DNA from: Vulcanisaeta distributa JCM 11217
GTDB lineage: Archaea > Thermoproteota > Thermoprotei > Thermoproteales > Thermocladiaceae
DNA: 64,000 nt
Reading direction: 5' to 3'
NCBI RefSeq assembly: GCF_001316005.1
Contig: NZ_BBBJ01000002.1
Coordinates: 186,001-250,000 of the forward strand
The notes below the pieces were generated by a model, which had not been told where the DNA came from, ran no database searches, and worked only from the letters and a program-made list of their open reading frames with translations. Both the position numbers and the translations under genes were made by a program. Position 1 is the first letter of the stretch. Every line of letters starts with the position of its first letter. Below are positions 1-64,000 of this stretch, piece by piece.

Positions 1-106
1 TAGAACTATGTATAGTAACCTCCGGCTCTTTAATTGCACGGTTAAATTCACGCTCAACAGTAGTATTTGATGATGGGATTATTACGCCAATTTTGAACCA
101 AGTCAT
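1..106 (-). CDS. Asp/Glu racemase / maleate isomerase-like protein, N-terminus (partial)
   Basis: The first 35 codons of a minus-strand gene run off the left edge. The ATG at 106-104 opens a peptide beginning MTWFKIGVIIPSSNTTVERE. The GVIxPSSNTTVE signature is the N-terminal strand and substrate loop of maleate cis-trans isomerase, arylmalonate decarboxylase and Asp/Glu racemase relatives, which use two cysteines lying further on. An AT-rich TATA-like stretch lies about 30 nt upstream on the minus strand, so the start looks leaderless. Family assignment rests on this short motif only and the exact substrate cannot be told. Confidence 0.6.
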   Translation of the reverse strand, partial: MTWFKIGVIIPSSNTTVEREFNRAIKEPEVTIHSS

Positions 107-225
107 TATCCCATATTTTTATCACGAGTTATTTAAATTTTCAGCTAGCTTTAATATAAAGAAATGCTAATTATTAACAAAGATAATGCTTTAAAATATA
201 GCTATAATTAATTATTTGATTAAGT

Positions 226-1544
226 ATGGTGTCCATGAGAACACTTGCAATAATAAGTACAAGTATAGGTATTGGGTTTGAATGGTATGATTTCTTCCTT
301 TATAGCCTATTAGGACCAGTCATAGCGGAGCTATTCTTTCCATCGAAGGTTGCCATTCTTTCTCTATTACTGTATTACTTAGTATTCTTGATAGGATTTT
401 TGGGTAGACCACTTGGTGGTATTATTTTTGGTCATATCGGTGATAAACTTGGTAGGATTTACGCCCTTTACTTTACATTACTATTTGCTGGTGCGTCTTC
501 ACTCGTAGTGGCTGTTCTACCCACTTACTATCAAATAGGCATTGTAGCCCCCCATTAACACTTGCTGCGATGAGATTTCTTGACGGCGTCGCGCTCGGCG
601 GTGAGTGGGGTGGTTCGTTCTCATTAACGTCAGAGTACATAAATCCGAATAGGAGAGGTCTTTATTCAGGTATTCTTCAGTCAACGGTGTCGATTGCATC
701 ATTAATGATAAGCGGACTAACATTACTATTAACGTCTATATTAGGGCAATCAGGATTTAAGGCAATAGGTTGGAGAATATTATTTGGTATAGGCTTCATA
801 ATTGCAATATTAGGCGTTTTCATCAGGCTTAGAGTTGAAGATTCACCGGTATTTAGACAGCTACAGAGCAAGGGTCAAATAGTTAAGAGTCCCTTAGTTG
901 AGGCTATTAGAAAATATTGGAAGTTAATATTAATTGGCTTATTCCTTGTTGGTGTCTTTAATGGCATTTGGTATTACATGAATTATGCATTCTCCATATC
1001 CTATGCAACCCTAATAGCTAAAGAATTTGGTAAGCCCTATGTATCGTACACGGTAACCCAGTTAGGAATTCTAATTGTTTCTATCATCGGCATATTTGCA
1101 TCCGTACTCTTTGGTTACTTATCAGACTTAATAGGTAGAAGGCCTCAGATGCTGGCTGACGCCGTTATTGGAATTGTATTTGCCGCACCGTACTTCTTAA
1201 TGTTAATAAGTGGTAACCCAACATTAGTAATTACGGCCATAATATTGGGTGGATTATTTGTTTACTACCTAGCAGGTGCAATAACGCCAATAGTACTAGT
1301 TGAGATGTTCCCACCCCCCCAGGTTAGGTATACTGGCATATCAATGGCTTATCAAATAGGTGTTGGGTTCCTTGGTGGTTCTGCACCGCTAATAATGACT
1401 TACCTAATCGCAGTAACTCACAATATTTATTCACCAATATACTTCATGATTGGTACTGGGGTGTTAGTATTGGCAATGGCGTTATTGGTCGGCGAAACCA
1501 AGGGAAGACTTTACATGGGTGAGGAAATCCTTAAGCAACAGTAA
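226..1544 (+). CDS. MFS transporter, metabolite:H+ symporter (MHS) type, frameshifted
   Basis: Twelve-helix secondary transporter of the cytoplasmic membrane, about 439 residues once joined. It carries the MHS subfamily marks: GFEWYDFFLYS in helix 1, GRPLGGIIFGHIGDKLGR for the loop 2-3 motif, and GVALGGEWGGS in helix 4. The frame breaks at a six-C run at 548-553; four Cs would restore IVAPLTLAAMRFLDG across the junction, so I treat it as one gene. MHS members move small carboxylates, proline, shikimate or alpha-ketoglutarate with protons; the substrate here is unknown. It is divergent from the racemase-like gene, and the 120 bp between them is AT-rich and holds both promoters. Confidence 0.85.
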
Positions 1545-1578
1545 AATTTAGTAGTTAATTAAATTAAAATCAATTAAT

Positions 1579-2486
1579 ATGATTGATGTTAGGAATTTGT
1601 TGAGAGGTGCCTTTGATCTTCATGTTCATAGTGCCCAGATATTGTGCCTAGGCTCCTTGATGATGTTGACTTAGCCAGGCTTTATAGGGATTATGGCTTT
1701 GGTGGTTTCGTAATTAAGAACCACTACTCACCAACCTATGATAGGGCTTACCTGGTTAGGAGAGTTGTGGATGGTATTGAGGTCTTTGGTGGTGTTGTGC
1801 TTAACAACTCTGTTGGTGGTTTAAACCCAAGGATAGTGTATGTGGCTGGTAAATCCGGGGGGGCTAAGATTATTTGGTTCCCAACCGTTGACTCGACAAA
1901 TGAGAGGTCATCACTACTTAACTGGCGTGGTAAGCCCAACTCACCGGCATGGGCTAAGGCACAACTTGAGCTTCATGATAGGGGGGGATTACTTGGCAAT
2001 GCTCTAGGTATATTTGATGAGGATGGTAGGATTAAACCTGAGGTTGATGAGATCTTGGATTTAATTAGGGAATTTAACATGATACTCGCCACAGGCCACC
2101 TAAGCCCAAGCGAGGGCATGCAGTTGGTTAAGAGGGCTGTGGAAAGGGGGGGTGTTAGGAAGATAGTCATTACACACCCTGAATTCCCAACGACTAGGTA
2201 CAGCATTGAGCAGCAGAGGGAACTGGTTAATTACGGTGTTTACTTTGAGAGATGTTACGAGTCCGTACTTACAGGTAGGGCGAGCATTAATGATGTCGTG
2301 AGGGCAATTAGGGAAACCGGCATTGAGAGGAACATATTATCAACAGACCTAGGCCAGGCGCATAATGAGCCACCCCCCCCACAGGGTTATGTAGAGTTCG
2401 TAGAGAAATTAATCGAAAATGGCGTCACTAGGGAAGAGATAGAAATAATGACGAGAGAGAATCAAAGGAAATTATTATATGAATAA
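1579..2486 (+). CDS. DUF6282 family metal-dependent hydrolase (amidohydrolase-like)
   Basis: Protein of about 302 residues. The start at 1579 gives MIDVRNLLRGAFDLHVHSA. One C is missing in the run at 1634-1636; with four Cs the reading becomes DLHVHSAPDIVPRLLDD and joins the long downstream frame. The HxH metal motif at the end of strand 1, the basic FVIKNHYSPT segment, the ATGHLSP segment and the late STDLGQ aspartate are what is expected of a TIM-barrel amidohydrolase. The DUF6282 assignment is from memory of that pattern. The substrate is unknown. It starts about 35 bp after the transporter, in the same direction, so a shared transcript is possible. Confidence 0.7.
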
Positions 2487-2504
2487 GTTAGCATGTTGAG
2501 ATAA

Positions 2505-3693
2505 TTAAACCCTCATTACTACTACGGTGCTTGCCTGCATCAAGTCCCCCCCCAGGCGTGAGCGAGACCAGTATATACAGGTTTCTTAACCTGTCTCTTA
2601 CCTGCCTTACCAGCTAACTGCCAGTAGATTTCGGCAACCTTCATTACGCCAGCGGCGGCTATTGGATTACCAACACCGAGTAGTCCACCTGATGGATTTA
2701 TTGGTAAGTCACCATCCTTTGAGTGACACCTTCCTTTGTTAGCTTTGGTGCCTCACACTTCTTAGCCAGCCCAAGGCCCTCCATGTGGTGTAATTCCTTA
2801 TAGTCGAATGGATCGTAAACCTCTGCAACGTCAATCTCCTTCCTCGGGTTTGTTATGCCTGCCATCCTATAGGCCATTTGGGCGGCTACATTGGCATACT
2901 CGGGGGGGAATGCCAAGTCCCTGTTAGTCCAGGACGTTGTGTCTAGGGCCCAGCCGACTCCATCAATCCAGACAGGCGTGTCCGTCTGTCTCCTCGCCAC
3001 ATCCTCGCTGGCAACCACGAATGCAGCTGCTCCATCACTCACGGGTGATATGTCCAGTAATTGGACAGGCCATACTAACACCTCGCTCTTGAGTACGTCA
3101 TCTACCGTTATGTTAGCGGCTACTTGGGCCGCTGGGTGGTCGAGGGCGTTACGCTTATTCTTAACGCTGACTAGGGCTATGTCCTCCTTCTTAACGCCGC
3201 ACTTATACATGTACCTATGCATTTCCATTGCGAAAATCCAGATTAGGTTTGGCTGTAATGGTACCTCAGTGACTGGGTCCCATATGTACCTAAAGACCGC
3301 TTGTGGGTGTGGTATATCAGCATCGCTCATTTTCTCCTCAGCGACGGCTAGCACAGTCTTACAGTGCCCGCTAGCCACGTGCCACCAGGCGGCTATTGGA
3401 ACCATCACGCCGGTAGCACCACCAACGAAAACCCTCATTGTTGGCTTACCAACACCGCCAGCCCCCCCATCAGCCAGGTACTCGCCCTTCATGTGAACTC
3501 CATCGAATGTGTCTGGCGCCGAGCCGATGACTACGCAGTCAATGTCCTTAAGCGTAAGCCCAGCCTCGTCAAGTGCTTGTTTGGCGGCTATCCAGGCAAG
3601 TTCCTTGGGCGTCTCGAGCATCCTCCTCCTAAATAACGTTAATCCCGCGCCGATTACGGCGGGTCTGTGCTTAACGTAAATATTCCTACTCAT
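2505..3693 (-). CDS. Thiolase-fold (SCP-2/lipid-transfer type) protein lacking catalytic residues
   Basis: Thiolase-superfamily protein of about 395 residues, second gene of a two-gene minus-strand operon. The fold is clear from VVIGSAPDTFDGVHMKGEYL, VSVKNKRNALDHP, SPVSDGAAAFVVASEDVA and the C-terminal NPSGG loop. The nucleophilic Cys position reads GGATGV, and the late Gly-His-Pro loop reads Gly-Asn-Pro, so neither the Cys nor that His of true thiolases is present. Two breaks disturb the C-terminus: a CC at 2716-2717 that should be CCC, and an eight-C run at 2546-2553. It probably forms a heteromer with the product of the gene upstream. A CoA-ester retro-aldolase role, as in Ltp2, is one possibility. 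Confidence 0.8.
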
Positions 3694-3731
3694 AAGATAC
3701 CACCCATGGCTTAGTTCTTAAGCATTACCAA

Positions 3732-4898
3732 TCACCTACTTAACACTGCGACGACGCTCGTCGTGGTCGGCACACCACGCCATGAATGAACAACAGCCTT
3801 CTCAGCCTTACTTAATTGCATCCTACCAGCCTCACCCCCCCTCAGTTGTAGTACTGCATTGACTAGCCTGGCGAGACCATGAACCTCAAGTGGAACGCCC
3901 TCACCAAGTGCGCCACCGCTCGGATTCACTGGGAATAGGCCATCCCTATCAAAGGCGCCCTCCAGGAGTAGTTTATGAGCCTCACCAATTGGGGCCAGCT
4001 TTAACGCCTCAATGAATTGCAACTCCTTGAAGCTGTACCTTGCATCAACTTCTGCGAAGTGTAGTTCTTTAATTGGGTCCTGAATACCAGCCATCTTATA
4101 CGCCGCCTCAGCGGCCCTCATAGCATGTACTGGGAATTCCCAGTTATGGAACTCGAGGGATGGATCCTCGGTAATCCAATGTATGCCGTCGACCCACACG
4201 GGGGGGGTGTCCGTGTATCTCCTAGCTACGTCTTCACTGGCGAGGACTACTACGACGGCCGCATCAACAAATGGTGCAATATCTAGTTTTGTTAGTGGTG
4301 ATACGGCATATGGTGAATTTAATACTTCGTCAATGGTTAGGTTAGCGCCATAACTGGCTTTATCGTTATAAAGGGCGTTCCTCTTATTCTTAACTACTAC
4401 GTAAGCCAATGCCTCCCGTGGCACGTTGTAACGCGTCATGTAAGCTTGAGCCTCTAATGCCGCTAACGCGTGATAATTGGGTGTGTTTATTGCCCTTATA
4501 GTTATTGGATCCATGGCGAAGAGCATGACATCATGCATGTTAATAATGTCGCTAGGCTTTGCGTGCGACTCCACAGCGACAATATCAAACTGCCCAGTTT
4601 TAATCATCATATAAGCGTTGGCCACGCATTGAAGCCCATCACCCGGCGTCGTGAATACGGGCTTCAACGTACCGCCAATAGGCTCTGGCGCGAATTCGTC
4701 GGCTATGGCTATACCCTCCCAAAAGTCCTCTTGGCAACTTGCGAAAGCATCAACATCAGTCCTTGGGTTTAAACCACCGGCATCTTCATAAGCGCGGGTT
4801 GCAGCCTCAAACATCATCTCCCTAAACGACGCCTCCTCAACCACAGGCCTAAACCCGTACCAGCCAACCCCCCCTATAATTGCAACTCTCCTTGACAT
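3732..4898 (-). CDS. Thiolase-fold (SCP-2 type) protein, partner of the gene downstream, catalytic residues missing
   Basis: Intact 388-residue thiolase-superfamily protein, first gene of the pair (38 bp gap to the next). It shares the layout of its neighbour: VVVKNKRNALYND, DIAPFVDAAVVVVLASEDVA, then NPSGGALGEGVPLEVHG. The active-site Cys region reads TTPGDGLQCVANA, so the nucleophile position is not Cys, and the Gly-His-Pro loop is Gly-Val-Pro. In heteromeric archaeal SCP-2 systems one thiolase subunit usually keeps catalysis and a DUF35 protein binds CoA; neither is seen nearby. A TATA-like box lies about 24-38 nt upstream in the intergene shared with the divergent prepilin peptidase. Confidence 0.8.
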   Translation of the reverse strand: MSRRVAIIGGVGWYGFRPVVEEASFREMMFEAATRAYEDAGGLNPRTDVDAFASCQEDFWEGIAIADEFAPEPIGGTLKPVFTTPGDGLQCVANAYMMIKTGQFDIVAVESHAKPSDIINMHDVMLFAMDPITIRAINTPNYHALAALEAQAYMTRYNVPREALAYVVVKNKRNALYNDKASYGANLTIDEVLNSPYAVSPLTKLDIAPFVDAAVVVVLASEDVARRYTDTPPVWVDGIHWITEDPSLEFHNWEFPVHAMRAAEAAYKMAGIQDPIKELHFAEVDARYSFKELQFIEALKLAPIGEAHKLLLEGAFDRDGLFPVNPSGGALGEGVPLEVHGLARLVNAVLQLRGGEAGRMQLSKAEKAVVHSWRGVPTTTSVVAVLSR

Positions 4899-5007
4899 AG
4901 TAATTATGGTACCAGGGACCTTTTAATTTATTACCCATATACCCATTGTTAACCTGCCAAACATTAACCTTAATAATTTCCTTAAGGACCAGATTAATCG
5001 TAAATCC

Positions 5008-5770
5008 ATGGTAAGCCCATACACACTACTCTTAGTGGATTACCTGTTGGCGCTTGCTGTACAAGTTGCGGCGTCAATACAGGACTTAAGGACCAGGGAG
5101 ATCAGTGATTGGACGTGGATAATAGGCTCAATAATATGCATACCACTGAGCCTATACGCAGTGATCATGCTTAATCAATTAATTCTGTACATAATTAGTG
5201 TGGTCGTTGGTTCGGTATTTGCATTAGCAGTTTATTGGCTGAGGGCAATGGGTGGTGCTGACTCTAAGTCCATAGCCTTCATATCGGCCTCAATACCACG
5301 CTACCCATGACCAGCCCAGCACTAACCGTGATAAACATCACGCCATTATCAGTACTAATTAATTCACTAATCATAGCTTTAGCAATATACATACCCTACA
5401 ACATAGTTCAAAATATTAAGTACGGCAATATTGCGAGGCCCTATCCAGGGTTAAGGGGGGGCTTAACAAGGTAATATACTTAGTGACTCTCATGTGCGTA
5501 CCTGCACATAGGGTTTTTAGAAACCCCAATAATTACGCAATATCCCAGGAACCCGCCGATGGTGGATTTCAACCAGTGATTAGGCTTGGTCTTGAGGTTG
5601 ATGACCCAAGGGAGTTACTAACTGAGTGGTTGTCCCAGGGTAAGATCAACGTGGATACACCGGTACTGACTTCATACCACATACCATTCATAGTACCCAT
5701 AACCCTCGGCCTAATTATGTACATAATAACCCATGCAAACTTCCTAACGCTTGCCCTGTCCTCATTATGA
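5008..5770 (+). CDS. A24-type prepilin/preflagellin peptidase, frameshifted twice
   Basis: Polytopic aspartyl peptidase of the cytoplasmic membrane that cleaves class III signal peptides of archaeal pilins and archaellins. Residues near 24 read AASIQDLRTREISDW and residues near 88 read MGGADSKSIAF; the aspartates of the two motifs (QD-LR and GGAD-K) are the family catalytic pair. The frame breaks at about 5298 (one A missing, restoring ASIPTLPMTSPALTV) and at the seven-G run 5455-5461. The joined protein is about 254 residues and ends in a hydrophobic helix. No pilin gene is seen next to it, so the substrate is not known from context. Confidence 0.75.
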
Positions 5771-5776
5771 ACACGA

Positions 5777-5790
5777 AAATTTTTATTTAA
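5777..5790 (+). promoter_or_regulatory. TATA box of hisS
   Basis: AT run aaatttttatttaa lies centred about 26 nt before the GTG at 5809, the normal archaeal TATA-to-start distance for a leaderless mRNA. It supports GTG 5809 as the start of hisS. Confidence 0.55.
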
Positions 5791-5808
5791 CCGCTATATC
5801 GGTGATCT

Positions 5809-7121
5809 GTGGTATTTGACGATAAGGACCTAAGGCCTGTCAGGGGGGGAATGAGGGACCTAACGCCTGAGGAGTATTACCCAATGCTTCAAATCTTTGA
5901 TAAGTTGGCTAGGGTCGCCGAGTCCTTTGGCTACCTAAGGGTTGAGACGCCAGCCCTCGAGCACTATGAAATACTTAAGGCCAAGGCGGGTGAGGATGTG
6001 ATAAACGAGATTTATTACTTCAAGGATAAGGCTGGTAGGGAGGTTGGGCTTAGGTTCGACATGACCGTGCCTGTGGCTAGGGTCGTGTCGTACAGGGTTG
6101 ACGTGCCGAAACCAATTAGGTGGTATTACATAACGAAGGTTTGGCGTTATGACGAGCCACAGCACGGTAGGTATAGGGAGTTTCACCAATTCGGTATTGA
6201 ATTCATAGGTTCCTCAAGCGTTAGGGCTGACGCTGAGGTACTGGCCGTTGGTGTTGAGGCCCTCAAGGCCCTTAGTATTGGTGATTTCAGGATTAGAATA
6301 AACGATAGGAGAGTCATTGATCAATTATTGGGTAAGTTAGGGATATCTGGCGAATTGAGGCCGAGCGTTCTCAGGATCATGGATAAGAGGGGTAAGGTGC
6401 CTGATGATGAATTACTAAGGATGTTGAGAGACCTCGGGTTGAATAATGACACTGCACAGGAAGTTCTTAGGCTCGCCAATACGAGTGAGAGTATTGATAA
6501 GGTCATTGACTCGTTCAGGGAGTTCGGCGTTAGTGATGAGTTTATTAAGTATTATAGTGAATTGATAGACCTCCTGGACATGTATGGTATACGTAATTAC
6601 ATGGACCTTGACATGGGTATCGTGAGGGGACTTGATTATTACACAGGCATTGTATTTGAAATGTACGTGCCAGACTACAAGTTGTCCGTGGGGGGGGTGG
6701 CGGTAGGTATGATAATCTAATTGAGATTTACAGCGGAAAGCCAATGCCAGCCTCGGGATTTGCCATGGGCATTGAAAGATTGCTTGAGGTACTTGAGCAG
6801 AGGGGGGGCTCGCTTAAGCGTGGTTCTCCACAGATTGATTATTACGTGTATGTCCTGGGTAATGACAGGAGTTACCTGGCGCTCGGTTATAAGTTAGCCA
6901 GTAACTTGAGAGTTCGTGGTAATAAGGTCCTTGTTGATACTGGAGAGAAGAGTCTCAGAAGTGCGCTTGAGTACGCTTCGAAGATAAACGTTAGGTACTT
7001 CGTAATAGTGGGTCCTAAGGAGGTATCGCAGGGCTTTGTTAAGGTTAGGGATATGAGTAGTTGGAGTGAGAGAGAGGTCCCATTAACTGAGTTCGGGATT
7101 AATGCCAGGGGGGGTGAATAA
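5809..7121 (+). CDS. hisS: Histidyl-tRNA synthetase, frameshifted
   Basis: Class II synthetase that charges tRNA-His; about 436 residues when joined. Seen: N-terminal LRPVRG-MRDLTPEEYYP, motif 2 VWRYDEPQHGRYREFHQFGIE, the histidine-specific signature GLDYYTGIVFE, then the GGGRYDNLI glycine loop, and a C-terminal anticodon domain (DYYVYVLGN, KVLVDTGEKSLRSALEYASK). The eight-G run at 6690-6697 throws the glycine loop out of frame; six Gs read VGGGGRYDNL. Near the start a seven-G run gives VRGGMRD where the family has VRGMRD or VRGTRD, a clear example of an inserted Gly codon. Confidence 0.93.
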
Positions 7122-7138
7122 GTAAATAAAGGGGGGGG

Positions 7139-7653
7139 TTGTTTAATGTTAGTATAATGGTTAGGGAAGGGGGGGGTTCGGGCAATTCAAAGTACCTAAA
7201 GGCTGATCTTCTTGATGTAATTGAAATACCGGAGGAGGGCGTTGCAGTGATGCTCTTCACAACCGAGGAGTGGGAGGATAGGGTCCTGCCAATTAGGATA
7301 GACATAACAGCCTCATTCTCAATAAAGAAGGCCCTAGGCTAGTCTCATTTCACAGGCCATTAACCCACGATTTACTCGTCGACTTAATTAATAGGCTCGA
7401 TGCCGTTGTCGAGAAGGTAACCATCGACGCCATGATTGACGGCGTTTACCTAGCCACAATATTCATTAAGGATAATAGGACAAACGAGACATTCCAACTA
7501 GATGCCAGGCCAAGCGATGCCACCGCAATAGCCGTGAGACTTGGAGCACCTATCTACGTAGCTGAACACCTCGTAGCCTACACAGAACCTCTCGAAAATT
7601 ATAGGGAATTAAGGCTAGGTACGGCTTCAGTTTTAATAAGAATTTCTAATTAA
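7139..7653 (+). CDS. DUF151 / bifunctional nuclease family protein, frameshifted
   Basis: Small DUF151 protein of about 170 residues. The family is known as bifunctional (RNase/DNase) nuclease in plants and bacteria; its role in archaea is not settled. Seen: YLKADLLDVIEIPEEGVAVML in the first half and the diagnostic FQLDARPSDATAIAVRLGAP in the second. One T is missing at about 7340 (ggcta for ggctta); with it the halves join through SFHRPLTHDLLVDLINRLDAVVEK. The start is either TTG 7139 or ATG 7157; a G-rich tract just before makes this unsure. It follows hisS by 17 bp. Confidence 0.8.
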
Positions 7654-7658
7654 GGCAT

Positions 7659-8068
7659 TCACTCACCGAGCGCCACAAGGACAACCCTCCTACTCCTAGG
7701 CCCATCGAACTCAGCTAGGAAAACCTCCTGCCAAGTTCCGCGGATAAGTTCGCCATTCATTACTGGCAATACATAGAACTGCTTAAAGATTGACGTGAGG
7801 AGATGGGCGTCGGCGTTATTATCTATCTCATTGTGGTGGTAATTACCGTTGGCCGGTACTAACCTTTCAAATAAATTCTCATAGTCCTTCCTTATCCTTG
7901 GCTCATCCTCATTGGCGAACAGGCTGATGTTGCGTGCGGTAGGAAGACTAGGACTATGCCGTTCCTAATTCCGGAATTCTTAACGAAATCCTCCACCTGA
8001 TCCGTTATGTTAATGACCTCCCTACGCCTCCTACTTTGTATTGTTATTTCCCTCGTGATGACCCTCAT
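7659..8068 (-). CDS. YjbQ / UPF0047 family protein, frameshifted
   Basis: Protein of about 137 residues from ATG 8068. N-terminus MRVITREITIQSRRRREVIN; then the conserved VFLPHATSAL, NADAHLLTSIFKQF and GTWQEVFLAEFDGPRSRRV. The His of PHATSA and the His of NADAHL belong to the family active site; YjbQ proteins have been linked to thiamine phosphate synthesis. One G (plus strand) is missing near 7922, which hides the gene from simple ORF calling; gcc-ctg instead of gcctg restores the frame. It converges on the DUF151 gene with a gap of 5 bp. Confidence 0.85.
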
Positions 8069-8122
8069 AACACATTAATTAACCCGGAGCAATTAGTAAA
8101 ACCTTATCCGCATAATCAGTCA

Positions 8123-8512
8123 TTACCTTAATTGCTTCTGAATAAGCGATATGAGCCTATCCAACTCAAGCATTGTAAGCCCTATCGTTGAGTCATCACC
8201 ACCCTGCACCAAGATGCCAATTGCAAAGTCCCTAAACCTCTTAATTATTATGTAGCCCGTACTCGCCTGAACAATTACGTGGCTAGAATCCTCATTGAGC
8301 AACTCCTTACTAACCCTATCGCCCACTGCACTTAGTGATGCGACCATTGCGGCTACGCGGTCCGGGTCAACATCAATCCTTGATGCATGGGCCACCAGGA
8401 GCCCATCAAGTGATGCTATATACACGCCGCTTATATTATCGGTGCTGTTTAGGAAATCCTTAACAACCTTACCCAAGGCTTCACTGACCTCCTCCATTAC
8501 CTTATTATTCAA
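8123..8512 (-). CDS. Roadblock/LC7 domain protein
   Basis: A 129-residue single-domain protein: an amphipathic first helix (EALGKVVKDFLN), the strand pair GVYIASLDGLLVAHAS, a long central helix (RVAAMVASLSAVGDRVSKEL), strands HVIVQASTGYIIIKRF and FAIGILVQG, and a C-terminal helix ending in LRLISLIQ-like sequence. This is the Roadblock/LC7 (MglB) pattern. In bacteria and archaea these dimers regulate or platform small Ras-like GTPases. No GTPase gene lies next to it here. It is intact with no odd run. Confidence 0.8.
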   Translation of the reverse strand: MNNKVMEEVSEALGKVVKDFLNSTDNISGVYIASLDGLLVAHASRIDVDPDRVAAMVASLSAVGDRVSKELLNEDSSHVIVQASTGYIIIKRFRDFAIGILVQGGDDSTIGLTMLELDRLISLIQKQLR

Positions 8513-8543
8513 TTCCTAAGAGAATATAAACATATCTTCCAAT

Positions 8544-9154
8544 CTACTTCCTAACGATTATCCTCCAGCCACTCTTAAACCTCTTAATTAAATCCCTCCT
8601 AACTAACTCCCTAAACAGCTCCACATAAGCCTCACTAGGCTCGGCACCCCCCCTTAGCTCAATCCCGTACCTCCTCGCCAAGGACTTAACATTATTGACG
8701 CAGTCTGCCTGAGCGGGCAGGTTGAGCAGTAGTTGGTTAGGGGCTCGCCGTTGATTATCACGAGTCCGTGAATTGGGTCTATGAACGCACCCTTATTCAT
8801 TGATATGCTAAGCACTATCTCTCCATTAACATCGTGTATATCATAAACTACGTAGATGCGACCACCGGGCAGGTACTTATTACCGCTCTTAATAACCCAA
8901 CCGGAGTTTAACAGTCTCTTTAAATGCCTTGATAACTTACCCCCCCTCTGAATATTCGTTCTCCTCATGATCTGCGTAAAGGTGTTATACCCACTCAACA
9001 CGGCAAGCATTATCTCGAGGTTCGTGCCATCAAGTATCACGTTGAAGTCCCTCTCCATCATCAATACGTACTCATTATCATACCTTGGGGGGGTCGCGCT
9101 TACGCGCTCGCCATTTATCGTAACCACTATTTCGGGCTTAACGACGGCGTTCAT
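8544..9154 (-). CDS. Winged-helix DNA-binding protein with Cys-rich segment, frameshifted
   Basis: About 204 residues joined. An N-terminal beta-rich part precedes a winged helix at about residues 45-90 (AVLSGYNTFTQIMRRTNIQR, HLKRLLNSGWVIKSGNKY), followed by a strand-rich part, a Cys pair YCSTCPLRQ with a third Cys soon after, and a basic C-terminus. The frame breaks at about 8705, where one base is missing; restored reading continues DCVNNVKSLARRYGIEL and stops at 8544. The Cys cluster could bind a metal. Probably a transcription regulator restricted to Thermoproteales; I cannot name it further. Confidence 0.6.
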
Positions 9155-9261
9155 TAAGTAACGTGGTAATGCCCCAGCTTATTAACCAATTTCCAGAAAT
9201 CACTCTGTTTAGTAAGTGCTCGTAGGTATTACTTTAAATTATTAATTTTCATGGTTTATTC

Positions 9262-9831
9262 ATGCCGTTTAAGAACTTTATAAGGCTTGAAATACCCGAT
9301 GTAATACTCGTGGAGCCCGTCGTGTTTCCAGACGTTAGAGGATTTTTCATGGAGCTTTATAAGAGGACTGACTTCCTAACGGGTGGTGTGCCTTACGACT
9401 TCGTCCAGGTAAGCCTAAGCAGGTCAAGGCGTGGTGTTGTCCGTGGCCTGCACTACCAGCTTAAGCCCATGGAGCAGGGTAAGCTCGTTACCGTAGTTAG
9501 GGGGGGCGCGTGGTTGACGTTGCCGTTGACGTTAGGAGGGGGGGCTCTCCCTGGTTCGGTAAGTACGTAATGGTGGAGCTCTCTGCAGACAGCCCAAGGC
9601 TTCTCTGGATACCACCAGGCTTCGCCCATGCTTCCAAGCCCTTGAGGATGACACTCTATTCCTGTACCTACAGACCAAGGAATACAGCCCACAGCATGAG
9701 AGATGCATTGCCTGGAATGACCCTGAAATAGGCATACCATGGCCAATTAAGGAGAATGTAATAATTAGTGAGAAGGATAGTAAGTGCCACCGCTTAGGCA
9801 GGCTGAGACGAACTTCGATTATCCGATATAA
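9262..9831 (+). CDS. rfbC: dTDP-4-dehydrorhamnose 3,5-epimerase, multiply frameshifted
   Basis: RmlC cupin enzyme of dTDP-L-rhamnose synthesis, about 190 residues joined. Seen: VVFPDVRGFFMELYKRTDF, FVQVSLSRSRRGVVRGLHYQ with the catalytic His, GKLVTVVRG, then VDVAVDVRRGSPWFGKYV, LWIPPGFAHGF and the late EYSPQHERCIAWNDPEIGI. Breaks: seven-G run 9500-9506, a missing G at about 9630 and a missing C at about 9787. No other rml gene lies in the window, so it stands alone here. TATA-like sequence ctttaaatt is about 28 nt before the ATG. Confidence 0.85.
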
Positions 9832-9915
9832 TCAGCCCTCACACGCATCAGCACCGGATAAGCCTGTTAAGCCTCATCACACTAAAGCTTATTATGTGGA
9901 TAACTTAAATTTAAG

Positions 9916-9972
9916 TCATATGATGAGTTGAACCCACGCAGATAAATGAAGATGCCTAAACCGACTGACCCA
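9916..9972 (+). ncRNA. C/D box guide sRNA (candidate)
   Basis: The complete archaeal C/D architecture can be read: C box ATGATGA (9920-9926), 12-nt guide GTTGAACCCACG, D' box CAGA (9939-9942), 3-nt spacer, C' box ATGAAGA (9946-9952), 12-nt guide TGCCTAAACCGA, D box CTGA (9965-9968). Both guide lengths and the 3-nt D'-C' spacer match the archaeal norm. It would direct 2'-O-methylation with L7Ae, Nop5 and fibrillarin. The first guide is complementary to CGTGGGTTCAAC, which resembles a tRNA T arm; the second target is not recognised. It lies between rfbC and the next gene and touches no coding frame. D' is a variant. Confidence 0.72.
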
Positions 9973-10527
9973 TTACTCCCTAATGATTATTATTGGTTCG
10001 CCAAAGGATGAGTAATGCCTACTCCACTTATTCCTTAGGGCTATGTTCAGTTCCGGGTCCAAGTGAGGCCTTATCGTCTTAATAAACCTAGCTATCGAAT
10101 CCCTCTCGTGAATCACGAGGTAAAGCCTCCCATCACTGCTTGGAAAGACACCACTATTAATGCCCAACAACTTTAGTATGATCCTTAAGGTAAGCCCAAA
10201 GGACTTACTCGGTATCCTAATGCTAAGTACGAAATTAGGCATGTCGAGCCCTGGCTCTGGATCAATCAATTCCCCGTAAAAATCATAAAGACCCCTCAAC
10301 ATTTTAACCCAATCATTAATGTTGAAGAACATCAATAACCTGATCGGCTTCTGCATGACCTTACTAACCTCATTGCATATATTATTTGCCGCATTCACCG
10401 TATTACCAACCACCGTGATTCCAGGTTCTAACGACCTGGCATAATCAACTGCGTCGGAGAATCCCTCAATACTCCTCCACTTCACCGAGCATTCATTCAG
10501 GAAGGCGCCAAGTAGGTATGGATCCAC
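9973..10527 (-). CDS. LAGLIDADG-like domain protein (free-standing)
   Basis: Unassigned protein of about 184 residues. Two LAGLIDADG-like helices can be seen: DPYLLGAFLNECSVKW at the N-terminus, where the usual Gly-Asp is Asn-Glu, and WVKMLRGLYDFYGELI at about residues 74-89, a good match to the second-repeat pattern LRGLFDxEG. The following LRIILKLLGINSG and GRLYLVIHERDSIARFIKTI also fit the fold. It is not inside an intron or intein. The frame runs upstream to 10635 and overlaps pus10, but GTG 10527 sits 22-25 nt after a TATA-like box, so I prefer it. Function unknown: nuclease remnant or RNA/DNA-binding derivative. Confidence 0.55.
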   Translation of the reverse strand: MDPYLLGAFLNECSVKWRSIEGFSDAVDYARSLEPGITVVGNTVNAANNICNEVSKVMQKPIRLLMFFNINDWVKMLRGLYDFYGELIDPEPGLDMPNFVLSIRIPSKSFGLTLRIILKLLGINSGVFPSSDGRLYLVIHERDSIARFIKTIRPHLDPELNIALRNKWSRHYSSFGEPIIIIRE

Positions 10528-10544
10528 GAAAAGTGATTCCCTAT

Positions 10545-10556
10545 ATGCTTTAATAC
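10545..10556. promoter_or_regulatory. Shared divergent TATA-like box
   Basis: atgctttaatac sits about 30 nt before the pus10 ATG (10582) and about 24 nt before GTG 10527 on the other strand. It reads as a TATA box on both strands and decides the start chosen for the LAGLIDADG-like gene. Confidence 0.45.
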
Positions 10557-10581
10557 ACTTACTACGCAGGTAGTACGATAT

Positions 10582-11838
10582 ATGAGTATTGAGAGGGCCA
10601 TGGAGATACTGAGGAAGTACCCGCTCTGTGATCATTGCCTTGGCAGGTTATTCGCTAGGTTGGGCACTGGGCTTAGTAATGAGGAGAGGGGGGGTAGGGC
10701 GATTAAGGACTATCTATTAATGAGGATTCACGAGAGGATACTGAATGAGGGATTGAGCGATGAGCTGCTTAACGATGTTAGGGCATTGGCGCTAAGTGGC
10801 CATGAACCAAGTATAAAGTTCCTAGGTAATATGGGGGGGATTAATGTATCACCAGCTAAGTGCTACGTGTGCGGAGATGCCATTTTCAATAGGCTTGATG
10901 AGTGGGCGAGCGCCATTGCGAATAGCCTTAGGTCTCTCGGCATTGAGTTTAGGTCGTTTAGGCTTGGTAGTAGGGTGCCGCTTGATGTACTAAATAGGGA
11001 GTTGAGTATAACCACGGAGTTTAATATATCGAGTGCTGAATCAATTAAGCGCGAGTTGAATAGGGAATTGGGTAAGAGGGTCTCCGCAGTGCTTGGAGTT
11101 CCCTTCAGTAGGGAAGAACCTGATGTGGAGGCAGTCATAGATGTGAGCACGGGCTCCGTGGAGACGCAGGTAATGCCAATATACGTATCGGCTAGGTATA
11201 GGAAGGACCATAGGCTAGTTAATGAGGAGACCCAGGTAAGGTGGCCCATTGACAGGGTGATACAGGCCTATGGGGGGGCTCAAGACGTGGTGATACACGC
11301 TGGTGGTGAGGATCCAAGGGGGGGTGCCAGAGTTCTTGGTAATGGCAGGCCAGTGATACTGCAGATTGTTAGACCCAGTAAAAGGCCTGATGTAAATGAT
11401 GTCTCTTTATTACTCAAGGATTCAAGTTATGATATTACTCTCAATAACCTATCTAGGGTCAGGGCATCTGCCGTAGTTAGGATGAAGGCTAGGGTTAGGG
11501 ATTATGTAATTACCTATAGGGTCCTGGCAATTACGAGTAATTCAGTCACTGATGAGAATATTAAGTCTCTGCATGATTACTTCAGGAATAGACAAGTGGT
11601 TCAGGTGTTTAGGCGTGGTCGTAGGGTTAGGAAGAGGGTTAGCATGGTTTATGAACTCGATGGTAGGGTTGTCAGGGGGGGTAAGCTTGTGGAGTTCTTA
11701 ATCAAGTGCCAAGGAAACCTATACATTAGGGGGGGTTTTGTCCATGGTGGTTTTGGCAGTGTTGAACCGAGTATCGCCGGCACGCTGGGCTTCAACGTTA
11801 GGCCTGTGGAAATCGACATACTTAACATAAGTGATTAA
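10582..11838 (+). CDS. pus10: tRNA pseudouridine synthase Pus10
   Basis: Archaeal Pus10, 418 residues, makes pseudouridine 55 (and 54) in the tRNA T loop. The N-terminus has two CxxC pairs, KYPLCDHCLGR and CYVCGDAIF, which bind zinc in the THUMP-containing half. The catalytic part shows VSARYRKDHRLVNEETQVRW, IHAGGEDPRGGARVLGNGRP with the catalytic Asp, and the closing GGFGSVEPSIAGTLG. Seven-G runs add an extra Gly in several places (for example NEERGGRA, GNMGGIN, AYGGAQD) but never break the frame. Its tRNA substrates include the two tRNA genes in this window. Confidence 0.9.
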   Translation: MSIERAMEILRKYPLCDHCLGRLFARLGTGLSNEERGGRAIKDYLLMRIHERILNEGLSDELLNDVRALALSGHEPSIKFLGNMGGINVSPAKCYVCGDAIFNRLDEWASAIANSLRSLGIEFRSFRLGSRVPLDVLNRELSITTEFNISSAESIKRELNRELGKRVSAVLGVPFSREEPDVEAVIDVSTGSVETQVMPIYVSARYRKDHRLVNEETQVRWPIDRVIQAYGGAQDVVIHAGGEDPRGGARVLGNGRPVILQIVRPSKRPDVNDVSLLLKDSSYDITLNNLSRVRASAVVRMKARVRDYVITYRVLAITSNSVTDENIKSLHDYFRNRQVVQVFRRGRRVRKRVSMVYELDGRVVRGGKLVEFLIKCQGNLYIRGGFVHGGFGSVEPSIAGTLGFNVRPVEIDILNISD

Positions 11839-11848
11839 CTTTTGTTAA

Positions 11849-12175
11849 TCACGACGTAGGCGCCTTGGTCTCGGTTGACTGAGCCTTGAAGGGAACTATG
11901 TGGTCTGGGGTCGTTATTATGACTTTCCTCTTACCGCCAACATAAATCTCGATTTCGTATGCCTTACCCCCCCTCCTACCAATTATTGTACCCACCTTAC
12001 CCTGGTACCTCCTGTGAGGTGCCGTGGTTATGAATGTTGGGTCTATGTCGATTACGACCTTATCACCGACATTATACTCATAGAGCCACCTGGAAATCCC
12101 TGGTCTACCCTTCTCCCTAGGCTTTTTTGTCAGTAACTTCCTCGACTTATAGCGTAGCCCATGTGTTCGGTGCAC
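11849..12175 (-). CDS. rpl21e: 50S ribosomal protein L21e
   Basis: Eukaryote-type ribosomal protein L21, about 108 residues. The typical start HRTHGLRYKSRKLL follows GTG 12175; L21e proteins usually begin within a residue or two of this motif, so the in-frame ATGs at 12229 and 12220 are too far upstream. Later WLYEYNVGDKVVIDIDPT, HRRYQGKVGTIIGRRGGKAY and TTPDHIVPFKA complete the family pattern. A TATA-like tattta-aattta lies near 12240-12250, giving a short leader. It is divergent from rpo4, with which it forms the conserved archaeal L21e-Rpo4-DUF655 cluster, here with L21e inverted. Confidence 0.88.
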   Translation of the reverse strand: MHRTHGLRYKSRKLLTKKPREKGRPGISRWLYEYNVGDKVVIDIDPTFITTAPHRRYQGKVGTIIGRRGGKAYEIEIYVGGKRKVIITTPDHIVPFKAQSTETKAPTS

Positions 12176-12273
12176 GACGAACCCCCCCAAGCACCACAAT
12201 TCTATGGAGTATTTAAGCATTCCCTTCATTAATGACCTTAAATTTAAATAGGGATTTTTATTAGGGTTTAATT

Positions 12274-12624
12274 GTGGTTAAGCGTATCATTAATTCTGAG
12301 GATATCTCCATGGCTGAGGCACTCAGGATTCTCGAGGAGAAATTACTTAGTGTTAATCCTGGCATTACCGACGAGGTTGTGAACAACACCCTGGACTACC
12401 TGAGGAAGTTCTCCAAGATTAACCCAGATAAGGCGAGGGAATTAATTTCGGAATTAATGAAGAGGTTTGGCCTGGCTAGGTTGACTGCTATTCAGATAGT
12501 TGATTTAATGCCTCAGACTGCCGATGAGCTTAGGGTGCTGCTTGGAGCTGAGAAGAGGGAGTTTAGTGATAAGGATGTGGAGGAGATCCTAAACCTACTG
12601 AAGAGTGCCAGGGGGGGTTCTTAA
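12274..12624 (+). CDS. rpo4: DNA-directed RNA polymerase subunit Rpo4 (F)
   Basis: RNA polymerase stalk subunit, 116 residues, partner of Rpo7 in the Rpo4/7 module that helps open the promoter and binds nascent RNA. The HRDC-like helical domain reads VNNTLDYLRKFSKINPDKAR, LMKRFGLARLTAIQIVDLMP, TADELRVLLGAEKREFSDKD. GTG start 12274. It ends ARGGS, with one Gly probably coming from a seven-G run. The next gene begins 14 bp later. Confidence 0.88.
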   Translation: MVKRIINSEDISMAEALRILEEKLLSVNPGITDEVVNNTLDYLRKFSKINPDKARELISELMKRFGLARLTAIQIVDLMPQTADELRVLLGAEKREFSDKDVEEILNLLKSARGGS

Positions 12625-12638
12625 GGGGGGTGTTTTGA

Positions 12639-13205
12639 ATGGTTAAGAGGGAGGACTACGCATACATACTCGACATAATACCTCCGGAGCAAATGCTCAT
12701 TAAGGACCCATCCCTCATCAAGAAGGGTTTTCCGAGGAATGAGGCCTATGTACAGGCTATTGGTGAGCAGTTCTTCACGCTCCTTGAGTTAACGCTTAAG
12801 CCTAACGCAACAGCTGAGGTTGGTGAGAGGGTTTACATAGGTAGTGGGACTAGGGATAAGGTGAATAAGATTGTTAGGAGGATTAATTATGACGAGCTCA
12901 CTAATGAGGCTAAGAATGCTCTTCCTGAGATTGTCGCTAAGATTGTTAAGGCTCAGGAGAGTAGGTTCGTGGACTTCTTCAATAAGGCTGGGCCAATAAC
13001 GCTTAAGATGCATAGTCTCGAGCTTCTCAGGGGGGGCATTGGCAAGAAGACTCTTTGGCAGATACTTGAGGAGAGGAGGAAGAAGCCCTTCCAGTCCTTT
13101 GAGGATATTAAGAGTAGGGTTGGTATTGACCCAGAGAAGTTAATTATTGATAGGATATTGAGGGAATTACAGGGTGTTGATCAGTATAGGATCTTCGTGG
13201 GCTAA
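12639..13205 (+). CDS. DUF655 family RNA-binding protein
   Basis: DUF655 protein, 188 residues, conserved throughout Archaea beside L21e and Rpo4 and predicted to act in translation or RNA handling. Seen: DYAYILDIIPPEQ at the start, the OB-like central part with AEVGERVYIGSGTRDKVNKI, INYDELTNEAKNALP, then a helix-hairpin-helix region (MHSLELLRGGIGKKTLWQIL) and EDIKSRVGIDPEKLI. In other archaea a KsgA-type methyltransferase often follows; here the next gene is aIF5A on the other strand. Confidence 0.85.
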   Translation: MVKREDYAYILDIIPPEQMLIKDPSLIKKGFPRNEAYVQAIGEQFFTLLELTLKPNATAEVGERVYIGSGTRDKVNKIVRRINYDELTNEAKNALPEIVAKIVKAQESRFVDFFNKAGPITLKMHSLELLRGGIGKKTLWQILEERRKKPFQSFEDIKSRVGIDPEKLIIDRILRELQGVDQYRIFVG

Positions 13206-13212
13206 TTTTTAA

Positions 13213-13614
13213 CTACCTAACCCTAATTATCTTCCTCCTACCGGCAATATCCCAAACCTCAACCTCAACCCCCCCAGGCTCAATCCTACCCTTAACCTCC
13301 TCCTCCATCTGGTCCTGACTAACCTCAAAGGTACTGTAGTTCCTAAGGTCCATCAACTGCCAGGAATCACCAACCCTAGCCACGACCTGGGCAACGAACT
13401 TCTCAATAATCGGCACCTCGACCTGGGCATCAGCAGGCACTATTAAAGTCCTCTTAACATTGTCAAAGACACCAATACCCACTATCCTCACCTTAGCAGA
13501 ACCATGCTTACCAGTCTTACTCTTCTCAACCTCAACCACCTTACACGGCTCCCCATCAATCATTATATAGCTACCTTCCTTCACCGAACCTGCCTCTGTT
13601 GGCTTCGTCGACAT
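13213..13614 (-). CDS. eif5A: Translation initiation factor aIF5A
   Basis: Archaeal IF5A, 133 residues, which helps peptide-bond formation at stalling sequences. The (deoxy)hypusine loop reads [17 protein letters not shown], with the modified Lys in TGKHG. The N-terminus [19 protein letters not shown] and the OB fold C-terminus are standard. Two ATGs compete: 13626 and 13614. A TATA-like box at 13635-13645 puts the transcript start close to 13614, and [14 protein letters not shown] matches the family start, so I chose 13614. Confidence 0.9.
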
Positions 13615-13634
13615 ACAAATCGACATAGCTAGAG

Positions 13635-13645
13635 CTAATAAAAGG
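13635..13645 (-). promoter_or_regulatory. TATA box of aIF5A
   Basis: The minus strand reads ccttttattag, centred about 26 nt before ATG 13614. This fits a leaderless transcript and decides against the ATG at 13626. Confidence 0.5.
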
Positions 13646-13714
13646 TTTTCTATCGAGTAATTCCCTGAGAAATTACTTATTAATTCACTTGGTTATGCAT
13701 TAGCCTGAGTATTA

Positions 13715-14533
13715 ATGAGGATATTGATATACATTGGTAAGTACGAGGATTACGCACTGGCGAAGCTAATAATCAATAGGCTTAGTAGTAATGGAGTTGA
13801 GGTTGTTGCCGCTAGGGATGTGGAGGTTAAGAACCTAGGCATACCCAAGTGGGATGGTTCTCAGGACGTTGACATGGCCATGGTGATTGGCGGTGACGGG
13901 ACAGTACTTAGGTTTATTCACGAAATCACAAACTCCATAAGTACCCCCCCTATACTTCACATAGGTACTGGCAGGGTTAATTACCTAAGTGACGTGAGTG
14001 CCAGGGAGTTACCCCCCCAGGTTCTTGATAAGATAGTTAAGGGTGAGTACACGATTGAGGAAAGGCTCACGCTGAAGGCTGTGGCTACGGACTTCGAGTG
14101 CACGGCATTAAATGAGGTATTGGTTAAGGGTGTTGACCCAGGTCATTTAATAAACGTAACCATCGTTGAGGATGGTGGTGAGGAAGTAATGAGAGCTAGG
14201 ATGGATGGTGTCATAATAGCAACGCCCACGGGCTCCACCGCGTATGCCTTAGCGGCAGGGGGGGGTCCTGCGGTCGATAGTAGGTTGGCCGTGAAGTTGA
14301 TAGTGCCCCTCGCACCATTTTCAAGGGCTTTAGTCCCCCCCATTGTACATCCATACGAGGTACCCATTAAGGTATTAACGAGTGAGGTGGCCCACATACT
14401 CTGTGATGGTATTGTTGCGCAGAGGGGGGGTGCCGAGATACGCATCACCCCAGGTGATAGGAAGGTGAGGTTTATCAGGACGCGCCAATACAGGATGTAT
14501 GATAGGTTATTTAGGAGGTTATTCATACCATGA
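13715..14533 (+). CDS. nadK: NAD kinase
   Basis: ATP- or polyphosphate-NAD kinase, 272 residues, the only route to NADP. Seen: AMVIGGDGTVLRFIHEI (GGDG phosphate-binding motif with the catalytic Asp), HIGTGRVNYLSD where most homologues have GxxxGFL, CTALNEVLVKG (NE/D motif) and IIATPTGSTAYALAAGGGPAV. The triple-Gly of AAGGGP and the PP in FSRALVPPIVHP arise at seven-base G/C runs; AAGGP is the usual form. It starts with ATG and overlaps the next gene by ATGA. Confidence 0.9.
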   Translation: MRILIYIGKYEDYALAKLIINRLSSNGVEVVAARDVEVKNLGIPKWDGSQDVDMAMVIGGDGTVLRFIHEITNSISTPPILHIGTGRVNYLSDVSARELPPQVLDKIVKGEYTIEERLTLKAVATDFECTALNEVLVKGVDPGHLINVTIVEDGGEEVMRARMDGVIIATPTGSTAYALAAGGGPAVDSRLAVKLIVPLAPFSRALVPPIVHPYEVPIKVLTSEVAHILCDGIVAQRGGAEIRITPGDRKVRFIRTRQYRMYDRLFRRLFIP

Positions 14534-14904
14534 GCACTGAAGGTACCATAATACTCGATACATCCGCGATATTACACATGAGGGATTTACGCCCATTAAT
14601 GGGTATGGGAAACCTGATAACGACAAATTACGTAATTAATGAGCTGAAGGATGCGAGAGCCATTGTCGTGCCTGAGATACTGAACATAAGCGTTTATGAT
14701 GTTGGTGAGGATGAAATAATACTTGCCAGGAGGAACTATCACTTGCCAAGACTATTAAGTGATGCCGATGTTTCGTTAATAGTCTTAGCCCTGAGATTAA
14801 GGGATAAGGATCCTGTGGTGATTACTGATGATTCGTTGCTAATAAAGTTCCTTAGGAAGTTGGGGATCAGGTATTCAGTGATTTTCCTGAGGAAACGTCA
14901 GTAG
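14530..14904 (+). CDS. PIN-domain endonuclease, Nob1-like
   Basis: A 124-residue PIN domain. Acidic catalytic residues are visible in IILDTSAILHMRDL, VINELKDARAI, LLSDADVSLIVLALRL and VVITDDSLLIKFLRKLGI. The pattern SDADxSLIVLA plus ITDDxxLxKFLRKLGI is the archaeal Nob1 form, the nuclease that matures the 3' end of 16S rRNA. A C-terminal zinc ribbon, present in many Nob1, is absent; Thermoproteales may encode it separately or lack it. It overlaps nadK by 4 bp and the end of convergent rpl22 by 7 bp. A VapC toxin is the alternative but no antitoxin is adjacent. Confidence 0.65.
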   Translation: MSTEGTIILDTSAILHMRDLRPLMGMGNLITTNYVINELKDARAIVVPEILNISVYDVGEDEIILARRNYHLPRLLSDADVSLIVLALRLRDKDPVVITDDSLLIKFLRKLGIRYSVIFLRKRQ

Positions 14905-15453
14905 GGCTTTGGTTTCAGCTTAAGTCTCTTTGGCACATTCTCCTCGGGTATCTCAGCACCAGCCAGCTCTATCGTTACGGTGTCTTGGAACCAGGGTGTT
15001 GACCTACCGAAGGCTCTGGGCATGTAATTCCTGATCTTACGACCCTTATGAACGGCAGCGTGAACAATAACCACGTTATCAACATTAAGGCCCCCTATAA
15101 CTCGCGTTATTCTCAAGGTTCTTAAGAACCTCCAGGTAGGCCTTGGCAACCTTAACAGGCCACTTGGCCACTGGCCAGCCTTCCCAGGGCGTTGTGTGGT
15201 GTGCCTGCTTCTTGGTGAATCTCCTTATTGGTATTGGAGCCTTCATCTTAATGACGTTGTTCAGATACTCCTCGGCTTGCTTAATTGTGAAGCCCCTAAT
15301 GAACCTAGCCACCTCAACAGCTTTCTTCCAACTAATCCTATACTCATAACCGAGGGCCTTAACCACCTGATCCTCGGTAATACTCGCTCCATAAATCTCC
15401 TTAACCCTCTTGATGACGTCCTCCGCATCAATGCTCCAATCAATCCTAGCCAT
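14898..15453 (-). CDS. rpl22: 50S ribosomal protein L22 (uL22), frameshifted
   Basis: Ribosomal protein lining the exit tunnel, about 185 residues with the long archaeal form. Seen: SWKKAVEVARFIRGFTIKQA, AEEYLNNVIKMKAPIP, WPVKVAKAYLEVLKNLENNA, then after the break LNVDNVVIVHAAVHKGRKIR and YMPRAFGRSTPWFQDTVTIE. The frame breaks at a five-C run (15091-15095, plus strand); four restore YRGLNVDN. ATG 15453 is preferred to 15459 because a TATA-like atatttttatatt lies about 28 nt upstream. It is separated from the usual S10 ribosomal operon. Confidence 0.9.
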
Positions 15454-15518
15454 ACCCAAACCAGCGTGAGCAATGCAATATAAAAATATTTACCTACCGT
15501 AATTCATAGACGGAAAAA

Positions 15519-16723
15519 CTACGCATCACCATAGACCTCCATAATTAACCGTGAATACACATCCACGGACTTAATAATATCACTAACCTCTATGTATTCG
15601 TCAGGTCCGTGGGCACTAACGATACTGCCAGGCCCATAAGTCAGTGCATCTATGCCAGCCCTTTGTAAGTAACGTGTATCAACTGGAACCCTCGATATAC
15701 CTACCCTAGGACTTACATGCAACGTATTACTTATTATCCTCATTAATTTACTTAGCAACCTTGAGCCATTGTTTATTGACGACTCTATCTTACTTATTAC
15801 GTAGATATCCACGGATGAATTAATATTACTCCTTAATCCATTTATGTAATCAATCAATTCCTCAAGCGAATCCTCAGTATCCTCACTCGGTAATATTCTC
15901 CTATCTATTGAAAATTGAAAGTAATCAGGCACGATATTACGAGAAACACCACCCTTAACAAGCCCTCCCAACGTGATGGTCGCCCTTTCGCTCATGAATT
16001 GCCTATTCTCGATCTTAGGCTTCAACTCCTTAATTAATGCATAGGCGACCTTAATGCCATCCTCGAAGGCGTTATTGCCATACCACGGTTGTGAGGCATG
16101 ACTTGGTATACCCCCCCTAACAACAATGTCTAATTGCAGTATCCCCCCCATGCTGCCAATCCATACCGTGTCAAGTCCCGTGGGTTCAGCTACGATTGCA
16201 TAGTTTGGTTTACTGATCCTATTAATTAAATAGCCAATACCCGTTGCACCGCCAAGTTCTTCGTCTGGCGTGAAGGAGAATTCCACACATCCATAGAACT
16301 CCCTTAACTCACCAAGCCTCTTTGCGAGTAATACCAGGCTGTCACGCCACCTTTATCATCAGATGCGCCTCTGCCATAGACCCTACCGTTAATGAGCACC
16401 GGCTTAAATGGTTCCGTAACTAACCAGCCACCTCCTCCAGGAACCACGTCATAATGAGCGTTGAAGTGAATCCTCTCATTCCTGGCATTGCACAGCTCAG
16501 CCAATAATATGTATCTTGGGTAATCCGCATACTCAGGGTAACTCTCATTAACGATGGATTTGGGAACCTCGATAATATTCGTACTCAATCCATAATCGGT
16601 TAATAAATTGTCTAGGTAATTGATTATCTCTAGGTAATTCTCGCCGGGTGGTGCTACCGTCCTCAGCCTAATTAGGTCCATCAATACATCGATTACTTGC
16701 TTAATGGACTCGCCCATTCTCAC
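15519..16723 (-). CDS. M20 family metallopeptidase (ArgE/DapE-like), frameshifted
   Basis: Zinc amidohydrolase of about 402 residues. Seen: the metal His in RIHFNAHYDVVPGGGGW, the bridging Asp in VYGRGASDDKGGVTA, the Glu pair in EFSFTPDEELGGATG, and the Asp in VAEPTGLDTVW, followed by the dimerisation domain with SHASQPWYGNNAFEDG and the last metal His in SAHGPDEY. One G (plus strand) is missing near 16337; restored reading TALVLLAKRLGELREFYGC joins both halves. Desuccinylase, deacetylase or dipeptidase activity cannot be told apart. It overlaps the glycosyltransferase upstream by 23 bp. Confidence 0.85.
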
Positions 16724-17720
16724 TTAACTCATTATATATTGCTAATAATTCCTTACCAACAATACTAGGCGAGTGTCTCTGGGCAACGATTGCCTTAGCC
16801 CTGGCGCCAAGTTCCATGGCATACTCGGGAGAATTGATGAGTTCCTTAACGCTGTCTAGGAAGCACTTAGTATCGTTAACCTCACATAGTATACCTCCAT
16901 CACTCACCACCTCGGGTACTGAATCCACGTTTGATGCAACCACGGGTATGCCCATGCTCATAGCCTCAAGTGCCGTGAACCCGTAAGCCTCACCCCCCCT
17001 GGTTGGGAAGAGAAGCACGTCAAACTCAGCCATTAACTTAAGCAGTTCATCCCTCCTCATTGGTTTATGATACTCTACACCCTCAATCCTCCTTGGGCTT
17101 TTACCAACATAAACCTTCCTAACGCGCTTGGCAGCTTTGACATAACGTCCTCTGCAATGTCACCACCCTTCCTATGATACTCAACACCGATGAATCCCAC
17201 CGTTATCTCATTATCGATTTTCCTAAAGCTCGTCACCATTGGTGGCGGCACAACCCTAACATCCCTAAACCCCCCCTCCTCCTCAAGACCCTCCTTACTC
17301 CATTGAGTCCAGGTTATCATCACCACATTATCCCTATTGAATAAATACCTGAAGGTCTTTATAGCTAGTCTATATAACGAACTCTTCCTCGACTTACCTA
17401 TGTATTTCTCGAATAGGTTAAATATTGGTTGGTCAATCTCCTGTACCCAGGGTGTCCGTGGTATGAATAGGTTCAGGAAAAAGGCGTGGGTTAACCCCCC
17501 TCAGCTTAAGTGAGTATGCCGGCTCTATTAATGCCTTAAGAAACCACTTGGTTGTTGTGTCTCTGGTTATGTAGAAGTCGTTAGATGACGGTGATAAATC
17601 AACAGGTTCATTAATAACCCTGTAATACACACCAGGCGGCGGATTCTCAAGTCTTAACCTAATTCCAGTCCTTATCTCACCAGAAACCCTGTTCCTACTT
17701 ACAATAATATTTACAAGCAT
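16701..17720 (-). CDS. Glycosyltransferase family 4 protein, frameshifted
   Basis: GT-B fold retaining glycosyltransferase of about 340 residues joined. C-terminal signature LLFPTRGGEAYGFTALEAMS with the EX7E pair, then MGIPVVASNVDSVPEVVSDG. The middle part has VVMITWTQWSKEGLEEEGG and ITVGFIGVEYHRKGGDIAED. Breaks: a six-C run at 17495-17500 and a missing base at about 17141, after which RRVRKVYVGKSPRRIEGVEYH-type reading returns. Donor and acceptor are unknown; with the nucleotidyltransferase upstream (43 bp) it may serve surface glycan or N-glycan synthesis. Confidence 0.75.
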
Positions 17721-17762
17721 AAGCTAAGCCGTAAATGAGTAAACCAGGGCTATTATTAAATA

Positions 17763-18545
17763 TTAGTCTCCTTCATGTAAGTTAAATGTTCTAATAATGG
17801 TGTTGAAGTAGCTCTCAGGATCGCCAACACTAAGCCAGGAATCATCACTGAGTAACAATCCATAGACCTCGCCACCGCTATTAATCACGTTCTCAATACC
17901 GTACGTCAACTCAAGCTCCCCATCCGCCTTGGCCGACTTAAGCCCGTCGAATATTCTCCTATTAAATATGTAAACTGCCGATATGGCAATATTGGACTTG
18001 GGATTACTCGGTTTTTCCTCGACATTTAATACCCTAACTAAGCCATAACCATTATACATCCCCTCATTCCTAACAACAGCAATGCCATACCTACTGGGAT
18101 TATTAACCCTCCTGAGGAATAATACGGCGTCTGGACTCAACTCCTCATATAACTTAACTCCTTCTAAGTACCCTCTTGTTAAAATGCCATCATCTGCGTG
18201 AACGAAGAATGGATCGTTATTAACGAAGTCCTCAGCCCTAAGCACGGCATCACCAAAGCCAAGAGGCTTCTCCTGAAATGTGAATGATATTTGCGCCTTT
18301 AGTGAGTCCGTGAATAACTTATCCATTAGGTAATCAATTAATGGCTTCCCATTCCTACCAACGACAATCATGAACTTAGAAACACCAACCTCCTGAAGGC
18401 GCGCTATTATTAAGTCAATTATTGGAACCAGCATGGGCATTTCATTCCTGCGTATTAACGGTAATAACGCCTTCGGCATTATGAGGGTCATATTCCTCAT
18501 CCTTGTGCCAAGCCCAGCGGCAGTGATGACTGCCTTGCTAATCAT
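17763..18545 (-). CDS. Sugar-phosphate nucleotidyltransferase (GalU-like)
   Basis: NTP-transferase of about 260 residues that makes a nucleotide sugar, closest in pattern to UTP-glucose-1-phosphate uridylyltransferase. Seen: KAVITAAGLGTRMRNMTLIM-PKALLPL (the GxGTRxxP..K nucleotide motif with an altered spacing), FMIVVGRNGKPLID, FTFQEKPLGFGDAV, FFVHADDGIL with the metal Asp, VLNVEEKPSNPKSN and ELELTYGIENVI. The frame continues upstream to 18665 but ATG 18545 gives the family start MISKAVITAAGLGTR and follows a TATA box by 28 nt. It probably supplies the donor for the glycosyltransferase downstream. Confidence 0.82.
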   Translation of the reverse strand: MISKAVITAAGLGTRMRNMTLIMPKALLPLIRRNEMPMLVPIIDLIIARLQEVGVSKFMIVVGRNGKPLIDYLMDKLFTDSLKAQISFTFQEKPLGFGDAVLRAEDFVNNDPFFVHADDGILTRGYLEGVKLYEELSPDAVLFLRRVNNPSRYGIAVVRNEGMYNGYGLVRVLNVEEKPSNPKSNIAISAVYIFNRRIFDGLKSAKADGELELTYGIENVINSGGEVYGLLLSDDSWLSVGDPESYFNTIIRTFNLHEGD

Positions 18546-18566
18546 CAACAGGCTAGGTCTGTGGTA

Positions 18567-18579
18567 ATAATATATAAGT
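18567..18579 (-). promoter_or_regulatory. TATA box of the nucleotidyltransferase gene
   Basis: Minus strand acttatatattat is centred 28 nt before ATG 18545. It lies inside the 3' end of the upstream hel308 gene, so the nucleotidyltransferase can be transcribed on its own. Confidence 0.55.
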
Positions 18580-18594
18580 ATTTCACTTTCGATA

Positions 18595-20892
18595 TCAAAG
18601 GTAATCAAGAAGCGAACCTCTCCTCCTAGTATACCCCTGCCTACCGCCCTCCTCCTTACCTGCATTAATCATCGACAGTTTAACCACCTTACCCTCCTCA
18701 ATTAATTTCCTGGCTTGTTCAATTATTGAACGTGCAAGCTTATCACCAAAGCCCCCCTAATCATGCCTATGGCCCTCGGATCCGCATTGGCGATGTCCTC
18801 GACACTCTTAAATCCGGCGTTGTATAATGCCCTAGCCCTAGCCCTACCAACACCCTCGAGATTCACCACTAACTCTATCAATTCATCCTTAACTCCATAG
18901 GTCAGTCTCCACCTGAGTATATTCAATCTCTCCTCATGCCTCCTCATACCCAATGCGCCGGCTAGTCTGGTTACGGCACTCGCCAGCCAATCCATTAAGT
19001 CACTATATACTCTTAAATCGCCGGGTCCCACGTCATAGTTCTTATACAGCTCATCCTCGGAAACCTCGTTAGCCCAGTCAAGGAGCATCACCGCAGTCTT
19101 CACTGTGGATAGGTAATCCTCAACCTCCTCATCCTCAAACTCTCCATTCTCAATTTCATCCCTCGTGATCGGCGGTTTAATTAATAAATAGTCCCAATTA
19201 TCAAGCACCAGTTCCAGGTAATCATCAAACTCATTCCTCCTAACCCTAAGCCTCGGCACCTCAGGCGATTGAATAATTAAGTGAGTGTAACCCAAGTCAT
19301 TCGTCTCATCCCTAGCTTTAAGCCCACGAATATACGTATTCGCCGTGTATGGATCCAGGTAAAGATTATTCAGTAATGAACCTAGAGACGTCGCAGCCAC
19401 ATAGCTATCCCTCCTCTCGAGGAATCCCGACTCAACTAGGAAATTAATCACGTCATCAATCTTCCTCCTTAACAGGTCCCTAAGGAACTCATTCCTGTGG
19501 AAACCACTCTGAATGTACCCTAGTTGATGATACGAATCTCATCACATCATCGATACTCGAGGCATAACCGCTAGCTATTGCCGATAGCACGTGCGTGGCC
19601 AGGTTCTTATCCGTCAGAAACTTGGACTTAACATCCTCTACTCTTGCATTTACGTAATTCCTAATTAGGTAATCAATTTCATCCTCACTCCTGGCGATGA
19701 GCACGGCTTCGCCATATGGATCAAGCCCAGGCCTGCCCGCCCTACCAGCCATCTGCTTATACTCCATTACAGGGAGTTCCTCCATTCCGATGCCCGGCTC
19801 GTACCTCCTATACTCATGGATAATAACCCTCCTCGCCGGTAAATTAACGCCGGCAGCCAGCGTCGTCGTTGCAACAACAACCTTAATCAGCCTATCCCTA
19901 AAGGAATTCTCAACTATTGATCTTGTATCCATGTCAAGGCCTGCGTGATGAAATGCAACACCGCACTTAACAATCCTAGCCAACTCCTCACCAAGCAACT
20001 TGGACTGTGAGGTCTCAATGATCGAGCTTGAGATCTTCGTTAACGCACTCGGCTCTATAAGCTTTGTCCCGTAATTACATATGTAATGAGAAATTTGCTG
20101 GGCCAGCTTGACCGTGTTTGATCTGGAGTTTGTGAATACGAGGGCCTGGCCACCATTAATTATTGTATTCATCACAAGTGAGAGCACGGGATTTCCCAAA
20201 TCCTTAATCAATGCCCTGGACCCATCTGCGTAGTAAATAACACCATCATAATAGACACCCTCCCTAAGCTTGACAGGTCTCCAATCGGAGACCACAAGCT
20301 CGGCATTGAGGTAATTCGCAATCTCCTCGGCATTGCCTACGGTCGCTGACAGGGCCAATAATTGCGTGTTGAGACCGAGCGCCTTCACCTTTGCGATTAT
20401 TGATTCTATAGTTGGTCCCCTCTTATCGTCATCAATATAGTGAATCTCATCAATGACCAAAACACCGACTTGCTTAAGCCACTCAGCCTTATGCCTCAGT
20501 AGGCTGTCGAGTTTCTCGTATGTCGTAACCACTATGTCATAATTCATGAGCCAAGCATCCTCCTTATCATATTCACCGGTTGTTACGGCAATCCTAACGC
20601 CAAGTCTCTCGTAAATCCTCAAATCCCTAGCCTTCTCATAGGCCAGGGCCCTCAGTGGGACGGCGAGTATGGCCTTAACACCCCCCCTGGTGAGCACAGC
20701 ATTTACCATAACCAACTCCGCCATCAGCGTCTTCCCAGTCGCGGTGCTCGTGCACATGACCATGTTCCTACCGTCAAATAGCCCCTTACGCACAGCCTCC
20801 TCCTGCGGTGGATAAAGTTCCTGAATACCCCCCCTTTCCCTGATTACGAAATCCTTTAGTACGTCGGGAAGCGGCAGGTCAGCGATGCGCAA
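18595..20892 (-). CDS. hel308: Hel308-type superfamily 2 DNA helicase, frameshifted
   Basis: Archaeal Hel308, about 760 residues, a 3'-5' helicase that unwinds lagging strands at stalled forks. Seen: [19 protein letters not shown], Walker [33 protein letters not shown] (DEIH box), [64 protein letters not shown], then the ratchet domain and a C-terminal helix-hairpin-helix ([20 protein letters not shown]). Breaks: near 19515, and a six-C run at 18752-18757; four Cs give [15 protein letters not shown] and a basic tail ending at 18595. TTG 20892 is chosen because it fits LRIADLPLP and a TATA-like box near 20928. Confidence 0.9.
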
Positions 20893-20946
20893 CGTAACCA
20901 ACCAGACATTAATTCCCAACAGAATTAATAAAGAGTTCAGGCCGCA

Positions 20947-22077
20947 TTAAACGCATAATTCATGCGCCTCAACACTGATGTCCCAGGTGCTCGGCCAATT
21001 ACTGCCAAATCTATCTATGAGGTATGGCCTTGCGTAGTCAGGCCACGAGCCACTAAGCACGTAATTAACCACCGCCAAGGCCAATGCAGGCCCCACCTCA
21101 GCCCCATAACCATTAAACCCACCAATTAATAGTAGGTTACTTGACCCGATAGTGCCAACCAAGGGCCTCATGTCAGGCGTAACTTCACAATAACCAAACC
21201 TTGACCCAATAAGCAACGCCCTACTAACCCTGGCCCTAACCTTACCCTTGAGCTCATTGAGGAATTCACGGTCAACACCGACATCCTTACCTGGCTCTGT
21301 AATCTTTGAATTACCATCTCCACCAACGATTATTGAAAGCCCCCAAGCCACTTAGTGCATTATCAATTATTGAACCGAGGGGGGGTCTCATGTAAATGTT
21401 GAGTACGTAATCATAAACAATATCACTGACTTTCCTGGCCATGAATGCCGCTGCCTGGCACTTATACGGTAATAATGGTGCCCTCAGACCAGCGTCCTTA
21501 ATTACTGTTGAGTTCCAAGCCCCCTGCAGCGAGGATTATGTAATCCCCCATACAATTCCTCACTGTTTACTAAAACTTTAATGCCGTCATTACTAAATTT
21601 AATAGCGGCGGTACCTCTAACATAATTGGCATTGTTAATCTTACGAACTTGTTTAATCAGTGATGGGTAATTAACGAGGTTATCACCATTAATACTTAGA
21701 ATGTATATCTCCTGGTCATTAACCCTCCTAAGGCCGTACTCACTAACATCACTAACCACATGCACTTCAGCGCCGGCGTCACGCCACATACCCATTATGT
21801 GTGATACATCGTTATAACACGTCTCTGGTATTATGGTTATTGATCTCATAGGTCTTAATACATTAACTCCCAATTCTGTCGATAACTCATTATACACGTC
21901 CTCACTAATCCTCGATAATGCAATGTCCTCAGGAAACCTAAGAAGCTTTGAGTGAATGAGTGGAAACCTTGGTCTTTGAAATCCTGAGTTGATTAATGTA
22001 ACGTTAACGCCCCTTAATGAGAACAAGTGCGTTAATACTGTCCCTATAACTCCCCCACCAATTACTATAACGTTCAT
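20947..22077 (-). CDS. FAD-dependent amino-acid oxidase (DAO) family oxidoreductase, frameshifted
   Basis: DAO-family flavoenzyme, about 378 residues. The N-terminal Rossmann motif reads VIVIGGGVIGTVLTHLFSLR with Leu-Ile at the strand end, and the C-terminal part has YCEVTPDMRPLVGTIG and LLIGGFNGYGAEVGPALALA, the FAD-closing segment. Three five-base G/C runs (21340-21344, 21520-21524, 21545-21549) each add one base; with four bases the reading is DYIILAAGAWNST and ALSGLGLSIIVGGDGN. Likely substrates are glycine, sarcosine, proline or D-amino acids. It starts 25 bp before the end of thrB downstream in the opposite sense of reading, as part of a minus-strand series. Confidence 0.75.
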
Positions 22078-22102
22078 GCCAACCTAAGGCACATAGCGTA
22101 TA

Positions 22103-23040
22103 TTAAGTATTAAGGTCCTCACAGGGTATTTCGTGAACACCGACATTACTTGGCCGCGTAATGATTAAAGTATAGTCCCTCAAGCCATGGTTCCTCAATA
22201 AGTTATTAATAGCTTCCTTAGATGGTTCGAAGTCGAATATTCCGAATAATGATGGGCCAGCGCCAGCCAGGGCAACGCCAATAGCGCCAGCCTTTAGTAA
22301 CGCCTCCTTAACCGCGTCATAGTGTGGGTAAAGCTTAGCCCTCACAGGCTCAATAACCGCATCGCCCATCAACGCCTTACCCAACACACCCCTATCGCCA
22401 GTAATCAGTGAGTAGACGAGCATTGATGCATAGGCGGAGTTATTCTTAAGGCTTGCCATGTCCACGGCATTAGGCAATAACTTACGCATCTCCCTGGTGC
22501 TGGGTTTATTACCGGCTATGACTATTGATAACCAATAATTACTAGGTACGTCAATCCGAACGAAGTCCCCAGTAATTGGATTAATAATGACTAAGCCACC
22601 CAATAGGGATGCAGCCACATTATCCATGTGCGGAGTACCCGCTGCCGCGATTTCACCGAGCGCCGCAATCCTAATCAACGACTTATGATCAAGGCCGGCA
22701 TTAAGTAACTTATTGAGGGCATAGGCAATGGCCGCCGCATCAGCGCCACTGCTACCTAAACCACTCGCCGGTTTAATATCCTTTTTAACCACAACGTTAA
22801 TGCTAAAGTTAATACCAGTAATCCTCCTAAACTCCTCAATTACCGGGTAAAGCGTGGTAGCTCTATAGTCACTGGGTAAATAATGAGAATAATAACCCAT
22901 AAAGCTTATATGATCATCCCCCCCTGACCTAACTCAACGTAGACATCATCATAAGGCTCAAGAATAGCTAGTGATAATACATCGAATCCAGGCCCTAAAT
23001 TAGCTATAGAGGCTGGACCCCCCCTAACACATATGGCCAT
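22103..23040 (-). CDS. thrB: Homoserine kinase, frameshifted
   Basis: GHMP kinase of threonine synthesis, about 312 residues. The start at 23040 gives MAICVRG-PASIANLGPGFDVLSLAI, typical of ThrB. The ATP loop is KPASGLGSSGADAAAIAYAL and the C-terminal motif 3 is GVALAGAGPSLFGI. A seven-C run at 22918-22924 breaks the frame; five Cs read ELGQGDDHISFMGYY. Another seven-base run adds a Gly (VRGGPASI). Threonine synthase and homoserine dehydrogenase are not in the window. Confidence 0.88.
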
Positions 23041-23107
23041 CGAAGCTAAATATAGTGCCTATTTATAATTATTAACTTAAGTAAGTAATCCCTATTACCC
23101 TAAGTCA

Positions 23108-24413
23108 CTAAATACTTACGCTTTTAAGCTCTTCATAGCCTGGATTTCTGCCGGACATATACGATGCATCAAGTAATTCTGTTGGGTATAACAATTTAAT
23201 ACTTAGATTATTATCTCTGATTATGTTTGTCCAATGGGCTTTGCAGGTTACGCTTTCCAGTATTAATGCCTCGGGTTTATGGCGCATTACATCCTCAATC
23301 TTCTGCCTAGTTATTTCCTTAGCAATGTCTGGATGCCTATCTGGGTACATCATGCCAGCCCCCCCACAGCAAATATCGGCGGTGTCTAAACCCCCCCTTA
23401 TTTCAAGGCCTGGTATCTTACTGATTACGCGTAATACTGCATCGTGGGCCTTCGCAACATTCATCAAGTGACAACTGTGCTGTATTGATACTCTCATCTT
23501 AACGGGGGCCGAGTTCACCAACAAGCCCAACCTTATCAAGGAGTTGTAATGTGTTCATAACCCTCTGCTTAAGGTTCAGTTTTGCATTAAGTAATCTCTC
23601 GTACTCAAGCCACTGAGCCTGGCAACCACCTGAGTCTGGGACAACTACGTAATCTATGCCATATGCCTTATCATACTTATCTAGTACATCGATATTGTGT
23701 CTCGCAAGCTCAAGGGCTTTATTAAACATGCCCATGTGCATGTATGGCGCACCGCAGCACTTGAATTCCCTGGGAACTACCACTTCAAAACCATTCCACG
23801 TCAATACCCTAATTGTGGCATAGACTAGATGCGTATGGGATTGCCAGGCGACGCATGAGTTCGTCGTAAATAGCAATACCCTACCCCCCCTAACCGGCTT
23901 ATCTCTCGGTACCTCAAACACCCTGCCAAGTACATCATCAAGCCTTTCAACGTCCCTAGATCTCGCAAACCCCCCCTTCATGTGCCTCGGTATTCCAGGT
24001 AATGAGCTGGACACCGACAGCGCCAGTTTTATTACCGTTGGGCTCTCAAGAAGTTTAAACCCGGTCCTTACGTACCATGGATATCCATAATCTATTAACT
24101 TACTGCCCAGGTAGGCATACGCAGCCTCAAGGACCTTACTATACTGAACACCCGATGGACATGCTGTCTCGCATCTCCTACAAATTACGCATGCATCCAA
24201 ATGCTTAAGCAGGGTCTCGGTGGGTTGTAACTTACCCGTTAACAATGCCTTGACTAGGTATATCCTACCCCCCCTTGGACTGTCTGCCTCATTCCATGTA
24301 GCCCTGTAGGTTGGGCATGTTGGTAGGCAGAAACCGCAGTGCACGCACTTATAGGCTTCATTGAGCCCCCCCTCCTCAACGAACTTCCTGTATAGGTCGT
24401 CACCACTCATCAT
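23108..24413 (-). CDS. glcF: Glycolate oxidase iron-sulfur subunit-like protein (GlcF), frameshifted
   Basis: About 434 residues; electron-transfer subunit of a membrane-associated 2-hydroxyacid dehydrogenase. Two 4Fe-4S motifs are in YKCVHCGFCLPTCPTY and CVICRRCETACPSGV; two CCG domains follow (FKCCGAPYMHMG and ICCGGAGMMYPD). The frame breaks at a five-G run at 23504-23508 (plus strand); four Gs read GELGPVKMRVSIQHSC. It overlaps the end of glcE in ATGA style (24410-24413), the last gene of the glcD-glcE-glcF operon. Lactate or another 2-hydroxyacid could be the true substrate. Confidence 0.85.
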
Positions 24414-25614
24414 AGACCACCCACGAACCTCCCAGGGCTCATTATACCCAATGGATCAAAGACGGATTTCAGCTTAGACATTATGTCCAGGTTTTGGTTA
24501 AGACCCCAAACGTCAATTCCACGCTTAAGCTCAGGGGGGGTGCCTTCAAAATCATTAAGTAGCCGCCTAAATCACCCACTTTACCCCCCCTAATTGTGTT
24601 CAATACGTTAACGTCAATATTATTAACGCCTAGATAAGCCTCACCAATCATGGGCATCTTAACAAGGTAACTACTCTGTAATTCCTTCAAGGCATTATTC
24701 AACCTTGCCTGTGGAGTTACTACCTTAATAACAATATTGTAATTACTGAATAATTCATCCATCGACGTTAATCCATACCATAATTCCTCAGCCTCATTGC
24801 CGTAAAATACATCAAATCCTGAAACCTCACTCAATTTGCCCAGTCTGTACTCAACCTCCTCCTTAACACCCTCAAACCTGAGGTACATGGTGCCATTAAC
24901 CACGATTGCACCGTAAGGCTTTAACCTCCTCGTCATGAGTAGATCAAGCTCCTTATTTAACCTTGCAATGGCTATTACGTCGGGTATTGCCGCAATCCTA
25001 GACATAACCTCATAGATTATACCCAGGGAACCACAGGAACCAATGAAGAGTCTCTTCACATTATAGCCGGCCACGTCCTTAATCATTCCAGTACCCCCCC
25101 ACCTAACCACTGTTCCATCAGGCATCACAGCCCTAACCCTAAGCGTTATGTCCCTCGTAGTCATGAAAGTATAGGCCAACGGGCCAAATAGGTTACATGA
25201 AAACACACCACCAATACTTGAGCGGCTTGATAGTGGTGGGTCGATAGGTAGTCTCCTACTTACCCTCCTTAACGTCTCCTGAACCTCACTAAATGGCGCA
25301 CTAACGCCGTAAACCCCCCCAACCATCTCCTCTGGGTCAGGTTCTATGGCTCTGTGTATGCGGCTTAGGTCAAGGGCTACATCATAGGACTTGGGTATAT
25401 TACCCATGAAGGTCTTAGTGCCATTAACCATGGGTATTACGCTCAGTTTCTCCTTACTTATACTCCTCATCATTGTACTAAGTTCATTAACATCCCTCGG
25501 ATACAACACCACCTTAGGCATTAAACCATCAATAACATACTTACTCGTCGGTTCCCTGATTGAGTCGTTACTAACCTCTCTCTCGATGTCTTTAAGTGCC
25601 GTCTCAAGCGCCAT
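24410..25614 (-). CDS. glcE: FAD-linked oxidase GlcE-like subunit, frameshifted
   Basis: About 401 residues, PCMH-type FAD-binding subunit. Seen: KVVLYPRDVNELSTMMRSI, VNGTKTFMGNIPKSYDVALD, then SSIGGVFSCNLFGPLAYTF and GGTGMIKDVAGYNVKRLFIG, which match GlcE better than GlcD. Close to the C-terminus a seven-G run (24534-24540) breaks the frame; with five, LKAPPELKRGIDVWGLNQN leads to SVFDPLGIMSPGRF, the usual flavoprotein ending. It begins 4 bp after glcD, so the two are co-translated. Confidence 0.82.
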
Positions 25615-25618
25615 GTAA

Positions 25619-27030
25619 TCACCCTGGGAATATCTTACCTGGATTCATGATGCCCATTGGATCGAAGACGGACTTTATGTTCTTCATTACATTCAATTCG
25701 TAATCAGTATAAAGCAAGCCAATGAGGTGCTTCTTGTAATACCCAACACCGTGCTCACCGGTTATTGTACCGCCAATCTCAACGCACATCCTAAGTATCT
25801 CATCCTCAGCCTGTAAGGCCCTCTCCCTCTCGCCAGGCCTCCTCTCATCATATAGAATGAGTGGGTGTAAGTTGCCATCACCTGCATGGAATACATTGGC
25901 AATCCTAAAACCATACTTATTACCAATCTCCCTAATCCTGCGCAGGGCCTCCGGCAATTTCTTCCTTGGTATGGTACCATCACCAGTTATGTAATTCGGG
26001 CCGACAAAACCCATAGCGCCAAAGGCCTGCTTCCTCGCATTCCACCACCTATTGGCCTCAGCCTATCCTTGGCAAGCCTAACCATGTACGCACCTGAGGA
26101 CTTCAAGATCTCGATTATCCTGTTGGCTTCCGCATTCGTACCCGGTTCAGAGCCTCAACATCGATTAGGAGTATGGCCTCTGCATCGGTAGGTAATCCAC
26201 CACCCCCCATGGACCCGCCTCAATAGCATTAACGGCTATTTTATCCATGAATTCAAGGGCCACGGGCCTAATCCCAGCACTTATGATTCTGGACACGGCC
26301 GTACCTGCATCCTCCACCGAATTGAATGCGGCCAATATCGTCTTAACAGACTCATAATTACTAACAATCCTTAGAACAGCCTCTGTGACTATGGCCATCG
26401 TACCCTCAGAACCACTTATAATGCCGGCAACATCATAGCCAGGCTCTCAACAACCTTACCGCCAAAGAACCTAACCTCACCATTTGGGAGAACTACCTTC
26501 AATCCACGTACGTTATTAACCGTAACACCATACTTAAAGCACTTAACACCACCAGCATTATGGCTTATGTTGCCACCTATCGTCGAAACCCTCTGACTAC
26601 CTGGATCAGCCGGGAAGTAGTAGCCAAGGTCTATTGTATTGGTAATTAAGCTTAGCTAATGCATCACTAACCCATAGGTTAATGACCCCCCCGCCTCAAC
26701 CGTGGCCGTCTCATTCTCGACATCAAGCTCAAGAACCCTATTCATCCTGGTCAGGGAAATCACAATACCACCCTCAATGGGCAAGGCACCACCACTAAGG
26801 CTCGTGCCAGAGCCACGGCCAATAATAGGTATCCTATTCTCCCAGGCAACCCTAACAACCCTAGCAACCTCCTCAGTGGACCTAGGAAAAACGACCACGT
26901 CGGGTTTAGCCGTATACACGAAGGAGCCGTCAGCCTCGTAAACCGTTAGCTCAACATCATCAGTAATAATATTATTGCTACCAACAATTTTCTCCAGCTC
27001 AGCAATAATACCTTTAGTTATCCCCCCCAT
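25619..27030 (-). CDS. glcD: FAD-linked oxidase GlcD-like catalytic subunit, multiply frameshifted
   Basis: About 470 residues when joined; the flavin catalytic subunit that oxidises glycolate or lactate to the 2-oxoacid. Seen: VVVFPRSTEEVARVVRVAWE, the FAD phosphate loop IIGRGSGTSLSGGALPIEGG, STIGGNISHNAGGVKCFKYG, VALEFMDKIAVNA, and the C-terminal FHAGDGNLHPLILYDERRP and GTITGEHGVGYYKKHLIG. At least four breaks lie at about 26050-26170, 26440, 26650 and 26689; all the pieces are on one strand in the right order. TATA-like tttattaaatat is just upstream of ATG 27030, so this is the operon promoter. Confidence 0.85.
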
Positions 27031-27189
27031 ATAAATATGTATGAATAGATATTTAATAAATATTGCCTAAATAATATTTTTATCTATAGCTATTAATTAA
27101 TAAAAAGATTTATATTTATTCATGAAAATAATGAAATAAAATAATTATTTATAGTTAATTTTTAATTAATTTTTGACGTATCATAACCA

Positions 27190-28467
27190 TTATGACTTCT
27201 TTGGAGGCTTTGGTATTTTCCAGAGTAATGGTATGGCTAGTAATGCGGCTATTATGCCGAAGAGCCCAGACACCACCATTGTGTTTATCCAGCCGAGTGA
27301 CTCAATCATTATTGCCGTGAGTACACCACCATAAATTGCGCCACTGCCCTTGGCAATTGCGTAGAGTAGGCCGTAGTTGTTACCTGACGCTACCTCACCA
27401 TAGAAGTAACCTACAGCTGCTGGGTTAACGGTGTATATTGATGCCCAGGTCAGTATTGCCAAGCCACGGAGACTACGAACCCAATTTCATTATGTATGAC
27501 ACCAAATAGGATGCTTAACAACGTGAATATACCGGATAAGGCATAGAATAGGATGAGCGTTTTGATAACGCCAATAGCATCAGATACCACGCCGGTTATG
27601 AACTTACCCAGCCCGCCATGATTGATGATCCGAGGGCCGCAGCCACCGCTACGACTAGGGCAAAGTGGAAGTAGAGACCGTATTGAACAGCCTTGGAGAC
27701 TATGGTCAATCCCTCAGACGCCACCAGGAGGAATGTTATGACTAATATCCAGAATTGCCAGGTCCTCACGGTTTCTGAAAACGTGAATTGATAATCAGTA
27801 GCACGTATAAGCTTCGACCTAGAAGCTTGCGGGTTATATGTGGGTGGTTTCCAACCCTTCGGTGGATCCCTCCTCATTAGAAACGCCGAGATGAGAATTA
27901 TCACAAATGAGACAATGGCGAGACCGAGCATTATGGACTTGAACACGGCTATAGGGTGTACTTTTGGCAATATACCGATTAACAGTATTATCGGTATTGA
28001 ACCCCCCCAGCTAAAGCCTGCCGATATTGTGCCAGCCACGGTAGCCTATAGTCAGGGAACCACTTATTGGCGACGGTGACGCTGTTATTATATACAATGC
28101 CAGCCCCCCCAATACCACCAATGACGGCATAAACCCATAGGAGGAGTGTTGGTGAACCAAATATGGCTGCGAAATAGCCAATGCCAACGAGAAACGCCGC
28201 TATTAATTGGAGGAGCCAGGGACCATACCTATCCCTAACAAAGCCCGCAGGCCAACCGAATGCTGATTCTAGGAAGACATTAACGGTAAATACCGTGCCA
28301 AGGAAAACAGCACTAATGTGGAAGAATTGAGCAACATCATGAGAGAAGGCGCTAAAGGCGTATTCATAGGGGCTAATCATAAACATAGCCAGGAAAGCTC
28401 CAACGAAGGCAAACCATCTACTAAAGCCGAGTATTTGTTTATCTGTTAATTGAGGATGACCTGCCAT
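27190..28467 (-). CDS. MFS transporter, oxalate/formate antiporter (OFA) type, frameshifted
   Basis: Twelve-helix carrier of about 425 residues. The OFA pattern is seen in the N-terminus (FSRWFAFVGAFLAMFMISPY), FLGTVFTVNVFLESAFGWPA, FVRDRYGPWLL and AVIGGIGGAGIVYNNSVTVA. Breaks are near 28035, 27600 and 27460. OFA carriers exchange small carboxylates; the gene is directly upstream of the glcDEF operon on the same strand, 160 bp away with an AT-rich gap, so uptake of glycolate, lactate or a similar acid is the natural guess. A TATA-like atatttataatt precedes the ATG. Confidence 0.8.
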
Positions 28468-28714
28468 ATTATTGATTAATTATTTTAGATAATTATAAAT
28501 ATATCTAGAAATATATTCAATAATAAACGTGATAAAGAAAATATTAGTAATTATTAATAATAGCTCATCATAAATAATAATTACGAAAGGTTAAAAAATA
28601 TTTAATAGATTTTTAAAAGAATATAATTATTTTAGCATTTATGGTTAAATTTCTTGACTAAATAAATACATAAATCAAATTTACTTTGATTTTAAATTGA
28701 TAATAAATTCAGGA

Positions 28715-29747
28715 CTATCCAGTACCTGCCTTGGTGACCTCTGGATATGGTAATTCCTTAGTTAGTGGTATTAGCCCTGGTATCAACCACTTCTCCCACA
28801 TCTCATCAACCTTCCTCTGTATATACTCAATATCCTCATCAGTCAGGTGCTTGAACCTCGTCTGTCTCCTTAAATACTCCTTAACGGGCTTCCTCTTGAT
28901 TTCGCCGCTTGCTATTCTGGCGCTCGTGCTCGTTAGCTTAAACTTACCATCCTCTATCTCGAAGAGAGGCCATATACCCGTCTCCACTGCCAGCCTACCT
29001 ATTTCATGGCTGTACTTGGGGGTCATAACCCCCCCAGCCCTTTGGGCATGGGTCTAGGGTGTGTATGAATGTTGGTCCACCAATCTCCAGGGCCTTCTTT
29101 ACCTTATTGTATAGGTCTATTGGGTCTGACGCTATTGCCGTGGCAACGTACCTAACCTCTGGGTGTCCGACGGCCATCATCGCGGCCATGTTCTTCTTCC
29201 ACCTATACTTCATGATCCTTACTTGCTTACCGCTTGGGCTGAAGGTTGTAAGCGCTCCGTATGGTGTCATTGTTGTTTCCTGTATATCCGTGTTTGCGCT
29301 GGATTCGTTGTCATACATTAGTATTAGGAAGTTATACTTTGTGTGGGTCAATGCATTAGAGACCTCTGACAATCCTGCATCAGCGCATCCTAGGTCACCG
29401 CAAATGCCTATCACGTTTATCTTTTCATTGGGCAACTTGCCCTTCTCCATAAGCGCCTTCAACGCAGCTGCCGTACCAACCACGGCCGACCCAGTCCCAG
29501 ACAGTTGGGTGTGTATCCAGGGTAATGCCCAAGCCGTTGTGTAATACGTCGTGTTGGCAACGTACATGCATCCAGTCGCTCCAATAACAATTGTGTTAGG
29601 GCCGGCTGCCTTAGCAACCCACCTAAGCACCATTGCAGACTCACAGCCCTGGCAAGTCCTATGACCAGCATCAAAATACTCAGTCTGAGCCATCTGTAAC
29701 AGGTCCTTAACTGTCCTGGCGAGCTTAATCGATATTGTCACACCCAA
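28715..29747 (-). CDS. porB: 2-oxoacid:ferredoxin oxidoreductase beta subunit (PorB), frameshifted
   Basis: Thiamine-pyrophosphate subunit, about 343 residues, last gene of the por operon. Seen: [20 protein letters not shown] for two cluster Cys, [20 protein letters not shown], and the TPP/Mg motif [20 protein letters not shown] followed by [13 protein letters not shown]. Near the C-terminus a seven-C run (29029-29035) adds a Gly in GWGGYD and a five-G run (29018-29022) breaks the frame; four Gs read [20 protein letters not shown]. Pyruvate is the usual substrate; 2-oxoisovalerate cannot be excluded. Confidence 0.9.
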
Positions 29748-29792
29748 TCACCCCCCCATACCTTCCTTATAAATTTTTCTTCTTTTCCCATT

Positions 29793-31049
29793 TTATTCTC
29801 TAACTCCATACCAAATCACCCTCTGCTCAACCTTACCTTTTCTAGCTGCATCCAAAGCCATATTGAACATATTAATCGCATCGTTATAGGTGATCTCCCT
29901 ACCACCAAGACCACCAATGAAATTCATCATCAATGGCCTATGCTCTGCCTCGTACAATGCACTCCTAATCTCCGTGAATACCGCACCGCCATCAAATGGC
30001 GAACCGAAGGAGTAATCCCTATCCACGACGGCCACGACCTTAACATCACTTAAGTAGCGTATTATATCATCAGTTGGGAATGGCCTGAACCACCTAATCC
30101 TCAAGAAACCAACCTTTTCACCCTTAGCCCTCAACCTCCTAACGGCCTCCTTAATTGGCTTAGAAACGGTACCCATGCCAACCATGACCACATCAGCATC
30201 CTCAACCATGTACGGCTCAACAAATGGATTACCATAATCCCTACCGAAGATCTTCGCGAAGTCCCTATAGACCTCCTCAATAACCTTCCTCGCATTCTTC
30301 ATTGCCTCATCCATCTGCTTCCTAATCTCCGTAACCCAATCCTCATTGACCTGCGGCGCCACACTAATCACATTACTTGGGTGTAGCTTCCTATTGCCCA
30401 GGTCGTATGGTGGTAGGAACTTCTGAACCTTGGACTTAGGCGGTATCTTAAACACGTGCTCACTATGCGTCAGGAACGCGCCATCCATTGATATACCCAC
30501 GGGAAGCATAACCCTCGGGTCCTCAGCAACCCTGTACGCAATTAACGTAGTATCTAAGGCCTCCTGAGCCGTATCAACCCAAACCAAGAGCCAGCCCACG
30601 TCCCTAACCATTAATGCGTCATTATGCTCGACACCGTATGCACCAGGGTCATCCAGCGCCCTATTGCCTATCAACGCAACCACTGGGTACCTATCGGTGC
30701 TTATGGCCACGATAGCCTCAATGGCCAGTAACCAACCAACACCGCTTGATCCAACGAATGTCCTGGCACCAACCGCGGATGCGTGCTTAACAATCTCGAA
30801 TTGATCATGCTCGTGAGCGGCTACTATGTACTCGGCCTTCATGTAACCATCAGCTATTAACCTAGCCACAGTCTGCATAACACCGCCATAGGGCCTTATT
30901 GGGTATGCTGACGTCACGTCAATATCGGCAAGCATTAATGCGTAAGCAACGGCGTCGGTGCCCGTACCTACGACCTCCACCTCCTCATCTCCCTTAAGCA
31001 CTGCCTCAAGACGTTTGGATTCAAGTGCGGTGACGGACATACCCATCAC
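29793..31049 (-). CDS. porA: 2-oxoacid:ferredoxin oxidoreductase alpha subunit (PorA)
   Basis: Intact 418-residue subunit. Seen: VEVVGTGTDAVAYALMLADI, TSAYPIRPYGGVMQTVARLI (TPP-pyrimidine domain), VAAHEHDQFEIVKHASAVGA with the conserved Glu, GARTFVGSSGVGWLLAIEAI, and a C-terminal transketolase-like domain with VVMVGMGTVSKPIKEAVRRL. It overlaps porD by 4 bp and precedes porB by 45 bp. With PorB, PorC and PorD it converts pyruvate and CoA to acetyl-CoA, CO2 and reduced ferredoxin. Confidence 0.92.
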   Translation of the reverse strand: MMGMSVTALESKRLEAVLKGDEEVEVVGTGTDAVAYALMLADIDVTSAYPIRPYGGVMQTVARLIADGYMKAEYIVAAHEHDQFEIVKHASAVGARTFVGSSGVGWLLAIEAIVAISTDRYPVVALIGNRALDDPGAYGVEHNDALMVRDVGWLLVWVDTAQEALDTTLIAYRVAEDPRVMLPVGISMDGAFLTHSEHVFKIPPKSKVQKFLPPYDLGNRKLHPSNVISVAPQVNEDWVTEIRKQMDEAMKNARKVIEEVYRDFAKIFGRDYGNPFVEPYMVEDADVVMVGMGTVSKPIKEAVRRLRAKGEKVGFLRIRWFRPFPTDDIIRYLSDVKVVAVVDRDYSFGSPFDGGAVFTEIRSALYEAEHRPLMMNFIGGLGGREITYNDAINMFNMALDAARKGKVEQRVIWYGVRE

Positions 31050-31783
31050 CTCTTCCTCACACTTATTACCTGTGCCTTTGGTAATAATGACTCAAACCAC
31101 TTCCTATAGGCTTCCCTATTTTCCTTCCAAGCCCTGTACTCATCAATGAACTTCCCATAGCCATCCTCAAACTCCATCTCATCAACCATAATTATTGTGT
31201 CGGGTACTGGGCATACCTCAGCACATATTCCGCAACCCTTGCAGTAGGCTAGGGCTGGGTTGAAGTAGCCGTCTGGCGTAACATCAAATACGGAGTCTGG
31301 GCAATACTCCCAACACAGGCTACACTTTATGCACTTGTCGAAGTTAATCACGGGTCTGTAATGCTTGGCAGTGCCACCCGTGAAGTATGGGTTCCTCTGG
31401 TTCGGCTTTAGGCCTGGTATTGCGCCGCCAATCATCATGTCCTTCCAACCAGGTAGGTGCGGTGGTTCGTACTTATACGGTAAGCCCTCGCCAGGTTTAA
31501 CCTCCCTCAACTTAACGAGTGATTGGTAAGCCTCTAAAGCCCTGTTAACCCTCTCACTGGGCTTATCAAGGCTCTCCAGGTATTTCTTGACATCATCAAG
31601 AGTGAGTATATTGGGCATTACCTTAGCAATGGCGCCAAGGACCCTCTCCACAGTCCCATCGTCTGGGAATGTCCAGAAATCACCAATACTCCTCTCACCA
31701 TAAACCACGACTAGGGTATATGGCGAGTCCCTGGCGGGTATGAACTTAAGCAATTCATCGGGGGGGCTTCTCTTAGAAACCAC
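31046..31783 (-). CDS. porD: 2-oxoacid:ferredoxin oxidoreductase ferredoxin-like subunit (PorD)
   Basis: A 245-residue protein whose C-terminal half is an 8Fe ferredoxin: CIKCSLCWEYCPDSV and YCKGCGICAEVCPVPDTI. The N-terminal 140 residues (DSPYTLVVVYGERSIGDFWT and following) are an extra domain not present in the usual ~90-residue PorD; they may fold against PorC, which is short here. Stop and start overlap with porA (ATGA) and only 2 bp separate it from porC. Confidence 0.85.
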   Translation of the reverse strand: MVSKRSPPDELLKFIPARDSPYTLVVVYGERSIGDFWTFPDDGTVERVLGAIAKVMPNILTLDDVKKYLESLDKPSERVNRALEAYQSLVKLREVKPGEGLPYKYEPPHLPGWKDMMIGGAIPGLKPNQRNPYFTGGTAKHYRPVINFDKCIKCSLCWEYCPDSVFDVTPDGYFNPALAYCKGCGICAEVCPVPDTIIMVDEMEFEDGYGKFIDEYRAWKENREAYRKWFESLLPKAQVISVRKR

Positions 31784-31785
31784 GA

Positions 31786-32149
31786 TTAATAATCCACCAG
31801 CCTTAACTTCAGGTGGACTGGTTGAATGCCCTGCCAGGCCCAGGACTCAACACCCTTGAGTATTGTGTCATCAAGCACTATCGAGACATCCACGTAGTCA
31901 GGCTCAACCCTAGCCGCCTCGGCATCAAGGATCTCCTCATTGGCGCCCTTAGCCACAACCACAAAGTACTTAGCTGGCACACCATCTCTCTCCGGATCAT
32001 CACCATACCTCTGATAAGATAATGCGACATTACCCGCCATCCTGGCCGCATAAACAATCCCCCTGGATAAATTCCTCGCCAAATGCCTCTGGTGTATTCC
32101 CCCTGTAGATGATCTCTATCGTGTATATACTTGGAGCTTGAACAGACAT
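31786..32149 (-). CDS. porC: 2-oxoacid:ferredoxin oxidoreductase gamma-like subunit (PorC), short and divergent, frameshifted
   Basis: About 122 residues from ATG 32149. The start VQAPSIYTIEIIYRG fits the gamma subunit, but the following glycine motif GRGGQG is not seen and the reading is IYRGIHQRHLARNLSRGIVYAAR. Later YQRYGDDPERDGVPAKYFVVVAK matches the PorC segment with the GaERRGxP pattern. It is well below the usual ~180 residues; the missing part may correspond to the extra N-terminal domain of PorD. A five-C run (32099-32103) breaks the frame; four restore it. First gene of the operon; TATA-like sequence lies near 32175. Confidence 0.72.
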
Positions 32150-32277
32150 TTTAATCAATCATTACTAATATTGTACTTTTAAAGTAATGCCTTCCTAGGT
32201 ATATTAAAAATAACACACTCGATACGTGATTTACGTAGACTCCGGTTTATAAACAATAATATATAACGTATATAGAT

Positions 32278-32658
32278 TTACGAAACTAACTGCTCGATTC
32301 TTTCTCTGACACGGGCGAGGGCCTCTACATTCTCCCTGAAATCATCCATTAAGTTATTTACGAAGTTTTCATCAATCTCCTCGGGCCTAGCTAGGGCTTC
32401 TCGTACCATCTCTTCGAGCGTGGCGCATCTCCTGAATACGTAATACATGGCGTCAATATCGGCATCGCTTAGGCTTATTATCCCGGCCTCCATTGCCTTA
32501 GAAATCACGCCCCCCCAACCCCCCCAATCACCTATGGTTCTTTCCTCAGGAACTTCTATATTTTCCTCCCTTAATCTTTCAAGCAACTTCTCCACGGTAA
32601 GCGTTACGGCATTTCTCAACCCAGTAATTATTGCATTTAACCTATCAATCACAGCCAT
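32278..32658 (-). CDS. Hypothetical small helical protein
   Basis: Unrecognised acidic protein of 126 residues, predicted almost all helical (DRLNAIITGLRNAVTLTVEK, FRRCATLEEMVREALARP, NLMDDFRENVEALARVRERI). Two seven-C runs close together (about 32512-32526) give GDWGGWGGVISK; without the extra codons it would read GDWGWGVISK. It lies alone between the por and mcm operons, 128 bp after the por start and 50 bp before the mcm stop. No motif that I know. Confidence 0.6.
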   Translation of the reverse strand: MAVIDRLNAIITGLRNAVTLTVEKLLERLREENIEVPEERTIGDWGGWGGVISKAMEAGIISLSDADIDAMYYVFRRCATLEEMVREALARPEEIDENFVNNLMDDFRENVEALARVRERIEQLVS

Positions 32659-32708
32659 ACCTAGAAATTAATGGATATAAGTATTTCGTGTTATAAAAAT
32701 AAGGCCAC

Positions 32709-34770
<2,062 letters not shown>

Positions 34771-34774
<4 letters not shown>

Positions 34775-35280
34775 TGTAGGCCCACCACTGCATTGAGGAA
34801 TTCCTTGATTATTGGTGCGATGGATTTGACGAGTTCCTCCTCCTCAATGGTGAGCTTGTCCAGGAAGTCCCTGGAATCCGCGATACCAGGGTTGACAGCA
34901 AGTAACGTGAGTATCTTCCTAAGCCTCAACTGGGCGAGTTCCCTCAATTGTTGGGCGTATATCCTAACGCTCTTCTGGTCACCGCTAACCATGCTAAGTC
35001 TAGCCCTAATGTAGAAGTCCCTGGGCAACTCCCTTAATTCGCTAGGAGCCCTATTCTCGAGCCAAACCCTCTTAAGAATCTCCTCACTACCGACTTTATC
35101 CTCGTCAAGCAGAGAGGCAACACCGCGCTTAATCAGGACCTCAAGCACGTTGGGTGGTGCATTAATTACGGAACCAGCCTTGGCAGGGGCAATACTGATT
35201 ATGCCTAGGTTAACCCCCCCATCAACGTCCCGTGTCAACACAGCCCTAACGCTAGGCATTAAGTACGAAAAACCCATCAA
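34771..35280 (-). CDS. gins23: GINS complex subunit (probably Gins23)
   Basis: A 169-residue protein with an N-terminal small beta domain (MPSVRAVLTRDVDGGVNLGI, GSVINAPPNVLEVLIKRGVA) and a C-terminal helical domain (LPRDFYIRARLSMVSGDQKS, LRELAQLRLRKILTLLAVNP). This order, and its position immediately before mcm with a 4-bp overlap, match the crenarchaeal Gins23-MCM pair known from Sulfolobus. GINS bridges MCM and RecJ-like/Cdc45 in the replisome. TATA-like ctttttaattgg lies about 28 nt upstream, favouring a leaderless start at 35280 or 35277. Confidence 0.75.
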
Positions 35281-35345
35281 AAGTAACTACCACAAACCAA
35301 TTAAAAAGGCACTACAGGAAAAGGATAAGTAATATTGATGAGATC

Positions 35346-35489
35346 CTAAGATGCGAAATCACGGCAATCCCCCCCATCCATCACCTCCTCAATGGCTCTC
35401 TCAATCTCCTCAACAGTGATAGAACCACCAAGCCTAATCACAATCCTCCTCTTAGCAGCGTCCTTAGCCATGCCCTCACTAGTTGGCAT
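35346..35489 (-). CDS. Small hypothetical protein (47 aa)
   Basis: ATG 35489 opens MPTSEGMAKDAAKRRIVIRL and ends CRDFAS. The middle (GGSITVEEIERAIEEVMDG) is a strand followed by an amphipathic helix, and a seven-C run gives an extra Gly (DGGD), the same mark found in real genes here. Codon use matches neighbours. It precedes the GINS gene in the same direction. No family recognised; it could be a small DNA- or RNA-binding protein. Confidence 0.4.
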   Translation of the reverse strand: MPTSEGMAKDAAKRRIVIRLGGSITVEEIERAIEEVMDGGDCRDFAS

Positions 35490-35529
35490 ATCAAGCCACT
35501 AAATTAAGCATTCGCCTAAGACCCACAAC

Positions 35530-35971
35530 CTAACCCAACTGCTGGGATTTGGTAACATCCATGTAATCAACCTCAACCACATCCCTAGGATTAACACCAA
35601 GGGACCTACTCAGATGGTCAAGCACGTCAAGCATAATCAGCACTGGCGCCATAATCGGAGAAGGCGGAGAACTGAAGGCCAGAATGTGCAATAATCCTAA
35701 CCTCAGTCTCTGAACCACGCTCAATAACTAAGGTCATGCAGGCGAGGTAATGACCAATCCTAAAGAAGAGCTTCTGCCCAAATGCAACGGTAACCCTGGG
35801 GGGGCTCGTGCTCAAAACCGTGAAGTAAATATTAGATGCAGGGTCATAATCCTTAATCACGTTAATGACGGAATCAAAACCCACCGGAAATATCGCCCTA
35901 ATTCCGTGAGCCAAAACCCTACTACTCATTAAATCAGCTTGAATCAAGCTATTCTTAAAGATGTTCGTCAC
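35530..35971 (-). CDS. Hypothetical protein, frameshifted
   Basis: About 147 residues joined. The first frame reads MTNIFKNSLIQADLMSSRVL, then FPVGFDSVINVIKDYDPASN, YFTVLSTSPPRVTVAFGQKL and VIERGSETEVRIIAHSGLQF. The second frame continues LDVLDHLSRSLGVNPRDVVE and ends VTKSQQLG. The break is between about 35630 and 35700. The alternating strands with a closing helix recall a START/SRPBCC-like or similar small alpha-beta fold, but I do not recognise the family. A seven-G run yields the PP of STSPPRV. Confidence 0.5.
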
Positions 35972-36299
35972 ATTGTTACTCTTAGATAAGTTAAGGATGT
36001 TCTTAATTACGTAATTGACATACTTAAGCTAACATTCTGAGGAAGGTTAATAAGCAGTGTTAATGATTAAGTAATTAGATGAGCTTCTCCCGTCCCCCCC
36101 ACTGAATACGATGATGTGAACCGGGCCGGCAGTGATCAACCTCTAGTAAATCAACACATTAATGTTAATGCTCATCTAACCCCCCCGTCTCATCACACCT
36201 CAGCCTAGGATGCCCCCCCAATCACCATCACTCAACGCCCAAAATGCCTCATTAACCTTGCCCAGGAATTTTTCAAAATAACTCCGACAATTATATTAT
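35972..36299. other. Intergenic region with a possible structured RNA
   Basis: No coding frame is supported. The stretch holds three seven-base C runs and a perfect 10-bp inverted repeat (ttagatgagc at 36075-36084, gctcatctaa at 36170-36179). See the separate entry. Confidence 0.4.
36075..36179. ncRNA. Candidate structured RNA closed by a 10-bp inverted repeat
   Basis: Perfect complement ttagatgagc / gctcatctaa encloses 85 nt that includes cactgaatacgatgatgtg. That inner part can form a CAC/GTG stem around TGA and GATGAT, the sheared G-A pattern of a kink-loop bound by L7Ae. This suggests an L7Ae-binding RNA such as an H/ACA-like guide, but I cannot find an ACA tail or assign a target, and the strand is uncertain. 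A transcriptional terminator or attachment site is also possible. Confidence 0.3.
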
Positions 36300-36867
36300 A
36301 TGAGGTATGGCGTCCTCATAATAGTCCTAGACATGGTAATAGCAATCCTCTCAGTACATCATGCACAACTTCCATGGTTAGGAGGTGGTGCATGAGTAGT
36401 TATCCCATGGTACCCATAAATCCTCTTTGCAGTCCTAGTCATCTCTCACCTTGTTAGGCTATGTAATTTTACCCGTTCTACTTCTCAACCAGTAATGGTG
36501 CCATATTCATAGTCACCATCTTAATCCTGCTATTGTTCGGTATTGTAGGTATTGGTTAGGTCTTCGGCAGTGATTTAGCTTCTTGCGCACCTCCTTTACG
36601 GTGATAGGAAATTCCTCATTGACCTAACGCTTATTCAGCACGTGTTAATGACCGTTTATAGGATATCCTGAACTCGTAATAAACGGCAATAAGGCCATTA
36701 TCAGGGCGCCGCTGAGTAAAGACGCGAGTATTAAGCTAATGAACTATCTAAATCAATACATGAATAAATCAATAGAAGAAGATTATAAATACTCCCGTTG
36801 GTGCTTGGTTTTTGTCTCACCATATTTTAAAATAGGCTTTTTAACCCGAGAACCAGTTTATTACTAG
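36300..36867 (+). pseudogene. Membrane protein with cytoplasmic tail, broken by several indels
   Basis: Reading frames that follow each other without gap suggest one gene of about 185 codons. It opens MRYGVLIIVLDMVIAILSVH, continues with hydrophobic segments ILFAVLVISL, LLGYVILPVLLLNQ and IFIVTILILLLFGIVGIG, then a soluble tail LAHLLYGDRKFLIDLTLIQH, LVINGNKAIIRAPLSKDASI, LNQYMNKSIEEDYKYSRWCL and ends LTREPVYY. At least four frame changes (about 36393, 36440, 36559 and 36675) make it a pseudogene as written, though assembly error is as likely. Its TAG overlaps the GTG of the next gene (TAGTG), so the two look translationally coupled. Confidence 0.45.
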
Positions 36868-37693
36868 TGGAGCTTAAGGATGAACTCCTACAATTACTAG
36901 AGCGGGATAAGGAGCTTAGGTATGCGGTGATGGGGGGGCTACTTGGGATTACTGATGTTCAATCAAGTCTCAAGCAATTAGTTGATGCACTAAGTAAGGT
37001 GCTTAATGCCGTTGATGGTCTCGCCAGGAATCAAGCAGTCATGGTAGATACATTAAATAGAGTACTCGAGATTACTAAACGGCTGGCAGAAACAGAAGAA
37101 AGCCATCTGGAGATGACGAGGAATGCCCTAGAGATTAGCCAAAGGCATCTTGAAATAAGCCAAAAAATACTTGAAAACCAGGAGAGGCTATGGCAAGATG
37201 TGGAGAAGTTATGGCAAGAGGTTAGGAAGACGAATGAGAATATTGAGAGAATGTGGAGGAAGGTTAGCGATATTGAACGTAGACTTCGTGATCTCTCTAA
37301 GAATTATGGTGGTCTTTCTAAGAGTATTGGTTTATTGATTGAGCGTGATACTAGGCACTACCTACCACTTGGGTCGGGAGAAGACTTAACCTCAGTATTG
37401 AGAGACTTGAAAGACGCGTAATCGAGGATATAGGTGAATTTGATGGTTATGCTGATGTTGGTGATAAGGTGGTTGTGGCTGAGGTTAAGACTACGCTTAG
37501 GTTTAGGGATGTGGAGGACTTCGTGGAGAAGGTCAATAAGTTAAGGCGAGCGATGGCGGGCAAGGAAGTCATTGCCATAATCGCCTACGTATTCAAGGCC
37601 AGGGACTTCAGCAAGGCCGTGGAGCTAGCCAAGGCCAATGGCATAAAAATTATCAGGCACATCCACGAAGAAGACTTCGAGGAAATTACGTAG
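36867..37693 (+). CDS. Coiled-coil PD-(D/E)XK nuclease-like protein (DUF3782 type), frameshifted
   Basis: About 276 residues. The first 150 are a long coiled coil (LVDALSKVLNAVDGLARNQA, RHLEISQKILENQERLWQDV, LWQEVRKTNENIERMWRKVS), followed by a PD-(D/E)XK-like core: DIGEFDGYADVGDKVVVAEV with the Asp of EFDG and the Glu-x-Lys of AEVKT, then VNKLRRAMAGKEVIAIIAYV. Such proteins are multicopy in Thermoproteales and Sulfolobales and of unknown role. One T is missing at about 37370 (acttggg for actttggg). GTG 36867 overlaps the upstream stop. Confidence 0.75.
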
Positions 37694-38326
37694 ATTTAAC
37701 GTTAACGTGGTTTCAATAGGGTTGCTCATTACTAGGGCTATTATTACCGTAGAAGCATCTCTGATTAACAATGGTACTCAGCACCATAACTGGTTATGGA
37801 GTGTTACTAACGTGATCAACCTACTATCCACATAAACGCCCACAAGCGTGTCACCACACTTATTCGCCAACTTCGAAGACGCACTCATCACTCACTAATT
37901 ATCCTTACAGGGAACGATACAAATGCCATTAATCACAACACTACCATGTGAGTAATAATAAAGAATGACCATTAAATTACCGAAGTACTATAATATTATT
38001 GCCGCGGTGGAGATATCCATAATAAATGGCATCAATGAAAATGGGGATTGGGAGGACTAGGCAAAACCCCCCCGTAGAAACAGAATTAATAATAAGTAAG
38101 GGCAACAACCGCAATGGTTATCGTGCTAATCGCAATCAACCCTCAAACCCAAGCCCTACCACCCACTACTTACGAGTACCCTTTATGAGTCATAACGTGA
38201 AGAACACGAACACACCAATGACGCGCCTCAAAATAAATAGCCAAAACAGTGCAAGGCTCAGCGATAAACCACTACTGAGGCGCCACAGCACTAAGGGCAT
38301 TAATGAGCAACTCCCTATCCTCACCA
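37694..38326. other. Region without a supportable gene
   Basis: No frame longer than about 40 codons looks real. On the minus strand, short hydrophobic stretches (LSLSLALFWLFILRRVIGVF near 38270 and IAISTITIAVVALTYY near 38125) may be remains of a membrane protein cut by stops; a seven-C run at about 38067 is also present. A long plus-strand frame here lacks coding character. Confidence 0.4.
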
Positions 38327-39793
38327 TTACATACTATCACCGTACCCAACCACCTTACGAACCCTAACACCAAGCCCAACAAGCTCATCCCTAAGTCTCC
38401 TCGCCTTCCCGGAATCACCCAGTGAAATTAATACGCAGGACTCGGTATACCCGTAGCCCCTCCCATTACGGGCCTGGACGTGTGCACATGCCACCTCCTG
38501 ATATTGTATCTCCTAAGCACACCAACCACATCATCAACGCTCGGCAACCTCCTCGGCTCACCATAAAACCTCTCATAAACACCGAGCATCCTCAGGATGC
38601 GCTTAGTGTCCTCAATGGGAACGTAAATCTCGAACTCACCATCACGCTATTAACACTGACGTTGAATCCAGCCTTTCTCAAATCATTGGCTATGGCCATC
38701 GCCAGGCCACCGTCGCTAGTCGACCTGCTCAGGTACCATCCACGCCCCATGTTGTGCTTCCTCAATATCAATTCATGACCAAGCACGTTAATGACTGGGT
38801 ACTTGGCGTAGGTCAGGCAGGGCGTCGAGTACTTAACAGCATCCACCAACTTAACAACCCTATCAGTAAGCCCGTACGTAGGCCACGAACCAGCCAAACC
38901 AACGATGTCACCAATCACCAACGCCTTAACCGGGCAAAGAACATAATGCTCACTACCCCCCCTACCCGAAGAACCACCAAAGAACCCACCAGAACAACCA
39001 TAAAGCCCACACAAAACTCATCCATAAACCTCCTAACAGGCTCATCAACAACAAACGAAAAACCAATGTCAAAGGAACCACGACCAACATGACCAAGAAC
39101 ACCATCACCCAAAAACCAACCAAACAACGAAGCCCTACCAATAAAACCATTAACCGCATAATAAACAAACCTGACCTGCTTCTTCACTTTAACACTGCTC
39201 CAGTTACTTATGATGTTTCTGAGCCAGGGGGTTAGGTGGTTGGGTATCTTAGGATTATTGAGGAGATCTTGGGCTTTGATGTTATTAACCCTGAATATGT
39301 CTAGGTCGTGCTTATTCGCAATAACTACGTGGTATGAGACGGATAGTCCTCTCTTTCCTTCTGCCGCTGTTATGTAGAAGCGCGCTGTCAATTTCTTCTC
39401 ACGTAGGTAATTCCCCACCGCGAATATAAATGACGATATTAAGTGCGGATCTGGCGTCGATATTGATGTTATATTGCCACTTAAGTACACGTCACTTATT
39501 GCGAGCCCTGCTAAGACCTGCCTTAAGGTATCATGGTCAAGATTCGCCTTATCTAACTCAATATTTAATTTGAACGATTCACTTAACTCGTGCATCCTAG
39601 TGCCTAATCCTGAATTTCGCACATTCTTAACGCTATTGCGCTTTATTTCATCCCAATTATTTACTATCTCATTGCTTAAGTTCGTCAGCAAGTTGTTGAG
39701 CTCTGACAACCTAATCTCTGAGCCATGTAGGTCCTTCGCTAGGTCCCGAATTGTGGCCATAGTTGATGCCCTTAACCACGGGTATTTAAGCAT
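38327..39793 (-). CDS. LAGLIDADG-type protein with two motifs, frameshifted
   Basis: About 485 residues. After a helical N-terminal region (SELNNLLTNLSNEIVNNWDE), the two LAGLIDADG helices are LRQVLAGLAISDVYLSGN (about residues 90-107) and ASLFGWFLGDGVLGHVGRG (about 221-239), each with the expected acidic residue, about 130 residues apart as in single-chain homing endonucleases. The C-terminal part contains YAKYPVINVLGHELILRKHN and GRGWYLSRSTSDGGLAMAIA, ending CVLISLGDSGKARRLRDELV. Breaks near 39000, 38645 and 38470. It is not within an intron or intein. Codons around 38980-39170 are unusually T/G-rich. Confidence 0.65.
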
Positions 39794-39870
39794 TACCCCA
39801 ATTGGTGTAATGTAAAATTGAACATTAAATAAAGGATAGCATTATAAAGCCTTGCACTAAGTTAGGTGCA

Positions 39871-40084
39871 ATGGTCTACATAAACACGGGCATAAGAATT
39901 CGCTGCCCCCAAATGTGGTAATTATGGAACATTAATCATAAAGACTAAAGGTAAGTATAGGCAGGCCTACGTAATCCACTGGCCAGATAAACAGCACTAC
40001 ATATCAAAGTTCCTCCTCCTCGAAATGGGAATAGACATTGACAAAATCCCTCCCGCAACTGATAAGGCGGAGAATCACCGTTAA
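39871..40084 (+). CDS. Small zinc-binding protein, frameshifted
   Basis: ATG 39871 gives MVYINTGIRIRCP; a five-C run at 39906-39910 breaks the frame, and with four Cs it continues KCGNYGTLIIKTKGKYRQAY, VIHWPDKQHYISKFLLLEMG and ends TDKAENHR, about 70 residues. The single CPKCG knuckle plus the YVIHWPDKQHY segment resembles short crenarchaeal proteins seen beside mobile or defence genes. One knuckle alone would need a dimer to bind zinc. It is hidden to simple ORF calling because of the break. Confidence 0.55.
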
Positions 40085-40119
40085 ATCAAATAATCCTCAT
40101 TTTAACCAATGAAGAAACA

Positions 40120-40158
40120 CTTATAAATAATAGGACCCCCCCATAAAAGTGCGGTGAT
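40120..40158 (+). promoter_or_regulatory. TATA box and Shine-Dalgarno of rps30e
   Basis: cttataaataat (40120-40131) is a good TATA box, predicting a transcript start near 40152. GGTGAT at 40153-40158 is a strong ribosome-binding site for the archaeal 16S tail, 5 nt before the codon ATA at 40164. This decides the start position of S30e. Confidence 0.55.
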
Positions 40159-40163
40159 AGAAT

Positions 40164-40322
40164 ATACCATCCCACGGCAGTCTTACAAAGGCAGGCAAGG
40201 TGAGGAGTCAGACGCCTAGGATTCCGCCTAAGCCTAGGAAGAATCTTATTCCTAGGAGGAGGAATAGTCGTAATTATAGGCGTTTGCTTTATAGGCTTGG
40301 TCAGGGTCAGCAGGTTTCGTGA
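40164..40322 (+). CDS. rps30e: 30S ribosomal protein S30e, apparent AUA start
   Basis: Very basic 52-residue frame. [20 protein letters not shown] followed by [20 protein letters not shown] is the S30e signature (family start [18 protein letters not shown]). The first codon is ATA where ATG is expected, with an in-frame stop TAG two codons before it, so no ATG, GTG or TTG start is available upstream. The Shine-Dalgarno GGTGAT is 5 nt before it. Either AUA serves as start or ATG has been misread. It was missed by normal ORF calling. It is convergent with the gene that follows, 9 bp away. Confidence 0.8.
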
Positions 40323-40331
40323 TTTTGTTGT

Positions 40332-41803
40332 TTAAAATTTGTTTTGTTTCTTTTGTTTTGTGTGTTTGATTTGTATGGTTTCGTATAGTGTTGCTAGTAG
40401 TGTTAGTAGTGTTGTTGTGGTGAGTGTTGGGTAGGGCGTGTCGCTTATTAGGTAGTACCATTGGTCTTTGATTAGGGTTTTTGGTGTTGTTAGGTATGTG
40501 GTGCAGTGGCCTAGTTGGCATTGTGTGTATATGATTGTGTTGTTGCTGGTGTAGTCCATGTATAGGCTTGGTCCTAGGTCTCCGCTTATCCCTGACCATG
40601 AGAACCTGGTTACCCTGGTCAGCACTTCACCGTTATTCACATTAACTATTATGAGTGCCTCGGGTAGGCACACGTAACCGCTCGCTGTGTACGTTAATGC
40701 GAATGGGCTTGCCAGTACTAGGAAGTAATCGCCCACTAGGTGGATTGCACCGGCGCTGAAGGAGTATATCTCCACGGCGTAGCTCGTGCGCACCAGGGTG
40801 GTTTGTAGCTCCAGATCGCCCTGTCCATGAGTACCGTGCCGTTTGGAGCCACTGTGCTCATGATAAGCGTGTTGTCGTTCATCATTAGTACTATGGCCTT
40901 ATCTCCATACGTCGTTACAGAGGTTAGATAGCCCATTATTGGTATTGACCAGGTCTCGTTGGTCACCATGTTCGTACCGCATATGCGGGTCCCGCATAGG
41001 TAGATTACCGTGTTGTTTATTACGCCGTAAATCCTGGCGACGCTTGATGGCGACGTAATGAATATACTCCTTACCACCCCCCCGCCGCTTGCCCTATTTA
41101 GTAGATATACGTGTATTGTCTTGTTGCATGGCACGGTCATTAATACGTATTTGGTGCCTTCATGGATTCCTATATTACCTGTTGTGCTGTATGGACCACA
41201 TACGTCAGTTAATGTTTGGTTCCAGGATAATGTGACGTATGGTGGTGAATTACTTAGCCTATAGTAGGTGATGACCATGCTATTAGTTGATGGTGGGAAT
41301 TCCAGTACGTATACGTGATTATTGACTACATTAAATATGATGATTTCTGGCGTGATGGCAATCGTCGTGGAATTCGTGATGATACCCGTTAATGTGTTTA
41401 TCACGGTCACGTTTATTGTAGTTACTATAAGAGGCGGTTGTACGTGATCCTCGTACGTTATAACGAATAGTTCACTACCAACTAGTGAGAAGGTAATCAA
41501 TGGTTGTGCGAGGCTGCTTGACATTATTTTCGTTACCCATAGTGTTTTGCCATTGACCATGTTAACGCCCTTAACACCTATTATGGTGATTAATCCATAG
41601 CGCGTAGGCACTGATTGTTCATAATACAGTATTGCCTCGCTACTTGATGCAGCGGCCACCTGGTATGGACCTAGACTTAGTGTTCCTATGTATGGGAGTG
41701 GACTCCCGAATGCGTACATGTATATCGCATAACCATCAAGTGCCGCTAGTATTACTACGGCGATCAGCAATGCCTTACGAATAAATTGCCCACTCATTAA
41801 CAA
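40332..41803 (-). CDS. Secreted or membrane-anchored beta-repeat protein, frameshifted
   Basis: About 490 residues. An N-terminal membrane helix (KALLIAVVILAALDGYAIYM) is followed by an extracellular beta-rich region with many NxT/NxS sequons (TTINVTVINTLTGIITNSTT, NMVTNETWSIPIMGY, VAPNGTVLMD) and repeated tryptophan/aspartate strands that suggest a propeller-like fold of PQQ type. A C-terminal hydrophobic helix (TTTLLTLLATLYETI) and a Lys-rich tail end it. The frame breaks near 40800, where CCC should be CCCC. Unknown role, perhaps a surface-layer-associated or sensing protein. The start may be ATG 41797. Confidence 0.6.
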
Positions 41804-41810
41804 TGACTTA

Positions 41811-41983
41811 CTAATGGAGTTTCTTATAAAGTATTGCCAATGCCGTCAATAGCACCATTATTGTAAGTGCCATGTATGGCATATCGTTTTACTAGGTAAT
41901 ATAGCTGATTCTCGATATTGATCTGTTCAACCATTTTGGATAGTCCCCCCCTTATTCCTTAATTCTTTTTCGCGTTCATGCAT
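41811..41983 (-). CDS. Small tail-anchored protein, frameshifted
   Basis: Two frames combine to about 56 residues: MHEREKELRNKG, LSKMVEQINIENQLYYLVKR and then the hydrophobic MALTIMVLLTALAILYKKLH at the end. The order, a charged helix followed by a C-terminal membrane segment and a basic end, suggests a tail-anchored protein. Breaks at the seven-C run 41945-41951 and near 41880. It ends 8 bp before the start of the beta-repeat protein and is likely co-transcribed with it. Tentative. Confidence 0.35.
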
Positions 41984-41992
41984 AGCCGTAAG

Positions 41993-42004
41993 TACTTTTA
42001 AATT
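41993..42004 (+). promoter_or_regulatory. TATA box of the MNT-HEPN operon
   Basis: gtacttttaaat lies 26-28 nt before ATG 42026 and fits a leaderless transcript for the antitoxin-toxin pair. Confidence 0.5.
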
Positions 42005-42025
42005 GGCTATTGCCCTTGATTTTAA

Positions 42026-42487
42026 ATGAATGCATGCAGTGAGCAATGCCTTAGGGTGTTGGGTGTTGTTAGAGATTTAATTATTAATAATTATAAGGAT
42101 TTTATTCGCTTTGCCGTGCTTTTTGGTTCGTTAGTTTATGGCGTGTTTGGCTCCCTTAGTGATGTGGATGTTGCCGTATTGTTTAGGGATGGTGTTGATA
42201 TTATTGATGTGTTACCCATGTTCATTAGTGACCTTGCCCTGGCTTTGAGCCTTCCTGAGGGTAGGATTGACGTTGCCGTGCTTAATGACCCGTTACTGCC
42301 CTTTGAGGTTAGGTTTAAGGCTTTGACTCAGGGCGTGCCCATTTACATTGGTGATCGTGGGATATTCATTAGGGAGGTTGTTAGGGCAATTAGTCTTTAT
42401 GGTGATTACCAAGTGTTTTTACGGGTTAATGGATTTAATGAGTTGATTAGGAGGAGGGTTGGTGATTTGCGTGGGTCGATTAAGTGA
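42026..42487 (+). CDS. MNT-domain nucleotidyltransferase antitoxin (MntA type)
   Basis: A 153-residue minimal nucleotidyltransferase. The signature GSLVYGVFGSLSDVDVAVLF is GSx10DxD, complete with both metal-binding aspartates, and a third Asp follows in GRIDVAVLNDPLLP. With the HEPN gene overlapping its end it forms a type VII toxin-antitoxin pair, in which the MNT protein adds AMP residues to the HEPN toxin and silences it. The leaderless ATG follows a TATA box by about 27 nt. Confidence 0.85.
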   Translation: MNACSEQCLRVLGVVRDLIINNYKDFIRFAVLFGSLVYGVFGSLSDVDVAVLFRDGVDIIDVLPMFISDLALALSLPEGRIDVAVLNDPLLPFEVRFKALTQGVPIYIGDRGIFIREVVRAISLYGDYQVFLRVNGFNELIRRRVGDLRGSIK

Positions 42488-42902
42488 TTTGTTAGCGGTT
42501 ATTAAGAGGAATGTTGATGAGGTCGACACCCTGGTCTCCAGGTACGGCGTTAATGAGTTAATTAGTGATTATGTGCTACTGAACGCTATACTGCACATGC
42601 TTCAGGTTGCAATACAGGCGTTAATTGACATGGGCTCGCACATAATGGTTGAGAAGGACCTTAAGGCGCCATCTACGTACTCAGAGATACCCATTTACCT
42701 GAGCCAGACCGGTGTTATAAGTGGTGATGATTCAAAGGTCTTTAGGAGAATGATAGGCTTTAGGAACGTCTTGGTGCATAACTACTCGCAAGTCTCTATT
42801 GATGTCCTCCGCGAAATCCTGGCTGAGGCCCTTTACAGGGACTTATTGAGAATTGCCCTTAAGCTTTATGATTATGCCGTGAGTAATAACATCGATGCGT
42901 AA
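42462..42902 (+). CDS. HEPN-domain toxin (HepT/DUF86 type)
   Basis: About 147 residues, all helical. The HEPN catalytic motif Rx4-6H is intact in MIGFRNVLVHNYSQV (RNVLVH). The first helices (LLAVIKRNVDEVDTLVSRYG, YVLLNAILHMLQVAIQALID) match DUF86. It is a metal-independent RNase toxin in this family. The gene overlaps the MNT gene by 26 bp; a GGAGG sequence lies a few bases before GTG 42462, and GTG 42471 is an alternative start. Confidence 0.85.
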   Translation: MICVGRLSDLLAVIKRNVDEVDTLVSRYGVNELISDYVLLNAILHMLQVAIQALIDMGSHIMVEKDLKAPSTYSEIPIYLSQTGVISGDDSKVFRRMIGFRNVLVHNYSQVSIDVLREILAEALYRDLLRIALKLYDYAVSNNIDA

Positions 42903-42903
42903 T

Positions 42904-43643
42904 TCATTGCTTTGGCGTCGGCATTATGATTATTGTGTTGGTCTCATTAACATTCGTTGAGTAGTAGTACTGCACGGTTATAGTACCGACTAAATGCGCG
43001 ATTCCAGTCCTCATGCCTATTGAATACACGTTCATCACTAATTCAATACCGCTTACGTAGGCAATTACGTAATTACCAACCCTAGTCGTGTTAACTATGA
43101 ACTCCTCACCAGACAGGAAAATCTTATCACTGCCAATGAATCCTTCGATGACTGGTATACCCATTATTAAGATCCTCGTATTACCATACAACGTGATTAA
43201 CCCAGCCTCGTCATAGGTGAGGAAACGTAGTAACAACCTCTCAATACTACATGCCCTATCCCCCCCCTGGGCCACTATCCTCGATGGTATCATAATTACA
43301 GAATCACCACTACGCGCGACAATGCAGGTATAATTAACGATGCCGGACGGTGTTGTTATGCCTGTGATCTGTGTGCATTCTATTTCATTGATTGATTGAA
43401 TGAAGGTTATTGGTGGAGTAAGCCTGGGAAGTTATCGCAGCAGGGTATCGGCCAAGCCTCGGCATATCAATTATGGTAGATTAACTTATTTCCATAGTAC
43501 ACGTAGGTGTTATACACGTTATTTAGTAAGACCGTAGGGCACATACAGATCATGGGCCTTGTTAGGTATTGATATGCGTAGTATGTCGAGACAAGCATTA
43601 GGACTGTTATGACCATAATTAATAATACATATGTAAGTTTCAT
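42904..43643 (-). CDS. Membrane-anchored extracellular protein, frameshifted
   Basis: About 245 residues joined, starting at ATG 43643 with the membrane segment MKLTYVLLIMVITVLMLVST, then MICMCPTVLLNNVYNTYVYY. After a break near 43455-43470 the frame continues with INEIECTQITGITTPSGIVN, IMIPSRIVAQGGDRACSIER, FLTYDEAGLITLYGNTRILI and ends TIIIMPTPKQ. It resembles the beta-repeat protein at 40332 in being an anchored, strand-rich surface protein. No family recognised. It is convergent with the HEPN gene (1 bp apart). Confidence 0.45.
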
Positions 43644-43808
43644 TTTATGAGGTAGCTAATTTCGCATTTTTATTCCTAACTAAAAAATGCTCTAGATAGA
43701 TTAGTAATTATGCCGTAAGCTTAATGCTAGCATCGATATTGATTAATTAGAGAAGAGTTAATTAGTTAATGTGGAGGTAGGGTATGGAGATTATGCTGTG
43801 TAGGTCGT

Positions 43809-44573
43809 TTAGGCCTCCTCGGGCGTTTCGTACCACCTAACCCTCTCTCCAATGGCTGCTCTCATTCTCCACTTCATGCTCTTTGGCGCCTTATCCATGG
43901 CTTCTCTAATCCTATTTAGGTTGCTCACGACCTTGTCCTTGACCTTCCCTGGCAATTCAATGGTGTTTAGGTAATTTAGCGTCCTCTCTATGTTTACCGT
44001 GGTTGTCTTATAGAGTCCCCAGTCGTCTGAGGTCAGTTCTATTATCCTGCCTAGGTCTATGGTATTCATGTCATCCTTATCGCCAAGCTCAAACTTATAG
44101 AGCATGGCTACTATGTCCTTGAGGTCCTTCTCATTAATCTCCCAGATCTGGAACTTCGTCATTAATAAGTCGCTTGGCGGTAATGTTGGGCTGAACTTGT
44201 CAAGCCTATCCTTAAGCTCTATCACGTGGCTCTCCCTAAATATGTCAAGGAAGACGTCAACCCTCGTGTTCATTTGAGTATCGAAGAATTTAAGTCTCTC
44301 CGCACCATGAAGCGCATTAAACCTAGCATCAGCCTTTAACCCAAGCCCCCCCTCAAAGATCCTCGTTAGCTTTCCCGAGTCCTTTCTATGCGCGGCTACG
44401 TCAATATCCTTGGGCTCACGTGAGAGCATGGGTAATTCTGCGTATATATCGCGTACCAGGTAAACCACAGCCACACCACCGAGTAACCTACACGTTACCT
44501 TATTACCATCGCAGGCATTAACAAGCAACAAACCCCCCCTCTTGACCCTCTCCTCAGTAACGCCTTGCGACAT
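43809..44573 (-). CDS. AbiEii-like nucleotidyltransferase
   Basis: About 254 residues. The nucleotidyltransferase core is LLGGVAVVYLVRDIYAELPM followed by REPKDIDVAAHRKDSGKLTR, the GG and DxD pattern of the AbiEii/DUF6036 group, with MNTRVDVFLDIFRESHVIEL for the third acidic strand. This group contains toxins of type IV abortive-infection pairs and free-standing tRNA-modifying enzymes. No AbiEi-like regulator is adjacent. The frame extends to 44645, but ATG 44573 (MSQGVTEERVKRGG) lies about 30 nt after a TATA-like ttttataaatc, so I use it. Confidence 0.65.
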   Translation of the reverse strand: MSQGVTEERVKRGGLLLVNACDGNKVTCRLLGGVAVVYLVRDIYAELPMLSREPKDIDVAAHRKDSGKLTRIFEGGLGLKADARFNALHGAERLKFFDTQMNTRVDVFLDIFRESHVIELKDRLDKFSPTLPPSDLLMTKFQIWEINEKDLKDIVAMLYKFELGDKDDMNTIDLGRIIELTSDDWGLYKTTTVNIERTLNYLNTIELPGKVKDKVVSNLNRIREAMDKAPKSMKWRMRAAIGERVRWYETPEEA

Positions 44574-44734
44574 CGTAGTCTTACTAAATCGTTGATTTAT
44601 AAAATTTTTATTTCTGCGAAGCCCTATGTGATGCCACTTTCTCAATTTGCATTTTACAAAACAGCTATAGAAATTATGAGATATATACTATATTTACGCA
44701 GTAGAAGACTTTATTAAGCCAGAGGCATCTAGTT

Positions 44735-45601
44735 ATGGATTGGGAGGTTGAGGTGGAGGGTGACGATCAATCATCTAGTTACGAGTCAATCGTAAGCACC
44801 GTATACGACGAACTAGCACCCGTTTATGAAAGAGTCTTCCTCAGGCTGTCCCAGTATTATAGGCATGTGTATAATGAGTTGTACGAGGTCTTTAGGGATT
44901 ACTTTGATGGGGTTAAGATACATAGTAAGGTTCTTGACCTAGGTAGCGGTACTGGTGTTTGGACAATGCTGCTTAGGAAACGTGGATATCACGTGGTCAG
45001 CCTAGACATATCCCGTGCATCACTCATTAAGTGTGCCAGGTCAAGGAGGTGCAGTGACCCTGTGCAGGGTGATGCCGTAAAGTTACCGTTTAAGGATGGC
45101 TACTTCGACGCGGTCATCGCCTACGGTAGCGTCTTTAATCATATCGTGAAGTCTGAGGATGCGTTTAGGGAGGTTTCGAGGGTTTTAAGTAATGGTGGTT
45201 ACTTACTTTTCGATGCTGATAACCTAATCTGCCCTGACATGGCCTATGAGGCGCTACTCGGTGGTGTGTCAATGATGGGTTTCCTCAAGGGCTTAATTAG
45301 TGGTAGGGGGGGTCATGTTGGTTATTGGTATGGCCATGGCAGTGAGGCAATACCGCTAAGATTCTTCACGATTAAGGAAATACTGAGTATATTGAGGAGT
45401 TATGGGTTTGAGGTGGTAAACCTAAGGGGCATTCATGTGGTATCCAACGTAATTCCATCCAGGATACACCAGTGGAGTTATGGTGGAATTACGAAGTTAG
45501 CATCAGTACTGTACTCACTTGATGATATCTTAGGTAGGCATGTGCCGTTTAAGTACATGGCGACCACATTCCTCATCATCAGCAGGAAATTGGGTTCATA
45601 A
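44735..45601 (+). CDS. SAM-dependent methyltransferase (class I)
   Basis: A 288-residue Rossmann methyltransferase. Motif I VLDLGSGTGVWTMLLRKRGY, acidic ribose-binding VVSLDISRASLIKCARS, motif II-III GDAVKLPFKDGYFDAVIAYG, and post-motif VSRVLSNGGYLLFDADN are all clear. The N-terminal 60 residues (VSTVYDELAPVYERVFLRLS) are typical of UbiE/small-molecule methyltransferases. Acceptor unknown. A seven-G run gives an extra Gly in GRGGHVGYW. It converges on the aminotransferase gene with 6 bp between. Confidence 0.85.
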   Translation: MDWEVEVEGDDQSSSYESIVSTVYDELAPVYERVFLRLSQYYRHVYNELYEVFRDYFDGVKIHSKVLDLGSGTGVWTMLLRKRGYHVVSLDISRASLIKCARSRRCSDPVQGDAVKLPFKDGYFDAVIAYGSVFNHIVKSEDAFREVSRVLSNGGYLLFDADNLICPDMAYEALLGGVSMMGFLKGLISGRGGHVGYWYGHGSEAIPLRFFTIKEILSILRSYGFEVVNLRGIHVVSNVIPSRIHQWSYGGITKLASVLYSLDDILGRHVPFKYMATTFLIISRKLGS

Positions 45602-45607
45602 CGAACA

Positions 45608-46945
45608 TCAGCCTTGGTATTGTTCGTCTAATTTCTTGATTGCTTGGTCTATCTTCTCTATCCCCCCTCATCAATCTGTTCCCTAGTTATTATCAGGGGC
45701 GGCGCGATTATGAACCAGGACGGACCATTAAACACATAAACACCCATGTTGAGTAACTCGGCAGCCACCTTATCAACCGGCGTGGCCACGCCCCTGTACT
45801 TATCCTCATACGTGCCAAAGGGCGTCTTCCTGCTATCCTTAATGAACTCAATAGCCCAGAATAAGCCGACACCCCCCCTAACATCGCCAATGCTCTTGTG
45901 TCTCTCCTTCAACTCCTCAAGCCTCTTAGCCAAGTACTCGCCCATGGTCCTAACATGACTAAGCAGGTCAAGTCTCTTGTACTCCTCAATAACCGCGGGT
46001 ATCGCCGCCAAAGAAACTGGATGAGCCTCAAAGGTGTGTCCATGCGCGAAGAACTCATCCTCGAAGTAATCAGCGATCTTCTTACTCACAGCCGTTATTC
46101 CGATGGGTACATACGAAGCCGACGCACCCTTAGCTGTTGTCAGCATGTCTGGCTTAACACCCCATAGGTTCACGGCCCACCAATCACCGACACGGCCCCC
46201 ACCCAGTCATAACCTCATCGGCAATGAACAATACATCATTCTCCTCCGCGATCCTCTTAAGCGTTGGTAAATACTCCTTAGGTGGCACAACAACACCGTT
46301 AGTCCCAGTTATTGGCTCAACAAGTATCGCAGCAACATTCTTCTCATTCTTAATAACATAATCAACATAATTGGCACATGCCAAACCACACTCAGTACTT
46401 AAGACCGAGCGGGCACCTGTAGCAGTATGGCTCGGGTACCCTAACAACACCATGCATTGTGTGCGGCTCAATGAACCAGCGCCTGTAGTCACCTGTCATT
46501 GATATTGAGGCGAGTGTTGATCCATGATATGACCTGTACCTAACGATTACCTTGTAGGCGGGCTTCTTATAGAGCCTTGCTATCTTAACAGCGGCCTCAT
46601 TAGCTCGGTACCCGACGTTGAGAAGAAGAACTTCGTCAAACCCTCAGGCATTATCTCAAGTAACGCCCTGGCAGCCCTAGCCCTCGCCTCAGTCGCGAAG
46701 GCTGGCGATATGTACTGCAGAGTCTCCAATTGCCTCTTAATCGCATTAATCACGCTCTCATTACCATAGCCAAGATTAACATTAACGAGCTGGGACGAGA
46801 AGTCCAGGTACCTCCTACCCTGGGAATCATAGAAATAAACACCCTCAGCCCTAACAACATTCAGCGGCTCCCAACCCCCCCTTTGCCTACGCCAGGTACC
46901 GAATAAGTGCTCACGAACAGTCCTACTAACGTCCTCACCACTCAT
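45608..46945 (-). CDS. Class III PLP-dependent aminotransferase, frameshifted
   Basis: About 448 residues. Seen: [72 protein letters not shown], the PLP Asp in [13 protein letters not shown], and the Schiff-base Lys in [20 protein letters not shown]. The ending after the last break is [18 protein letters not shown]. Breaks lie near 46600, 46430, 46190 and at the six-C run 45662-45667. The sequence SASYVPIG is shared with beta-alanine/omega-aminotransferases. The polyamine gene speE lies just upstream on the same strand, which may hint at polyamine or omega-amino acid catabolism. Confidence 0.85.
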
Positions 46946-47058
46946 ACTTATTAGTAATAACTATGAAACATATTAATAAATTTTATTAGAGTATTTTTAG
47001 AAACTTATCAAGTAATTACGTAATGATTTAAAGAATTTAATAAATCACGATATGGCGA

Positions 47059-47994
47059 TCACGCTGGTAGGAATGTTGGGTTTTTATCGGTTGCGGGCTT
47101 TATCGACTCATCATTTAATACGGCCCTTATATGCTTCGGCAATATGAACATCGCCCTATGCATATCGCCCTCATAGAACTTAAGTTCACCACCTACCCTC
47201 TCCCTAATCCTATTGTTAACCTCATCCGGCGTCAGTGTTGTTGGGTCGTACTTTTTAGACCCAATCACGAAACCCCACGTACTGTCGTACGAATGCATGT
47301 ATACCTGGTAAGCCCTGGCTATTGGGAATACCGAGGCTACCGTCCTATAGATCGTGGCAAACGTCCTGAGTGAGTATGAGGTTGATGTTGCTTGTGTCAC
47401 CATTATGCCATCATCACTCAGCCTATCCTTAACAATGCTGTAGAACTCGATTGTGTATAGTAAGTATGATGGACCACCCTCAAGTGGGTCTGTAAGGTCC
47501 AGTATTATCACGTCGTACCTATCCCTCGACTCCTCAAGGAACTTCCTACCATCCTGAAGTACAAGCTTAAACCTCGGATCATTAAATGCGCCCTGGCTCA
47601 TCTCAGGGAGGTACTCCTTAACGAGCTTAATCACCTCATCATCAATGTCAACCATGATCACCTCCTCAACACTCCTATGCCTAAGCACCTCCCTAGCAGT
47701 AGCACCCTCACCACCACCAAGAATGAGAACCCTCCTCGGGTTTGGATGCGTAATCATTGCAGGGTGAACGAGCGATTCGTGATAAACGAACTCGTCATAC
47801 AACGAACTCTGTATCTTACCATCAAGCACCAACGCCTTACCCAAATCCTCAAACTCAACAATGGCAACCCTCTGATACTTAGTAACACCGCTATACAAAA
47901 CCCTCCTAATACCCCCCCTAACATGGTAACTAAATGGCGTATTAAACTCAATAAACCACGTACCCTCCTTACTCATTTTCTCAAGGCTCATCAT
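47059..47994 (-). CDS. speE: Polyamine aminopropyltransferase (spermidine synthase family)
   Basis: About 311 residues. SAM-fold motif VLILGGGEGATAREVLRHRS, acidic VIMVDIDDEVIKLVKEYLPE, catalytic VIILDLTDPLEGGPSYLLYT and the gate loop with YDEFVYHESLVHPAM are all present. The GGGEGATAREVLRH form is common to archaeal enzymes that make longer amines as well as spermidine, so the product could be spermidine, thermospermine or a branched polyamine. The frame starts at 48012; ATG 47994 or 47991 lies about 28 nt after a TATA-like gcttaaaag, so I chose 47994. Intact. Confidence 0.85.
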   Translation of the reverse strand: MMSLEKMSKEGTWFIEFNTPFSYHVRGGIRRVLYSGVTKYQRVAIVEFEDLGKALVLDGKIQSSLYDEFVYHESLVHPAMITHPNPRRVLILGGGEGATAREVLRHRSVEEVIMVDIDDEVIKLVKEYLPEMSQGAFNDPRFKLVLQDGRKFLEESRDRYDVIILDLTDPLEGGPSYLLYTIEFYSIVKDRLSDDGIMVTQATSTSYSLRTFATIYRTVASVFPIARAYQVYMHSYDSTWGFVIGSKKYDPTTLTPDEVNNRIRERVGGELKFYEGDMHRAMFILPKHIRAVLNDESIKPATDKNPTFLPA

Positions 47995-48236
47995 GTGAAT
48001 TATAACGCTCAACTTTTAAGCATTTTTAACACCCATCCTCTAACGCCGCAAAGTCCGTGTCATTGAGTGTAATGAATTCCTGGAGCTTATTCTTAATGTT
48101 TTTAGATCTTTCCATGTTAATTGCCTGCCCCTACCAATGCCTATTAATAATTTTATTCTTTGGAAAATTGATCCTTGTCTTGATAGCGCATTGTCGATGC
48201 GCATTACTTAAAATTAGGTTTTGTTTATCTGTCTTG

Positions 48237-48431
48237 ATGAGGCGTTGGGTGGCTGTTTTGGTTGCTTTGGTTGTTCTCGTGGTTGGTGTGGTTTTGAATC
48301 TGAGGTATTTACCGCCTTACTACGTATTGCCTAGGTTTGTTAGGTACTTCGTGGATGCAGCTCTAATTGGTACTGTGATGTACGCATTCGCTAGGGTTGA
48401 GGAGGACAAAAGCAAAGGCATATGGCAGTGA
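48237..48431 (+). CDS. Small two-helix membrane protein
   Basis: ATG 48237 gives a 64-residue protein: MRRWVAVLVALVVLVVGVVL as the first helix, then RFVRYFVDAALIGTVMYAFA and a charged end RVEEDKSKGIWQ. A TATA-like acttaaaatta centred about 24 nt upstream supports the start; the longer frame from 48057 has no support. It ends 7 bp before the PLD-like gene and probably belongs to the same unit. Unknown role. Confidence 0.5.
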   Translation: MRRWVAVLVALVVLVVGVVLNLRYLPPYYVLPRFVRYFVDAALIGTVMYAFARVEEDKSKGIWQ

Positions 48432-48438
48432 TTAGGGC

Positions 48439-49199
48439 ATGGCGTATAGAGTCCATGAGACCTTAAATAAGCGTGTTTATATCGGTGATGAGGTTTCAAA
48501 GGTCTTTAATGCTCTATTTGATGCCCGTGAGGCTCGGGTCGTTAGTCCATGGATTAAGGGTCAATACGCAGAGAAGTTGATGAGACTCGTTAGGAGGGTA
48601 GAGCTTACGTGATAACTAGTGAGGATCCGAGTGAGAATGACTTCTATAACCTGGCAATGAGTGAGTTGGGGGGGAGGATTGTTGAGGAGAGTAAAAGCGC
48701 TATTGTTATTACTAAGGAACCAAGTGGCAGTAATTGGGCGCTTGCGCTCACCCTCTCACTATTTTCAGCATTCATAGGCATAGCATTAATGGCTGCTGGA
48801 GGGGGGGTTGAATCGCTAAGGGGGGGATTGGGTATATTCCTACTCATCATGGGTATTATTGGGATTGGCATATCACTAAGTAGGCGTGGAGGTGGTAAGG
48901 CCATTGATTGGACTAGGTTTGTTAGGGTATCACCACCGCAGGGTGAACCTGGTTTCATACACGTTAAGCTATACATAATTGATTATGACGCATTCATAGG
49001 TTCAGCAAACCTAACGCCATCAGCCGTTAACAGGAATATTGAGGTCTTAGTCAAGATACCGCATGACTTAGCAACGGACATATTCCAAAAACTATGGGAA
49101 AGGGCAAAACCAATAAGGAAGCCAGAAATATCACAATACATAGCACAACCTAAACAATCAACAAACGAAGTAGGAGCAAACAGTATAAAGAGGAACTGA
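48439..49199 (+). CDS. Phospholipase D-like protein with inserted membrane helices, frameshifted
   Basis: About 254 residues. The N-terminus MAYRVHETLNKRVYIGDEVS leads to a segment ARVVSPWIKGQYAEKLMRLV, typical of the first PLD strand. After a break at about 48596 (ggg should be gggg) the frame reads RAYVITSEDPSEN and then has two membrane helices (WALALTLSLFSAFIGIALMA and LGIFLLIMGIIGIGISL) before the PLD motif HVKLYIIDYDAFIGSANLT (HxK, then D, GSxN). One HKD motif per chain implies a dimer, as in Nuc-type endonucleases; the two inserted helices would tether it to the membrane. Nuclease or lipase activity is open. Confidence 0.65.
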
Positions 49200-49222
49200 A
49201 ACAAAACCACAGGTGCATCGCC

Positions 49223-49928
49223 GTGAACCTTGTTAAGCTCCTCTCGCGTGTTTGGGTTGGTTTTGTTCTCTTTGGTTTGCTCATTCCGCTTGTTGATGCG
49301 TTGGCTGCGGTATTCATATTCGTGATGGGTGTAGTCGAAGTCATCGGTATTGCCCTTGGCCCATTCGGCGCATTCTTCGGCGTATTCATCGGCATCGCCC
49401 TTGGCGCCTACGCCGCTTACAGGGTCTTTAAATGGATTGATGGTAAGATGAGGGCGGTAGCGTTAACAAGCTCAGGAAGTTGGGAATCAACATCGATGCT
49501 AAGGGGGGGCGGGCATCTTCGGCCATAGGTACTACACACTGCTCCTGCCCACGCCCGAGGTTGAGGAGGAATTCAAGAGGAGATTTGATGAGTTAAGCAC
49601 GAGGTACAAGGCTGCAGTAACCGCGGGCTTCTACTACGTGGCTTTGACCACACTCGTGGTCATAGCCTTTTACCTAGGTAATGTGTTCTTCACGGCGATA
49701 TCCATCGACTTCCTCACACAAAGCAATGTGGCAATCCCGGCAATGCAGTGGCTCGCTGGACTCTCAATATGGCTATTCCTCCTAGGTCTCGCAAGCGGCT
49801 ACGCATACGTCAGTGAGGAACAAAAGACAGTGGTACTGAGGAGACCGGAGACAACGGCTGAGGAAGCAAAGAAAACAATGAAAAACATAACCCAGGGACT
49901 GCTTGATCTGCTGTTCTACCCACCGTAA
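49223..49928 (+). CDS. Hypothetical four-helix membrane protein, frameshifted
   Basis: About 236 residues from GTG 49223. Four membrane segments: FVLFGLLIPLVDALAAVFIF, IALGPFGAFFGVFIGIALGA, FYYVALTTLVVIAFYLGNVF and LAGLSIWLFLLGLASGYAYV. Between helices 2 and 3 a cytoplasmic loop (LPTPEVEEEFKRRFDELSTR) is helical. The frame breaks at the seven-G run 49502-49508 and just after. It follows the PLD-like gene by 23 bp, so the small membrane protein, the PLD protein and this one may form a membrane complex. Confidence 0.55.
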
Positions 49929-50014
49929 AAATGCTTTGCTTATTCTTACCAAACTTAAAGGCCCACGATAAACAAAAACTGCAAATAGAAATCTGACTTT
50001 AAAACCGTAATGCG

Positions 50015-50123
50015 TGGTGCGGGGGGGTGGGATTCGAACCCACGCAGGCCTTCGCCAGCGGATGTCTTACTTATAGCCTTAAGTCCGCCCCCCCCTTTGA
50101 CCAGGCTCGGGCACCCCCCCCGC
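50015..50123 (-). tRNA. tRNA-Leu(UAA) with a 14-nt intron and encoded CCA
   Basis: Minus-strand tRNA. Anticodon arm is GCGGA / CTTAAG / intron / A / TCCGC, giving anticodon TAA and a 14-nt intron after position 37. The T arm GTGGGTTCGAATCCCAC and a long leucine variable arm are clear, and the acceptor ends GCACCA, so CCA is encoded. The 5' acceptor strand has eight Gs where a 7-bp stem allows five, the D-arm G run is also eight, and the 3' C run is seven where six fits: direct evidence that G/C runs here are overlong. TATA-like sequence lies at 50142-50155. Confidence 0.9.
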
Positions 50124-50141
50124 AGGTAACTAATTCCTACG

Positions 50142-50155
50142 GGATTTTTAAATCT
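50142..50155 (-). promoter_or_regulatory. TATA box of tRNA-Leu
   Basis: Minus-strand agatttaaaaatcc is centred about 25 nt before the tRNA 5' end at 50123, the normal distance for an archaeal stable-RNA promoter. Confidence 0.55.
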
Positions 50156-50177
50156 TAAATCACATTACTACGCATAT

Positions 50178-51050
50178 CTATCTGTTTCTTGATAATGGCT
50201 TGAGTATCTTCCTTGGGTTATCATCAACTATCTTCTTTATTGCCTCTCTTGGGATTGGTATGCTTAGGAACTCCTGAAGATTCGCCTTTATGTCGTGAAC
50301 TCCAGGTCCTGGGTAGTCACTCCCATATATTGATTTACTGCTTATCTCTGCAAGTCTTGGTATGTAATCGAGGACTCTCCTTGGTGGTATGCTTGATAAG
50401 TCGGCGATTATGTTTGGCCTTATCCTGATTAATTGAAACGCTGTGGCAACCCAATTTGGTCTACCCACGTGTGACATTATTATTGTTAGCCTTGGGAAGT
50501 CCACCGCAACATCATCAACAAATATTGGATCTCCATACTTATTCCTAGCCCTCGAGAAGGCACTCGTACCTGTATGAATGTACACGGGCAATCCATGGTC
50601 CTCGGCAAACTGATAGACAAGCTCAAGCTGTCTCAATCCACCCTCCTCAGGCCTATAGGCGTTTGGTTTAAGCCACATGTGAGGTGGATGAACCTTAATC
50701 GCACTGATGCCAGCCTCATACTGCTTCTCAAGCCAGTACCTGGTTTCTTCAATAGACAACTCATTAGCCTCCACACCGCCTATTACGGCGAATCTATCCG
50801 CATAATCCTTAACAGCATTAATCACCTTTATTGCGTAATCCTCCTTCGCAATACCCAATTTCCTGGTCGGATATGCCATAATGCCCACATAATCTATATT
50901 CGCGTCATCAAGGATCCTCACGACATCCCCAACACTCATCAATAAGGTCTCACGCGGCGCACCCCACTCCCTTAATGCGAAGTTCATTAGTTCCTCGGTT
51001 ATCGTCTCCCTAAATACTATGTGGGTGTGCGCGTCGATATAGCCCATCAA
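50178..51050 (-). CDS. Amidohydrolase family 2 protein
   Basis: Intact 290-residue TIM-barrel metal hydrolase (Amidohydro_2 pattern). Metal ligands: HxH in MMGYIDAHTHIVFRE, His in GISAIKVHPPHMWLKP and PVYIHTGTSA, His in IIMSHVGRPNWV, and the final Asp in SIYGSDYPGPGVHD. Relatives are decarboxylases or lactonases of aromatic and carboxylic acids; the substrate is not evident. It is divergent from the aldolase gene with 83 bp between and may act in the same catabolic route. Confidence 0.8.
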   Translation of the reverse strand: MMGYIDAHTHIVFRETITEELMNFALREWGAPRETLLMSVGDVVRILDDANIDYVGIMAYPTRKLGIAKEDYAIKVINAVKDYADRFAVIGGVEANELSIEETRYWLEKQYEAGISAIKVHPPHMWLKPNAYRPEEGGLRQLELVYQFAEDHGLPVYIHTGTSAFSRARNKYGDPIFVDDVAVDFPRLTIIMSHVGRPNWVATAFQLIRIRPNIIADLSSIPPRRVLDYIPRLAEISSKSIYGSDYPGPGVHDIKANLQEFLSIPIPREAIKKIVDDNPRKILKPLSRNR

Positions 51051-51133
51051 TTACATGCCACCCATGCCAATACTTATACGTTTTTGTGATATATAGGGTA
51101 TGTTTTTTATGCCTATAGCACACCGCACCTTGT

Positions 51134-51712
51134 ATGAATGAGGCATCCCTGAGAAGGGTAATTGTTGAAATATTTAGGCTGGCGTACGCGAGGAAGCTCG
51201 TGGATCTACTTGGCGGTAATGCAAGTGCCAGGTTGGGCAGTGATGAGGTGTTAATAACGCCAACTTCAATGCCTAAGATACTCATAAAGCCGCAGAGCAT
51301 TGTTAAGATTAGGCTTGATGGTACCGTAGTGTCCGGAGGCAATCCCAGTAGTGAGTGGAGGATGCACGTGGGCATTTACAGGGTTAGGGATGATGTGAAG
51401 TTCGTACTTCATACACATCCACCCAATATATTGGCATTGACTAAGGCAGGCCTTAAGATTGACCTATCCCTTAGCGAGGCGATTTCGTACGTTGGTGAGA
51501 TAGCCGAGGTTCCCTACCTAAAGCCAGGTAGTGCTGAGCTTGCCGATGCGGTTAGTAGGGCGATATCTAGGAGGGGGGGTGTTACCGCCGTGATTCTGAG
51601 GAACCATGGATTGGTTACGGTGGGTTCAACGCCGTATGAGGCACTTAACAGGGCTGAGGTCCTTGAAAACCTGGCATACATAACACTACTTTCGAATTGC
51701 TTTGCTAAGTAA
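51134..51712 (+). CDS. Class II aldolase/adducin family protein
   Basis: Intact 192-residue class II aldolase. Seen: DLLGGNASARLGSDEVLITP, the Zn and substrate segment NPSSEWRMHVGIYRVRDDVK, VLHTHPPNILALTKAG with two His, and AVILRNHGLVTVGSTPYEAL with the third His. This is the fuculose-1-phosphate/ribulose-5-phosphate epimerase fold; in archaea it commonly cleaves fuculose-1-phosphate or a similar sugar phosphate. A seven-G run adds a Gly in SRRGGVTA. Confidence 0.85.
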   Translation: MNEASLRRVIVEIFRLAYARKLVDLLGGNASARLGSDEVLITPTSMPKILIKPQSIVKIRLDGTVVSGGNPSSEWRMHVGIYRVRDDVKFVLHTHPPNILALTKAGLKIDLSLSEAISYVGEIAEVPYLKPGSAELADAVSRAISRRGGVTAVILRNHGLVTVGSTPYEALNRAEVLENLAYITLLSNCFAK

Positions 51713-51716
51713 TTAT

Positions 51717-52424
51717 TCACAGTGTTACCAACACCTCAATCTCATCGCCATCCTTAAGGCCAAGCTTATCCCTTAATTTATAAGGCGATATAACCTCTAT
51801 GGTGTCAGGCCCGTGGTGAGTCCTCTCGATTAGTAGGACAGCGCCAGGCAATCCCTGAATCATTGCCCTGAAGCACTTAACGCCACCGTAAGTCCTAACA
51901 CCATTACTAAAGCCCTCTATGTAAATACCTGGCAATGCGTCTAAGTAAAGCCTATACTTAACGTATTCAGGCTTCAACCTAATATTGAGTGTCCCAGGGT
52001 ATGGTTTAAACCCAAGCTTCTCAACGAACTGCTTAACATAGCCATCAAGGCTCATGTAGAAGCCACCCTCACCAAGCCCGGAGACCACATTACCAACAAG
52101 CCTAATCACCAGCCTCTCATCAAGGTAATGCCTAATTGTGTCAATTACGAATTGAAGTGCCTCAGAAGCCCTCTGCGTGAACTTAATCGCCAATTGACCA
52201 CTGACGGCGGACTTAATTATCAACCCCCCCTCCTCAGCAAGCCTATTTATTATTTTAAATACGTTCTGCGGTGTTGTGCCTATGTCGTTGGCGAGCCTCG
52301 TTAGGTTTATCGTGACATAATCCTTATCGTTAATGCCGTACTTAACAAGGAGTATTAGGTATGGTATTCTTCGAAGGAGCTTATAATCAATTCCCAATGA
52401 AGCGCGGCTCACGGTACTTCCCAT
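51717..52424 (-). CDS. ribK: CTP-dependent riboflavin kinase with N-terminal HTH domain
   Basis: A 235-residue fusion: a winged-helix domain (YVTINLTRLANDIGTTPQNV, FKIINRLAEEGGLIIKSAV) and the RibK beta-barrel domain (LVGNVVSGLGEGGFYMSLDG, QFVEKLGFKPYPGTLNIRLK, IIEVISPYKLRDKLGLKDGD-like end). RibK makes FMN from riboflavin using CTP in archaea. The HTH probably lets the protein repress its own or riboflavin-transport genes, as proposed for other archaeal HTH-RibK proteins. A seven-C run gives EEGGLI for the wing. It converges with the aldolase, 4 bp apart. Confidence 0.9.
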   Translation of the reverse strand: MGSTVSRASLGIDYKLLRRIPYLILLVKYGINDKDYVTINLTRLANDIGTTPQNVFKIINRLAEEGGLIIKSAVSGQLAIKFTQRASEALQFVIDTIRHYLDERLVIRLVGNVVSGLGEGGFYMSLDGYVKQFVEKLGFKPYPGTLNIRLKPEYVKYRLYLDALPGIYIEGFSNGVRTYGGVKCFRAMIQGLPGAVLLIERTHHGPDTIEVISPYKLRDKLGLKDGDEIEVLVTL

Positions 52425-52511
52425 ACGCTTCGTATTGGCGTAAAGAACCTATTTATTAACGCTTCCTTCTAAACATGATGAGGTGAATCCTTGAAAACGA
52501 AGATTATGAAC

Positions 52512-52571
52512 ACTAATCAGTGTGAGACAGTTTCGTCATTTTTACGGATTCTGCCCGCCTCATCACCTAGC
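52512..52571 (-). ncRNA. C/D box guide sRNA targeting 23S rRNA
   Basis: Read on the minus strand: C box GTGATGA (52560-52566), first guide region GGCGGGCAGAAT, C' box ATGACGA, second guide AACTGTCTCACA and D box CTGA (52517-52520). CTAG before the C box pairs with TTAG after the D box as terminal stem. The D' box is degenerate (CCGT). The second guide is complementary over 11 nt to the universally conserved GUGAGACAGUU beside the peptidyl-transferase centre; the D-box plus five rule points to the A of GUGA (about A2598, E. coli numbering from memory). The first guide is complementary to UUCUGCCCG. It lies between ribK and the HTH gene. Confidence 0.75.
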
Positions 52572-52601
52572 AACCCCCCCTATTTTAAGAAGTTAAAAAG
52601 C

Positions 52602-52901
52602 CTAAGTCTCCTCCGTTGATTCCCCCCCGCCCTCCATGACCTCCTCCCTAACCTCCTGCTCAAGCGTCTTAAGGGCTTCCTGGGCATTATCCGCAGCCTT
52701 CCAATAGGCCACCTTACCCCCCCTCTTAATCTCCCTGATTAACCCATCCCTCTGAAGAAGCTTTAACGCGTAAAAGACTTGGCTGTGGCTTAGGTTTGTC
52801 TTCTTTACAATCTCGTTCGTCGGTAACTCACCCTCCTTAATTAATAACTCAAGTATTTCCTTCTTCCTCTCCACAATTCGAACAGTCTGTTTGCGAGGCA
52901 T
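52602..52901 (-). CDS. Winged-helix transcription regulator
   Basis: A 99-residue regulator. Basic N-terminus MPRKQTVRIVERKKEILELL, then a wHTH: LPTNEIVKKTNLSHSQVFYA (recognition helix) and LKLLQRDGLIREIKRGGKVA with the wing, followed by an acidic C-terminal helix (ALKTLEQEVREEVMEG). Resembles MarR/ArsR-type archaeal regulators; no ligand-binding motif. Two seven-base G/C runs each add a Gly (KRGGKV, MEGGGES). Its position before HMG-CoA synthase and behind ribK says nothing definite about the target. Confidence 0.75.
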   Translation of the reverse strand: MPRKQTVRIVERKKEILELLIKEGELPTNEIVKKTNLSHSQVFYALKLLQRDGLIREIKRGGKVAYWKAADNAQEALKTLEQEVREEVMEGGGESTEET

Positions 52902-52955
52902 TGCGATGATTTTTATCTGATTGCTTTTAAAGATTAAGATGCCGACAAATCGATA

Positions 52956-54015
52956 TTACTGAATTACCTTAATTAAATTCCTAAACCTCAGGTAAAGCGC
53001 GTAGTCTATGTATGTCTTATTCTCAAGGTAGTAACTAACGGTCCTAGCCCTACCCACCTTCTCAGGTAGTAAATCCGTGGTAACCAAGCTGAAGGCGTTT
53101 GAACCAGCGCCACTGCCGAAGGAGACCATGAGTATTCTAGATCCTGGCTTGGCATTCTCAAGTATGTTTGCAAGCCCTATTAACACCGCGCCGTTGTAGG
53201 TATTGCCGATCCTATCAACCACGATACCAAGCTTAACCTTCTCAAGGGGTATACCGAGCATTTGAGCAACCCTCACTGGGAACCTAGCATTTGGCTGGTG
53301 GAATACCGCGTAGTCGAAGTCGCTTGGTTTGAGTCCCGTAGCCTCCATGAGCGCCTTCGCAGCATTCACAATGTGCCTAAAGTACGCTGGCTCACCCGTG
53401 AATGACTCACCATGAACCGCGTATGGTATGCCATCCCTACGCCAGAAGTCCGGTGTGTCTGAGTTATATGCGTAAATGTGCTCTATTTCAGCCACAACGC
53501 CGTCAGACCCTATGATGTAGGCCGCCGCACCGCCAGACACCGTATAGTCAAGGTGATCCCCTGGCTCTCCATGGCTATGGTCAACGCCAACCGCGAGTCC
53601 ATACTTAATTAAGCCACTCTTAACAAGGCCTGTCGCATTAACTATGGCGTCCGAGCCAGCTTTACATGCGAACTCCATGTCAACAGCAAACGACTGCTTC
53701 CTCATTCCAAGAGCCTCAATTAGTATTGAAGCTATTGGCTTAACCGCATAGGGCTTCGACTCAGTACCAACAAATACCGAACCCAACTCCCCCCCAGGAT
53801 CAATACCCGCCCTCCTCAACGCATTTCTCGAGGCCTCCACCGCCATTGTAACCGCATCCTCATCAGGACCACCAACGCTCCTCTCCTCAACCCAATAAAG
53901 GTCCTTAATCCTAAGCGGATCATCACCCCCCCCATACCCTAGCGATCTCCTTTGTGCTTATTCTGAACCTTGGTATGTAGACGCCCCCCCAGCCGACAAT
54001 GCCTACCTTGCCCAC
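52956..54015 (-). CDS. Hydroxymethylglutaryl-CoA synthase, frameshifted
   Basis: Archaeal HMG-CoA synthase, about 353 residues, first committed enzyme before HMG-CoA reductase in isoprenoid lipid synthesis. Seen: [20 protein letters not shown] at the start (GTG 54015), [20 protein letters not shown], the nucleophile Cys in [40 protein letters not shown] with the His, and [20 protein letters not shown]. The frame breaks at the eight-C run 53925-53932 (four would read [14 protein letters not shown]). A TATA box at 54035-54049 supports the GTG. Thiolase and DUF35 partner genes, often adjacent in archaea, are absent here. Confidence 0.92.
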
Positions 54016-54034
54016 AGACTGTATTGCTTTATTT

Positions 54035-54049
54035 CCTTTTAAAATTTAA
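54035..54049 (-). promoter_or_regulatory. TATA box of HMG-CoA synthase gene
   Basis: Minus-strand ttaaattttaaaagg is centred 27 nt before GTG 54015, supporting that start. It overlaps the 3' end of the PaREP2b gene. Confidence 0.55.
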
Positions 54050-55650
54050 GGTTCGCAGTCAATTTCTTTTGATGATGATAACTTCATTAATGCACGTATT
54101 ATCTTCGCTCTTGTCTTCTCATTCTTAGTCTTCTTAAGTTTACTGCAAAGTACCCTATGTATTGCATTTCGTAATTCATCATTCCTAATTATGGCCTTGA
54201 ATGGTATACTCACAATCGTGTATCCCTTCTTCTGCCTTATGGAGACTTTTTCGTATGCATTCCTTAACTTCTCATAAATCCTTAATGCCCTGATGGAATT
54301 CTTCGTTGAAAGTACGAGTCTTAGGTTATTATAGTCTATCGTGAATCTCTCGCCATATATTTCAACCTGTGACTCACCTCGGATATACTTAAACTCCACA
54401 TTAGAGATCTTCTTTATACCCAACCACTTATCGCTTTCTAATGCGTCCAGGACCTCTCCTAGAATAGGTGGTACAGCATTTAATATGGCCCTTGCTAATT
54501 TAACAGCATGGCTGTCGTAAAACGATATATTTGCAACGTTGTTCTTGCTATTTAGATTATATTTAACATTTAATGATTTACTTAATTTCTCAAGTATTGC
54601 CTTCCACTCCTCTAACTTTTCTTCTAGCTTTGCTGCGTTTACCGTAATCTCTATCCTCGCCCTTAACCTGTTTCTCCTCAGATACGCATTTGCATAGCCG
54701 TCACCCAATATGCTTGTTAATAAAAAGATCAATAACGTCTTTTCATCAAGGCCTTTAGCGATCTTAAGTGCATTTTCTTTATATGATGTGTGGTTGTTAG
54801 CCGTGAGGGACCACGTTATTGTTACGTCTTCAACGTTTACATTAATTGATTTTATATTTATGTATACATCTCCTGGATAAAGAAGTGCCCAAAATACCGC
54901 TTGCCATAGGCGTGTTGTCCTCATCCTGGGTTTATCCTTATTTTCTCCCTCATCTGTATTAGCAAGACCCAGCTTTGCTGCAAGGAGTATTTTAGTGAGT
55001 TCTTCGTATTTACTCCTATTTTTCATAAACTCCTTGAAGACGTCTGGTATCCTTATTGTTATGCCTGGAAAGTCATTAAGTATTTGGACTATAACATCCC
55101 TATTCCTAATAATTTCTAAGGTGATGCGGCTTCCACGTACCGTGATTGTTAATGAGCTCTCCGTCCTCCTAACAATTACTTCAGCCCTGCCGTTTATTAA
55201 ATCTTCGATGACCCTTCTTAATTCATTAGATACTCTATTCCTAATCCAATAATCATCATATTGATATAAGTACTTTAACATCTCATTAAGAATATCATCA
55301 ATCACCTTAGCCACCTTATCGTTTATTGTCTTAATTTTATCCCTACTATTGAATATTTTGATTTTCTCCTTATCTAACCACCATGGTACCCATACTCGCC
55401 AACGTAATAAACGGTAAAGAACTTCAATAAGTATTATAATAACCTCATTAATCGTCTTTAGATCATCGATCTCCCCCCCACCGCACTTATACTTAGAATC
55501 ATCCCTTTCACCCCCCCAGCACAATCTGTTTTTCCTAATTAAATCCTCATCAATTTTAATACATGCAATTTCTAGATCCTGAGCAATACACATCGGTAAT
55601 TTAATTTTTAAATGATTAATAAGGTCCTCAGGATGATTGTTAATGAACAC
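54046..55650 (-). CDS. PaREP2b-type protein with LAGLIDADG-like motif
   Basis: Intact 534-residue protein. The C-terminal half has the order typical of PaREP2b proteins of Pyrobaculum: LLIFLLTSILGDGYANAYLR, RIEITVNAAKLEEKLEEWKA, VKLARAILNAVPPILGEVLD, ALESDKWLGIKKISNVEFKY, ERFTIDYNNLRLVLSTKNSI and VSIPFKAIIRNDELRNAIHR. LTSILGDGYANAY looks like one LAGLIDADG helix with its acidic residue. PaREP2 families are multicopy and of unknown function. Codon use is more AT-rich (many AAA, ATA) than neighbours, suggesting transfer. Two seven-C runs lie near its N-terminus. Confidence 0.7.
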   Translation of the reverse strand: MFINNHPEDLINHLKIKLPMCIAQDLEIACIKIDEDLIRKNRLCWGGERDDSKYKCGGGEIDDLKTINEVIIILIEVLYRLLRWRVWVPWWLDKEKIKIFNSRDKIKTINDKVAKVIDDILNEMLKYLYQYDDYWIRNRVSNELRRVIEDLINGRAEVIVRRTESSLTITVRGSRITLEIIRNRDVIVQILNDFPGITIRIPDVFKEFMKNRSKYEELTKILLAAKLGLANTDEGENKDKPRMRTTRLWQAVFWALLYPGDVYINIKSINVNVEDVTITWSLTANNHTSYKENALKIAKGLDEKTLLIFLLTSILGDGYANAYLRRNRLRARIEITVNAAKLEEKLEEWKAILEKLSKSLNVKYNLNSKNNVANISFYDSHAVKLARAILNAVPPILGEVLDALESDKWLGIKKISNVEFKYIRGESQVEIYGERFTIDYNNLRLVLSTKNSIRALRIYEKLRNAYEKVSIRQKKGYTIVSIPFKAIIRNDELRNAIHRVLCSKLKKTKNEKTRAKIIRALMKLSSSKEIDCEP

Positions 55651-55809
55651 GAAATATTTTGTGAGATTAGTATGTGCTGTGCAATAATTTAAGTTAAGTA
55701 TGTGAAATTGAACTTATTAGTAAACGCATGGCATTGGACCAGTGAGTTGGAATGATGAAGATAATTATATAAGCTGAGTTGGGGGGGGTTTAAGCAATGA
55801 GGATTAGTC

Positions 55810-58053
<2,244 letters not shown>

Positions 58054-58071
<18 letters not shown>

Positions 58072-58787
58072 CCTTTCATACTCAATCCTCTTCCTAATAA
58101 AAATATCAACAGTGTAGATAGGCCTGGCAGGCACGCCGGCAACGACCTCCCCCCCTGGCGGCACGTCCTTAGTCACGACAGAGCCCGCCGCAACCACGGA
58201 GTTCTCCCCCCCAATCTCAATACCCGCTATCAAGGTTGCGTTAGCGCCAATTACGGCATTCCTCCTAATCTTAACACCATCAAGTCTCTTACTCGGTGGG
58301 TACTTATCGTTAGTTATCACGACGTTAGGCCCTAGGAACACATTATCCTCTATGACCGTGCCCCCTCGGTATGTAGACCATGCTCTGTATACTAACGTTA
58401 CTGCCGATCACCGTGTCCCCCATCAATAATAACCCCCCCAGACCCAATCCTAGTATTCGCGCCAACCCTCGTGTTTTCCCTAATCAACGCGTTATGCCCC
58501 CCCGTCTCAACACCATCGCCGATCTCCACATTCTCATAGATAATGACATTACTCCTAATAATGCAGTTCCTACCAATTATGGCACCACTACTGACCTCAT
58601 CCATTAAATGCTCAATAACGGAATCCTTATCCCTCACGCCCAGGAGTTTTGACCTGATTGGGTGGCCTATAATGACGAAGGGCTCAACTATAGTACCCTC
58701 GTTAATTATTGATGGACCGAGCACTACGACATCCCCCCCACCCACGTTTCTACTTAGTATTTTTGCCCTTGGGGATATGTATGTCAT
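58054..58787 (-). CDS. Left-handed beta-helix acyltransferase (WbbJ/LbH type), frameshifted
   Basis: About 244 residues of hexapeptide repeats: [51 protein letters not shown], then [60 protein letters not shown] and [11 protein letters not shown]. This is an O- or N-acetyltransferase acting on sugars, trimeric as a rule. Breaks near 58425 and at the five-C run near 58361-58365; several six- or seven-base runs fall at Gly positions. Its 3' end overlaps the 3' end of cdc48 by 18 bp (convergent). Confidence 0.82.
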
Positions 58788-58842
58788 TGATTGATAGTCA
58801 CAAGATAAATATTTAAGTAATTACTAATTGATATTATTCGCA

Positions 58843-59429
58843 ATGGGTTATTACCCAGCGCCACCCCCCCACCCCCCCCACGTGAGGACCCAATAGCCAG
58901 GATTCTCAGGGAGTTAATGAACTTAAATAGTAAGGTTGATCAAATGTCCAGGAACCTGGCGGACCTAAGTACTAGGGTTGAGAACCTGGAGAGTAGGGTT
59001 AATGATATTGAGAAGTCCCTATCCAGCCTAATAAAGGCCCAGGAATTAATCAGTGGAATAACTCCGCAGAGCATGGCTGAGTTGGCTGGCATGCTGTCTA
59101 ATACGTTGAGGGAGTTGACGAGGATTGAGGCTTCGCTAATTGCATATAGGGATTCAATATCGTCATTGCAGGGTAAGATTGAGAATGCGGTGGATTTGTT
59201 GGCAAAGACCGCGATGGATTTGAGGGAGTATAGAACCCTTGATGTTAACCAGGTTGTTGAGATCACGAATCAATTATCCAACGTTGCGACGCGGCTTAAT
59301 GAACTTCAGAAATTAATTGAGGAGCAAGGCATTAGGTTGATCTCTGAGTATAGAAAAAGTTCTGAGACGATTGAGGGGCTTAAGTCAGTTATTTTGGATG
59401 TCCTGGGTAAGGGCGCTGGCAAGTCTTAG
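58843..59429 (+). CDS. Coiled-coil protein A, frameshifted at Pro-rich start
   Basis: About 195 residues. ATG 58843 gives MGYYPAPPPHPP, broken by two long C runs (58863-58869 and 58872-58878), then EDPIARILRELMNLNSKVDQ and a long heptad region: NLADLSTRVENLESRVNDIE, SLSSLIKAQELISG, then a second coil TNQLSNVATRLNELQKLIEE. No enzyme motif. TATA-like aaatatttaagtaa precedes the start. First of three consecutive coiled-coil genes on this strand; the short gaps suggest they work together, perhaps as a filament or scaffold. Confidence 0.6.
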
Positions 59430-59516
59430 TTTTATGTTGTTTTTCATCACGTTCAATTTCATTTAGAATAATAAAAGCAAAATATATTAGTTCCCCCCCT
59501 GTTTAAAATACGTACC

Positions 59517-59990
59517 GTGTTCAGGTCTAAGGAGGCATCAGAGCTTTACCAGAGGATTAACGAGATAAGCAATTTACTTCAGGCGTTACAACAGAATGTA
59601 CAAGCACTAATTAATAACGCCAATCAAATGCAGAAGAATCTTCAGGCTATTTCAGCCGGAATTGAGAGGAATGACAAGACACTACAGGATGCGATTAAGG
59701 TCATAAACTCATCAACCACAGACATAGCCAGCAGGGTTGCCCAAATGAACACCATCGTTAATCAATTCAACGACACTAGTAAGAAGCTCATGGATTCCTT
59801 GTTCGATGCACTTGAGAAAATAAACAACCTCCTAGACAGGCTCCAGGGATTATCAAGCAACATGCAGCAGAGCCTCGTAAGTGCCACCACAACCCTTGAA
59901 TCAATTAATAATAATGTTAAGGACTTAAACACTAAAATTGAGAGCGGAGTTGATAAGGCATCAGCCTTGTCTCAGAGGTATCTAAGTTGA
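59517..59990 (+). CDS. Coiled-coil protein B
   Basis: A 157-residue protein, GTG start, almost entirely coiled coil: LYQRINEISNLLQALQQNVQ, ALINNANQMQKNLQAISAGI, DIASRVAQMNTIVNQFNDTS, LEKINNLLDRLQGLSSNMQQ and NNNVKDLNTKIESGVDKASA. Rich in Asn, Gln and Ser at non-core positions. It overlaps the next gene by 4 bp (start at 59987) and lies 87 bp after coiled-coil protein A. No transmembrane segment or catalytic motif. Confidence 0.65.
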   Translation: MFRSKEASELYQRINEISNLLQALQQNVQALINNANQMQKNLQAISAGIERNDKTLQDAIKVINSSTTDIASRVAQMNTIVNQFNDTSKKLMDSLFDALEKINNLLDRLQGLSSNMQQSLVSATTTLESINNNVKDLNTKIESGVDKASALSQRYLS

Positions 59991-60971
59991 GTAATTTATT
60001 GGCGGAGTTGAACAAGGTGTATAACGAAGTCCTTAATAGGGAGAAGGACCTGGAGAATAAACTACTCGATATAAGTAGGAGGGAGAGCGACGTTTCGGTT
60101 AGGGAGAAAAGCCTTGAGGAGCTTAGGCAAAGACTGGAAAGCGATAGGAAGGCAATTGAGGAGGAGAAAGCTAAGTTGGCTGAGATGAGTAACGTGATGG
60201 CGTCCCTTATGGCTCTCTCTAATCAGTTAACAACGAGACTTAGCGACCTCGATAATAAAGAGAAGGCCTTGGCTGAGAGGGAGAAGGCACTTAATGAGAG
60301 GGAGGCTAAGCTTAGGGATTGGGAGGTTGAGTTAAAGTCCCGTGAGCAGAGGCTTGAGATGGAGGCTGTGAGGATCGATGCGAGAATGCAAGGCTTAGGG
60401 AATTGGAGAAGAAGGAACAGGAGGTTAAGGAAAGGCTTGATCAGTTGGCTCAGAGGGAGGCTGAACTTAAGGAGCTTGAGAAGAAGTTGAATGAGAGACA
60501 GGAAGCGTTGAATAAGCTTGAGGCTGAACTTAAGGATAAGGAGAGTAGGCTTAATTCCCTGGAGAACCTGCTTAAGGAGAGGAGGATACGCTGAAGAAGC
60601 TTGATGAAGAGATTAATAAGAGGAGGAGGGAACTCATGGATAAGCTTGAGCCATTAATAACGAAGCTTGTTGAGGAGGAGAAGAGACTCACGGATTGGGA
60701 GAAGAGACTTCTTGATAAGGAGAGGGAGTTGATGAATTACCAGAGGGCCTTAATAATTAGGGAGAACACGCTGGTTGAGTTGAGGGAGAAGCTTGATAGG
60801 GAGAGGGAGGAGTTGGAGAGCAAGATGAAGGAGATTAATAAGATTGAGAGTGAGTGCCAGGACATACGTAAGAAGTACGAGCAACTACTTAAGGAGAGGG
60901 AGGAGTTAATGAAGATTATTGAGAGTAAGGATAAGGAGCTTAATCAATTGAGGGCGCTGATCAAGAAGTAA
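59987..60971 (+). CDS. Coiled-coil protein C, frameshifted
   Basis: About 328 residues joined, highly charged coiled coil: KVYNEVLNREKDLENKLLDI, VREKSLEELRQRLESDRKAI, EREKALNEREAKLRDWEVEL, then AQREAELKELEKKLNERQEA, LEAELKDKESRLNSLENLLK, LVEEEKRLTDWEKRLLDKER and ending LKEREELMKIIESKDKELNQ. Breaks near 60390 (missing base) and 60588. Heptad stretches start with RE or KE, similar to SMC or Arcadin-4-like arms but without ATPase heads. Overlap with gene B indicates coupled translation. Confidence 0.65.
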
Positions 60972-61010
60972 TCGAGTTGAAAATAAGTAGTTATACAAAT
61001 TTTATTTTAT

Positions 61011-61337
61011 TTAAATAACCACGATGAGTACGTACGCGAAAATCAGGATTATGTTAATAATATTCAGACCCAGCGAGAAAAACGCTAGAATTCTCTTCAA
61101 CTTTCCAATTATTAACTCCCTATCCGTATATGCGGTATTCACGTCATACCACGTCTGCTTAATTGATAGAAATGACACAAAGAAGCTAATTAATGCGAGT
61201 ATAAGTACGGTGATTTCCAGGGCAAAGTTACCCCCCCTACTGGGTAAGTACGTACCTGCCAGCGACGATAATAGAACCGTGTAAACAATCACTGCAAGGA
61301 CGATGGCCGCCACTAATAGCCTGGACATGATCATCAC
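61011..61337 (-). CDS. Small membrane protein, three helices
   Basis: A 108-residue protein with three membrane segments: LLVAAIVLAVIVYTVLLSSL, LEITVLILALISFFVSFLSI and LAFFSLGLNIINIILIFAYV. A short charged loop (DVNTAYTDRELIIGKLKRI) lies between helices 2 and 3. Seven-C run gives GG in SRGGNFAL. It overlaps the start of lysS-direction reading: its ATG at 61337 overlaps the stop of lysS (61334) by 4 bp, so the two are co-transcribed. No family recognised. Confidence 0.6.
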   Translation of the reverse strand: MMIMSRLLVAAIVLAVIVYTVLLSSLAGTYLPSRGGNFALEITVLILALISFFVSFLSIKQTWYDVNTAYTDRELIIGKLKRILAFFSLGLNIINIILIFAYVLIVVI

Positions 61338-62993
61338 CTTAACGCATCCCTTAACCTATTAATTACGAAGTCTCTACCAAGCATTGCGAGGTAGGGCGCT
61401 ATCCTTGGGCCACTTGGCTTACCGAAGAATACTAAGTATGTAGCCTCAAAGAACGCCTTCTCAATGCTTTTATTCTCCCTGGGAACCCTCTTCATCGCCT
61501 CCTTGATGTTGTCCTCATTCCAAACATCGACCCTCTCAAGCTCCTGAAGCAGTAATCCCAATTTGTTCCTTTGGATATCCGTTAATGACGCCCTTATTGA
61601 TTCAGGCAACTCCTCAAGAACCCTAATCCTGTATGTCTCAGGTGCGTACTTACTGACCCAGTTACGGGCCCTAATCAACCTAGACTTAATCCTCTCACGG
61701 GATAGGTCATCCAAATCCTTAGTTAGTATTTTCGTCTCTTTCAATCTCTTAATGACCCTCTCCATAAGCTCGTCCTCACTTAACGACTGCGGCAATGTCT
61801 GTATCAGAGCAACTGCATGTAGGTACGGCAGCTGAAACGGCATCTCCTTAGGCAGTGGTCTCCTCAACTGTGCATACTCATAGGACTTAATAATTAGGTC
61901 AAGGTAATCCTTTTCCTTAGGGCTTGGCTTATCAACACCGTAGTAAAGACGCTCAGCCCTGTCATAAATATCCACGTATTGATAAACCGAATCAAGACTA
62001 AAGGTAAGTCTCTTTGTCGGTTCATGGAATATGTATATGTACCTAAGAACCTCGGGCTCCGCAACCTCAACCCACTCCCTCGGCGTAAAGCCTATGAAGT
62101 CACTACTACCCATGTCACCCACGTCCTTACCATTAACCACATAACCAACCCACTCATACCAGGTACCCAATGGCGGGTTAATGCCATAGACCGTCTTTGC
62201 AATCTCAACCGCAGAGTCCCTGGAACCACCTGGCATTGCGTGGTCCTTTCCATAAGGCTCGAAGTCAACCTGCAACGTGTACCAAACACCAACCCACTCA
62301 ACCCTCCACGGAAGCTTACCATCAGTCAACTTAGCCCTACCAACATGCCCACAGTACGTACACCTATACTCAACCTCATACTTATCAAGGTCTAGTTTCG
62401 TGACCTCCGCAGTGCCGATCCTACCACAGTTCTCGCAAATTGGCTCGAAGGGTATCCAATCCTTCGGATACGGATTCCTACCCCCCCTATACTTATTAAT
62501 GACCTCAATCAACCTCTCCCTATTCCTCATAGTCATTACTATGAACTCCCTCATCCTAGGATGCTCCCTATACATTTCGCCGGTCGTTATAACCTTAACA
62601 TTCTTCGCGAAGTAATCAAGGTAATCACCAAAGTCCCTCCAGTAATGATCAACCCAGGACTTATGACAACCCTTGGGATCCGGGACACGCTCGAGAGGCC
62701 ACTCAACATACTTCCTACCAATCTCGGGATTCAAAAACTGCTCAAGCTGCTTATCCTTACCCTTCCAGGATCCACCGTGTACAGGGTCAAGACCTGTCTA
62801 ACCCTTAATCCCGCATCCCTTAATTTCTCGGCAATGACACTATTCAGTATTATCTCACCCCCCCTAAGCCTACCAATGTGTTGAAGTCCAGAAACGCTAA
62901 GACCGCCATTAAGTACGCACTCATCCTTACCCTCACTACGGCACCTCTCAAGAACTTGGTTCGCTATCCTATCAACCCAATGGTATAACTCAT
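61334..62993 (-). CDS. lysS: Lysyl-tRNA synthetase, class I, frameshifted
   Basis: Class I LysRS, about 553 residues, archaeal type. N-terminus LYHWVDRIANQVLERCRSEG; HIGH-like motif GLSVSGLQHIGRLRG; zinc site CENCGRIGTAEVT and CTYCGHVGRAKL; WRVEWVGVWYTLQVDFEPYG-KDH; and the region of the KMSKS motif, reading GDMGSSDFIGFTPREW without the usual lysines. The helical anticodon domain follows. Breaks: one near 62985 right after the start, and a missing T near 62770 (cct-tgg expected). TATA box at 63017-63027 fits the ATG at 62993. It could be studied further because the KMSKS region is weak. Confidence 0.9.
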
Positions 62994-63016
62994 TACTGTG
63001 AGAAGAACCAGCTACT

Positions 63017-63027
63017 AATTTATAAGT
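63017..63027 (-). promoter_or_regulatory. TATA box of lysS
   Basis: Minus-strand acttataaatt is centred about 29 nt before ATG 62993. It predicts a leaderless lysS mRNA starting close to that ATG, just where the first frame break lies. Confidence 0.55.
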
Positions 63028-63044
63028 TATCCCAAGCCAACAGC

Positions 63045-63335
63045 TTAGCCACCCTCCGCAGGCGGTAGAAACACTACCTCATCATTATCATTAAGCTTCG
63101 TAGCAAGCCCATTAAGCCACTCAATGGCCTTACCATTAACCAGGACCACGTACTCACCCCCCCTAAGTCTGCCGTCACCATCAAGCACGGCTTCGGCAAA
63201 CTTAGGATTAAACGTATGAGAAATGAGATCAATGAGATCACGCACTGAAAGGCCGTTTGGGGGGGTCTCAAGTTCAATTCTAAATGCACCAATCAACTCA
63301 TAAAGATCACCAAAAAACTTAACCCTAACCCTCAC
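63045..63335 (-). CDS. MoaD/ThiS/Urm1-like ubiquitin-fold protein (SAMP)
   Basis: A 96-residue beta-grasp protein: MRVRVKFFGDLYELIGAFRI, SVRDLIDLISHTFNPKFAEA, GEYVVLVNGKAIEWLNGLAT, NDNDEVVFLPPAEGG. The C-terminal Gly-Gly is the adenylation and thiocarboxylation site used for molybdopterin or tungstopterin synthesis, tRNA 2-thiolation or protein conjugation. Two seven-base runs add residues (ETPPNG and LRGGEY). It precedes lysS in the same direction, 52 bp apart. Confidence 0.85.
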   Translation of the reverse strand: MRVRVKFFGDLYELIGAFRIELETPPNGLSVRDLIDLISHTFNPKFAEAVLDGDGRLRGGEYVVLVNGKAIEWLNGLATKLNDNDEVVFLPPAEGG

Positions 63336-63413
63336 AAATCCAGGGAGACTATGAGCAGCATAAAAATTTAACTCAGTCTATAGTTTGGTAATGATATTTA
63401 ATAAATTGAAAAT

Positions 63414-63512
63414 TGGTGCCCCCCCGGCCGGGATTTGAACCCGGGTCACGGGCTGTCTCCGCTTAAGCTCGAAAGGCCCACATACTTGACCGGGCTATAC
63501 TACCGGGGGGGC
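63414..63512 (-). tRNA. tRNA-Glu(UUC) with a 15-nt intron and encoded CCA
   Basis: Minus-strand tRNA. Anticodon arm TGGGC / CTTTCG / 15-nt intron / A / GCCCG gives anticodon TTC. D arm TAGTATAGCCCGGTCAAGTA, T arm CCGGGTTCAAATCCCGG. The acceptor ends GCACCA, so CCA is encoded. Both acceptor strands contain a seven-base run (GCCCCCCCGG and CCGGGGGGGC); removing exactly three from each gives a perfect 7-bp stem GCCCCGG / CCGGGGC. As written the stem would be 10 bp, which no tRNA tolerates. The promoter ggcttaaaaaccgac lies at about 63531-63545. Confidence 0.9.
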
Positions 63513-63530
63513 TCGTTAATCATTAAATAC

Positions 63531-63545
63531 GTCGGTTTTTAAGCC
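63531..63545 (-). promoter_or_regulatory. TATA box of tRNA-Glu
   Basis: Minus-strand ggcttaaaaaccgac is centred about 26 nt before the tRNA 5' end (63512). Confidence 0.5.
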
Positions 63546-63606
63546 TTTATGCTGTCATTTCCCATTGGGTTAATTAATTTAAGTTCGTATTTTTGCGGTT
63601 GGTTTA

Positions 63607-64000
63607 ATGCCCATCACCGTATTTAGGAGTGGCGATCTTTACTTCATTAGATTTTCAATAAATAGACGCCCTAGGAGGGCTGCCTTCGTCATTGGTAATT
63701 TTACAGCATTCATGAAACCCATCGAGCTTGAATTTTGCGGCTTTGACTACTGCGCATATGTCTCATTACCCCCCCAGGTAAATATTACTATAGGTACTTA
63801 ATCGATGGTGAGGTGGTCCTCGATGATGGCCCTACGGAGAACGGGTTTAACGTGCTTAAGCTCAGCGGCCCTGTTAGGAGGATTCGTGAGAGTAGGCGTA
63901 GGTTGTTCAGGGCTATTTACGGCATTTTCGTTGATAGGTTTGGGTGTAAGAGGGAGGGTGGTCCTAGGGATAGGCTTGGTGGTGATTTATACTTCATTAT
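63607..64000 (+). CDS. Alpha-amylase family glycoside hydrolase, N-terminus (partial, frameshifted)
   Basis: The gene run off the right edge starts at ATG 63607. It reads MPITVFRSGDLYFIRFSINR, then AAFVIGNFTAFMKPIELEFC, and after a break at the seven-C run 63770-63776 (five read LPPGKYYYRYLIDGEVVLDD) continues GPTENGFNVLKLSGPVRRIR, LFRAIYGIFVDRFGCKREGG and GGDLYFI. The beta-sandwich start followed by IFVDRFxxxGGDLxxI is the GH13 neopullulanase/cyclomaltodextrinase layout. It would break down starch, glycogen or cyclodextrins; no signal peptide, so it is likely intracellular. Confidence 0.8.

Follow-up and report, generated by a model that had tools for sequence, protein, structure and literature searches.

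The G/C runs of 7 and 8 bases in the 64,000-base stretch of the Vulcanisaeta distributa JCM 11217 genome analyzed here (hereinafter, the window) can be attributed with near certainty to a systematic error in the draft assembly and do not reflect the biology of the strain. The lengthening is apparent against several relatives, is nearly restricted to G/C runs of at least 4 bases, and is accompanied by a strand-linked correlation of run states that mostly spans 200 bp or less.

Positions 1 to 64000, no strand: whole window, with 115 G/C runs of 7 and 13 of 8, mostly lengthened true runs of 4 or 5 bases as judged from the aligned sample

Run lengths in the window and its genome

G and C runs of 3, 4, 5, 6, 7 and 8 bases occur in the window 1186, 54, 14, 6, 115 and 13 times, respectively, and none is as long as 9 bases; a first-order Markov model predicts approximately 8 G/C runs of 7 compared to the 115 observed. 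The first-pass annotation described G/C runs, chiefly of 7, spread over the entire window, with few runs of 5, and these counts bear out that description (115 vs. 14). Its additional statement that runs of 4 are normal does not hold: the finished relative G008 has 276 G/C runs of 4 per 80 kb, that is, about 220 per 64 kb, vs. 54 in the window, a shortfall that arises because the missing runs of 4 now read as 7. The density of G/C runs of at least 4 is the same in the sample of the window's genome (G000; 3.95 per kb) and in G008 (3.93 per kb), and therefore pre-existing runs have been lengthened. The A/T runs had been described as unexpanded, and indeed, those of 4, 5 and 6 bases are found 186, 66 and 6 times, with none longer than 6, and among the A/T runs of 4 in G008 that could be aligned, only 1 of 47 reads 5 in the window and none is longer.

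The same spectrum extends beyond the window. The JCM 11217 assembly is 67% complete and consists of 19 contigs with a total of 2,076,046 bases; 18 further stretches of this genome, totalling 327,820 bases, were examined, and in every one of them, runs of 7 are more numerous than runs of 5 or runs of 6, and the maximum length is 8. Two additional stretches without readable letters were excluded. The short contigs C16 and C19 of G000 show no run of A, C, G or T in the count, as would masked sequence.

Comparison with relatives

The main reference, G008, is a finished genome, taken to be that of V. distributa IC-017T, that is approximately 85% identical to the window. Among the 56 G/C runs of 4 in G008 that are aligned with the window, 27 read 7, 14 read 4, 4 read 5, 3 read 6, 1 reads 8 and 7 are shorter; of the 9 aligned runs of 5, 3 read 8, one each reads 7, 6 and 5, and 3 are shorter. 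In G003 (V. distributa JCM 11216, BBBI), 85 runs of 4, including those in the 16S rRNA stretch, read 7 in 37 cases, 4 in 24, 5 in 11, 8 in 2 and 6 in 1, with 10 shorter, and 10 runs of 5 read 8 in 4 cases and 7 in 3. The onset is sharp, with G/C runs of 3 reading 7 in 1 of 402 cases in the window and 3 of 454 in G003. In the clean relatives, a length of 5 is seen at 0 of 34 (G004), 1 of 27 (G010), 1 of 10 (BBDN) and 1 of 4 (BBDM) of the G/C runs of 4, and no greater length occurs. A few window runs of 7 align to reference runs of 1 to 3 bases (three in G004, four in G010, two in G003 and one in G008).

The IC-017T sequence was produced by 454, likewise a flow method (PMC3035369). The result is the same when G010, taken to be the Illumina and Nanopore genome of V. 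souniana (IC-059), serves as the reference: of 21 G/C runs of 4 in this genome, 9 read 7 in the window, 4 read 4 and 8 are shorter.

Three-base insertions relative to G008 number 1.95 per aligned kb in the window and 2.02 in G003, vs. 0.14 in G004, 0.22 in G010, 0.20 in BBDN and 0.36 in BBDM, a 5- to 15-fold excess of the affected genomes over the clean relatives. Most are located inside G/C runs of at least 4 (67 of 86 in the window and 59 of 83 in G003), and none are in A/T runs. The expansion had been characterized as being by exactly three bases; this is the commonest change, seen in 27 of the 56 runs of 4, but lengths of 5, 6 and 8 are found as well.

Further base-level errors may be present in JCM drafts generally. 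Single-base deletions relative to G008 number 54 in 44.0 kb of the window, 64 in 41.0 kb of G003, 29 in 44.5 kb of G004, 38 in 35.7 kb of G010, 20 in 14.9 kb of BBDN and 16 in 11.1 kb of BBDM.

Distribution of the pattern among genomes

Exact runs of seven G, counted on both strands, number 3857 in G000 and 4803 in G003, compared to 0 to 5 in each of 10 other Vulcanisaeta genomes; in 19 further relatives, the counts range from 0 (G016) to 310 (G023). Close pairs of such runs were counted as well: in 398 Thermoproteota genomes, a sample from a larger group, there are 225 pairs in G000, 321 in G003, 1 to 4 in 18 others and 0 in the remaining 378. Thus, among these 398 genomes, the pattern is limited to G000 and G003. 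Counting of G/C runs in the window and in related genomes was one of the checks proposed in the first-pass annotation, and it confirms the excess and shows the other Vulcanisaeta, except G003, to be clean.

The 7-run pattern is absent from two other JCM records, BBDM (JCM 14467, G005) and BBDN (JCM 16159, G002). The MCM protein of G000, which matched 10 loci, is closest to those of BBDN (97%), BBDM (97%) and BBBI (94%); next in similarity are a Vulcanisaeta metagenome bin (93%) and, much more remote, six other loci (59-62%). The BBDN and BBDM assemblies, free of 7-runs, are only 63% and 81% complete, respectively, and may contain another kind of error.

The two affected genomes do not share their run states beyond chance. 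At 39 shared sites where both the window and G003 have a length of 4 or 7 (sites with other lengths were dropped), the states are independent (odds ratio 0.70, p = 0.72), and a second set of shared sites gives the same outcome (19 of 25 sites used, 6 dropped; odds ratio 1.5, p = 1.0). Runs of 7 at the same positions in a relative had been named as evidence against an artefact. Such runs are indeed found at some sites in G003, but this genome is itself affected, and the agreement is at the level expected by chance.

RNA genes

The lengthened runs are also found in genes for functional RNAs, including the tRNA-Glu gene of the window:

63418 to 63510, reverse strand: tRNA-Glu gene (ARAGORN), both strands of the acceptor stem longer by three bases than in G008
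63505 to 63511, forward strand: seven-base run (C when read along the gene) in the 5' strand of the tRNA-Glu acceptor stem, compared to 4 in 16 of 16 other copies
63419 to 63425, forward strand: seven-base run (G when read along the gene) in the 3' strand of the tRNA-Glu acceptor stem, compared to 4 in G008

The 5' arm contains four C in all 16 matching copies from 10 other Vulcanisaeta genomes, one of which is the affected G003; the search for copies of this gene yielded no match in G005. The proposal that these arms should contain runs of 4 is thus upheld, both arms being three bases longer than in G008.

A search of G000 for archaeal SSU rRNA gave no match, whereas all 5 relatives searched have one, and therefore the rRNA test was made with G003. 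The match to the archaeal SSU model in this genome is split into four pieces and extends to position 1046 of 1478; the 3' part is uninformative because the contig (40,306 bases) ends at that point. The part of the 16S rRNA gene that is present contains 24 insertions relative to G008, of which 15 are three-base insertions, all 15 in G/C runs. A ribosome with such insertions would not be expected to work.

Protein-coding genes

Of the 62 open frames of at least 150 amino acids in G008, 34 align with the window over their full length; of these 34 genes, 24 contain a frame-breaking indel and 30 an in-frame indel. Insertions in G/C runs account for 52 of the 66 in-frame events and 16 of the 58 frame-breaking events in the window, and for 41 of 58 and 10 of 55, respectively, in 28 genes of G003. 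The corresponding numbers in the clean genomes are 0 of 7 and 0 of 27 in G004 (30 genes), 0 of 7 and 0 of 40 in G010 (25 genes), 0 of 8 and 0 of 15 in BBDN (8 genes), and 0 of 0 and 0 of 7 in BBDM (7 genes). With only 16 of the 58 frame breaks in the window coming from G/C-run insertions, most of the frame breaks are not caused by this artefact, and frame breaks against G008 are found in clean genomes as well.

The histidyl-tRNA synthetase gene illustrates both kinds of damage:

5843 to 5849, forward strand: run of seven G in hisS at the VRG-MRD site, four G in G008, that is, three bases longer
5848 to 7082, forward strand: match to the hisS family, broken into two pieces that lie in different frames (5848-6681 and 6693-7082), a single piece in G008
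6690 to 6697, forward strand: run of eight G at the hisS frame break, aligned as two bases longer than in G008

The suggestion that the run at the VRG-MRD site should be of 4 agrees with the three-base excess over G008 at 5843. Pfam and NCBIfam scans of 20 open frames pertain only to the gene content of the window.

States of neighbouring runs

For the analysis of neighbours, 391,820 bases of G000 were used, with 446 runs of 4 and 905 of 7 or 8 (lengths 5 and 6 excluded). When two runs of the same base are within 50 bp of each other, their states agree in 164 of 195 pairs (56% expected), whereas the states of runs of opposite bases at this distance differ in 60 of 87 pairs (44% expected). In other words, a long G run on the top strand tends to be accompanied by a C run of correct length nearby on the same strand. 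In 10,000 shuffles, the values observed for the 620 pairs within 100 bp were never reached: the states agree in 325 of the 411 same-base pairs (mean of the shuffles 230, maximum 268) and differ in 135 of the 209 opposite-base pairs (mean 93, maximum 126). The effect declines with distance, with same-base agreement and opposite-base disagreement of 62% and 57% at 150-200 bp and of 66% and 45% at 200-300 bp, and same-base concordance stays slightly above the expected 0.56 out to 4 kb (0.58-0.66). The pairs in G003, although far fewer and noisy, point in the same direction.

The concordance and discordance of neighbours in the assembly lend indirect support to a read-strand asymmetry. From this behavior, mostly confined to 200 bp, we infer a read-strand-specific error that was fixed by the local majority of reads, and the range of the correlation suggests reads of about 200 bp. 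An effect of the coding strand was not detected, with 65.6% of 674 and 61.9% of 247 runs expanded (p = 0.35); the labels in this comparison are rough, being derived from stop-to-stop frames in a damaged genome, and the 430 runs that do not fall in a labelled frame (72% of them expanded) were excluded.

Local sequence context was considered as the cause of the choice between 4 and 7 and was rejected, given that the flanks show just weak preferences. Oriented to G, the base after the run is T in 49% of the runs of 7 vs. 39% of the runs of 4, and the base four positions past the run is G in 33% vs. 22%; these are rounded shares, uncorrected for the number of positions examined.

Origin of the lengthened runs

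Replication slippage or a hypermutator state could, in principle, have lengthened G/C runs in the DNA itself. Phase-variable tracts and slippage in mismatch repair-deficient strains likewise change the length of G/C tracts and can break frames, the affected genomes are two members of one genus, with none of the 396 others in the phylum affected to a similar degree, and the commonest change keeps the frame (the 52 of 66 in-frame events in 34 genes that are G/C-run insertions). Nevertheless, we consider such instability exceedingly improbable, and there is next to no chance that the strains truly carry runs lengthened by slippage that adds three bases to runs of at least 4. Unlike phase-variable or slippage tracts, the runs in the window affect housekeeping genes and functional RNAs and spare A/T; such RNAs and essential genes, which selection would be expected to spare in the case of slippage or phase variation, are hit in the form of both tRNA-Glu acceptor arms and HisRS in the window and the 16S rRNA gene in G003. 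Lengths are bimodal and not graded: instead of forming an intermediate class, runs of 5 and 6 are less frequent than those of either 4 or 7 in the window, and less frequent than those of 7 in 18 of 18 further stretches. Furthermore, the state of a run tracks the base of its neighbour, the short-range discordance of opposite bases has no obvious biological cause, and at the sites they share, the two affected genomes have independent run states. The preference of the first-pass annotation for an assembly or base-calling artefact over real instability is accordingly supported by the clean relatives and the G003 16S insertions, and further by the independent states, the lack of a coding-strand effect and the mostly short-range strand-linked pattern.

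A fault of assembly or polishing alone, whereby correct reads were rewritten by software at G/C runs of at least 4, would fit the bimodal output (4 or 7) that is bounded at 8, and other JCM drafts produced with the PGM were assembled with Newbler 2.8 (PMC3974947). This scenario also appears very unlikely: the way in which run states vary with base and distance resembles two read orientations with different lengths, and pure rewriting is not expected to track the read strand.

The systematic error that we favor would instead originate in the reads. In reads of one orientation, true G/C runs of at least 4 would be called too long, by three bases in most cases, such that run length differs between the orientations, and the consensus would follow the locally prevailing length, leaving about two thirds of the runs long and the rest correct. 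The reads probably came from a flow-based platform, the Ion Torrent PGM, and the cause might be a base-specific fault of scaling or recalibration that sets in at homopolymer length 4. The Torrent base caller includes a homopolymer recalibration step that starts at this length.

As for the platform, BBBK01 (V. souniana JCM 11219), a sister record in the accession series of the affected BBBI, was sequenced on the Ion Torrent PGM (PMC9872577). V. distributa JCM 11217 is given as BBBJ and JCM 11215 as BBCT in PMC5069417, and PGM sequencing with Newbler 2.8 assembly is described for other JCM strains (PMC3974947). Like the homopolymer errors of flow methods (Ion Torrent PGM, Roche 454), which vary with run length and can differ between strands (PMC3623719), the errors described here fall in homopolymers (67 of the 86 three-base insertions in the window are in G/C runs of at least 4). 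Unlike them, the changes in the window are confined to G/C, with a sharp onset at 4, and are mostly of three bases instead of one, and the consensus is fixed at the long state in about two thirds of the runs of the genome. High-frequency PGM indels are reported to be mostly of a single base, chiefly A/T insertions or C/G deletions; those that are strand-asymmetric are for the most part deletions of C and G in homopolymers of 2-3, and deletions dominate in longer homopolymers (PMC3623719). An over-call of G/C by three is not typical of the PGM, and with published errors being mainly single-base changes and C/G deletions, a fault specific to the run or the software is needed. In the window, the four bases are not all affected, nor mostly by one; with A/T unchanged and three the commonest increment, this is not the usual form of flow error but merely works like it. 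In the literature searched on the artefact and on the BBBI and BBBJ platform, the three-base G/C pattern is not described.

Implications

The neighbour test indicates a read-strand error from the assembly alone, without recourse to raw reads, and a run spectrum in which 7 outnumbers 5 and 6 provides a quick screen for such records. Two Vulcanisaeta genomes that serve as species representatives, both approximately 67% complete, hold thousands of lengthened runs each, and these add glycine or proline codons in genes, break some reading frames and alter RNA genes.
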